Shown: positions 1 to 34,303 of the stretch, piece after piece
Position numbering within the stretch: position 1 is the stretch's first letter
How the letters are laid out: every line of letters begins with the position of its first letter
Source of the DNA: Candidatus Schekmanbacteria bacterium
GTDB lineage: Bacteria > CSSED10-310 > JACPHN01
DNA length: 34,303 nucleotides
NCBI GenBank assembly: GCA_016188575.1
Contig: JACPHN010000102.1
Coordinates: 1-34,303 of the forward strand
Direction of reading: 5' to 3'
Notes under the pieces: generated by a model
What the model saw: only the letters and a program-made list of their open reading frames with translations
The model's database searches: none
What the model was told of the DNA's origin: nothing
Position numbers and translations under genes: made by a program

Positions 1-240
1 GCAGATGTAGTCGTCGCCGGAGTAGGTATCGTCGTCGTAGATGAGGACTCTCCCGCGATGTTGCCCGATGTAGTTGGTCGTGCCGTCCGTCTCACTGCCG
101 CCGTGCCACGAGAAGCGGCCGTCTTCGCGCTGATCGTCGTAGACCAGGGTTCCCTTCACCGTGAAGGAGATCGAGGCCAATGCCGGGGTCGCGGCCAGGG
201 CCAGGATGAGGCTTGCCATTGTCACTCGCCAGGTGTTCAT
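1..240 (-). CDS. Secreted protein of unknown function, N-terminal part only
   Basis: The frame is open from the ATG at 240 to the window edge, giving 80 residues of a longer protein. The first 22 residues form a clear signal peptide: a short basic start (MNTWR), a hydrophobic core and an Ala-Leu-Ala cleavage site. The mature part begins with a beta-strand-like stretch (ISFTVKGTLVYDD) and is rich in Asp, Gly, Tyr and Thr, as in extracellular beta-sandwich domains. A GGAGGA ribosome site lies just upstream of the ATG. The gene follows the secreted protein at 270-1055 by 29 bases on the same strand, so the two are probably cotranscribed. I cannot name a family. By analogy with the secreted protease modules elsewhere in the window it may be the start of another large exported protein, which is inference. 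Confidence 0.7.
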   Translation of the reverse strand, partial: MNTWRVTMASLILALAATPALASISFTVKGTLVYDDQREDGRFSWHGGSETDGTTNYIGQHRGRVLIYDDDTYSGDDYIC

Positions 241-269
241 AATCCGTGTCCTCCGTCGTGGGTTCGTTG

Positions 270-1055
270 TCAGTCGCCGTTGTCGATAGTGGCGTCAGGC
301 GTCTGGGCCGCTACGCGTGCCGCCGGGGCCTGTCGCGGCATGACCTCTGCGGTGCGGTCCGCGAGCGCCGCCGGCGCGGCGGCGGAAGCGCCCGAGCCGA
401 CCGAAATTGGTGCCACCGACCGGGCGGCTTCGGCCACGAACTGGTCGAACGGAAACGCGAGCTCTCCCGCGGTCGAGGCGTCGCCCGCCGCGCGCGCGAC
501 CGCCGGCAGACCCAGCGACTTGATGTATTGGTGAGCCTGTCGCGAGGTCATGGGGGTGGCTACGCTGTTTGCCACCACCAAGTGAATCTTGGTGCGCTCA
601 GAGCGCGGCTCGCCGCGCACGGTCAGCCGCGCTTCGATCGTGGAGATACCGGACTTGAAGCGCTGGTCGAGTGTGATGGGAAGCTGGAGGTCTGCCCGGC
701 CGCGGCTCAGTCGACCCTGGAAGGAAAGCGCCGACTTGCCGTCGAACGTTACGCGCGGGTCGCCACCCCGCACCCAGACCTCCACGGAGTAGTCGCGATC
801 GCTCGCTTCCAGGCCAGGGAAGACGAGGATCGGCAGCAGCGATCTCTTCCCCGCCGGGATGTGCAGTGTGCCGAGCGGGTGAGAGGCGGACCAGTGGTCC
901 TCGGTGGCGATGCTCCGCGCCGACACGGGTTTGGAGGTGAAGTCGAAGTCATAGGCCGGTGCCGGCGGCGACGCCCATGCGGACGTGGCAGCGCTCAGCA
1001 AGGCAGCGGCGGCCAGAGCGGATGCTTTCTTTCGGGTGCTTTGCAGGATGGCCAT
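270..1055 (-). CDS. Secreted protein of unknown function
   Basis: This encodes 261 residues starting at the ATG at 1055. An in-frame extension upstream to 1304 exists, but only the start at 1055 places a signal peptide at the N-terminus: basic RKK, an Ala/Leu-rich core and an AWA-SPP cleavage site near residue 28. The middle of the protein (about residues 40-170) alternates hydrophobic and polar residues like a beta-sandwich domain, with strands such as YSVEVWVRGG and STIEARLTV. The last 80 residues are Ala/Ser-rich and probably disordered. No catalytic motif is visible. It lies upstream of the partial secreted protein at 1-240 and probably shares its transcript. Function is unknown. Confidence 0.65.
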   Translation of the reverse strand: MAILQSTRKKASALAAAALLSAATSAWASPPAPAYDFDFTSKPVSARSIATEDHWSASHPLGTLHIPAGKRSLLPILVFPGLEASDRDYSVEVWVRGGDPRVTFDGKSALSFQGRLSRGRADLQLPITLDQRFKSGISTIEARLTVRGEPRSERTKIHLVVANSVATPMTSRQAHQYIKSLGLPAVARAAGDASTAGELAFPFDQFVAEAARSVAPISVGSGASAAAPAALADRTAEVMPRQAPAARVAAQTPDATIDNGD

Positions 1056-1362
1056 GACGGCACGTCTCCGGAGCGATGGGAAGTTATTCTGACAGCGTCC
1101 CGGGGTTGCAATCGCCGTGCCTGGCCGCGTCACCTTCGTGGCTGCGTTCATTCCGTCGGATTCGCCCCCTGCCGCGGTCAGCGGCGGCCGCGCCCGCAAG
1201 TTTGCGACAAATACTTGCGCAAGAAGTCCGACACCGCCCGCACCTACACGTGGTTGCGCTCGTGTTCCGCTTTCGGCCACAATGCGGTAGTAGCCCAACG
1301 CCATGCGGTTTGTTCAGTCATCACGTGCACGCGACGTCCCGCAGCGAGGAAGGAGGATCAGC
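1056..1362. promoter_or_regulatory. Divergent intergenic region with a 10-bp palindrome
   Basis: About 300 bases separate the divergent secreted protein (start 1055) and the GAF regulator (start 1363), so promoters for both should lie here. The clearest element is the perfect palindrome CTTGCGCAAG at 1214-1223, which could be an operator for the adjacent regulator. I could not identify convincing -35/-10 hexamers. Confidence 0.3.
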
Positions 1363-2307
1363 TTGTCCGTGTCGGACTCCGATCAAGCTCCCGAAGCAAC
1401 CTACGCCGAGGATTCCCCGAGCCGGCTCTCCGCTATCCATCTCCAGGTCCTGCTCGATCTCATGAGTCAGGACTACCTCGCCCGTCCCGATTGGCGGGCG
1501 GCGATCAGCGACACCGCGCGCATGCTGAAGGAAGCGGTAAACGCCGATACCGCGTGCGTGGCGATCTATCACGACGACGAATCCTGGCGAGTCTATTCGG
1601 CGGATGGACTGGAGCTCGAGGCCAGCAAGATCGGCGCGAGCCTGTCGCGCACGGTCCTGGAGCTCGCCCGCGCCCTGCAGCAGAAGCTCCACACCACCCG
1701 GGAAAAGCCGCTCGACATCAAGACGTTGAGCGTCATTCGGCAGCATATCCGACACGTGCTTTCGCTGCCGATTTTCATCTGGGAGGTGACTGAAGGCGCG
1801 CTGCGCCGGCGGTTCTACGGCGTGGCCTACCTGGACCGGCGCGCCGATATGCCCTTCACTTCCCTGGACGCGCGCATTGCGGAGAGCGTCACGGCGATCG
1901 CGTCGCGGAACCTCAATCTCCTGTATCACGTGCAAAATGACCGCCACGGCGCCGCGAACACGCGCAGCAACGGCCGTTCCGAGCGGCCGGCGATTTCGCT
2001 CGCGGAAATTCAGGAGGCGATTCTCACGCACGGAGACGCGGCCACCGCCGCACGGCATCTCGGCATCACACGCGACGTGCTCGTGTGGAAGCTCAAGAAG
2101 GTCGGGTTGACGGTGCACGAGGTCCAGCGCGTCGGCGGAGATCCTCGGCAAAACCTGACCGGCTCCCAACTCCGCGATGCCATAAGCAAACACGGTTCAG
2201 CAGCGGCGGCCGCAGAGCACCTCGGAGTTAGCCGCCACGTCATCTCGCGCCGACTCAAGACATTTCGGCTCTCTGTTCGCGAGATTCTCGCCGACAGGAA
2301 ACCGTGA
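1363..2307 (+). CDS. GAF-domain transcriptional regulator with two tandem Fis-type HTH domains
   Basis: This is a predicted cytoplasmic ligand-responsive DNA-binding protein of 314 residues. Residues of about 35-190 resemble a GAF sensor domain, with strands such as ACVAIYHDDESWRVYSADG and an end like FYGVAYLDRR. Two copies of a Fis/NtrC-type helix-turn-helix follow: about 212-255 (core AARHLGITRDVLVWKLKKVGL) and about 265-308 (core AAEHLGVSRHVISRRLKTF). No AAA+ domain lies between sensor and HTH, so it should not act as a sigma-54 activator. I chose the TTG at 1363 over an ATG at 1303 because AGGAGG at 1351-1356 sits six bases before it. The duplicated HTH within one chain is unusual and suggests recognition of two half-sites by a monomer. 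It converges on the potassium transporter genes; its target is unknown. Confidence 0.75.
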   Translation: MSVSDSDQAPEATYAEDSPSRLSAIHLQVLLDLMSQDYLARPDWRAAISDTARMLKEAVNADTACVAIYHDDESWRVYSADGLELEASKIGASLSRTVLELARALQQKLHTTREKPLDIKTLSVIRQHIRHVLSLPIFIWEVTEGALRRRFYGVAYLDRRADMPFTSLDARIAESVTAIASRNLNLLYHVQNDRHGAANTRSNGRSERPAISLAEIQEAILTHGDAATAARHLGITRDVLVWKLKKVGLTVHEVQRVGGDPRQNLTGSQLRDAISKHGSAAAAAEHLGVSRHVISRRLKTFRLSVREILADRKP

Positions 2308-2322
2308 CCTCGCGGCTTGCCC

Positions 2323-2985
2323 TCAGGCCAGCTCCTTGATCCGCTTGAGATCCACCGACTTGCCAAGCATGATTAGCACGTCGCTGTCCTTGATCACGAA
2401 GCTGGCCGGTGGGGCCAGGACGAAATTCTCCGGCACGAGCTCGTTGATCGCGATGATGTGGACGTTGTATTTGGCGCGGAGATTGAGCTCGGCCAGGCTA
2501 CGCCCGATGAATGCCGCGGGCGGGCCGATCTGAATGAGATCGAACTCCTCGGACAGCGGGATGAAGTCGAGCACGTTTGGGCGCGACAGCCCCCGCGCGA
2601 CCCGCATCGCCATCTCGCGCTCGGGGTGGATAACCTCCGTCGCGCCGACCCGCCGCAACACCTTTCCGTGATCTTCATCCTGCGCCTTTGCCAGGATCTT
2701 CTTGACCCCGAGCTCCTGCAGGTACAGGCAGACCAGAATGCTCGTGCTGATCTTTGCGCCGGTCGACACAATCACGCCGTCCGCGGACTCGAGCCCCAGC
2801 GCCCGTAAGGACCCTCGATCCGTAGCATCAAGGACAATCGCCTCGGTACAGTGGTCACCGATCGCCTGCACGCGGCCGCGATCGGCGTCGATGGCCAGCA
2901 CCTCGTTGCCTTCCTCATAGAGCGATTTTGCTGCGAAAAACCCGAAGTTGCCGAGGCCGATCACCACAAAACGCCTGGATTTCAT
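2323..2985 (-). CDS. trkA: TrkA/KtrA-type regulatory subunit of a potassium uptake system
   Basis: This 220-residue cytoplasmic protein is the nucleotide-binding RCK subunit that gates a Trk/Ktr potassium channel. The N-terminal Rossmann fold shows VVIGLGNFG with a glycine-rich loop, followed by an acidic residue ending strand two (VLAIDAD), which is typical of NAD/ATP-binding RCK_N domains. The C-terminal part (about 135-220) is an RCK_C domain with a regular beta pattern. The length matches single-RCK KtrA proteins rather than the double-length E. coli TrkA. I prefer the ATG at 2985, giving the usual start MKSRRFVVIG; a TTG at 3000 is also in frame and overlaps the previous gene. The start lies seven bases after the channel gene stop, so the two are cotranscribed. 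Confidence 0.9.
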   Translation of the reverse strand: MKSRRFVVIGLGNFGFFAAKSLYEEGNEVLAIDADRGRVQAIGDHCTEAIVLDATDRGSLRALGLESADGVIVSTGAKISTSILVCLYLQELGVKKILAKAQDEDHGKVLRRVGATEVIHPEREMAMRVARGLSRPNVLDFIPLSEEFDLIQIGPPAAFIGRSLAELNLRAKYNVHIIAINELVPENFVLAPPASFVIKDSDVLIMLGKSVDLKRIKELA

Positions 2986-2992
2986 GTTCCGA

Positions 2993-4363
2993 TCATCCAA
3001 TCATGAGGTTTTCTTCGGCGTATTCGAGACCCAACGTCCCGGCTTTTCCCACGACGACATAGGAGAAGGTGAGAATGCCTACCCGCCCGAGAATCATCAT
3101 GGCGATGATCAGGAGCTTGCCCCACAGCGTGAGCGCCGGCGTGATCCCCATGGACAGGCCCACGGTCCCGAAGGCAGACACCGTCTCGAAGAAGAATGGG
3201 AGAAAGGCGTGTCGCGGTCCGACTTCGCTGCCCGCCACGATCGCGTCACCCACCAAGAGCAGAAATACAATCGAAATCAGGATCCCGATCGAGACCAGCA
3301 GCAGCGAGATGCAGCGCGTCACCGTCTCGGCCGGGATGCTCCGGCGAAACATGTTCACCCGCCGCAACTTGCGGATCCGGCTGAGCGTGAACATGACGAT
3401 GAGAGCGAGCGTCGTCGTCTTCACGCCGCCGCCGCACGAGCCCGGTGAGGCGCCGACGAACATCAAGAAAATCATCAGCACCAGCGTCGCCTCTCGCAAG
3501 GCGGCGATGTCGGTGGTATTGAACCCGGCGGTACGGCACGTTATCGACTGAAAGAGCGCGGTCAGCACCCGCGTTTGCCACCCCTCGCCGCCTGCCGCGG
3601 AGTGGCTCTCCAGCAGCGCGAACATCAGCGCCCCGATCCCAATCAGCACCGCGGTGGTGATCAGAACAGTCTTGGTTTGCACGGCAAGGCGCCGCTGCGG
3701 CCGGTGGCGCGCCCGTAGCGCCAGCCCCAGATCGAACAGGACGGGAAAGCCGATACCTCCGATGACGATGAGCCCGGACATGGTCAGGACGAGCAACGCG
3801 TTGTCAGCGTAGCGCACGAGGCTGTCCGGATAGAGCGCAAACCCGGCATTGCAAAAGGCGGAGACGGCATGGAATACGCCGTGGTAGATCGCTTGCGGCA
3901 GCGGCATCTCCCGGCTCCAGTGGTAGGCGAGCAAGATCGCGCCGATCCCCTCCACCGCGAGCGTCACCAGAACGACGCTGCGCACCAGCTTCAGGATGTC
4001 TCGCCGAGGCGTGTGCGCGAACACGTCCTGCATGATCATACGGTGCCGGAAGGGAATCGCCCTGCCGGCCAGCGAAAAGAGCATCACGGATATGGTCATG
4101 ACGCCGAGTCCGCCAACCTGGATCAGCGCGAGAATCACGAGCTGCCCGAAGGCACTAAAGAAACTACCCGTGTCCACCACTGCCAGACCCGTGACGCATA
4201 CCGCGGATGTTGCCGTGAACAGCGCGTCGATCAGGGCAATGGTCCCCGTGCGGGTAGAAACGGGCAGCGCCAACAGCCCCGTGCCGATGGCGATCGCCCC
4301 CAGAAAGCTGCCGAGCAGCAGCAGTGCCGGGTGGATCTCGAGAATGTGAGACCGAACCTTCAT
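2993..4363 (-). CDS. trkH: TrkH/KtrB-type potassium channel subunit
   Basis: This is the inner-membrane translocation subunit of a Trk/Ktr potassium uptake system, 456 residues. The four pore repeats of the superfamily are visible through their selectivity-filter segments: SAVCVTGLAV, SAFCNAGFAL, CRTAGFNTTD and SAFGTVGLSMG, each supplying a filter glycine. Hydrophobic helices fill the rest. The length is close to the KtrB/TrkH norm of 440-490. The start at 4363 (MKVRSHILEIHP) was chosen because the in-frame upstream extension is Arg-rich and not membrane-like. The TrkA subunit follows immediately, so this is a complete two-component transporter. It does not appear functionally linked to the respiratory operon. 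Confidence 0.92.
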   Translation of the reverse strand: MKVRSHILEIHPALLLLGSFLGAIAIGTGLLALPVSTRTGTIALIDALFTATSAVCVTGLAVVDTGSFFSAFGQLVILALIQVGGLGVMTISVMLFSLAGRAIPFRHRMIMQDVFAHTPRRDILKLVRSVVLVTLAVEGIGAILLAYHWSREMPLPQAIYHGVFHAVSAFCNAGFALYPDSLVRYADNALLVLTMSGLIVIGGIGFPVLFDLGLALRARHRPQRRLAVQTKTVLITTAVLIGIGALMFALLESHSAAGGEGWQTRVLTALFQSITCRTAGFNTTDIAALREATLVLMIFLMFVGASPGSCGGGVKTTTLALIVMFTLSRIRKLRRVNMFRRSIPAETVTRCISLLLVSIGILISIVFLLLVGDAIVAGSEVGPRHAFLPFFFETVSAFGTVGLSMGITPALTLWGKLLIIAMMILGRVGILTFSYVVVGKAGTLGLEYAEENLMIG

Positions 4364-4584
4364 GTTCCGTTCCGCGTTTCGCGCCCCTCGCGTCGCCTCC
4401 CTTTCCGCAAAAACATGAACCGTAGCTTGACGCGCGCGAGCGCGCGCAACAAGTCCTCCCGGCCGCCTACTCCGATTCGGCGCCCGGTGGTAAGCTGCCC
4501 AGAAAAAGACATCGGCCGGCACTCGCCGGCGCGCGTTTCCGCCGTCGCGGACGGCGCCCTGATCAAGGAGCTGTTGCAACTGCC

Positions 4585-5553
4585 GTGAACATTCAACATT
4601 TCCGCACCATTCTCGAGCTCGTTCGCGAAGCGGACGCCCATGGCATTCTCAAGCAAACCGCCGGTCTCACCGGCTTTTCGGGCGCAAAGCTGCTCGGCGC
4701 GCTGCAGCGGCTCGCGAGGTATCAGGCGGAGCTAAACGGCGGGTGCTACCTGGAGATCGGCGTCTTCCAAGGTCTCACTCTAATTTCGGTCGCCAGCGCC
4801 ATTCCCGCCGCTCCCGCGTACGGGATCGACAACTTCGCCTCGCACGACCCGGAAAAGCGGAACCTCCGGATCGTGGAGTCACGCGCCGCCGCGAATCGGC
4901 TCGACAACGTCACCATCATCAACGAGGACTACGAAGACGCACTGGAGGAGCTCGGCCGGCACGTTGGAGACCGCCGCATCGGTCTACTGTTCATCGACGG
5001 CCCTCACGACTACCGCAGTCAGCTCATGTGTCTCATGCTTGCCAGGCAGTATCTTTCAGACACCGCGGTCATCGTTGTGGACGACTGCAATTACCGCCAT
5101 GTGCGGCTCGCCAGCCGGGACTTCCTCGCCACGCACGAGGACTTGAAGCTGGTTTGCGAATATTATGCACCATGTCACCCCGACAACATGAAGGAAGCGG
5201 ATCAGCGCGCAGCCAAGGATGGGTGGTGGAACGGCGTTCACATCCTTGCCAAAGATCCGCTTGGCGTACTGGACAAGTCTCTTCCGCCCACGCTTCGCTC
5301 GCGGACGCTCTATGTGAACGACCACGTCGTCCACAGCAGCAAGTACGCTTTCCTGGCCATCGAGCTCGTCAGGTTCGCGTCGTTGCTCCTGTCGCTGCGC
5401 CTGAAGCCCGCAGCCTTCGCGCTCGTCGATCTGTTGCGCGGGCTCTTTCACCCGCCCGCCGAGCTCGTTGGCGAGTTTCCGCTCGCCAACACCTTCAGCC
5501 GCGACCTGCCCGGTTGCCGCATCAACCCGAGCTTGCGCGGGGATGTGCCATGA
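4585..5553 (+). CDS. Class I SAM-dependent methyltransferase
   Basis: This encodes 322 residues from a GTG start. Residues of about 50-170 form a Rossmann-like methyltransferase of the Methyltransf_24/CmcI-like type. The SAM-binding motif YLEIGVFQGLTL is followed by the acidic GIDNF at the end of strand two, LLFIDGPHDYR at strand four and VIVVDDCNYR, where Asp residues could bind a metal. The C-terminal 100 residues contain a short hydrophobic stretch and no known domain. The start is uncertain, because the AGGAG at 4566 is 14 bases away. The gene is divergent from trkH and converges on the porin gene. The substrate cannot be predicted; a sugar or small metabolite is typical of relatives. Confidence 0.8.
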   Translation: MNIQHFRTILELVREADAHGILKQTAGLTGFSGAKLLGALQRLARYQAELNGGCYLEIGVFQGLTLISVASAIPAAPAYGIDNFASHDPEKRNLRIVESRAAANRLDNVTIINEDYEDALEELGRHVGDRRIGLLFIDGPHDYRSQLMCLMLARQYLSDTAVIVVDDCNYRHVRLASRDFLATHEDLKLVCEYYAPCHPDNMKEADQRAAKDGWWNGVHILAKDPLGVLDKSLPPTLRSRTLYVNDHVVHSSKYAFLAIELVRFASLLLSLRLKPAAFALVDLLRGLFHPPAELVGEFPLANTFSRDLPGCRINPSLRGDVP

Positions 5554-5664
5554 GCGCTGTCGGGAGGCGGGCCAGGTGTCCCAAGCAATGCTCACTCGGG
5601 CCCCTCCGCCCGGCGCGCCAGGAGAGGGGCTCCCGTACGACGAAAGCGCGCGGCGACCCGGGAG

Positions 5665-5691
5665 CCTCCCCCCGCTCGCGGCGGGGGGAGG
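5665..5691. repeat. Dispersed palindromic (REP-like) repeat, copy 1
   Basis: This is a perfect 11-bp inverted repeat, CCTCCCCCCGC and its complement, around a 5-base loop. It lies in the 160-base gap between the convergent methyltransferase and porin genes. Its core matches three other copies in this window at 7325, 9046 and 31869. By position it could also stop transcription from either side, although it lacks a T tract. Confidence 0.75.
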
Positions 5692-5713
5692 GCTGGAGTG
5701 GGGGGAGCGGCGG

Positions 5714-6745
5714 TCAGAATGACAGAGAAAACGTCAATTTGGCAATGATGTCATCGTCGGGGGCCTCGGCATCACCCTCCGCATCGTAGAACGCGTAGGA
5801 CACGTTCGGAATGACGCTAAAGCGCTTGTGGACGCGATAGTCCCAGCCGACTATCAACAGGTTCGACTTTGACGACTTGTCGAAGGTGTAGTAGCTGATC
5901 TTGTCCGCACCCGGAATCACGTCCAGCGTCTTGTCGTACCGCGCCAGCAGACTCGAATTATCGCTCGTGTTGACCACCCCGTAGAGCGACACGAGATCCA
6001 GGTCCACATCCTCGCCATCGGCGCTGTCACGCGTCTGCCGGGCGGCGAGCGCACCCACACGGCCCCAGCCCCCCTTGAACCCGGCAAATACTTGATAGGT
6101 CTTGCGATTGGTGTCTCCAGGCCGGTTCTCGAAGTCCACGTACGCCTGCACCAGGAAGGACTCCGTCGGCGCAAAACCGATCGCAGCCATGGCCTTCTTG
6201 CCCTGATCCGTCTCGCCCTTCGTCCCCGACCCGTTGCCCAGCATGGCGTGGTACAGCAGTTTCTTGTCCAGCGCCTTGCCCTTCAGCGCCAGACCAAAGT
6301 CCCGTGACGATCCATAACCCCACAGGTCCAGCGGCGTCTTTTCCACGGGCCGGTAGCCCCATTCACTTTCGACCAGATCGAAGGTCGGGGTGCCGGAAAG
6401 GCCAATGTACAACTCTTGGGAAGCGAGCTTCCACTGCACATAGGCGTCCTTCACGAAGGGGACCATGTTCGCGCTGGTAGTGAAATCACCCGCGGACGAG
6501 GCCTCGAAGCGCAGGCGTCCCGATATCGTATCGGTGATTTTCGGATCGAAGGTCAAATAGACGCGACGAATCCAGTATCCGTTAGACCCTTCTATATCCT
6601 TGTTGTGATCCTTGGCAACCCAATAAACATCTCCAAATACATTGCCGCTGATCTTGAAGTTCTGATACCAGGCCGGTTCGTCTGCGTGCGCGATTGATCC
6701 AAACAGCATTGCCATCATGGGAACAAGCACAAGTAGCCGCTTCAT
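5714..6745 (-). CDS. Outer-membrane beta-barrel porin
   Basis: This encodes 343 residues beginning with a signal peptide that ends at about residue 21 (SIAHA-DEP). The rest is a run of alternating amphipathic strands, including SGRLRFEAS, DAYVQWKLASQELYIGL, VQAYVDFEN and LIVGWDYRVHKRFSVIPNVSY. It finishes FSLSF, with the terminal Phe recognised by the outer-membrane assembly machinery. It resembles phosphate-selective porin O/P-like or short-chain-solute barrels, so it probably admits a small, perhaps anionic, solute. GGAGGAGAT precedes the ATG. The gene is 51 bases after the rhodanese lipoprotein and is the last gene of the respiratory operon. A rhodanese-like lipoprotein next to a porin also occurs in the Geobacter ext cluster (ExtH/ExtI). 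The shared role is inferred. Confidence 0.8.
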   Translation of the reverse strand: MKRLLVLVPMMAMLFGSIAHADEPAWYQNFKISGNVFGDVYWVAKDHNKDIEGSNGYWIRRVYLTFDPKITDTISGRLRFEASSAGDFTTSANMVPFVKDAYVQWKLASQELYIGLSGTPTFDLVESEWGYRPVEKTPLDLWGYGSSRDFGLALKGKALDKKLLYHAMLGNGSGTKGETDQGKKAMAAIGFAPTESFLVQAYVDFENRPGDTNRKTYQVFAGFKGGWGRVGALAARQTRDSADGEDVDLDLVSLYGVVNTSDNSSLLARYDKTLDVIPGADKISYYTFDKSSKSNLLIVGWDYRVHKRFSVIPNVSYAFYDAEGDAEAPDDDIIAKLTFSLSF

Positions 6746-6796
6746 CTTCCAATCTCCTCCAACACAGGATCCACGGAGAACACCTGAAATGACTGC

Positions 6797-7321
6797 TCAA
6801 CAATCTCTGTATATACCGCCTGCTCCTTCCTCCCTCTCAGCCGAGCTCGGCGCACGGTCGCTTCCCCCGGAACGATCGGCGTCTTTCCAGTCCGCCAGAC
6901 CACCGGTATTGCTCACGTTCCGGTAGCCGGCCCGCAGCAGAATCTCCTTGGCGCGCGCGGCACGCACGCCTGCGGCACAGTACACAAGGATCGGTCGATC
7001 GAGGTCGTTTCCCGCCAGCGCGCCCACCTCCCCGAGCCGCGCAGCGATGTCCGACTCCGGCATCAGAATCGCGTTCGGCAAATGCTCCCTTGCGTACTCC
7101 TCCGGCGTGCGCACGTCCAGCAGCACGGCGCCTCGGCGAAGCAGGTCGCGTGCCAGCGCAATGTCGCGATCGGGAAGATTCGAGCGGAGCTCGGTGACGG
7201 GCCGCGCACTGCTGAGGGGCACCGCCTCGCGATTCCCGCACCCGCCGCACAGGCACAGGCAGGATGCCACCATGACCTGAATCCACCGCCTGTTCGGCTG
7301 CAAGCTGTGCAGAAAGCGCAT
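6797..7321 (-). CDS. Lipoprotein rhodanese (periplasmic sulfurtransferase-like)
   Basis: This encodes 174 residues. The N-terminus is basic then hydrophobic and ends in a Cys-rich lipobox (LCGGC, Cys28), so it is likely a membrane-anchored periplasmic protein. Residues 50-150 form one rhodanese domain. It has the CH2-like motif LLDVRTPEEYAREHLPNA and the active-site loop CAAGVR with Cys115, so the catalytic persulfide cysteine is intact. The last 25 residues are polar and look disordered. Periplasmic rhodaneses such as Sud of Wolinella pass polysulfide sulfur to a Psr-type reductase. Here the gene lies downstream of a Psr-like complex, which supports a sulfur- or selenium-handling role. The start at 7321 gives the signal peptide; the ribosome site is weak. 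A REP-like repeat lies directly upstream. Confidence 0.82.
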   Translation of the reverse strand: MRFLHSLQPNRRWIQVMVASCLCLCGGCGNREAVPLSSARPVTELRSNLPDRDIALARDLLRRGAVLLDVRTPEEYAREHLPNAILMPESDIAARLGEVGALAGNDLDRPILVYCAAGVRAARAKEILLRAGYRNVSNTGGLADWKDADRSGGSDRAPSSAEREEGAGGIYRDC

Positions 7322-7324
7322 CAC

Positions 7325-7366
7325 GAAGACCCCCCACCTCACCTCCCCCCGCCAGCGGCGGGAGGG
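7325..7366. repeat. Dispersed palindromic (REP-like) repeat, copy 2
   Basis: This element begins GAAGACCCCCCACCTCACCT, matching copy 4 at 31869 almost base for base, and continues into the hairpin CCCGCC-agc-GGCGGG. It lies in the 164-base gap between the polyferredoxin and rhodanese genes and abuts the rhodanese start. It may affect mRNA stability or translation between the two genes. The rest of the gap shows nothing I can name. Confidence 0.75.
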
Positions 7367-7485
7367 ACGGAGGGGGACGCTGTCGCGTCGACCTCGAACA
7401 TGGGGTGGATTCGGGATGACGATGGCGGTTGCGCTGGGGCCGAGCATCTGCATGGTTCGCATCTTGTGGTACCTCCCAACGTGGT

Positions 7486-9018
7486 CTAGAGCGCGAAGGC
7501 GGGAGCGCGGCAGGCATCACAGAGCGCGGCGCGCACTGCCGGCGTCGCATGCTCGGCGCGTGCCAGTCGGGCGCCGACGAGCTGCTGCAGGCGCCCTGAC
7601 TCCACGGCCTTTCCACAGCGCGCGCACGCGGCAGATTCCACCTCGACGAGGGTTTCCGTGCGGTCGTCGAGGATCGCGTCGGTCAGGCGCCGCTCGAGCA
7701 CCAAGGCCCCGGCCGCTCGCTCGGGACAGCGCGCCGCACACAGGCCGCACGCAACGCAGCGCGAGGGCGTAAACAGCAGGCGCTGGCGACCGCCGGTACG
7801 CTCACAATGCAGCGCACTCGTGGGGCACGCGAGTGCGCATACGCCGCACAGCGCACATGCGTCCGCATTCACGTCAAGGGCGCCGAAGGGGGAGAAGGGG
7901 TCGGCGACGTCCAGTCGCGCTTCCCCGCCCGCGAAGCGCCGTACGAGCTGTCGGATCACGGCTGCCGTCAACCGCCCCCCATCTCCGGCGGCCTCGTCCG
8001 CCAGCCACGCGTCGTCGTAAGCGGCCGCGCCGCTGTCGTCATCGGGCAGCTCTTCGTGCGCCCGGGACGAGAGCTCCAGGCGCGCCGGATTGGCGTCCAG
8101 AGCCGCCAGCACGCGGCGACCGAGCTCTACCCGACCTCCCAGTCGTTCGGCCGTTCCCCGTTCGTGCTCGTGCCCCTCACCCCCCATCGCGACGCTGACT
8201 CTGGCGGCGCCCAGCGCCAGAGGAAGAAGGAGCAGCGCCGGTGAGAGCAGCGAGACGCAATGGACTTCCACCGGAAGCGCGCCGGTCTCGCTCGGGCCGC
8301 CGCCGCGGCACCGATAGGCCACCTCCCAGGTCGGGAGCTCGGAGCTCGCCAGCCGCGCCAGTGCGCGCACCTGGGTGAGGATCTGCCGAGTCGTCGAGCC
8401 AGGCAGGAATAGCGCACCAACCGGGCACGCGGCCACGCACTGCCCGCAACCGGTACACTCCTGGGGAGCGATCGCCACGGCCGTTCGACCCGGCGCGATC
8501 GCGTGTTGCTGGCAAGCCTCCAGGCACCTTTTGCAGCCCCGGCCGGCGGCACATCGCTCGTGCGCGACTACCGGAACCGGCTCCAGATGCGCCGGCCGCA
8601 AGCGCAGAATGGATCTTCTGGACAGGGTTCGCGGCAGTGCGAAGCGATACCCGTCCGGACCCGGGGGCTCGAAAGCGCCCAGTCGGGCAAGCGCCCCGGC
8701 CACGAGGAGCCGAGCGCGCCGCGCGGCAACAGCCTGAGACCCGGCGCCGCTTCTGGGCAGGACAACGACGTCCACGCACAGCGGCTCGATACCTGCTCGC
8801 CGGCCTTCCTCCTGCATGAGCTGGTTGTCGACCGGCGTCGAGCACAGGCCGAGCAGCAGCCGATCCATCCCGGCCGGCACGCGGCCCACAAGCCGCGACG
8901 GATCGCAGCACAGTCCCGGCACCACCGCGCCGCGCGGCTCGGCGAGCCCCAGCCCCAGACTCGCCGCGGCGGGCACATGCTCGCAGGAGAGCACGCCGAC
9001 TGTGCTCGGAACACTCAT
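7486..9018 (-). CDS. Polyferredoxin with HdrA/MvhD-like segments
   Basis: This is a soluble 510-residue iron-sulfur protein with no signal peptide. Four [4Fe-4S] motifs are visible: Cys156-x5-Cys-x2-Cys-x3-Cys, Cys188-x2-Cys-x2-Cys-x3-Cys, and two adjacent ones in the C-terminal third (CALCGVCALAC and CVACGLCAARC). A pair of CxxC motifs at the C-terminus (CARC, CDAC) could bind zinc or iron. The N-terminal 85 residues (VGVLSCEH..., LCSTPVDNQLMQEEGRRAGI) and the stretch around residues 250-320 resemble parts of HdrA and of MvhD-type subunits, so it may carry electrons in the cytoplasm. The start overlaps the chaperone stop by four bases (ATGA), implying translational coupling. Its role may be electron supply or assembly of the molybdoenzyme; the family assignment is tentative. 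Confidence 0.75.
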   Translation of the reverse strand: MSVPSTVGVLSCEHVPAAASLGLGLAEPRGAVVPGLCCDPSRLVGRVPAGMDRLLLGLCSTPVDNQLMQEEGRRAGIEPLCVDVVVLPRSGAGSQAVAARRARLLVAGALARLGAFEPPGPDGYRFALPRTLSRRSILRLRPAHLEPVPVVAHERCAAGRGCKRCLEACQQHAIAPGRTAVAIAPQECTGCGQCVAACPVGALFLPGSTTRQILTQVRALARLASSELPTWEVAYRCRGGGPSETGALPVEVHCVSLLSPALLLLPLALGAARVSVAMGGEGHEHERGTAERLGGRVELGRRVLAALDANPARLELSSRAHEELPDDDSGAAAYDDAWLADEAAGDGGRLTAAVIRQLVRRFAGGEARLDVADPFSPFGALDVNADACALCGVCALACPTSALHCERTGGRQRLLFTPSRCVACGLCAARCPERAAGALVLERRLTDAILDDRTETLVEVESAACARCGKAVESGRLQQLVGARLARAEHATPAVRAALCDACRAPAFAL

Positions 9019-9761
9019 CGTGACACCGTACCCACGCCGTCAGAAAGACCCACCACCTCACCACCCCCCGCTTGCGGCGGGAGGCCAAGCTCGTCACTGT
9101 GGAGCCACTGTTCATCTCTCAGCAAGACGCCCACGGTACCCCCCGCCACTGCCCGATAGAAGCCGCACCGATCTGCCTCGACGACGCGGCGGGCAAACTC
9201 TGGAAACCATCTGAGCACGTGCCGCCGGAGAAAGCCCGCCTGTGTTCTCATCGCGGCATGGCCCGCACCCTCGGCCCATCCGCGCGACTCTTGCCGGCAC
9301 AAGTGGGCCATGATCTCGAGCTCGACGACGACGTAGTCCGCCGTGTCGCATAGCGAATCTCGCAAGGTGACGCCGGCGTCGGCGTATTCGCGCAGGAGCT
9401 CGGCGTTGACCACACCCCGGTGATGCGATGGCTTGGTCGCATAGGCCGACTCATAGGGTGGCGCCACCGCGTTGGCCTCGAAGAGGCGCACGTGCTCCGT
9501 TTGGAGCGCGAGCAGAGGAGTCGCCGCGAGCGCCGCCTGCGCCTCCTCCGCGAGCCGCTCCCAGGCCGCGAGCAAGGGAAGCTGACCGCCGCACTGGTGC
9601 CAGGATTCCGACCGCGCGAGCTCGTCCTGCAACGTCTCGACGCGGCCGGCATCCGGGTACTGAAGAGCGGAGGCGATCAGCCGGTAGACGGCGTGACGCA
9701 CCGCCGCGAGAAGCTCAAGCTCTCTGTGCCGCTGTTGCGTTGCCGCCGTCTGGTCCGACAT
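9015..9761 (-). CDS. TorD/DmsD-family molybdoenzyme assembly chaperone
   Basis: This is a 248-residue cytoplasmic helical protein. The family signature is seen around residues 88-107: EHVRLFEANAVAPPYESAY, matching the E-x3-LF ... PYES(V/A)Y pattern of TorD-like chaperones. These proteins bind the Tat leader of a molybdoenzyme and hold it until cofactor is inserted. The client is presumably the Tat-signal oxidoreductase at the head of this operon. The ATG overlaps the stop of the small membrane protein by one base (TAATG), and its own stop overlaps the polyferredoxin start (ATGA). The last 20 or so residues (including LPPQAGGGEVVG) are encoded by a REP-like repeat and look like a recent, non-conserved tail. 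Confidence 0.85.
   Translation of the reverse strand: MSDQTAATQQRHRELELLAAVRHAVYRLIASALQYPDAGRVETLQDELARSESWHQCGGQLPLLAAWERLAEEAQAALAATPLLALQTEHVRLFEANAVAPPYESAYATKPSHHRGVVNAELLREYADAGVTLRDSLCDTADYVVVELEIMAHLCRQESRGWAEGAGHAAMRTQAGFLRRHVLRWFPEFARRVVEADRCGFYRAVAGGTVGVLLRDEQWLHSDELGLPPQAGGGEVVGLSDGVGTVSR
9046..9084. repeat. Dispersed palindromic (REP-like) repeat, copy 3, inside a coding end
   Basis: AGACCCACCACCTCACCACC is followed by the hairpin CCCCGC-ttg-CGGCGGG. It is clearly related to copies at 7325 and 31869, though with more substitutions. It lies within the 3' end of the chaperone gene and supplies its final residues, so the insertion was tolerated in frame. Confidence 0.7.
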
Positions 9762-9982
9762 TACTCACCGCCGTCGCGATCGGGAAGCAGCTCGTATACG
9801 ATGGCCGCGATGAAGACCAGCATGACCCCGGCGATGAAGATCGCCGGCGCAAACGGCAACCGCGGGTTACTGTACTCCACGCCAGTCGGAATCCCGAGCG
9901 GCGCGGCCAAGAAGAAATACGACAACGCCTGGAGGAAGAATCCTCCGAGCACCATGCTTACGGCAAGCTTGCCTCTGGTCAC
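9761..9982 (-). CDS. Small two-helix membrane protein of the respiratory operon
   Basis: This encodes 73 residues with two hydrophobic helices, at about residues 6-27 and 44-65, separated by a Pro/Gly-rich loop (PLGIPTGVEYSNPRLPFAP). It ends in an acidic tail (PDRDGGE). The start is GTG at 9982 with AGGAGG five to six bases upstream, a strong site that makes the gene credible despite its size. It follows the NrfD subunit by 81 bases and overlaps the chaperone gene by one base. It may be an accessory subunit packing against the NrfD protein. I do not recognise a family. Confidence 0.75.
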   Translation of the reverse strand: MTRGKLAVSMVLGGFFLQALSYFFLAAPLGIPTGVEYSNPRLPFAPAIFIAGVMLVFIAAIVYELLPDRDGGE

Positions 9983-10063
9983 CGTACACCTCCTGCGTCG
10001 ACATCCGAAACCGGACTTTGTCGAACGAACGTTAGAATCACGTGAAGTCTATCGCCAGACACC

Positions 10064-11344
10064 TTACTCGGCCCCGTCCGTCAGGTCGATCACTGGAAAG
10101 ACCTTGACGAAGATCGCGAAAATCAGGCAGCCCAGCGCAATGACGCCGAGCACGACTGCATACTCCACCGAGGTCGGCGAATAGGAACCCGTCCCGTAGG
10201 GCAGCAGGGTCCCGTGTGTCTGCGATGGCACCACCAGCAGGTACCGCTTGGCGATCGCTGCCACGTTGACGAGCGCGCCGGCGACCACGAGCTGCGTCAG
10301 GCTGAACTGATTGCGGACCCATTGGCCGAAAAGAATCGCCAGCGGCACGACCAGGCAGATCACGGCCAGCCAGTAGGTGGAGGCGAAATCGCCACCGAGC
10401 AGAGCCTTGGTCAGCTTCAGCTCGTGCTGATGCCCTTCGTACGCCCCGGTGAGCCACTCCACCACCATGAAGTACAGATACGCGAGCACCAGCACCATGA
10501 GGAGGTTTCCAAGCCACCTGAAGATGCGATCGTCGAGTCTGGTCTCGGCTCCATAGAGCCTTCTGAACAGGGCCGCTACCAGGATGACGAGCCCGACACC
10601 CGACACTCCGGCCATCACGACGAACCCCGGAGCCTGCAAAGCGCTGTGCCAGCCTGGCCGGCCGACCTGCAGGCCGAAAACGAAGCCCAGCGTCGAGTGC
10701 GCGGTTACGAGCAGCGGAAGAATCGCAATGGCCAACCAGAAACTGGCGACTTTTCGCCGGTGCTGCTCGGCCGGGGTGCCGCGATAGCCGGCTGCCCAGA
10801 GCCGGTGCAGGCCTTGCAGGCGGCTCGGCACCTGGGCGCACGTCGCCGCATCGGGTCTGCTGGCCAGGTACAGGTACACCAGGCTCGCAAAGAAGTAGCC
10901 CGAGACGACGAGAGTAAAGGTGCCGAAGAACGGCGACTGCGGCCGTGCGTAGCGAAACAGATTGGTGATGCCGCGGAGCGGCTGCCCGAGGTCAGGCAGG
11001 ATGCACAGGCCCGCCAGGATGAGGGCGGTGACCGTAATCAGCTCGGCGATTCGGGAGATTGGTTTGAGATAGTGGACGTCCAGCAGCCGAATCATGGCGG
11101 CGATGGTGATGCCGGCAAAGCTCACGCCGACGAAGTAGATCAGGAAAACGATGTACAGGCCCCACGTCGCTCCACCCATCGAGCCGATGTCGCGGAGGCC
11201 GGTGATGATGTGGCCTTCCGAGAGTTGGCGGCCATAGCTCAACAGGCCGATGGCCAGCAACACGAGCATGCCCATGACGAAGGTGAGGTACTTGGGGGTC
11301 AGTTGGCCAACGCCGAACGGCAGTCGTTCGAGTTTCGCTTGCAT
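10064..11344 (-). CDS. NrfD/PsrC-family quinone-reactive membrane subunit
   Basis: This encodes 426 residues with roughly ten hydrophobic helices. It is the integral subunit that exchanges electrons between the quinone pool and the attached ferredoxin subunit. Family features include the long N-terminal PsrC-like core (GATWGLYIVFLIYFVGVSFAG) and the segment STLGFVFGLQVGRPGWHSAL followed by APGFVVMAGVSG, as in ActC/QrcD-like ten-helix NrfD proteins. Helices near the C-terminus are preceded by KRYLLVVPSQTHG. AGAGGAG lies nine bases before the ATG, inside the end of the ferredoxin gene, and only three bases separate the two genes. The size and helix number favour the ActC/HmcC-like subtype over the eight-helix PsrC, but the reaction direction cannot be read from sequence. 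Confidence 0.88.
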   Translation of the reverse strand: MQAKLERLPFGVGQLTPKYLTFVMGMLVLLAIGLLSYGRQLSEGHIITGLRDIGSMGGATWGLYIVFLIYFVGVSFAGITIAAMIRLLDVHYLKPISRIAELITVTALILAGLCILPDLGQPLRGITNLFRYARPQSPFFGTFTLVVSGYFFASLVYLYLASRPDAATCAQVPSRLQGLHRLWAAGYRGTPAEQHRRKVASFWLAIAILPLLVTAHSTLGFVFGLQVGRPGWHSALQAPGFVVMAGVSGVGLVILVAALFRRLYGAETRLDDRIFRWLGNLLMVLVLAYLYFMVVEWLTGAYEGHQHELKLTKALLGGDFASTYWLAVICLVVPLAILFGQWVRNQFSLTQLVVAGALVNVAAIAKRYLLVVPSQTHGTLLPYGTGSYSPTSVEYAVVLGVIALGCLIFAIFVKVFPVIDLTDGAE

Positions 11345-11347
11345 CGC

Positions 11348-12085
11348 CTAACTCCTCTTTCCAGCGGGCTGGATCTGGCGCCAGCCATGACCGTGCGGGG
11401 TGCCGCCGACGTACTGCACGCGCGGGTGGGTACCGGCCTCCTCGAGAAGCCGGAAGCTGCTCTTCCTTTGCAGCTTCTGGGACGGTTCACTGGCCGGGTC
11501 ATCGAGATCGCCGAAGATGATGGCGTGCTCCGGGCAATTGGCGGCGCAGGCCGTCGTCTTGCCGGCCTCGACCCGATGCACGCAGAACGTGCATTTCTCG
11601 ATCACGCCCTCCACATGCGAGGCGCCGGCGATGTGGCGCTTTTCGGGGCCGCACGGCCGGTCCAGGTCGGGGTTCTTGTACGGGGGAATCACGCCGCCGG
11701 ACAGCGCCTCGAGCTCGGGGTCCTTCCAATTTACGTACTGGTTTTCTTCCGGGTCGCGCCAGTTGAAGTAGTTGACGCTGTAGGGGCAGGCGACCTCGCA
11801 GTAGCGGCAACCGATACAGCGATCCCAATCGGTCGCGACGATGCCGTCCTCGCGCTTGTACCGCGCGCCCACCGGGCATACCTTGGCACACGGGGCGTTG
11901 TCGCAATGCATGCACGGCCGCGGCATGAACCAGATGCGCGTGTTTGGATATTCGCCTTCCTCGAACCGGAAGACGTACATCCAGAAGCTTCCCTCGGGGG
12001 TGTTGTTCTCTACCTTGCAGGCCGCCATGCATGCGCGGCAACCGGTGCAACGATCGAGGTCTATGACCATTCCATAGCGTGGCAT
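11348..12085 (-). CDS. Four-cluster ferredoxin subunit (PsrB/NrfC/TtrB type)
   Basis: This is a 245-residue electron-transfer subunit between the molybdoenzyme and the NrfD protein. Four cysteine sets are visible: Cys13-16-19-23, Cys58-61-66-70, Cys90-93-96-100, and a C-terminal CTFC ... CAANC set. That is the complement for four [4Fe-4S] clusters, as in PsrB, TtrB and DmsB. No signal peptide is present; such subunits are co-exported with the Tat-signal partner. I chose the ATG at 12085 (MPRYGMVIDLDRC) because AGGAGG lies just upstream and the longer in-frame extension lies within the previous gene. The gene begins 17 bases after the catalytic subunit stop. The last 40 residues beyond the fourth cluster set resemble no particular domain. 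Confidence 0.92.
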   Translation of the reverse strand: MPRYGMVIDLDRCTGCRACMAACKVENNTPEGSFWMYVFRFEEGEYPNTRIWFMPRPCMHCDNAPCAKVCPVGARYKREDGIVATDWDRCIGCRYCEVACPYSVNYFNWRDPEENQYVNWKDPELEALSGGVIPPYKNPDLDRPCGPEKRHIAGASHVEGVIEKCTFCVHRVEAGKTTACAANCPEHAIIFGDLDDPASEPSQKLQRKSSFRLLEEAGTHPRVQYVGGTPHGHGWRQIQPAGKRS

Positions 12086-12102
12086 GTCCGGTGTCCTCCT
12101 CT

Positions 12103-14664
12103 TCACGCCTTGTAGACGCGGACCTTGACGTGAAAGCTTTGATCCGCGGTGTTGGTAACGTAACCCTCCCCTGTGAAGAAGAGCTCGTTCGGCGACGCGC
12201 CCATCCCCTTGGCGCGGGGGTGTACCCACATGCCGTAGTGGTGGGCCATACCGACGGTGTCGGGCCGGATGCTCTCCCGATAGCTGGCGACCACCTTCAG
12301 CTTGCGGGTTTCACCTGTGATGGCGTTGTGGCTCTCGACCCAGACTTCGTCTCCGTCCTCGATGCCACGGCTGCTCGCGGCCTTGGGATTGATCTCGAGG
12401 CATTGATCGGGCGCGAGCTCGTTCAAGATGGGGATGAACGCGCTGCGCGACTGCTTGAATTCGATGAGCTTGAACGAGACGAGGTAGAGATCGTAGTCCG
12501 CCGGTGAGGCATCGAGAGTGAGCGGGCGCCAGGTCGGCAGGGGCGTGTAGTCACGCCAGTAGATCTCGTCGGCGCCCTTGGCCTTCATCTCCTGTTGGAT
12601 CCGCAGGAGCGATTCGCCGTACAGGCGCTGAATGCGGCCGTCGAAGGGAGGATTCTGAGCGATCCCGTAGAACTTGCTGGCGGGCACGGGCCCCTTGACC
12701 TTGACGCCGTTTCTTTCGAAGAACGCCACGCCTTCCTCGATCCCCTGGCTTTTGGCCCAGGCGTCGAAAATGGCGCGCACTTCCGGTTTCTTGTCGAGCG
12801 GCAGCAGGTAGGGTTCCTTCAGCTTGAGCGACTTGTTGAGCAGGGCGAGGTAGCCGTCCGGGCCGAGTAGCACGCCGATCTTCTCGCACAGATCGAGATA
12901 GATGTCGATATCGCCTCGGGATTCGTACAGCGGTGCCATGGGGGGAACGCGAAGCGTCACGGCGTCCACATACTGGTCCGTCGCGGAGATGGGCCCTTCG
13001 TACTTTTCCATGGTTGCGGCCGGGAGCACGACGTCGGCGAAGTAGTCCGCCGTCTCGGACAGCCACGGGTCGATCGCCACGACGAACTTGAGCTTGCTGT
13101 ACGCCTCCATGATGTCTTTTCGCGACGGATAGGCGATCAGCGGGTTCGTCATGTGCAGGATGCACACCTCGGGGATTGACTTTACTCCATACTTGGCTGG
13201 GTCTAGCATGGCCTTTGCGACAATGCCAGAGTTGTTCGAGTTGATGGGAAAGAACTTGCTCTCCTTCAGGTAGATGTTGTATGGACCATCCTTGACGGTA
13301 GCCTGATCCAGCTTGTCGTAGTTGTCGTTCGGTTTCCAGGAGAAGTCGACACGCTGCCCGCCTACGGCCTCGACAGCCCCGAGCAGCATCATCACCGTCA
13401 GCATCGCGCGAACGGCCTGGAAGCCGAGCTCCTGCTGGGTCATGTGGTAGGCCATGATCGCCACGGGCCGATACGGCAGCGACAGACCCTCGACGAGCAT
13501 CTTGTTGCCGATCATCGCGTTTTCGCCGAGCTCCTTGGCGACGTGCGCGATGGTGGCGGCGGGGATTCCACAGACGGTCTCGGCCCACTCGGGAGTGTAC
13601 GTCGCGATGTGCTTGGTGAAGACCTCGAAGGCCGGCCTCACCGGCTGGCCGTCAACGGTGAATTCCCCGGACAGCACCGGGTCCCGGGCCTCGGCCCGCA
13701 CCACGGCCGCGCCGGTCGCGGCATCCCAGACCATCTCCGAGCCCGCCATGCGCAGGAAGGTCCCGTCGTCCTTCACGAGATACGGCGCGTTGGTGAAACT
13801 CTTCAGGTAGTCCTGGTCGATGGTGCCTTGCTTCACGAGCTGATGGCAAAGGGCCATGGCCAGCGCCAGGTCCGTCCCCGGCTTGATCGGCAACCACTCG
13901 TCCGCGAAGCGACCGGCGCCGCGCAGGCGAGGATCGATCGCGACCACTTTCAAACCGCGTTCGCGGGCGTCGACCAGTTGGCGCGGCCAGGTCAGATAGC
14001 AGAGCTTGTTGCCGCCGGCGTTGGTGATGTTCCAGCCCCAGGAGAGCAGGTACCGGCAATGCCGGAAATCAGGGTGCAGCACCCCGTGAAGACCGACGGT
14101 GTACTCACAGGCGCGATATCCGGCGTCCGAGCAGTAAGCGCCGTGGTGGAGCTTGGTCGCACCCGTTGCGCCCGCGAACGCGTCGTCGTAGAACGCCTTG
14201 GCCTTGCTACGGCCCTTCTGCCAGATGACCGCGTGCGGATCCCGGGCTCTGGTTTCCTTCACCTTGCCCGCGACCAGCGTCAGCGCCTCCTCCCAGCTTG
14301 CCCGGCGAAACTCGCCTGGCACGCCCTTTTCGTTGGTGCGAATGAGCGGCGCCTTGACCCGGTTGGTGTCGTACATCGCCATGATCTGCGCGATGCCCTT
14401 GGGGCAAAGAGTGCCGTGGTTGACGGGATTGGCGGGGTGACCTTCGAGCTTCACCACGCGGCCACCCACGCGGCGGGCCAGGATCCCGCAATCCTGTTTC
14501 CCGATCCAACACGTGGTCGGGACCCACTCTTCTTTCTGGGCGGCTTGCTTCTCGTCAATCGTCGCTTCGACGATCGTCTCGAGGCAACCCGCCATCAGCG
14601 ACCCCGCCACCAGACTTCCGCTTGCCGCTGCTGCTGAGCTCTTCAGAAATGTCCTTCTCTTCAT
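12103..14664 (-). CDS. Tat-exported molybdopterin oxidoreductase catalytic subunit, atypical [4Fe-4S] motif
   Basis: This 853-residue enzyme of the DMSO reductase superfamily heads the operon. The Tat leader is MKRRTFLKSSAA, and Cys27 sits in a lipobox-like LMAGC, so it may be a Tat lipoprotein facing the periplasm. The iron-sulfur motif is Cys52-x6-Cys59-x27-Cys87. The canonical pattern is Cys-x2-Cys-x3-Cys-x27-Cys, so residue 55 is Gly where the second Cys should be. Cys178 in HHGAYCSDAG is a likely molybdenum ligand, as in Psr/Phs/Arr/acetylene hydratase-like members. The C-terminal molydopterin-binding domain is present (LEINPKAASSRGIEDGDEVWVES). I start it at 14664, where the Tat motif begins; further upstream the frame is open but unlikely. 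Substrate is unresolved: polysulfide, thiosulfate, selenium or arsenic oxyanions are candidates. Its normal length argues against decay. Confidence 0.88.
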   Translation of the reverse strand: MKRRTFLKSSAAAASGSLVAGSLMAGCLETIVEATIDEKQAAQKEEWVPTTCWIGKQDCGILARRVGGRVVKLEGHPANPVNHGTLCPKGIAQIMAMYDTNRVKAPLIRTNEKGVPGEFRRASWEEALTLVAGKVKETRARDPHAVIWQKGRSKAKAFYDDAFAGATGATKLHHGAYCSDAGYRACEYTVGLHGVLHPDFRHCRYLLSWGWNITNAGGNKLCYLTWPRQLVDARERGLKVVAIDPRLRGAGRFADEWLPIKPGTDLALAMALCHQLVKQGTIDQDYLKSFTNAPYLVKDDGTFLRMAGSEMVWDAATGAAVVRAEARDPVLSGEFTVDGQPVRPAFEVFTKHIATYTPEWAETVCGIPAATIAHVAKELGENAMIGNKMLVEGLSLPYRPVAIMAYHMTQQELGFQAVRAMLTVMMLLGAVEAVGGQRVDFSWKPNDNYDKLDQATVKDGPYNIYLKESKFFPINSNNSGIVAKAMLDPAKYGVKSIPEVCILHMTNPLIAYPSRKDIMEAYSKLKFVVAIDPWLSETADYFADVVLPAATMEKYEGPISATDQYVDAVTLRVPPMAPLYESRGDIDIYLDLCEKIGVLLGPDGYLALLNKSLKLKEPYLLPLDKKPEVRAIFDAWAKSQGIEEGVAFFERNGVKVKGPVPASKFYGIAQNPPFDGRIQRLYGESLLRIQQEMKAKGADEIYWRDYTPLPTWRPLTLDASPADYDLYLVSFKLIEFKQSRSAFIPILNELAPDQCLEINPKAASSRGIEDGDEVWVESHNAITGETRKLKVVASYRESIRPDTVGMAHHYGMWVHPRAKGMGASPNELFFTGEGYVTNTADQSFHVKVRVYKA

Positions 14665-14692
14665 GCCGAACCTCGCGTCTCGAGACTTGATT

Positions 14693-14710
14693 GCCTGATG
14701 CGCTTCAGGC
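14693..14710. repeat. Inverted repeat in the 5' leader of the molybdoenzyme operon
   Basis: GCCTGA and TCAGGC form a perfect 6-bp inverted repeat around a 6-base spacer. It lies about 29-46 bases before the catalytic subunit start and next to the transcription start expected from the sigma-54 element. A second palindrome, GTCTCGAGAC, lies at 14677-14686. They may be repressor sites or a leader hairpin. Confidence 0.4.
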
Positions 14711-14720
14711 GCAACCACTC

Positions 14721-14735
14721 GCAAGAATGATGCCG
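14721..14735 (-). promoter_or_regulatory. Candidate sigma-54 (-24/-12) promoter of the molybdoenzyme operon
   Basis: Read on the minus strand, CGGCATCATTCTTGC has the invariant GG and GC with exactly ten bases between them. It matches the consensus TGGCAC-N5-TTGC except for T to C and C to T changes in the -24 box. Transcription would begin about 12 bases downstream, near 14709, leaving a leader of some 45 bases. The divergent gene encodes an NtrC-type activator with an intact GAFTGA loop, so the pairing is sensible. No start-site data exist. Confidence 0.55.
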
Positions 14736-14770
14736 ATTGTCGAGCGGCAGGCGGTGGCGGTAGAAACCAT

Positions 14771-14790
14771 CCGCGTCGGCTGAGACGCGG
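14771..14790. repeat. 7-bp inverted repeat in the divergent control region
   Basis: CCGCGTC and GACGCGG form a perfect inverted repeat around GGCTGA. It lies between the candidate sigma-54 promoter and the upstream GTTACC site. It may be a protein-binding site or a hairpin in the leader of the divergent regulator mRNA. Confidence 0.4.
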
Positions 14791-14820
14791 TGAGCTGGTT
14801 ACATTTCGCCTCGAGTCGGT

Positions 14821-14836
14821 GTTACCTGGCGGTAAC
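14821..14836. promoter_or_regulatory. Candidate upstream activator site, GTTACC-N4-GGTAAC
   Basis: A perfect 6-bp inverted repeat around TGGC lies about 120 bases upstream of the expected sigma-54 start, a usual distance for an enhancer bound by an NtrC-type dimer. A lone matching half-site (GGTTAC) lies at 14797-14802. The element is also about 25 bases before the regulator's own start codon, so it could mediate autoregulation. Binding by the adjacent regulator is inferred. Confidence 0.45.
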
Positions 14837-14859
14837 AGCCGCATTCTGGAGTCGGTTGC

Positions 14860-16239
14860 ATGAGCTTTTCGGTGCTGCTTGTCGAGGACGAGACGACGCT
14901 GCGGGAGATCGTGGCGCAGGCGTTGCTGGGGCGAGGCGATGAAGCGGTCACCACCGGCAACGGCCGGCGGGCGCTGGAGCTGCTGGGGCAGCGGAGCTTC
15001 GACCTGGTCATCACCGACATTCGGCTGCCGGGCTGCTCCGGGCTAGAGATCCTGACGCATTGTACCCGTCACCTCCCGGCGGTGGCGGTGATTGTCATTA
15101 CCGCCTTCGCGACAATCCCGGAGGCGGTCGGTGCCCTCAAACAGGGGGCCTACCATTATCTGTGCAAGCCGTTCGACATCGACGAGTTGCTCCACCACGT
15201 CGACCAGGTTCGGGAGCGCTGGGCGCTGCGCGCTCAGGTGGCCGAGTTGCGCCAGGCCGTCGCTGCCACCCGGGACGCGTCGGGGCTGTTGGGGCAGTCG
15301 GTCGCGATGTGCCGGATCAGAGAGCTCGTGTCAACCGTGGCGACGGCGGCAAGCAACATCCTGATCACGGGTCCGAGCGGGACTGGAAAGAACCGCGTGG
15401 CGCGGGCCATTCACGACCTCAGCGCGCGGTCCGAGCGGCCCTTTGTCTCCGTCAATTGCGCCGCCATCCCCGATACCCTGCTGGAATCGGCGCTGTTCGG
15501 CCACGAACAGGGCGCGTTCACCGGTGCGGTGCGCAGGCACGACGGGTTCTTCGAACGCGCCCGCGGGGGAACGCTGTTGCTGGACGAAGTCGCCGATCTG
15601 TCGCCGACCTCGCAGGCGAAGATTCTGCAGGTAATCCAGGAACGGACCTTCTACCGCCTCGGCGGAACCAAGCCCATAGATGTCGACGTACGCCTGATCT
15701 CGGCCAGCAATCGGAGTCTGACAGGAATGGTGGAGCGCGGGACCTTCCGGCTCGACCTGTACTACCGGCTCAACGTCGTCGAGATCAAGGTCCCGGCACT
15801 TTGCGAACGCCCCGAGGATATTCCCATTCTCGCCGAGCACTTTCTCAGCCGTCTCGCCGCGGAGCACGGTAGGACCGTCTGCAGATTCGCTCCGGCGGTC
15901 TGGTCCCGCCTGCTGGCGCACCCCTATCCGGGCAACGTGCGCGAGCTGGAGAACGTCATCGAGCGCTGCGTCGTGCTGTGCCGCGGCGAGGAGATCCAGC
16001 TCGAGCACCTTCCTGAAGCGCTCGGCGCCGGCCACCGACCCGCTGCGGCGGCAGTGCCGCCGCGCGGCGAGACGACGCCTCTGAGCGAGGCCGCGCGTGC
16101 CTTCGAAATCGAGTATATCCGCAGCGTTCTGGAGCGGAACCAGGGAAACCGCACCCGCGCCGCCGAAGACCTCGGCATCAGCCGAAAGCACCTGTGGACC
16201 AAGCTCAAGCAGCTCGGACTGGAACCAGACGAAGGGTAG
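14860..16239 (+). CDS. NtrC-family sigma-54-dependent response regulator
   Basis: This 459-residue cytoplasmic regulator has three modules. Residues 1-120 are a receiver domain with phospho-acceptor Asp53 (ITDIRLPG) and Lys103. Residues of about 145-380 are the AAA+ domain with Walker A GPSGTGKN (171-178), the sigma-54 contact loop GAFTGA (218-223) and Walker B LLLDE. The final 45 residues are a Fis-type HTH (AAEDLGISRKHLWTKLKQLGL). It should be phosphorylated by a histidine kinase and activate sigma-54 promoters. The natural partner is the kinase at 21072-22541, which is separated from it by the metzincin module. It is transcribed away from the molybdoenzyme operon, its probable target. Walker A ends in Asn rather than the usual Glu/Ser/Thr. 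GGAG precedes the ATG. Confidence 0.92.
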   Translation: MSFSVLLVEDETTLREIVAQALLGRGDEAVTTGNGRRALELLGQRSFDLVITDIRLPGCSGLEILTHCTRHLPAVAVIVITAFATIPEAVGALKQGAYHYLCKPFDIDELLHHVDQVRERWALRAQVAELRQAVAATRDASGLLGQSVAMCRIRELVSTVATAASNILITGPSGTGKNRVARAIHDLSARSERPFVSVNCAAIPDTLLESALFGHEQGAFTGAVRRHDGFFERARGGTLLLDEVADLSPTSQAKILQVIQERTFYRLGGTKPIDVDVRLISASNRSLTGMVERGTFRLDLYYRLNVVEIKVPALCERPEDIPILAEHFLSRLAAEHGRTVCRFAPAVWSRLLAHPYPGNVRELENVIERCVVLCRGEEIQLEHLPEALGAGHRPAAAAVPPRGETTPLSEAARAFEIEYIRSVLERNQGNRTRAAEDLGISRKHLWTKLKQLGLEPDEG

Positions 16240-16448
16240 CATGCCGCCGCCCAGCTTTGGCGCCGGGCGCCGACACCAGCCGCGGAGTCGCCGGTGTCCG
16301 ACGGCGTGGCGAAGGCATGGTCGATATGAATGGCGTGGCCCACGTCGTTTTTCTCAGTGACAACCGGGAGCAGGTCCGCCGCGCCTTGGTCCGCGCTCGA
16401 AGTCGACGCTGCGCGAAGCACGGCGGGTCGGCCCGATACCGTTGGTTC

Positions 16449-17558
16449 TCAGGGCTGCCCGGGCGCAGTCTTCCAAGGGTTCTCGCCGGTCACCCAGTCC
16501 TGAAAGCGGATCGGGCGCTGCTGATCCGGAAGGCAGAACCAGTGCTCGATGCGCTTTCCGGGAAAGTCGCGGCGCTGGCGCTCGCACACCAGCTCTTCCA
16601 GGGTGCAGGGTAGGCCGCCCTTGGCATAGGGCCGACTCAGCGCCTCCAGCGCCGCCTTGTGGTCGGGCGGCGGTGCACCGAAGGCTTCGGTGTAGGTGCT
16701 GACGACGAGATACGGTACATCGGCGCCGAAGATTTCCCCGCGGCAATAGGGCGTCGCGAGCAGTGACTGCCAGGCGTAGCGGGCAACTCGCTGCGCGGAG
16801 GTCAGGTCTCCGAGCCGCCTGTAGGCGTCGGCGACCAGCGCGGCGTCGTAGTATCCGTGCGGCGTCGCGGCGATGAGCTCTTCGCCGGCCTCGACCACCC
16901 GTCTCAGCCACAGCGCCGCGTCCGGAGCGTCCATGCTCGTGCATCTCTGCCATGCGGCGTGGACCCGTCGAGACAGCCGCTCCAGAGCGGCGGCTTCCGT
17001 TCCGGCGGGCTCAATCCAGAATCTGACGGCGGGACCTCGCCTGTACCGGGGATCCCGCGGTGCGATCTCCGGAGGAAGAGTTGCCCGCAGAGCGTAAAAT
17101 CCAGGCTGGAGGTTGGTCGAATCGAGCAGCCAGGAGGGGTTGTGGGTCGATTCCGCGAAGGTGCCGGCGGCGCGGCGCACGTCGAGCGCCGGCGTCGGCC
17201 CCACTTCGACGGTAAGGGGCACCTGGTCAGCGTACAGCCGCAGCACGTCGGACGGCGGCACCGGCTTTTGTTCCGAAGTTTCCCACGTTCCGCCTAACCA
17301 GATGCGATCACCCGCAACGAAGCTGGCAACGACTGGAGGACCAGTTATCGCGAACCGCGGCGGCAGATACCCACAGGTGAAACTGTTGCCGGCATTGACG
17401 ACCTGGCTCTCCAGATCGCACACTTGCCACTCGTCGATGCAGTATCTAGGTGCGCCTACGTAGAGCCAAGCGACTTCTTCCCCAGCCAGGCTCGGGGAGA
17501 CGAAAAGCGCTGTTGCAAGACATGCGAGAACGAGACGTTCAATCACGAGAATTTCCAT
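16449..17558 (-). CDS. Secreted companion protein of the metzincin module
   Basis: This 369-residue exported protein has a signal peptide of about 25 residues (ending SPSLAGEE). The N-terminal half (about 30-190) looks like beta-sandwich material with several Cys residues (CIDEWQVCD, FTCGYLPP) that may form disulfides. The second half (about 195-300) is helical and repeat-like (AALERLSRRVHAAWQRC, ALVADAYRRLGDLTSAQRVARYAW), resembling TPR-type packing. It ends in a Cys/Trp-containing tail. The ATG lies 20 bases inside the end of the metzincin gene, so translation is coupled. The same order, metzincin then a secreted protein of this size, recurs at 31996-33760. An inhibitor, chaperone or partner of the protease is possible, but nothing proves it. 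It converges on the response regulator gene. Confidence 0.75.
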   Translation of the reverse strand: MEILVIERLVLACLATALFVSPSLAGEEVAWLYVGAPRYCIDEWQVCDLESQVVNAGNSFTCGYLPPRFAITGPPVVASFVAGDRIWLGGTWETSEQKPVPPSDVLRLYADQVPLTVEVGPTPALDVRRAAGTFAESTHNPSWLLDSTNLQPGFYALRATLPPEIAPRDPRYRRGPAVRFWIEPAGTEAAALERLSRRVHAAWQRCTSMDAPDAALWLRRVVEAGEELIAATPHGYYDAALVADAYRRLGDLTSAQRVARYAWQSLLATPYCRGEIFGADVPYLVVSTYTEAFGAPPPDHKAALEALSRPYAKGGLPCTLEELVCERQRRDFPGKRIEHWFCLPDQQRPIRFQDWVTGENPWKTAPGQP

Positions 17559-20500
17559 GCAACCTCACTTGCAGTCTGTCTTCGTCGTCGGCCGGTAGGC
17601 CATTTCCCAGGATGGCTTGCCAGTGCGGATCGGTGAGACTCGAGGTGCGCGTCAGAAAGTTGGTCACCATAGCCGATTCGCGATTCGCCTCGGCACAGGG
17701 ATCATTGTCGGGGCAGCCGGGAGATCCGGGCTGGCGGTAGTGTGCAGCGCCGATCGCGTGCCCAACCTCGTGGGCCACCGTGAAGGTCATGGCCTCCTCG
17801 TCGTGGGGCTCCGAGAGCGCGGTTTCACTGCTCGTCTGGGGGCTGATGCAGGTGATGGCGTAGAGATGGATGTAGCTGCGGCCCACGGTGTTGAGGTTCC
17901 GCGGTCCGCTCGCATTCGGCCAGAGGGTGCTGCCGATACGAGGGAGAGATGAGCCGCAGCCGTCACCCTGGAAATACTGGTTGGTAAACCAGAGGTAGAT
18001 TCCTCCTTGCCGCGCTCTTCCCAGCGCGGTCTCCCAACGCGGCTTGACCAGTATGCTTGGCCGTTCCGAAAAGCTGAACTCGCTGTTGTCCTTCCGAAAC
18101 AGCTCATGCACGGCCAGGCCCCAGCGAGGGGACAGAAGAGCGACAGCGCTCGAGGCCAGCTCCGGCGCAATGTCAGGGACTCTTGGCACTGACTCGTGGA
18201 TGAGCGGCGCTACGAACAGATCCTTGCGCTCCGGAGAGGTGCGCACGAACCGCCGGTTCGTCACGAAGCCGCGATACTCCTCGTAGGCCGTGAATCCATC
18301 GCCGACAACGCCTTCGGCAGGTTCCCCCGAGGCCGGCGGGTCGGCATCCACGTCCTCGCGCACGTCCGGGCGGTCGGCGATCGGGGTGGGCACCCCGTCC
18401 GCCGCCCATCCTGCGTCCGGTAACCCGCTGCGGTCGTCGTCGCGCGGAAGCTGGCGGAGCTCTTTCGCCGAGCTGTCCCCTCCCGCGGGCGGCCCCACGT
18501 AGGTTTTTTCCCCCTCGACGTCCACCTGCACCGCGAAGTGCCCGTGTGCTCCGAAGTCGGTCGTGCTCGCCTCGATGACCGCGGTCTCCAGCGCTTGCCG
18601 GTCGTCCTCCGGGGTCGCCCCTCTCGCGTAGCGCATCGGTACGTTGAAGCTTGCCTCCCGGAATACCGGGGACACGGAGCTGGCCTCGAGGTCGGGATAG
18701 GCGAAGGCGCTGCTCTCCTCGAGCGTGACCTCCATCGGCCCCCCGTTCCCCTGGTAGGTAACCCGATAAACCACGTCGTCCTCGTTGCCGGGTGCGTCCG
18801 CGGGGTAGTTGGTGGCGATCCCCGGAAACACGGTGCTGGCGGTCGCGAAAGTGAGCGTGGCGCGGTCGGCGGCGAACTTCGGGACCGCCTCGAGACGGTA
18901 GCTCTGGGTGGTGGCGGGCTTGCCCGGGTCGCCGACATCGCCGAGCGGCAGGAAGCTTCGGGGCGTGTCTTGCTTGTAGCGGAATCGCCACCTGGTCTCG
19001 CCATCGGTGGCGTCCCGCGCCGGCGGCCCACCGCTGCCAGCGAGGTCACCATCTCCGTCCCACGGAATGCTTCCCGGGCCACCGCGCCGCCCGCCGCTCC
19101 TGGGTTTCACCGGAATCTCGAACAGCGTTCCGCCCATCGCGACCCTATTGGGGATGCGAAGGCCGCCCAGATACTCCTCTTCGCTCTCCAAGCAGCCGTC
19201 GACCAGATCGCTGCCGCAACCGTACCGCTCGGCGATCGTCGCGCCCGTCGCCCCGCCGCCATCGATCCACACGTACTCGACGTCGATCGCCTCCGAACGC
19301 GAGCGGTGCAAGCCAACCCGCGCCGCCAGCGGCCCCACTGGTCCGGACAGCACCTGCCAGCGCTGGTTGAAGTGATACCAGCCGTCCCCCTGCTCCTCTT
19401 CCAGGCATTCACCGACCGAGCTCGTCAGCGATACCGACACTGGGATCGGCTGCTTGTCGTACCACACCCACTCCTCGGGCTCGGCGCGGCGGCGGCAGTA
19501 CGGCAGCGCCGCATTCAGGCAATCGTAGAGCACCCAGCTCAGCGAGAAGGTGCCGGCGAGCTGCGCCTTCATCGGCACAGACTTGGTTGCCCATGCGGGG
19601 CAACCAAGGTCGTCCTCGACCGTGTCAGTCCACTCAAACGTCAGATCCCAGCGCTCGAGCAGGTCGTCGGCGCGGGCCGGCACGACGTTGCTGAGACGCT
19701 CGGTTTCGACGGTGTCGCTCGAGGCCCCGTGCGCGGGGTCCACCGGCTCGCGAACCACTACGTAGAGCCGGTATTCGTAGTGCGAACCGGGCACGACGGT
19801 GTCGTCGGTCCATTCGGTGACGTCGATACCCGTGATGTGCGCGATGCGGACATGCGACAGCACGTTCGCGGCGGCGCCTGTCACCGCGGCGACGGCGAGG
19901 ATCAGCGCGGCGCCACCGGCCGCCACGCCGCGCCGCCTCCGGACCGCACACCGGCGGGCCACGAGCAGCCAGGGAAACACCAGGAGCGGCAGGCACTGGC
20001 TCACCCGGGACAACGGCACGATCAGCGCCAGCTCGAGGTAGACATCGTAGGCCTCGAAGATCTGCCCGGGACGATCCGGCGTCCAGCGGTTCCAGCCCAG
20101 GCGGATCGCGCGCGCGGAGCTGTCGATGAGGCGCAGGAAAGGCGCCAGCACCCACCGCGCGGTGTCGCCGAACGGCGGGGTGAGCGCGGGGGTAACCGTC
20201 GCGGTCGGCGAGGGGGCCGGGGTGCGGGTCGCCGTGCCGCTCGGCCCGATCGTCGCGGTATCGGTCGCCGTGGGCGTGGGCGTGCGGGTCGAGGTCGGGG
20301 TGCGCGACGGGCTCGCGGTGCGGGTGGCGGTCGACGTTCGCGTGGGGCTGGCGGTGCGCGTCGCCGTGGGCGTCCCGGTGATCGTCGGGGTCGGCGGCAG
20401 CGCGAACGCCGGCAGGTCGATCGCGTCGATCCACACCGCATCGCTGCCGGCGCTGCCCGCCGCGTCCTTCTCGTAGGTCCAGACCAGAGTCCAGACACCA

Positions 20501-20928
20501 ACCGTAAGCGTGTAGGACGCCTGGGTCCACGGCGTCTCCCCGGACCAGCGGTCTTTCTCATAGAGTGTCCCGGAAGCGCCCTGCACCGAAAACACCAGCG
20601 CGTCGCTCTCCGGTTCCGTGGAGGTCCTCAGCCAGAAGCGGACGCTTCCCGATGCGAGTAGCTCGAGCTCGACCTCGAGCACTGCCGCGCTCCCATCCAC
20701 AAGCGGCGCCGAACCCGCAGCATACGTTCCTTCGGCCGCCACGCCCACAACCACCTGCCATCCGGCCTCGGGGCTCATGCTCCACGGCAGCGCCGAGAAG
20801 TCACCCGTCTCGAAAGACTCGACCGCGGCGAGGGCGACGGCCGGAGCGGCGGCCACGGCGATCGCGCCGACGCTCGCCGCCACCCAAAGGCTCAGAGTGA
20901 GAGAGAGAGACATGACGCGCCGGGGCAT
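17539..20928 (-). CDS. Large secreted multidomain metzincin-like metalloprotease
   Basis: This 1129-residue protein starts at the ATG with GGGAGG five bases upstream. It has a signal peptide (about 1-35), a jelly-roll or lectin-like domain (about 36-175), and a Thr/Pro/Arg-rich linker (about 177-252). A fibronectin III-like segment (about 260-385) follows, with two hydrophobic helices inserted near 297-322 and 333-354. A long beta-rich region comes next, and the C-terminal catalytic domain has HEVGHAIGAAH (His1053). This is a full metzincin zinc motif HExxHxxGxxH, and a candidate Met-turn lies about 30 residues on (ESAMVTN). Zinc is inferred from the motif. The two helices could anchor the protein. 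It is followed by an overlapping companion gene and lies between the kinase and regulator of a two-component system. Substrate is unknown. Confidence 0.82.
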   Translation of the reverse strand: MPRRVMSLSLTLSLWVAASVGAIAVAAAPAVALAAVESFETGDFSALPWSMSPEAGWQVVVGVAAEGTYAAGSAPLVDGSAAVLEVELELLASGSVRFWLRTSTEPESDALVFSVQGASGTLYEKDRWSGETPWTQASYTLTVGVWTLVWTYEKDAAGSAGSDAVWIDAIDLPAFALPPTPTITGTPTATRTASPTRTSTATRTASPSRTPTSTRTPTPTATDTATIGPSGTATRTPAPSPTATVTPALTPPFGDTARWVLAPFLRLIDSSARAIRLGWNRWTPDRPGQIFEAYDVYLELALIVPLSRVSQCLPLLVFPWLLVARRCAVRRRRGVAAGGAALILAVAAVTGAAANVLSHVRIAHITGIDVTEWTDDTVVPGSHYEYRLYVVVREPVDPAHGASSDTVETERLSNVVPARADDLLERWDLTFEWTDTVEDDLGCPAWATKSVPMKAQLAGTFSLSWVLYDCLNAALPYCRRRAEPEEWVWYDKQPIPVSVSLTSSVGECLEEEQGDGWYHFNQRWQVLSGPVGPLAARVGLHRSRSEAIDVEYVWIDGGGATGATIAERYGCGSDLVDGCLESEEEYLGGLRIPNRVAMGGTLFEIPVKPRSGGRRGGPGSIPWDGDGDLAGSGGPPARDATDGETRWRFRYKQDTPRSFLPLGDVGDPGKPATTQSYRLEAVPKFAADRATLTFATASTVFPGIATNYPADAPGNEDDVVYRVTYQGNGGPMEVTLEESSAFAYPDLEASSVSPVFREASFNVPMRYARGATPEDDRQALETAVIEASTTDFGAHGHFAVQVDVEGEKTYVGPPAGGDSSAKELRQLPRDDDRSGLPDAGWAADGVPTPIADRPDVREDVDADPPASGEPAEGVVGDGFTAYEEYRGFVTNRRFVRTSPERKDLFVAPLIHESVPRVPDIAPELASSAVALLSPRWGLAVHELFRKDNSEFSFSERPSILVKPRWETALGRARQGGIYLWFTNQYFQGDGCGSSLPRIGSTLWPNASGPRNLNTVGRSYIHLYAITCISPQTSSETALSEPHDEEAMTFTVAHEVGHAIGAAHYRQPGSPGCPDNDPCAEANRESAMVTNFLTRTSSLTDPHWQAILGNGLPADDEDRLQVRLHGNSRD
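20172..20397. repeat. Thr/Pro/Arg-rich low-complexity linker repeat
   Basis: This segment of the metzincin gene encodes an imperfect array of short units such as TPTATRTASPTRT and TPTSTRTPTPTAT. The repeat is degenerate in DNA, with a GTGCGGGT-like theme on the plus strand. Linkers of this type join exported domains and may be glycosylated; that last point is inference. Confidence 0.7.
20899..20910. repeat. (GA)6 dinucleotide tract in the signal-peptide coding end
   Basis: Six GA units (TC on the coding strand) encode Ser-Leu residues in the signal peptide of the metzincin. A change of one unit would shift the frame within the first 15 codons, so this is a possible, though short, phase-variable site. 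Confidence 0.5.
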
Positions 20929-21071
20929 TCGCACCTCCCAAGATATTGGGGACGATCGCCGACTACGATTGTGCGGCGAAGCGTCGCGCGGCGCAAGGGG
21001 CGGGGGCTGACGCCAACCTGCATAAGAACCGATCTGCTGGCCTGCCGCCGCCGGGTCTTGGCGCCGGCCGC

Positions 21072-22541
21072 CTACCCCGGTCCCAGGGTCGCCGCGGCGG
21101 CGCGATCGCTGTCGCCGAGCGCCAACTTCTCCGCTCGGTCCTCGTACAGTCGCAGTCGCATCACGGTCCCGCCTCTCCCCCCTTCCGGCTCCTCGATGAG
21201 CAGCTCGCCGCCATGCGCAGCGACGATGTTGCGGGATACGGACAGCCCCAGTCCAGTTCCGGTCGCCCGCGTCGTATAAAAAGGCTCGAACACCTTGCTC
21301 CTGGCCTCGACGGGGATGCCTGGGCCGTCATCTTCCACCACCACGTCCTGCGCGTTCTCGCCGGAGATCAGCGCCACGGCGATGCGACCATTGCCGCTGG
21401 CGCCGCGGATCGCCTGGCAGGCGTTGAGCAGCAGGTTGACCATGACCTGCCCGATCTGGTCGGCATCGAGGCGCAGAGGCGGCGGCTCGCCGTCGATGCG
21501 CAGCTCGAGCGCGATCTCCTCTTCGCGAAGTGACGGCCTGAACAGCGTCACGGCAGACCGCACCACCTCTGCCAGCGACACGGCGCGAAAATGCGGCGGG
21601 TTGGGCCGGGAAAATGCCAGCAGGCGTTGAACGGTGCGCGCGATCCGCCCAATGGCAACGTCCAGCGCCCCCAGGTAGCTCGCACCTTGCTCCGGCGCCA
21701 GCCCCGGTTGGCCGAGCGCCCAGAGGCATGCCCGCACGCTTGCCAATGGGTTGTTGATTTCGTGAGCGACACCGGCCGCAAGTTGGCCCGCCGCCGCCAT
21801 CTGCTCACTTCTGACCAGGGCCTGGCAAGAGCTGCTCAACTTGGCGGTCATCTCGTTGAACGCTTCCGCGAGCACGCCGAGCTCGTCCTCCGTCATCGGC
21901 GGGATGCGCACCGCAAGGTCCCCCGATCCGATTCTGCCGGCCATCTCGGCCAACTGCCGCAGCGGCGCGGTCAACACTCCGCCCATGAACAGCGCCACGC
22001 CGATCCCGATCGCGGTGAGGAAAGCGAACAAAATCAGCAGCCGAACGGTGATACTCCGGGCGAGAGCGAAGTCACGTTCCTGGTCGATGGCGGCGTGGAG
22101 ACGGCCGGCGCGGCCGCCGAGCAAGTCGATGGCGATGTGCCGCAGCCGCCTGCCGCGGTCCAGGATCAGCAGGTCCTCCGCGGCAGCCGCACGCGCGAGG
22201 ACCGCGTCGAGCGCCACCGGCGTTTGCGCGCCGAAGCTCGTCGCGACGATGCGGCCCTCGCCGCCAGCCACGACGAGATACACCAGGCGCGGATCGCGCT
22301 CCACGGTTTCGAAGAGCTGCATCTGGAGCTCAAAGGTATTCTCGGTGAGCGCACTGTTGACGATCTCGGCGGACAGGCCCTGGAGATATTGAAGGTAGTT
22401 TTCGCGGGTCGTATTCTGGATGGCGTCCGCGACCAGGACCTGCAGAAACGCCAGGACGCTCGTGCCGAACGAAACGCTGGCGACGACCATGATGGCGACG
22501 AGCTTGGCGCGCAGGCTTCGTTGGAGGTGCCTCAGCAACAT
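21072..22541 (-). CDS. Membrane sensor histidine kinase
   Basis: This 489-residue kinase has a periplasmic sensing region (about 38-160) between two membrane helices (about 14-36 and 165-190). A HAMP linker follows (TAPLRQLAEMAGRIGSGDLAVRI), then a HisKA domain with phospho-acceptor His260 in GVAHEINNPLASV, and an HATPase domain with N, G1 and G2 boxes (NLLLNACQAI, DDGPGIP, GTGLGLS). It should phosphorylate the NtrC-type regulator at 14860, the only response regulator in the window. The ATG overlaps the stop of the binding-protein gene by one base, so the two are translated together, as in AioX-AioS and ArxX-ArxS. It lies 137 bases upstream of the metzincin ATG, so that gene might be part of a longer transcript. 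Confidence 0.9.
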   Translation of the reverse strand: MLLRHLQRSLRAKLVAIMVVASVSFGTSVLAFLQVLVADAIQNTTRENYLQYLQGLSAEIVNSALTENTFELQMQLFETVERDPRLVYLVVAGGEGRIVATSFGAQTPVALDAVLARAAAAEDLLILDRGRRLRHIAIDLLGGRAGRLHAAIDQERDFALARSITVRLLILFAFLTAIGIGVALFMGGVLTAPLRQLAEMAGRIGSGDLAVRIPPMTEDELGVLAEAFNEMTAKLSSSCQALVRSEQMAAAGQLAAGVAHEINNPLASVRACLWALGQPGLAPEQGASYLGALDVAIGRIARTVQRLLAFSRPNPPHFRAVSLAEVVRSAVTLFRPSLREEEIALELRIDGEPPPLRLDADQIGQVMVNLLLNACQAIRGASGNGRIAVALISGENAQDVVVEDDGPGIPVEARSKVFEPFYTTRATGTGLGLSVSRNIVAAHGGELLIEEPEGGRGGTVMRLRLYEDRAEKLALGDSDRAAAATLGPG

Positions 22542-23551
22542 CAGAAACTGCTGCGCTGGAGCTCACGAAGCATTTCGTCCACGCTCGCGTAGCTGACCGA
22601 ATCGCCTGGCGCGAAACGGTCGACGCCGAGCCTGCCGAGCGCCCGTCGACCTTTTTCGTCGCGGTGCATGTTGAGGAAGATCTGCTGCAGCTTCGCGCGG
22701 AAATCGGGGGGGAGGCCCTTTCTGATGACGACGGGCGGGATGCCGAACGGCTCCGAGCGCTCGACGATGCGCACGAGCTCACCCAGCTCGGGTTGCTGTC
22801 TGAGCAGCGCCGCGTAGACGAGGCTGTCGACGGCGGCGCCGTCTACCAGGCCGTCGCGGACCATCTGAATCGACTTTTCGTGACTGTGCGTGCGAATCGT
22901 GGTGCGAAAGTAATCTTCCCTTTCGCCCGGCTGATCGAGGATGCGCCATCTGGGGTATAGATACCCCGTGTTGGATAATGTATCCACGTATGCAAACGTG
23001 CTCCCGCGGAGATCGGAAAATGACTTCGCCTCCAGCCTGGGGTGCACGATTATCAAGGATTGATATGTTGTACTGCCATCGACAACCGGAACGACCAACA
23101 GATCCGCCTTCGCCTCTTTTTCGAGAATGACATAGGCGCCACTGCAAATGAAGGCCACGTCTACCAGGCGCCTTTCAATGAGCTGGTTTATCGCAGCGTA
23201 ACTTGGCCGCTGAATCATGTGCGCCGGGCTGCCGAGCTTTTCGCCGAGGTATTCGATCAGCATGAGGTAGGCGTCGGCGTTGGATGCAGGCGCCAACATC
23301 GTCGCCACGGCCACGCCAAGCGCATCGACCTTGGCAGCATGAGCGGGGGAATACGCGCGGGTACGGGAAAGGTCGACGGGCAGCCGCTCGGACTCACTTC
23401 GCCGCGCTATCAACAGGGCCACGCCGGCGACGAAAACAGCGCCGGCGAGCAGGACCAGCGGCACCCACTCCGGCCAGCCGGCGCGATGGGTGGCGAGGTT
23501 CTCCCGGCCAGTCGTTTCCGGGGTTAGCGCCTTGCCACGAGGCTGATCCAT
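22541..23551 (-). CDS. Membrane-anchored PhnD/AioX-like substrate-binding sensor protein
   Basis: This encodes 336 residues. One helix near residues 29-50 anchors a periplasmic domain of the phosphate/phosphonate-binding (PhnD-like) fold. Visible hallmarks are LGVAVATMLAPASNADAYLML, the DVAFICSGAYV strand and DLRGSTFAYVDTLSNTGYLYPR. Cys136 in FICSG is the only cysteine of the mature protein. In AioX, which belongs to this family and detects arsenite, a conserved cysteine participates in binding, so this residue may bind a soft oxyanion or metalloid. No ABC permease or ATPase lies nearby, so it is a sensor rather than a transporter part. It is coupled to the kinase gene by TGATG. I prefer the ATG at 23551; a longer frame upstream lies in non-coding-like sequence. 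The ligand is unknown. Confidence 0.85.
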   Translation of the reverse strand: MDQPRGKALTPETTGRENLATHRAGWPEWVPLVLLAGAVFVAGVALLIARRSESERLPVDLSRTRAYSPAHAAKVDALGVAVATMLAPASNADAYLMLIEYLGEKLGSPAHMIQRPSYAAINQLIERRLVDVAFICSGAYVILEKEAKADLLVVPVVDGSTTYQSLIIVHPRLEAKSFSDLRGSTFAYVDTLSNTGYLYPRWRILDQPGEREDYFRTTIRTHSHEKSIQMVRDGLVDGAAVDSLVYAALLRQQPELGELVRIVERSEPFGIPPVVIRKGLPPDFRAKLQQIFLNMHRDEKGRRALGRLGVDRFAPGDSVSYASVDEMLRELQRSSF

Positions 23552-23562
23552 AGGTCTCGCAG

Positions 23563-23883
23563 TCAGTGGACGGTGCGTTCGCCGGTGCTCTGATTGCGCA
23601 CGCGGAAGTAGCGCAGCCAGAAACCCAGGTCGCGGGCGTGGCGGGGCGCGGCCGAGGCGTCGGCCAATCTTTGCACAAGGACCTGCGCTCGCCACGGGAG
23701 ATGCCGGTACAGCCGCTCGAAATCTGCGTCATCACGAGCCTCCTGCACCAGCGCATAGAGCTCCGCGAGGGTCGCAAGCGGCGCCGCCGGCGCCCCTTGG
23801 GACGCGTCGCCGCCGCTCTCCCGCCAGGCGCTCAGCGCCGCTTCCCAGCTCACTGAGCTTGGATCTTCCTTTGCGGACCCCAT
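23563..23883 (-). CDS. Small helical protein preceding the sensor genes
   Basis: This encodes 106 residues without signal peptide or membrane helix. It is Ala/Arg-rich and mostly helical, with segments WEAALSAWRES, LAELYALVQEARDDADFERLYRHL and ARDLGFWLRYF. It ends 11 bases before the binding-protein start, so it is probably the first gene of a three-gene sensory transcript, though it also follows the O-antigen ligase by only 60 bases. I recognise no family. A role in sensing or in the kinase complex is suggested only by position. Confidence 0.6.
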   Translation of the reverse strand: MGSAKEDPSSVSWEAALSAWRESGGDASQGAPAAPLATLAELYALVQEARDDADFERLYRHLPWRAQVLVQRLADASAAPRHARDLGFWLRYFRVRNQSTGERTVH

Positions 23884-23943
23884 ATAGTCCCGGTGTGCTC
23901 CATTACGCGGGCCGTGTGTCACAGGGCCACCCAGCGCCGGGCA

Positions 23944-25395
23944 TTATAGCAAGCGGCGGTACCAGCGTAAAGCGTGTGCGCGGGGGCAGCTCGCCTCGGC
24001 CAGACCGATCAGCGTCGCCAATACCAGCGCATTGGGCGCGCTGTGAAACGGAAACCCGGTCAGCGAGCTCACCACGCAGGCCAGCACCGCCGCGGCGAGG
24101 AAGGCAACGACCAGGCGGTCGCGGTCGGTGGCATCCTCGTTGCGCATCGCCGCAAGGCAGCGCCGCATGAAGGCGAGCAACGCGGCGAAGCCGAGCAACA
24201 GCCCGACCCCCCCGAGCTCGGCAAAGAGCTGCGCCGGATCATTGTGGGCCTGATGCACCAGCGTGTAGCCGCGGGCCAGCGGCAGGTTCAGCTCAGGAAG
24301 ATAGTGGGCCTGCGCTTCGTAATACTGCACCGGAAACGACCCCAGGCCATGCCCGGCGACAGGCTTTTCCGCGATCATGTAGGCGACGAAGCGGAGGTAG
24401 AAAAGCTTGAGACCACCCGAGCCCTCCAAGGGGGAAGCGAGGGCGGTGAACCGCCAGCGCAACGCGGGGCTCAACAGCGCCACGCCAGCGATGGCCGCGG
24501 GAAAGGCCGCGACAATGACGAGCAGCCGCCGGCCGGCGCGGTGCCAGAGCTCCGGGGCGCGCCACCGGAGAACGGCCGCGAGGACCAGGAGCGCGAACCC
24601 CAGTGAGGCGATTGCTGACCTCGTCAGGCTCGCCGCCAGACCGAGGCCGATCGCCGCCAGCGCGGCGAGACCGGGCCAGGTCTGCCGCGGCCGGGTTCCC
24701 GCGACGACCGCGCCTGCCGCCACCACCCCGAGCACCCCCAGAAGCTCACCGAAGAGCATTGGCGTGCCGATTGTCCCGGCGGAGAGAAGGCGTCCCGCGT
24801 AATCGCCGCGCGCAGGTTCGAAAACGGGGTCGAAGCCGAGAAACTGCACCATGCCGTACACCCCCTCAATGGCGCCCAGAAGCAGCAGGGCCTGGAGGAG
24901 TCGCGCCCGCAGCGCGGCGTTTTCGGGCCCCGCAAGATTGTGGGCGATGGCCAGGGCATAAACGCCATAGGCGGCGAGATTCAGCGTTTGGGGAAGCGAC
25001 ACATAGAGGTTGACGCCCTGCAGCGGAACGGCGGCAAGGGACCAGAGTGCCAGCGCCGCCCAGGCGAGAAACCATGCGGGAAGCCGCGGCCCGCCGCCAC
25101 GGACAGGCGCTTCGTTTCGGGGAGTGGCGATACCGGCCCGAATCACCGCATCGACCGCGAACATGACCGTGAGCGCGGTGACGGCAAAGAGCTGCTTCGG
25201 AAGCCGAAACGGGTTGTCGGCAAAAGGGTAGACGAGCAGCACCGTTCCCCAACACGCGACGACGGCGGCGGCGAACCACAAGCGGGGCAGTCGGAGCGCG
25301 GTGCGAGCACCCTCGTCTTTGCCGTTTGCCGGCGGCTGCGCGGTGAGAGCAGCCGCCTCCCGCGGGCGGTGAGGTGCGCTCAGGGCGGTTCTCAC
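23944..25395 (-). CDS. O-antigen ligase family membrane protein
   Basis: This 483-residue inner-membrane protein has about twelve hydrophobic helices and a large periplasmic loop. That loop holds the Wzy_C-family signature VHQAHNDPAQLFAELGGVGLLL, where His and Asn/Asp residues of the H-N-x-E region matter for ligation. Members attach polysaccharide to lipid A-core (WaaL) or polymerise O-antigen (Wzy), and some glycosylate proteins. The start is GTG at 25395, overlapping the preceding stop by four bases (GTGA). Neighbours are LptE and a phosphomannomutase, so a role in LPS or surface polysaccharide is likely. I cannot separate ligase from polymerase. Confidence 0.82.
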   Translation of the reverse strand: MRTALSAPHRPREAAALTAQPPANGKDEGARTALRLPRLWFAAAVVACWGTVLLVYPFADNPFRLPKQLFAVTALTVMFAVDAVIRAGIATPRNEAPVRGGGPRLPAWFLAWAALALWSLAAVPLQGVNLYVSLPQTLNLAAYGVYALAIAHNLAGPENAALRARLLQALLLLGAIEGVYGMVQFLGFDPVFEPARGDYAGRLLSAGTIGTPMLFGELLGVLGVVAAGAVVAGTRPRQTWPGLAALAAIGLGLAASLTRSAIASLGFALLVLAAVLRWRAPELWHRAGRRLLVIVAAFPAAIAGVALLSPALRWRFTALASPLEGSGGLKLFYLRFVAYMIAEKPVAGHGLGSFPVQYYEAQAHYLPELNLPLARGYTLVHQAHNDPAQLFAELGGVGLLLGFAALLAFMRRCLAAMRNEDATDRDRLVVAFLAAAVLACVVSSLTGFPFHSAPNALVLATLIGLAEASCPRAHALRWYRRLL

Positions 25396-25760
25396 AGGTA
25401 GCCGAGCAGGCGCAGGCGGCGCCGCAAGAGTGCTTCGTCCTCTGGGTCACCCGGGCCTTGTGGGAGTACCGGCGCGGCGTCGAGTGCGACCAGATCAAGG
25501 TGCTCGATAACCACCCACATGCACTGATCGAGCGGCCAGGCGCCGCTTACCGTCACTTCGGTACTGCCGGCCGGCGGCGCGCCCGAGATGTCCCCCGGAA
25601 CGAAGCGCACGGTCAGGTCCGTCACTTCGGCGGCGCCCCCGCTGCTCTCGACCGCGACACCGCGCGTGGCCAGGTGCTCGGCGAGCAGTCGCAGGAGCTC
25701 CTCGCGGCGCTCCGACGTGTCGCCGGCAACATGGATTCGGAGGCGATCGCGCGCTGACAT
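25392..25760 (-). CDS. Small conserved-looking protein of unknown function
   Basis: This encodes 122 residues from the ATG at 25760 (MSARDRLRIHVAGD). It appears soluble, with helix ERREELLRLLAEHLATRGV between two strands, VTDLTVRFVPG further on and a C-terminal Arg/Leu-rich helix (EALLRRRLRLLGYL). No motif is recognisable. It is coupled to the O-antigen ligase by a four-base overlap and lies 43 bases after the acyl-CoA dehydrogenase gene. Confidence 0.6.
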   Translation of the reverse strand: MSARDRLRIHVAGDTSERREELLRLLAEHLATRGVAVESSGGAAEVTDLTVRFVPGDISGAPPAGSTEVTVSGAWPLDQCMWVVIEHLDLVALDAAPVLPQGPGDPEDEALLRRRLRLLGYL

Positions 25761-25803
25761 CCGCCCACTCCTACGCCGCGAATCAGAGCTCGATGCCGCA
25801 CGC

Positions 25804-27000
25804 TCAGTACGACTTCGGAAGCTCGAGGACGTGCTCGCCAATGTAGTTCAGAATCATTTCGTTGGTGATCGGAGCGGTCTTGAGCAGGCGCACGGCATCC
25901 CAGTAATAGATGATGCCGTAGTCCTCGCTGAAACCATAACCGCCAAATGTCTGGATGGCGCGATCGACAGCATCCAGGGCCAGTGACGAACAGAAGTGCT
26001 TGGCCATGTTGGAGTAGGTCCCCACCACTCCCGGGTGCTTGCCGGCGTCGAAGGCCCAGGCGGCCTGGTACGCAAGCAGCCGACCCGCCTCCAGACGAAT
26101 CCTGATCTCCGCCAGCGGATGCTGAATCGCCTGATGCTTGCCGATGGGTTGCCCGCTGAATACCTTGCGCTCCCTGGCGTAGCTGCAGGCGCGGTCGAGC
26201 ATTTGCTCGGCGATCCCGCACGCCATCGCCGCCGCCAGGATTCGTTCGGGATTGAGGGAGTTGAAGAGCGCCATCGCGCCAGCGTGCTCCTGTCCCACCA
26301 GGTTTGTCGCCGGGACGCGCGCGCTCTCCATGTAGATCGCGAGCTGCTTGAACCCTTCGATTCCCCGCGTGGGGAGCGGTTGCAGCTCGATTCCAGGCGT
26401 TTTGGGATCCACGAGGAACAAGGTCAGACCAAACGCCTTGGGCATTCCCTTGGCGGCAAGCTCGTCGCGCGTCATGGTTCGGGTGACGAGCAGCATGTAG
26501 TCCGCGACGTCGGCCCCGGTGATAAAGGTTTTCTGTCCGGTAATGAGGTAGTCATCGCCGTCGCGCCGGGCCAGCGTCTCGATGCGGAAGGTGTTGGTGC
26601 CCGCGTTGGGCTCGGTAAGCGCGAAGCAGAGCTTGATCTTGCCGTCGGCGATGCCCGGGAGAAAACGCTGCTTGAGCTCCGCCGTGCCGTTTCTCACGAT
26701 GCACGCCGTGTCCATGGCCGTCACCACCGTCAGCGCGTTGCCAAAACCGCATCGCGCCAGCTCTTCGATGGCGAACGCCAGCGCCAGCAGCCCGGTATCC
26801 GTACCGCCGTACTGCTCGGGAATCAGGCAGCCCAGAAAGCCCGATTCCGCCATGGCATTCCAGAGCTCCTGCGGAAACTTTTGCTCCTTGAGAATGAGGC
26901 GCTCGTATTCTTCCCGCCTGGCCAGGAAGGGCGCCAGCATTTCCTTGGCTGTTTGCTTGATCAGTCGCTGTTCGTCGCTGAGCTCGAAATCGAGTCCCAT
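25804..27000 (-). CDS. Acyl-CoA dehydrogenase family flavoprotein
   Basis: This 398-residue protein is an FAD-dependent acyl-CoA dehydrogenase, normally oxidising acyl-CoA to the 2-enoyl-CoA and passing electrons to ETF. Family motifs are present: FALTEPNAGTNTF (flavin and substrate site), YLITGQKTFITGADVADYMLLV, and SFGGYGFSEDYGI-like QTFGGYGFSEDYG. At the usual catalytic base position it reads APITNEMI instead of YEGTxEI, so the common Glu is absent. A Glu in NPERILAAAMACG aligns with the alternative base position of isovaleryl-CoA dehydrogenase, so activity may be retained. GGAGGG precedes the ATG at 27000. The gene is 11 bases after lptE in an envelope cluster, an unusual setting. Substrate chain length is unknown. 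Confidence 0.9.
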   Translation of the reverse strand: MGLDFELSDEQRLIKQTAKEMLAPFLARREEYERLILKEQKFPQELWNAMAESGFLGCLIPEQYGGTDTGLLALAFAIEELARCGFGNALTVVTAMDTACIVRNGTAELKQRFLPGIADGKIKLCFALTEPNAGTNTFRIETLARRDGDDYLITGQKTFITGADVADYMLLVTRTMTRDELAAKGMPKAFGLTLFLVDPKTPGIELQPLPTRGIEGFKQLAIYMESARVPATNLVGQEHAGAMALFNSLNPERILAAAMACGIAEQMLDRACSYARERKVFSGQPIGKHQAIQHPLAEIRIRLEAGRLLAYQAAWAFDAGKHPGVVGTYSNMAKHFCSSLALDAVDRAIQTFGGYGFSEDYGIIYYWDAVRLLKTAPITNEMILNYIGEHVLELPKSY

Positions 27001-27011
27001 CTCACCCTCCG

Positions 27012-27560
27012 TCAAAAGCCTTCGAGAATTTGCGTTATGATGGTCTCCGCCAGGTCGCGCACGATTTCCTCGCGCGCCTCCAGCTCCGTCTTTTCGCGCG
27101 AGCCGAGGTCCGCGGGAAGCTCATAGTCCTTGCTGTAGGCATAGTCGCGGTTTTCCCACAGGACTTCCTTGCGCACGAGGTCGCGGAACACGAACTTCGC
27201 ACGGATCGTAATGCGGTACGTCTTGACCGTTCCAGCCTGGTCGACGTTTACGGGTTGAAACTGGTAGAGGACGATCTGGCCGTCGAGGACCGCGTCTGCC
27301 TGCTCTACCGGAACCACGGTGAGCTCCTTGTGGTTGGAGAGCTGATCGGAGAGCTCAAACGTCAGATTGCTGGCGAGCTGATAGTAAAAGGCGGTGCTCT
27401 GAATGAGCGGAACCGCGACTTTTTGCACGTGGGGGGGCAGGTACACGCCCTTGCCGACCAGGACGTAGCCGCACGACAAGGAGGCGCAGGAGACCAGGAA
27501 GGCGGCGAGCGAGATGAGCGGGAAACGGCGGCAGGCGCGGCGGCGGCGGCACGAGCTCAT
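27012..27560 (-). CDS. lptE: LPS-assembly lipoprotein LptE-like
   Basis: This 182-residue lipoprotein has a basic start, a hydrophobic stretch (FPLISLAAFLVSCASLSCGYVLVG) and a lipobox Cys. The mature part carries the LptE pattern: VQKVAVPLIQSTAFYYQLASNL, then TVVPVEQADAVLDGQIVLYQF and an end like EIVRDLAETIITQILEGF. LptE forms the plug of LptD and brings LPS to the outer leaflet. The ATG at 27560 overlaps the stop of the upstream gene by four bases (ATGA). No lptD is in the window. Confidence 0.85.
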   Translation of the reverse strand: MSSCRRRRACRRFPLISLAAFLVSCASLSCGYVLVGKGVYLPPHVQKVAVPLIQSTAFYYQLASNLTFELSDQLSNHKELTVVPVEQADAVLDGQIVLYQFQPVNVDQAGTVKTYRITIRAKFVFRDLVRKEVLWENRDYAYSKDYELPADLGSREKTELEAREEIVRDLAETIITQILEGF

Positions 27561-29356
27561 GGCGCGAGGATCTCCTTTTGCTCCAAGTCGAGCACGTAAA
27601 TCAGCGATTCCCTGGGGCGGGCGCCGGCGGTGGCGAGGACCAGGAGGGGAGAACGTCCGGCCTGCCAGGTGGCCGGTGGCAGTGTTTTCATGGAGATGAT
27701 ATCGGCGGCGAAGGACGTTTGCCCGTCCACGGCCAATGGTCTCCACGCGGGAGCCGCCGAGCTCGCTGCGGTCGCCACCTGTCCGCGCGCCGGTGAGCCG
27801 ATCACCTGCGAGCTCTGAATTGGGCTGAATGCGAGAGCTTCGGCGTCATCTGGTCGCACGCGGGTGGTGCTCAGAATGCCGCTCCATCGGCCGCCGCTCC
27901 AGAGTAGCGCCGGCGGTCCATTAGGAAGGTCTCCCGCGCCCGCCAGGGGGATACCGGAGCAGGCGCCGGGGACCAGTGGCGGGGCGAGCCGACCGCGCGC
28001 GTCGAGCGGCCGGTAGCAGCCGCCCTCGGCCGCCAGCAGTCCGCGAAATGGCCGATCAACGGCAAATTTACCATGGTGACCGGCAGGGGAGCCCGACAGC
28101 GACACGCGCTCGATTGGCCCGGAGAGCTCGTTTCTGGTGGCATCGACCGGGGCGACGAGCACGCCGGTGTCTCCGCCTCCGAGCGCCTGGTCAATCACGA
28201 GCGGCATGCCACCGAGCGCGGCGATGACCGCGAACGCCGTGCCGGACCAGCGCAGCCACCGTCCTTTTGGCCACAGGTGGCCGCCGATCAAGACGTCCGC
28301 TTCGGCCGCGCTTCGCGCCCAGAGGACGACGCTCCCCAGGGCGTTGCGCGGCGGTGGGAAGACCGCATCGGCAGCGGGCGCGAGCGGCGTGGACCCGGCG
28401 CGCGTAAACGCGTTGCCGGCCCGGCAATAGAGCGAGAGCTCCCGAGTTGTCAGCACCGCGAGGAGGTTGCCGTCCGCGGCGACCGCCGCGTCGACGAGCT
28501 CGCCCTGCACCTGCACAGGATCGGTGACACTGGCGAGCGCTACCGGCCAGGTGCCGACACCGGTGCCCGCGGCATTGCGGATCGCAAGGAGGTTGGCCAG
28601 GATGGCGCTCGGGCGGACGCTGGCGGTCACGGCGGCGATCAGCACGCCTCCCGGAAGGCGCTCCGCCGACAGGAGCACATCGAGGCGCCCCTGTTGCCAC
28701 AGAGTCGAGACGCGCAGCCTCAGTCGCGCGCCCCGCCACCATCCCGCGTCGGGCGTGTCGCGACCGACAAAGTGAAATGCCGCGCGCGAATCCAGCTCGT
28801 AGGCGAGCAAATCGGCGAGCACGGCGCGTATTGCCGGCGGCGGTGCCAGCAAGGCCGGCGGACTGTCGAAAGAAAGTACTGTCGGCAGCTCCTCCGGAAT
28901 CCCGGTCACGCGGTCACCGATGGCGGCCCCGGCGATCGCCCGCAGCGCTGTGCTGCTCGCCGCCAAGCCTGTCCCCGTCGCCGGCGGCAGCTCGATTACG
29001 GTGGTTGGGTGCGGCGGACTGCCCGGTCCGACCCCGTGGACGAGCGCACGCGCTCCAGGCTGCGGAACGTCACCCGCGAGCACCTCGGCAATCAGCATCG
29101 GGCTGGTCGTCGCGATCCGGCCGCGCCAGGCCAGGCGGGCCGTGACCGCGTCCTCGATGTGGCCGGCGAGCTCCCGGCTCACGTCCACCAGCGTCGTGTC
29201 GACCAGCACCTCTGCCCCGGCCGGCGCGGGATCCGTCACCCGCAGCACCACCAACAACACCATCAGCAGGGAAACAAGAAGTATGACCCACCCCAGAGGA
29301 AGGCTACGCGCGGATACCCGCTCCGTACGCTTCGATCTTCGCTCGCACTTCCGCAA
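27557..29356 (-). CDS. Large membrane-anchored extracytoplasmic protein of unknown function
   Basis: This encodes 599 residues. The start is TTG, with GGAGG six bases upstream; it overlaps the mutase gene by 53 bases, and no better start precedes the membrane helix. A basic N-terminus and one helix (about 20-40) suggest a signal anchor with the bulk outside the cytoplasm. The rest is Ala/Gly/Val-rich with regular short strands (VALASVTDPVQVQG, AVAADGNLLAVLTTRELSLYCRAG), which looks like beta-propeller or beta-sandwich repeats. No catalytic motif is seen. It is flanked by phosphomannomutase and lptE, so a role in surface polysaccharide or envelope assembly is possible. Confidence 0.7.
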   Translation of the reverse strand: MRKCERRSKRTERVSARSLPLGWVILLVSLLMVLLVVLRVTDPAPAGAEVLVDTTLVDVSRELAGHIEDAVTARLAWRGRIATTSPMLIAEVLAGDVPQPGARALVHGVGPGSPPHPTTVIELPPATGTGLAASSTALRAIAGAAIGDRVTGIPEELPTVLSFDSPPALLAPPPAIRAVLADLLAYELDSRAAFHFVGRDTPDAGWWRGARLRLRVSTLWQQGRLDVLLSAERLPGGVLIAAVTASVRPSAILANLLAIRNAAGTGVGTWPVALASVTDPVQVQGELVDAAVAADGNLLAVLTTRELSLYCRAGNAFTRAGSTPLAPAADAVFPPPRNALGSVVLWARSAAEADVLIGGHLWPKGRWLRWSGTAFAVIAALGGMPLVIDQALGGGDTGVLVAPVDATRNELSGPIERVSLSGSPAGHHGKFAVDRPFRGLLAAEGGCYRPLDARGRLAPPLVPGACSGIPLAGAGDLPNGPPALLWSGGRWSGILSTTRVRPDDAEALAFSPIQSSQVIGSPARGQVATAASSAAPAWRPLAVDGQTSFAADIISMKTLPPATWQAGRSPLLVLATAGARPRESLIYVLDLEQKEILAP

Positions 29357-30668
29357 ACTTGTCCTCCATCTCAGCCGCAGTGCGCGCCTCGAGGTTCAGG
29401 CGAATCATCGGCTCGGTGTTGCTCTCGCGCAGATTGAACCACCAGGTCGGATATTCGATGGTGACGCCGTCGAGCCACGTTACCGCGGCATCCTCGTAGT
29501 CCTCGGCCAGCCGGCACAGCAGCGCCCGCTTGTCCTCGACCTGGAAATTGATCTCACCCGTCGCCTTGTAGCGGTCCAGCGGCCGGAGCAGATCGCTGAG
29601 GTGGGCGTCCTCGCGCCAAAGCGCGTTGACAAGCTCAACGGTGGCGATCTCGGCGCTGTCCGCAAACCAGTTATCGCGGAAGTAAAAGTGGCCGCTCAGC
29701 TCGCCCGCGAATGCCGCACCGTGCTCGCGCATGCCACGCTTGATGAACGCATGGCCGACGCGTGAACGCACGGGGGTGCCGCCCAGCCGGGTGATTTCCT
29801 CCGCTACCACCCGGCTGGAGCGCAGATCGTACAGAATCGGGCTCCGCTCCGACGCCAGCACCTGTCGCGCAATCAGGCAGGTAATGCGATCCGACGGCGC
29901 CACCTTGCCCTCGTCCGAGACAAAAAAGACGCGATCCGCATCGCCGTCGAAGGCCAGTCCGAGGTCCGCCCCCTCGGCGATGACGCGCGCCTCGAGTGGG
30001 CGGACGTTTTCCGGCTCGAGAGGATTGGCGGGATGGTTGGGAAAGGTCCCGTCGAGGTCCATGAACATCGGAATCCAGTCCACCGGCAGGTGGTTCAGGA
30101 TGGGGGGGATCGTCAGTCCCGCCATGCCATTGCCGGCGTCGGCCACGATCTTGAGGCGTCGCCGCGACGGCGCCAGGCCGCGATCGGCAAAGCTCAGGAC
30201 GTGCTCGACGAAAGGTTCGAGCAGCGACAGGGAGGTGAGCGCGCCTACCGCGGCGGCAGGGGGAAGCGGTTGCTCGGCGGCACGCACCAGGGCTTCGATT
30301 GCCGCCAGACCAGCGTCACAAGACAGGGGAATAGCCTGCTCGCGGGTCAGCTTGAAGCCATTGTATTCCTTTGGATTGTGAGAGGCCGTCACCATGACGC
30401 CACCGTCTGCCTTCAGGTGCGCCACCGCGAAGTACAGCATCGGCGTGGAGCTCAGACCAATGGACTGCACGTCGCACCCTGCGCGGCAAATGCCGCGAAT
30501 GAGCGCCGCGGACAGCGGCAGTGAGGACGCGCGCATGTCATGGCCGACCACGAGTCGGCGCGCCGACAGATAGCGGACAACGGCGCCGCCGATGCGCTCC
30601 GCGACCGCCGTATCGAGCTGCTCCGGGACGATGCCGCGGACGTCGTATGCTTTGAAGATCCCGGACAT
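29304..30668 (-). CDS. Phosphomannomutase/phosphoglucomutase
   Basis: This 454-residue cytosolic enzyme interconverts sugar 6- and 1-phosphates (AlgC/ManB type), feeding GDP-mannose or UDP-glucose synthesis for LPS and polysaccharide. The catalytic serine is Ser96 in VTASHNPKEYNGFK. The metal-binding loop is DGDADR (241-246). The sugar-recognition motif is GELSGH and the phosphate-binding loop RESNTEP lies near the C-terminus, so all four active-site loops are intact. The length matches the family. The ATG at 30668 gives the typical start SGIFKAYDVRGIVP. It heads the envelope cluster on this strand and is divergent from the membrane protein at 30944. Confidence 0.93.
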   Translation of the reverse strand: MSGIFKAYDVRGIVPEQLDTAVAERIGGAVVRYLSARRLVVGHDMRASSLPLSAALIRGICRAGCDVQSIGLSSTPMLYFAVAHLKADGGVMVTASHNPKEYNGFKLTREQAIPLSCDAGLAAIEALVRAAEQPLPPAAAVGALTSLSLLEPFVEHVLSFADRGLAPSRRRLKIVADAGNGMAGLTIPPILNHLPVDWIPMFMDLDGTFPNHPANPLEPENVRPLEARVIAEGADLGLAFDGDADRVFFVSDEGKVAPSDRITCLIARQVLASERSPILYDLRSSRVVAEEITRLGGTPVRSRVGHAFIKRGMREHGAAFAGELSGHFYFRDNWFADSAEIATVELVNALWREDAHLSDLLRPLDRYKATGEINFQVEDKRALLCRLAEDYEDAAVTWLDGVTIEYPTWWFNLRESNTEPMIRLNLEARTAAEMEDKFAEVRAKIEAYGAGIRA

Positions 30669-30943
30669 GGCTGCTATCCCATGTGAGTAAGGCCGCACCT
30701 TGCTTTGGGGCGGTAGCACGCTCGGCCTCCCGGCGTGCGAGGCGAGCGTGCAAGTGCGGGAGGAGCAGTCATCTTAGTGTCTGCAGAAAAGCGGTGTCAA
30801 CGGCAAAGCGGGCCGGCGGCGCAGGCATTCGGCAGGGATTTGGCAAAATCATGCAAGCGCGGCGCCTTGGTTTGCCTTGCAGAGCGGTGTCACGGTTGGC
30901 CCGACAGTTGCATGCAGATTTGAAAACGCACAGGAGGTTCACC

Positions 30944-31642
30944 ATGCGACTCATCGCCAAGGCAGCACCGAGAAGTATCGAAAGCGAGCTCATTCCCTTC
31001 GTCCACGCCCTGGCCGAGCGGCATCGCGAGGAGACCCCGGAACAACTGGTCCGGCTTCTGGTGGTGCTTGGATTCTTCGCCGCCACTCCCGTTGCCGTCT
31101 GGTATGCGATGGCAGCCGAGCTTTCTCTGCGGGCGCATTTCGGCCTCTCCGCGATGGCTCTGGTGCTGTTGGGGTCTCTGGGCTTGCTGCTCGAGCCGGA
31201 TCCACGCGCGACAGCAACGCCCGAGATCGGGTCCGTGGAGAGCAAGTTGCCTTATTGGTGCTGGCAGTTCACGTTCTCCGACCCCTTCGCGCTGCTGCTC
31301 TTTCCCGCTTCCCTCTTTCGGGCGCTCCGCCACCTGTTCGGGTCTGTGCCGGGGCTGACCGGCAACGAGCGGCGCGCCGCTGCGCAACTGCTCGCCCTGT
31401 TGGCGCATGGGCAGAGCTACCAGGAGCTCCGGGCCCGTGGCTGCTTTGGAACGAAGCGTGAGCTGTTCGCGAGCGCCGCCATGAAGCTCGTGAGATTCGG
31501 GCTGCTGGAAGAAAAGTCGCGCCAGGCGCGCCGCGGAACCTATCTGAGCGACGCGGGCAGGGCCATGGTGCGGCGTGCCGCGCCGGAACCCGAGGAAGCC
31601 CGGTTCGGGCGTGCCGAGATCCTGGTGAATAGTCTCCCTTGA
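30944..31642 (+). CDS. Membrane protein with a winged-helix-like C-terminal domain
   Basis: This encodes 232 residues. AGGAGG lies seven bases before the ATG, so the longer in-frame extension upstream is rejected. A soluble N-terminus of about 35 residues is followed by two to three hydrophobic helices (about 38-85 and near 105-125). The last 90 residues (ERRAAAQLLALLAHGQSYQELRA through GTYLSDAGRAMVRR) resemble a winged-helix fold like those of MarR/PadR-type regulators, ending in a flexible tail. A membrane protein with a cytoplasmic DNA-binding-like domain could be a one-component regulator, but the domain call rests on pattern only. The 275-base gap upstream to the mutase gene must hold both promoters; I could not define them. 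Confidence 0.6.
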   Translation: MRLIAKAAPRSIESELIPFVHALAERHREETPEQLVRLLVVLGFFAATPVAVWYAMAAELSLRAHFGLSAMALVLLGSLGLLLEPDPRATATPEIGSVESKLPYWCWQFTFSDPFALLLFPASLFRALRHLFGSVPGLTGNERRAAAQLLALLAHGQSYQELRARGCFGTKRELFASAAMKLVRFGLLEEKSRQARRGTYLSDAGRAMVRRAAPEPEEARFGRAEILVNSLP

Positions 31643-31995
31643 TTGCGGATCCCAGGGCGCGGCGCTCGGGCACACCTGCGTGCGGGCAATGAAAACGGCG
31701 TATCTGTAGCGAATGGTTGCGATCTGCCGTGCTCGATGTCGGTGCTGGCACCGGGGGGGGCCCCGGTCGGGACGCCGGTGGCGGCGTCTGGCGTCGCCGT
31801 AGCGGATAGCGTCATCCCTTCGGCAGCCGGTCCGAAACCCCGCCCTAAAGGCCGGCATCCATATTGGTGAAGACCCCCCACCTCACCTCTCCCCGCAAGC
31901 GGGGGGAGGGCCGGCCACGGCCCCAGTGCCTCAGCAGCGGAGGAGGAACGGAGAGGGTAGTGTCGCGCCGGCGGCGAATGGGCGGTGGATTCAAG
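31643..31995. other. Intergenic region with a GC-rich hairpin and a REP-like repeat
   Basis: No credible gene is seen in this 353-base convergent gap. ACCGGGG and CCCCGGT (31750-31767) form a perfect inverted repeat around four G; eight consecutive G make this spot prone to sequencing error. A REP-like repeat lies at 31869-31910. Either could end transcription from the flanking genes. Confidence 0.55.
31869..31910. repeat. Dispersed palindromic (REP-like) repeat, copy 4
   Basis: It begins GAAGACCCCCCACCTCACCT as in copy 2 and continues into a near-perfect hairpin, CTCCCCGC-aa-GCGGGGGGAG. Downstream, GGTGGATTC at 31985-31993 recurs after copy 2 at about 7403, so the two copies share a longer but diverged block. 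Confidence 0.75.
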
Positions 31996-33081
31996 CTATG
32001 GCTCCATTGGCAACTGGCAGTAGCCCGGGTACGTCTGGGGCGGGATGGGGGGGTAAACGGTGTTTTCGTTCACCTTGTCCCTGCGCAAGAGCTTCAGACC
32101 AAGCATCTCCGAACCCAAGTAGATATGCCAGTCGTCCTGCGTCTTGCCGTCGGCCTTCAGGCGCCAGAGCTGTTCCGGGAGCCGCCTGACGAGCTCGACC
32201 GGCGTACGCACGACCCCATCGAGGATGGCCCCTTGCAAGTGCGAGAACCGGCCGCCCCCCTCGAGCCACGCGATCGCCCTCAGCAGGAGCCGCTCGATCT
32301 CATCCCAGTCGTCGATATAGGAAATGGCGCTTGTTAGAAGGTATGCCATGGTCGGATCTTTCTCGTATTCCGCGAGCCAGAATGACGCGAGGCGGCGTCT
32401 GTTGCTTGCGTCGGTCCTCGATTCCTTGAGAAGGGTTCGCCATAGAAGGTCTTGCCGATGCCGTGGCAGGACCTCCTCGGGTCTCAGGCCGACGCGCCAC
32501 TCCGCGGACATTGGTGTAAACCTCGCGATCCACGCGAGCGCGGGGGTGCGCGCGATGGATGGGTCGAAAGCGGCGACGATCTTGTAGGTGCCGCGCCGCA
32601 GCGGGCAGCCGTCGCGCAGACGGACCTCGAAGGGAATCGAGACGCCGCTGTCGGGTCGCAGCTCGGTCGGCGGATGCAGCTTCCCCTGCTTCAGCCACGC
32701 TCTGATATCCTCCGACTGCTGAGGAATGGCGAGTCCCTTGGCTTCCGTGCTGACATCGAAAGTCAGCTCGAGCCACGACTCGGCGCGCTCGCCATCGTGC
32801 CATATTTCCATGCGCAGGAAATCCTCCCACGACGCCCCGCGGGTGCGCAGGGCGGGAGTGGGTCCCACGCTGCTCCCGTTGCTGAGCCCGACCCTGCCGA
32901 TGAAGCGGGTGGCAAACTTGTACTCTGGAATGACGTTCGTACGGTCATTCATGCCGTTGGAAACGCGAAAACGCAAGTAGGGACTGGTCAAGGCACTTCG
33001 TAGAGCGGGCGCCGGCGCGCCGTCCGCACCCGTCGCGGCGAGCGCAAACAGCAGGGCGACGGCTCTCACAAGGTTGTTCAT
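31996..33081 (-). CDS. Secreted companion-like protein of the second metzincin module
   Basis: This 361-residue protein has a signal peptide (AVALLFALAATGADGAP) and a strong GAGAGGA ribosome site. The first half (about 25-190) looks like beta-sandwich material, including ESWLELTFDVSTEAKG and VSIPFEVRLRDGCPLRRGTYKIVAAFD. The second half (about 195-330) is helical: DASNRRRLASFWLAEYEK, AISYIDDWDEIERLLLRAIAWLE and VELVRRLPEQLWRLKADG. Beta then helical layout, size, export signal and position just downstream of a metzincin match the gene at 16449-17558, and both contain the short string VGPTPAL. I therefore treat them as distant relatives, though overall identity looks low. Function is unknown. 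Confidence 0.75.
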   Translation of the reverse strand: MNNLVRAVALLFALAATGADGAPAPALRSALTSPYLRFRVSNGMNDRTNVIPEYKFATRFIGRVGLSNGSSVGPTPALRTRGASWEDFLRMEIWHDGERAESWLELTFDVSTEAKGLAIPQQSEDIRAWLKQGKLHPPTELRPDSGVSIPFEVRLRDGCPLRRGTYKIVAAFDPSIARTPALAWIARFTPMSAEWRVGLRPEEVLPRHRQDLLWRTLLKESRTDASNRRRLASFWLAEYEKDPTMAYLLTSAISYIDDWDEIERLLLRAIAWLEGGGRFSHLQGAILDGVVRTPVELVRRLPEQLWRLKADGKTQDDWHIYLGSEMLGLKLLRRDKVNENTVYPPIPPQTYPGYCQLPMEP

Positions 33082-33091
33082 GATCGTCCTC

Positions 33092-33760
33092 TCATGGGTT
33101 AGCGTGCAGGCGCACCTGGCCGAGATCGACTGGGCCGAAGACGCGGGGCGGTGGGTACAGCAGGCTCTCGGTCGCCATCAGCGTCGGATTTCCGTTCTCC
33201 GGGGGAACCTCGTAGTACGGGTAGTGGTCGATGTGAATGGAGTGTCCGCCCTCATGTCCGATGACCTTGCGCACCTGGTCGTCCCGGTGTTTCTCGATGA
33301 GCAGGATGTGATACCCCGAGCCGGGCGGGGGTGTGAACGGCTCTGCGACCTCCGCGTAGACGTCGTCGCCCGCGCGTACCGACTGCACCGGCCCTCTGCC
33401 TTCGTGCGCCCCAACAATCACCTCGAGCGGCGACGCGTCGCTATTCGCGTACCGATACCACTTCGCATCGAAACCGGTGATCAGGCGGTTGTCGTTACCG
33501 GGAACAAACACTGTGGTCAGCGTTCGTCCCGGCGGCGGCACGATGGCGCCATCCAGAAAGGCGGACAGATACACGTCGGAGTGCAAGATGGCGTTGGGGA
33601 CGTCGATGCCTCCGGTCGGGCCGTACGTCATCCCGTAGTCTCTGGCGTCCAGCCCGGAGTACCCATTGACGACCTCGATGAACGCCAGGTCCTGGTCGTG
33701 ATGACCGGGAAGAACGTCCTTACCGTTGGCGCAGCCGCCGCGGATCCAGATGCGCTTCAC
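33092..33760 (-). CDS. Metzincin-like metalloprotease fragment
   Basis: This encodes 222 residues as annotated from a GTG start, without a signal peptide. HEGGHSIHIDH (His169, Glu170, His173, His179) is a metzincin-type HExxHxxxxxH zinc site. A candidate Met-turn, LMATE, follows some 16 residues later. The first 150 residues are beta-rich (VLPGHHDQDLAFIEVVNGYS, TTVFVPGNDNRLITGFDAKWYRY). The usual Gly before the third His is replaced by His, so catalytic competence is uncertain. The GTG overlaps a TGA of another frame. The protein lies in the same reading frame as the partial gene at 33821 and appears to be its downstream part, separated by two compensating indels. Its companion gene follows by ten bases. 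Confidence 0.7.
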   Translation of the reverse strand: MKRIWIRGGCANGKDVLPGHHDQDLAFIEVVNGYSGLDARDYGMTYGPTGGIDVPNAILHSDVYLSAFLDGAIVPPPGRTLTTVFVPGNDNRLITGFDAKWYRYANSDASPLEVIVGAHEGRGPVQSVRAGDDVYAEVAEPFTPPPGSGYHILLIEKHRDDQVRKVIGHEGGHSIHIDHYPYYEVPPENGNPTLMATESLLYPPPRVFGPVDLGQVRLHANP

Positions 33761-33820
33761 TCCGTGATGTGCGCGATGCGGACATTCGCCAGCGCCTGCG
33801 CGGCGGCGCTGTTGTCGTCG
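33761..33820 (-). pseudogene. Interruption between two parts of one gene, probable compensating frameshifts
   Basis: In the flanking frame this 60-base stretch starts with a TAG stop (33823-33821) and reads as an unprotein-like Arg-rich string. One frame away it reads SSDDNSAAAQALANVRIAHIT, which contains VRIAHIT, as in the big metzincin. Removing one A near 33825 and adding one G near 33763 would join the two flanking genes into one continuous frame. Confidence 0.5.
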
Positions 33821-34303
33821 CTACTTACGAACGATCTGGTAGAAGAGACGCACCTTGAACGGCTCGCCAACGAAGACGCCTATCGCTTCGGCTCCCTCAG
33901 GGATTTCCGCGACGACCCTCTCGAGCTCAGACGCGTAGTTCTCGAGCTTTTCTCGTTCGGCCGTCATCCCAGAGTAGATCTTGCCGCGACGCTCCCCGAG
34001 CGCGGCGTTCGCCTCGGCAAGCGCCTCGCGAAACTTGCCCAGATTGACGAGCCACCGGATCGTGTAAATCCGGGTGTAGTAATTGGTGCGGTCAAGTTGT
34101 TGGAGGCGGGGAAGCGCCCATTCGAAAAAGCGCGGCCACGGCGGTGGTACCCCATAGCCGCGGTTCAAGCCCTGCAGGATTGACTCTATTTCGGCCTCGG
34201 CAGTGTCGTAGGCGTCGCGAATGTCCACGATCATCTTGACGGGGGGAGGGAGGCGCATCGCCGCCAGGCCATCGACGGGCCGGAGCCCCGCGGTGATCAG
34301 GTA
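33821..34303 (-). CDS. Helical exported-protein fragment, 5' end outside the window
   Basis: The frame is open to the window edge and ends with TAG at 33823-33821, giving 160 residues with the start missing. The visible part is helical, with segments AYDTAEAEIESILQGLNRGYG, LPRLQQLDRTNYYTRIYTIRWLVN and KFREALAEANAALGERR (TPR-like). A beta-strand-like end follows, AIGVFVGEPFKVRLFYQIVRK. No motif identifies it. It lies in the same frame as the metzincin fragment downstream, and probably forms the N-terminal portion of one larger protein there. Confidence 0.65.
   Translation of the reverse strand, partial: YLITAGLRPVDGLAAMRLPPPVKMIVDIRDAYDTAEAEIESILQGLNRGYGVPPPWPRFFEWALPRLQQLDRTNYYTRIYTIRWLVNLGKFREALAEANAALGERRGKIYSGMTAEREKLENYASELERVVAEIPEGAEAIGVFVGEPFKVRLFYQIVRK

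Follow-up and report, generated by a model that had tools for sequence, protein, structure and literature searches.

A sensor-linked molybdoenzyme operon of an undescribed catalytic clade, probably an Arx-like arsenic oxidoreductase

Introduction

In the 34,303-nucleotide stretch of DNA analysed here, hereafter the window (contig JACPHN010000102.1 of a Candidatus Schekmanbacteria bacterium, assembly GCA_016188575.1), a molybdoenzyme operon shares its surroundings with genes for a periplasmic sensor, a histidine kinase and a sigma-54-dependent regulator, which raises the question of what the enzyme turns over and whether these regulatory genes belong to it. The initial annotation listed eight operon genes and three regulatory genes, all of which are present where it placed them (Table 1), and described a sensor-controlled system with AioXSR-like sensing; this description was borne out, as the operon is of the CISM type and sequence, pocket, tree and fold all place its sensor in the AioX/ArxX/ArrX group. 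As read from the sequence, the operon is probably that of an Arx-like arsenic oxidoreductase under sensor control, whose catalytic subunit belongs to an undescribed clade; arsenite oxidation is its most likely activity.

Table 1. Features of the operon and its regulatory genes in the window
Feature	Coordinates	Strand	Basis
Catalytic molybdopterin subunit A, 853 aa	12103..14664	-	Tat signal RRTFLK; Pfam/NCBIfam molybdopterin oxidoreductase with Fe4S4 domain
Four-cluster ferredoxin subunit B	11348..12085	-	Fer4_11
NrfD/PsrC-type quinone-reactive membrane subunit C	10064..11344	-	PF03916
73-aa membrane protein, about two TM	9761..9982	-	Read from sequence
TorD-type maturation chaperone D	9015..9761	-	Nitrate-reductase-delta/TorD models
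Polyferredoxin with FlpD-like region in centre, ArxB2 homologue	7486..9018	-	Multiple Fer4
Lipoprotein-like rhodanese, YCAAGVR loop	6797..7321	-	Pfam/NCBIfam rhodanese
Outer-membrane porin	5714..6745	-	Weak match to outer-membrane porin model only
Sigma-54-dependent NtrC/AtoC-type response regulator	14860..16239	+	Pfam/NCBIfam
HAMP-HisKA-HATPase sensor histidine kinase	21072..22541	-	Pfam/NCBIfam
PhnD-like periplasmic sensor, ArrX/AioX type, TM anchor	22541..23551	-	PF12974; pocket Y, C, Y, S, T, H, D
Possible sigma-54 promoter (not upheld) cGGCAtcattcTTGC	14721..14735	-	56 bp before catalytic gene

Organization and distribution of the operon

The genes for A, B, C (NrfD) and D (TorD) stand as one operon in the window, which is the gene arrangement of an Arx-type system. 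The 73-aa membrane protein starts with GTG at 9982, and its stop codon, ending at 9761, overlaps the ATG of the TorD gene; its YSNPRxPFAP motif is conserved, and homologues occur in 47 related loci. A Pfam search of the porin returned zero matches. The sensor, kinase and regulator do share the window with the operon, as had been noted, with the correction that some 6.4 kb separates the sensor and kinase genes from the catalytic gene downstream of them, a distance that includes two unrelated ORFs (16449-20934) with zero matches to defence-system models, and that the regulator gene is divergent from the catalytic gene. The candidate sigma-54 promoter was not upheld, as sigma-54-like sites across the whole window are no more frequent than expected by chance. 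Similarly, a lipoprotein reading of the catalytic subunit was set aside: the window protein has LMAGC after the Tat motif, and its relatives lack it, with one haloarchaeal exception.

The conserved core is shown by 80 related loci, which represent at least 12 phyla from both Bacteria and Archaea, and the gene set is not a product of chance, since tens of loci from many phyla repeat its core order. The lineages concerned include SAR202, marine Acidimicrobiia, Nitrospinota, Rokubacteria, Thermoflexus and haloarchaea, and named hosts with sequenced genomes are Halomicrobium katesii, Natronorubrum bangense and Candidatus Lucifugimonas marina. No counterparts of the rhodanese or the porin were found in the 80 related loci; these two genes are local extras of the window operon. 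In three relatives, members of the Rokubacteria, Methylomirabilis and the Clostridia, a homologous dihaem cytochrome c stands in for NrfD. The co-occurrence of sensor genes and operon in relatives, on which the initial annotation had staked its reading, was found in 21 of 40 decidable loci, spread over several phyla, with kinase and regulator types that differ between loci; the absence of an adjacent sensor from about half of the decidable loci counts against the Arx-like arsenic reading.

The periplasmic sensor

Among PDB entries, the sensor matches ArrX best (158 bits), followed by AioX (99), with PtxB/PhnD at 55 or less, and its AF2 model is likewise closest to ArrX (TM 0.94 on the target, 32-33% identity), AioX being the next in fold match. 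In the tree, it groups with the AioX/ArxX/ArrX subfamily, apart from the PhnD transporters (SH-aLRT 99). The residues of the AioX arsenic pocket have been defined in PMC5908839; all 21 operon-linked sensors keep Tyr88, Cys106, Tyr131, Ser161, Ser/Thr163 and His192, and Asp210 is kept in 20 of them and is Glu in one, while the diagnostic Cys106 is missing from the four PhnD transporters compared. The window sensor retains the whole pocket, with Ser163 changed to Thr as in Sulfuricella ArxX. By these sequence features, the sensor is of the AioX/ArxX/ArrX arsenic-oxyanion type, its binding of such an ion being a prediction. In their loop, the operon-linked sensors resemble ArrX and lack the TPVFL form seen in AioX/ArxX, and in the tree ArrX falls within their group; the sensed ion could therefore be arsenate, a point against the arsenite oxidase reading.

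The catalytic subunit

A tree of the catalytic subunit, as the initial annotation had proposed, places it inside none of the described clades tested. It forms a clade of its own apart from ArxA/ArrA (SH-aLRT 100), and a union of this clade with Arr/Arx was rejected (AU test, p=0.00035), a placement that counts against the Arx-like arsenic reading; the Ttr rows make up their own group (support 100), AioA belongs to a far clade, and the Phs/Psr clade is separate. The earlier Psr-like assignment of the enzyme was not supported. The clade is, from its sequences, previously undescribed as judged against the ArxA/ArrA, AioA, TtrA-like and PhsA/PsrA clades. No description of it was found in the open-access literature searched, and it could be among the unnamed Cys-ligated lineages of Wells 2023 (PMC10100899). 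At strict cut-offs, neither ArrA nor AioA was found in the window's own genome, and ArrA was not found in the window's own phylum or in the phylum of genome G093, each of which offers few genomes. The RpoB of the host is 63% identical to that of a genome from its own rare phylum, 57% to that of Methylomirabilis and 55-56% to those of Nitrospinota.

The first-cluster motif of the catalytic subunit is C-x2-G-x3-C-x27-C (CWIGKQDC) in place of the complete C-x2-C-x3-C-x27-C, one [4Fe-4S] cysteine being missing (Cys2 to Gly). The C-x2-G-x3-C form is found in the clade members covering the motif; six patterns were used in the search, this motif among them, but Natronorubrum has it too although it was found without that pattern. 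The molybdenum ligand Cys178 sits in HGAYCSDAG, and the His-x3-Cys-Ser-Asp pocket is as in ArxA (HSSMCSD), where ArrA has CAEA. The pocket motifs reported for ArxA (xGRGWG) and ArrA ((R/K)GRY) (PMC6549141) are both absent; nearly all clade members have WQKGRSK, and the lack of xGRGWG counts against the Arx-like arsenic reading. The AF2 model of the subunit (pLDDT 89) finds its best fold match in ArrA, tied with PsrA.

Evidence for arsenic

The polyferredoxin is homologous to ArxB2 (hhalign probability 99.6, E 6e-24, 302 columns). A chance match between Cys-rich ferredoxins was considered as the cause and rejected, and the homology was retained, because the central region, which lies outside the clusters, aligns collinearly as well. 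ArxB2 has been reported as Arx-specific, being present in arx and not in arr clusters (PMC6549141), and its relatives occur in only 3 of 72,556 plasmid records (Sulfuricella, Cereibacter and Azoarcus), with X-S-R genes beside all three.

Arsenic genes adjoin several of the related operons: ArsR, LMW-PTP, arsD and arsA in Natronorubrum, Acr3 and an ArsC-like PTP in locus L015, Acr3 and ArsR in L074, Acr3 only 26 bp after the polyferredoxin gene in L032, and LMW-PTP directly after that gene in L050. Three Acr3-adjacent loci were observed against 0.096 expected (P=1.4e-4); most related loci have no adjacent ars genes, which counts against the Arx-like arsenic reading. Taken together, the sensor type, the ArxB2 homologue and the neighbouring ars genes point, at the level of sequence, to arsenic and not sulfur.

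We infer the oxidative direction from the haem-copper oxidase family, which is present in 30 of 31 hosts, compared with 79 of the 193 genomes taken as background (Fisher p=8e-10); the replacement of NrfD by dihaem cytochrome c in three lineages was counted for the same direction.

Proposed mechanism

In the proposed scheme, the periplasmic PhnD-like sensor would bind an arsenic oxyanion via its Cys pocket and signal by way of the histidine kinase; the sigma-54 regulator, on receiving this signal, would switch the operon on. The TorD protein would load Mo/W-bisPGD into the catalytic subunit, which Tat would export together with the four-cluster ferredoxin subunit, and arsenite would be oxidized to arsenate at the Cys-ligated Mo (or W) centre. 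Electrons would run from the first cluster via the four clusters into NrfD and then the quinone pool, or in some relatives to the dihaem cytochrome c instead, with oxygen or nitrate as the final acceptors, and the polyferredoxin may fill the role of ArxB2. Many hosts are probably menaquinone users, and the menaquinone potential makes the entry of electrons from arsenite uphill, which counts against this scheme.

Alternative explanations

The main rival to arsenite oxidation is arsenate reduction, in which the same complex would serve as a respiratory arsenate reductase, NrfD oxidizing menaquinol, arsenate being reduced in the periplasm and an ArrX-type arsenate sensor inducing the operon. The electron flow from menaquinol to arsenate would be downhill, the catalytic fold is consistent with it, and the operon sensors group with ArrX and share its loop, ArrX binding arsenate and not arsenite (PMC5908839). 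It is nevertheless unlikely, since almost all hosts are equipped for oxygen respiration, the polyferredoxin is of a type reported for arx and not arr clusters, and the pocket has the CSD motif of ArxA.

Improbable to a greater degree is another group-15/16 oxyanion (antimonite, selenite, tellurite or thioarsenate) as the substrate, sensed by an arsenic-looking pocket. Acr3 and ArsR can handle antimonite too, the enzyme pocket is unlike those of both ArxA and ArrA, and pocket residues alone do not set the specificity of AioX, ArxX and ArrX (PMC5908839); however, these three sensors bound no antimonite, selenate, sulfate, tetrathionate or thiosulfate in tests (PMC5908839), and the genes adjoining the operon are arsenic genes.

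A Psr/Phs-type sulfur enzyme is already disfavoured and very improbable: the adjoining rhodanese, from which sulfur or selenium chemistry had been suggested, is without a counterpart in the related loci, and PhsA is the best curated model, yet its score of 258 bits falls short of the 694-bit cut-off, while the clade is separate, the sensor is of the arsenic type and ars genes are the neighbours. Equally doubtful is the view of sensor genes and operon as unrelated neighbours about 6.4 kb apart, to which the two large ORFs between kinase and regulator and the sensorless half of the decidable relatives would lend themselves, given that 21 loci have this type of sensor beside the operon, with varied kinase and regulator types, and that the window regulator is directly divergent from the catalytic gene.

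Implications

On balance, a third respiratory arsenite oxidase lineage besides Aio and Arx, with a first Fe-S site minus one cysteine and a range that takes in at least 12 phyla from the two domains, is somewhat favoured. If so, abundant groups to which arsenic redox metabolism has not been attributed would possess it, and the respiration of arsenic compounds may have a far wider distribution than is known. Surveys by aioA, arrA and arxA would, provided that the clade turns over arsenic, miss an arsenic oxidoreductase of lineages widespread in the sea, in soil, in hot springs and in the subsurface. Questions of electron flow become directly testable through the lost cluster ligand and the exchange of NrfD for dihaem cytochrome c.

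Comparison with known systems

Among the closest known systems is the Arx cluster arxB2ABCD-arxXSR (Alkalilimnicola, Ectothiorhodospira, Sulfuricella pSCD and Cereibacter ORIO), which has in common with the window operon A, B, C (NrfD), D (TorD), the ArxB2-type polyferredoxin and X-S-R regulation. The initial annotation knew of no described system with this exact set; the core of A, B, C, D and B2 with X, S and R is in fact that of the described arx cluster (PMC6549141), and the novelty persists in a catalytic subunit that is not ArxA and in the extra 73-aa membrane protein. Over 208 columns, the FeS subunit shares 41% identity with Sulfuricella ArxB1, the HxxxCSD pocket is alike, and Arx too is often accompanied by ars genes. 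Unlike Arx, which has been reported only in Proteobacteria (PMC6549141), the window clade extends over many phyla and archaea, lies outside the ArxA/ArrA clade, and has Cys2 to Gly in its first cluster and WQKGRSK in place of xGRGWG.

Arr with ArrX (Chrysiogenes, Shewanella) resembles the window system in its Cys-ligated Mo site with H-x3-C, its catalytic fold and its sensor, the closest to that of the window; the window enzyme, however, scores 166 bits against the 1600-bit cut-off of the ArrA model and forms its own clade, and arr clusters have no reported ArxB2-type gene. AioXSR with AioBA shares the arsenic-type periplasmic sensor, kinase and sigma-54 regulator, but it lacks NrfD, and AioA, whose Mo has no protein ligand, is distant in the tree. 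PsrABC/PhsABC have a similar gene architecture, with NrfD or a similar membrane subunit, and a Cys-ligated Mo, and they differ in their separate clade and in lacking both an arsenic sensor and an ArxB2-type gene. One copy examined of the sister group L083-L091 has as neighbours an IclR-type gene and one for a solute-binding protein. This group comprises the closest catalytic relatives, mostly at 35-40% identity, with the complete C-x2-C-x3-C motif in most and pocket residues unlike those of the window clade.

Gene Organization and Relatives

A candidate sensor-controlled, Psr/Arx-like molybdoenzyme operon with AioXSR-like sensing was proposed in the initial annotation, and the operon, sensor, kinase, and sigma-54 regulator were all located in the window, whose source assembly comprises 275 contigs (9.2 Mb). 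Big, secreted-looking ORFs at 17539–20934 (many PT repeats) and 33092–33760 carry zinc-protease-like motifs (HEVGHAIGAAHY, HEGGHSIHIDHY).

Operon, regulatory, and intervening genes of the window
Feature	Position	Strand	Remark
Porin	5714–6745	minus	
Rhodanese	6797–7321	minus	
Polyferredoxin	7486–9018	minus	
TorD	9015–9761	minus	
73-aa membrane protein	9761–9982	minus	
NrfD	10064–11344	minus	
Ferredoxin subunit	11348–12085	minus	
Catalytic molybdopterin subunit	12103–14664	minus	
Sigma-54 regulator	14860–16239	plus	divergent from catalytic gene
Two unrelated ORFs	16449–20934		between regulator and kinase
Kinase	21072–22541	minus	further upstream
PhnD-like sensor	22541–23551	minus	further upstream, with kinase

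Using the catalytic protein as the query, one scan of one-genome-per-species contigs yielded 80 loci (mostly 53–71% identical) from bacteria (many Chloroflexota, including SAR202, and Actinomycetota, Rokubacteria, Methylomirabilota, Nitrospinota, Armatimonadota, Bacillota, and Zixibacteria) and several archaeal phyla, the haloarchaea being more distant. Because most host genomes are metagenome-assembled, individual binning errors are possible; complete or isolate genomes (Candidatus Lucifugimonas marina, Halomicrobium katesii) are also represented. The order catalytic subunit, ferredoxin, NrfD, small membrane protein (47 loci), TorD, polyferredoxin is conserved, and counterparts of the window's rhodanese and porin were not found in the related loci. 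NrfD is absent from 5 of 53 loci; three of these have a homologous dihaem cytochrome c in its stead (Rokubacteria L005, Methylomirabilis L009, Clostridia L017). Loci L006, L046, L056, and L076 have, beside the related operon, a further molybdoenzyme operon that is Ttr-like or close to the Arr/Arx group; in two actinobacterial loci, the polyferredoxin gene is met at its end by a convergent cupredoxin-like gene (L053, 16972–17397; L058, 16919–17383), whose product is a possible electron acceptor.

Catalytic Subunit

In quick trees supported by SH-aLRT without bootstrap, run with and without a mixture model, the enzyme forms a separate clade (SH-aLRT 100) away from ArrA, ArxA (Sulfuricella), Phs/Psr, Ttr, and AioA, in a reference set without SrdA, SrrA, and SoeA, whose members beyond the plasmid-borne ones were classed by curated models, often from sub-cut-off matches. 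A constraint joining it with Arr/Arx was rejected (p = 0.00035), and no curated NCBIfam model matched it at or above its own cut-off. The sister is a nameless group (L083–L091, in genomes G038, G039, G055, G093, and G117) of which a genome may carry as many as five copies; one of them sits between a gene for a solute-binding protein and one for an IclR-type regulator.

The first cluster motif is C-x2-G-x3-C in clade members whose sequence spans it, a uniformity partly selected for because CWIGKQDC was among the search patterns; the Natronorubrum protein, recovered by tblastn, likewise has it. The Mo ligand is Cys178 within H-x3-C-S-D, as in ArxA, and the nearest folds to the AF2 model (pLDDT 89, pTM 0.88) are ArrA and PsrA, tied. 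In the HR19 homologue (L076, 9812–12658), an insertion of ~30 residues lies between the cysteines of the first cluster motif. Thermomicrobiaceae L066 and L067 (~41% identical) retain CWIGKQDC with an altered Mo-ligand region (RRGNDCGGAHQ), L067 also having an intervening gene with CxxCH motifs.

Sensor and Arsenic Neighborhood

Co-occurrence of sensor genes with the operon was borne out in 21 of the 40 loci having sufficient flank, with varying kinase/regulator families (NtrB/NtrC type in the window, NarL-type regulators in several others). The best match of the window sensor among proteins of solved structure was ArrX, followed by AioX, with PtxB and PhnD far lower; its AF2 model (pLDDT 85.5) matched ArrX at a target TM of 0.94. 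The AioX arsenic pocket (Tyr88, Cys106, Tyr131, Ser161, Ser163, His192, Asp210; PMC5908839) is conserved in all 21 aligned sensors, the window's included, with two exceptions: roughly two thirds have Thr in place of Ser163, and one has Glu in place of Asp210. Four PhnD transporters lack the Cys. Operon sensors group with AioX, ArxX, and ArrX (SH-aLRT 99), ArrX nesting within them, and their first loop resembles that of ArrX more than the TPVFL found there in AioX and ArxX. These matches, pocket, tree, and loop make an arsenic oxyanion the likely signal.

Acr3 adjoins the operon in three related loci (Chloroflexota, Solirubrobacterales, Halomicrobium), against 0.096 expected from Acr3 copy numbers in host genomes (P = 1.4e-4). 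An LMW-PTP arsenate-reductase-like gene directly follows the operon in an Actinomycetota locus, and the plasmid-borne Natronorubrum bangense operon is flanked by ArsR and arsD-arsA, with LMW-PTP upstream. The window polyferredoxin is a homologue of ArxB2, which is arx-specific according to the literature (PMC6549141); of the plasmid records searched, only three have an ArxB2 relative, always inside a molybdoenzyme operon linked to X-S-R genes or close to one. For the ferredoxin subunit, identity to ArxB1 is 41%, and the two tend to cluster (support 87, not strong). On Azoarcus sp. KH32C plasmid pAZKH (L187), another arsenic-linked molybdoenzyme (first cluster motif C-x2-C-x3-D), which belongs neither to Arr/Arx or Ttr nor to the clade described here, neighbors X-S-R genes, NrfD, TorD, Acr3, and arsA, with an ArxB2 relative nearby.

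Direction of the Reaction and Comparison with Arx

The haem-copper oxidase family, a count that takes in nitric oxide reductases, occurs in 30 of 31 host genomes, compared with 79 of the 193 genomes used as background (p = 8e-10, a guide since phylum make-up differs). Because of this oxidase, the cytochrome c variant, and ArxB2, the enzyme is predicted, with some confidence, to be an arsenite oxidase; operation as an arsenate reductase, which the ArrX-like sensor and menaquinone energetics favor, seems rather unlikely.

From sequence, we infer an arsenic function for the operon, and, on present evidence, the predicted arsenite-oxidizing system would work like the Arx system. Its catalytic subunit nevertheless lies outside the ArxA/ArrA lineage and lacks the defining features that were checked: it branches separately in the trees, its first cluster motif has Gly at one cysteine position, and the motif near the Mo ligand is WQKGRSK in place of xGRGWG (ArxA) or (R/K)GRY (ArrA).

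Follow-up and report, generated by a model that had tools for sequence, protein, structure and literature searches.

A family of predicted respiratory molybdoenzymes with glycine in place of the second cysteine of the FS0 cluster motif

Genes at the locus

The window, by which we mean the whole stretch of DNA analyzed, comprises 34,303 nucleotides of contig JACPHN010000102.1 from Candidatus Schekmanbacteria bacterium (GCA_016188575.1). On its minus strand, at positions 12103 to 14664, lies gene A, which is predicted from its translation, its Pfam domains, and the conservation of R3/R4 to encode an 853-residue catalytic Mo-bisPGD subunit with the twin-arginine signal MKRRTFLK. The coding part (12106 to 14664) forms one unbroken frame followed by a stop codon at 12103 to 12105, while the plus strand over 12103 to 14664 is noncoding. 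Three Pfam domains scored above their cutoffs, namely the Fe4S4 domain (PF04879, residues 46 to 98), the molybdopterin domain, and the dinucleotide-binding domain. The twin arginines are kept in 67 of 69 aligned proteins. Cys178 (14131 to 14133) is the expected Mo/W ligand, given its alignment with the Mo-ligand cysteine of ArrA and PsrA, and it is invariant in the family described below and in its sister groups.

The motif for the FS0 cluster reads CWIGKQDC (residues 52 to 59; 14488 to 14511, minus strand). It begins with Cys52 (14509 to 14511), has Gly55 (codon GGG, 14500 to 14502) where the second cysteine is expected, and ends with Cys59 (14488 to 14490). The last FS0 ligand, Cys87 (14404 to 14406), is followed by P-K89-G, where K89 is the lysine between cluster and pterin. 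The initial annotation, which gave no strand, had read this arrangement as C52-x2-G55-x3-C59-x27-C87 with canonical spacing, and the minus-strand translation bears it out. Among relatives, the x27 spacing is usual rather than absolute: haloarchaeal members fall slightly short of it, and at one locus (L075) inserted residues lengthen the stretch from Cys59 to Cys87. K89, the counterpart of Lys44 in FDH-H, was present in 57 of 58 family proteins, which fits a working FS0 cluster.

To place these genes in context, we compared them with 80 loci from a first-round scan of genome contigs, in which one of the search peptides was CWIGKQDC itself. Four further minus-strand genes make up the operon. B (11348 to 12085) encodes an electron-transfer subunit with four intact canonical [4Fe-4S] motifs and has relatives in 70 of the 80 loci. 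C (10064 to 11344) encodes an NrfD-type membrane subunit of 426 amino acids (PF03916; relatives in 62 loci), and D (9015 to 9761) encodes a TorD-family maturation chaperone (PF02613; 52 loci). E (7486 to 9018) encodes a polyferredoxin with a weak FlpD/MvhD-like part, found in 45 loci; we know of no such protein in the Psr, Arr, or Ttr operons. Together, these genes are predicted to encode a membrane respiratory complex (A, the four-cluster B, and NrfD, with TorD) plus a conserved extra ferredoxin. Downstream of the operon, at 6797 to 7462, is a rhodanese gene (F), which had no counterpart in any of the 80 first-round loci. Elsewhere in the window, positions 5714 to 6745 gave a weak match to a Desulfovibrio-type outer-membrane porin model, and positions 17539 to 20934 encode a predicted secreted protein of 1131 amino acids that contains Thr/Pro-rich repeats and weakly matches a metallopeptidase. 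At two other loci (L005:6216-9821 and L055:9987-13148), the operon adjoins a gene for another long catalytic subunit of the complex iron-sulfur molybdoenzyme (CISM) type, which is distantly related and has its own NrfD gene nearby.

Three XSR-type regulatory genes surround the operon. R (14860 to 16239, plus strand) diverges from A and encodes an NtrC-type sigma-54 response regulator (PF00158, PF00072, and PF02954). Upstream of A, at 14721 to 14735 on the minus strand, is a sigma-54-like −24/−12 site (CGGCAT-N5-TTGC) that scored 12.5 of 14.5; with about 0.05 such sites expected by chance in that stretch from window-wide counts, we take it as weak evidence. About 8 kb from A, X (22541 to 23695, minus strand) encodes an ArrX/AioX-type periplasmic binding protein with the PhnD fold (PF12974), and domain search identified S (21072 to 22541, minus strand), which adjoins X, as a HAMP/HisKA histidine kinase.

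The best PDB match of X was ArrX (158 bits), ahead of AioX (99 bits) and PtxB (55 bits), in a database that holds few PhnD-fold sensors; sensors of this fold may bind other ligands. Of the 80 first-round loci, many of them short, 18 carried a PhnD-fold protein, usually near the operon and with genes for a histidine kinase and a NarL-type regulator beside it. Two of these proteins gave a similar ranking, with 207 and 161 bits for ArrX, 131 and 111 bits for AioX, and 75 and 57 bits for phosphite/phosphonate binders. The pocket residues listed for AioX (PMC5908839) are Y88, C106, Y131, S161, S163, H192, and D210. Six of them are matched in X by Y166, C184, Y211, S241, H272, and D290, and the equivalent of S163 is a threonine, so that X has the PhnD fold and, apart from one Ser-to-Thr change, the pocket residues that characterize AioX, ArxX, and ArrX. 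The AioX pocket residues are conserved in the X proteins, including the pocket cysteine, which is absent from PhnD and present in 19 of 19. X is therefore a putative arsenic sensor of the ArrX/AioX kind.

Fixation and origin of Gly55

The initial annotation had proposed aligning relatives that carry the CWIGKQDC string to see whether Gly55 is fixed, and had named two findings that would undo its reading, close homologs with cysteine at this position and a sequencing error at the GGG codon. Each of the 67 first-round relatives whose sequence extends over residue 55 has glycine there. Among motif-bearing reading frames, the residue was encoded by GGC (55), GGG (14), GGT (6), and GGA (3), a pattern indicating that synonymous change is tolerated at this codon and that amino acid change is not. 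Uniform glycine through four different codons also rules out a sequencing error.

Since CWIGKQDC had itself served as a search peptide, we checked for bias by searching about 1,300 genomes with a profile (A2) built from residues 100 to 853 of A only, which start after the motif. Every match above 600 bits that contained the site read CW[IV]GKQ[DG]C, and none had Cys55. Matches at 309 to 521 bits, which represent related groups, carried CxxC, except for two CxxD proteins (L155 and L156). In a maximum-likelihood tree, all 24 sampled Gly55 proteins fell on one side of a single branch (SH-aLRT, 100) within the CxxC relatives. The same tree indicated that the two exceptions, whose motif is CNMD/CNLD-YNAC with Asp in place of the second cysteine, changed independently of the Gly55 clade.

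The clade is broad. Its bacterial members come from Chloroflexota, Actinomycetota, Thermomicrobiota, Armatimonadota, Methylomirabilota, Rokubacteria, Nitrospinota, and Bacillota, and it also takes in several archaeal lineages; the carriers are mostly metagenome-assembled genomes, although the named strains Halomicrobium katesii and Candidatus Lucifugimonas marina are among them. Two family genes of one genome, L124 (G149:C122) and L135 (G149:C22), each have an in-frame stop in the assembly. Across bacterial and archaeal members, C52, C59, and C87 are near-invariant. Alignment against the sister groups further identified W53, G55, K56, Q57, D58, R152, H174, and C222 as both near-invariant and specific to the family. 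The earlier view that the altered motif is not random decay thus holds up: the motif is under strong constraint, and the loss is common to the whole clade. By these alignments and the tree, the loss of Cys55 is old, single, and constrained.

Relation to known enzymes and candidate substrate

Gene A belongs among the CISM/MopB proteins on the basis of its Pfam domains, a fold search, the four-cluster B, and the NrfD anchor. Its family lacks the canonical four-Cys FS0 motif, which is common, not universal, in CISM enzymes. Scores against curated models fell far below the cutoffs for ArrA (NF041714; 165 bits against 1600), PhsA (NF012032; 258 against 694), TtrA (NF011567; 61 against 1750), and AioA (TIGR02693; 24 against 359). 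By fold and partners, we classify A as a CISM that would work in the manner of Psr or Arr, and on these scores it stands outside the ArrA, PhsA, TtrA, and AioA families.

The nearest points of comparison differ in what they share with A. ArrA/ArxA (PDB 6cz7), the best Foldseek match, resembles it in fold, Cys Mo ligand, Tat export, four-cluster partner, and XSR-type regulation with an ArrX-like sensor, whereas the A family has a CxxG motif at FS0, an extra loop bearing Cys222, and the extra polyferredoxin E. AioA/IdrA likewise depart from the four-Cys FS0 site, and aio is under AioX-type regulation; in those enzymes, however, the fourth ligand rather than the second is lost, and the partner is a Rieske protein, unlike the four-cluster ferredoxin B. 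PsrA/PhsA (PDB 2vpw) is the best sequence match among solved structures and shares the NrfD anchor and four-cluster B, but the FS0 motif of PhsA is CxxC. The unaffiliated 'Deep' CISM of Halodesulfurarchaeum (HTSR_0627; PMC5437934) is described as an unassigned haloarchaeal lineage as well. Kinship with the Sb(III) oxidase NaoABC was set aside, as its paper places NaoA next to NapA. Our literature search returned no paper for the string CWIGKQDC and no biochemically characterized family member, and the CxxG motif is not described in the portions of Wells et al. 2020, Wells et al. 2023, and Sorokin et al. 2017 that were available.

The complex probably acts on an arsenic oxyanion, as suggested by the regulatory genes around the operon: the ArrX/AioX-like X, the kinase gene S, and R with its sigma-54 regulator. 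Arsenate reduction is slightly favored as the direction, since the sensor is ArrX-like rather than AioX-like. Arsenic-related genes also adjoin several family copies. On a plasmid of Natronorubrum bangense, the family copy is preceded by genes for a low-molecular-weight (LMW) phosphatase, an MFS transporter, and ArsR and is followed by arsD-arsA; at another locus (L049), an LMW phosphatase and ArsR lie near the operon. In 3 of 22 carrier genomes, ACR3-type genes lay no more than about 6 kb from A, compared with about 0.08 expected, with one of the three below the family cutoff and the distance limit set afterwards. In most carriers, the searches made found no ars genes nearby. An active-site argument for arsenic, based on the alignment of R152 and H174 with residues 165 and 189 of ArrA, was dropped because PhsA shares H174 and other paralogues have R152.

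A sulfur compound such as polysulfide, thiosulfate, or tetrathionate is an unlikely substrate, albeit one with several observations in its favor. Among solved structures, the nearest in sequence is PsrA/PhsA of Thermus, PhsA gave the best NCBIfam score for A, B resembles DsrO, and a rhodanese gene lies downstream in the window. Yet A scored far below the cutoffs for both PhsA and TtrA, the rhodanese is missing from the 80 first-round loci, and neither the ArrX-like sensor nor the neighboring ars genes point toward sulfur.

The FS0 cluster without Cys55

The candidate replacement for the lost ligand is Cys222 (13999 to 14001, minus strand), which alignment places in a family-specific loop insertion. 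The initial annotation mentioned neither this cysteine nor the multiphylum spread of the family or its arsenic-type regulation. It was present in 69 of 69 aligned family proteins; its place is empty in nearly all sister-group proteins, and FDH-H, FDH-N, DmsA, and PhsA have a gap there. The loop, which is longer in the Gly55 family than in the sister groups, aligns with residues 175 to 182 of FDH-H, in an alignment that includes the family-specific insertion. According to figure 1 of PMC12176258, Asp179 and Ser180 of FDH-H join a hydrogen-bond network with Lys44, the [4Fe-4S] cluster, and MPT-1; we confirmed K44, D179, and S180 in the E. coli FDH-H sequence. The family has thus lost a cysteine beside the cluster and acquired another in a neighboring loop. 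This makes plausible a cysteine swap that would leave FS0 an all-cysteine [4Fe-4S] cluster, and we advance it tentatively. Cys222 lies about six residues past the Ser180 equivalent, however, and could line the pterin or serve otherwise, and the confidence of the structure model falls to 67 to 85 in this loop.

As a candidate ligand Cys222 is better than Asp58, but a site held by C52, C59, and C87 only is equally open. Such a site would carry a native [3Fe-4S] cluster, or a site-differentiated [4Fe-4S] cluster with a nonprotein ligand, at raised potential, and Cys222 would have another role. We regard this as a good possibility, though short of an even chance. The three cysteines and K89 are retained, and Gly55 places no ligand at its position, which corresponds to the second FS0 cysteine of E. 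coli DmsA. Specifically, Gly55 aligns with C67 of DmsA in the current annotation, which we infer, from a 29-residue shift, to be Cys38 of the older numbering. Trieber et al. are said to have obtained a [3Fe-4S] cluster in 1996 by replacing this second cysteine; the comparison is with the same motif position, but in a laboratory variant of a Ser-ligated enzyme, and electron transfer in that variant was reportedly impaired, which counts against a three-cysteine site. Natural [3Fe-4S] clusters do occur in AioA/IdrA and ActB (PMC10100899). Were only three cysteines involved, the simultaneous, family-specific appearance of Cys222 would be a coincidence.

Two other readings carry far less weight. 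The initial annotation had named Asp58 as a possible substitute ligand, and K56, Q57, and D58 are indeed near-invariant and family-specific; moreover, some ferredoxins have Asp cluster ligands. This proposal was weakened by a natural, full-length member well inside the family (L122:1501-4206), which has Gly58 in an otherwise intact motif (CWIGKQGC). Because of this member, and with Asp58 immediately before Cys59 in an unusual geometry for a second ligand, coordination by Asp58 (or by Lys56 or Gln57) is improbable. Least probable is loss of the cluster, with the site surviving as a structural relic. The N-terminal cluster is absent from some Mo-bisPGD enzymes (PMC10100899), but relic cysteines would be expected to drift, whereas C52, C59, C87, and K89 stay near-invariant in bacterial and archaeal members alike, and B retains all four of its cluster motifs.

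The explanation that best accommodates these observations, and to which we give somewhat better than an even chance as a whole, is that A encodes an exported catalytic subunit belonging to an undescribed CISM lineage in the Cys-ligated chalcogen/metalloid branch near Psr, Phs, and Arr. In the ancestor of this lineage, Cys55 would have been replaced by Gly, after which the site came under tight constraint. FS0 would most likely still be built, as a three-Cys [3Fe-4S] cluster or as a [4Fe-4S] cluster with its fourth iron on the newly gained Cys222, and would carry electrons between B, with its four clusters, and the Mo site. The A-B-NrfD complex would exchange electrons with quinone, most likely with an arsenic oxyanion as its substrate. 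The more specific proposition of an undescribed, multiphylum lineage that respires arsenic oxyanions, with FS0 either rebuilt by exchanging Cys55 for Cys222 or native [3Fe-4S], falls just short of an even chance in our judgment.

Between the molybdenum site and the respiratory chain, FS0 comes first in the relay, and its potential is tuned by its ligands and neighbors. A lineage found in nature with Gly fixed at the second ligand position and a candidate replacement elsewhere offers a direct test of how clusters of this kind can be rebuilt in evolution. If the arsenic assignment is true, the enzyme would represent one more arsenic-oxyanion lineage, present in SAR202, Nitrospinota, Acidimicrobiia, hot-spring Chloroflexota and Armatimonadota, haloarchaea, and others, and surveys that rely on the genes arrA, arxA, and aioA would be likely to overlook it.
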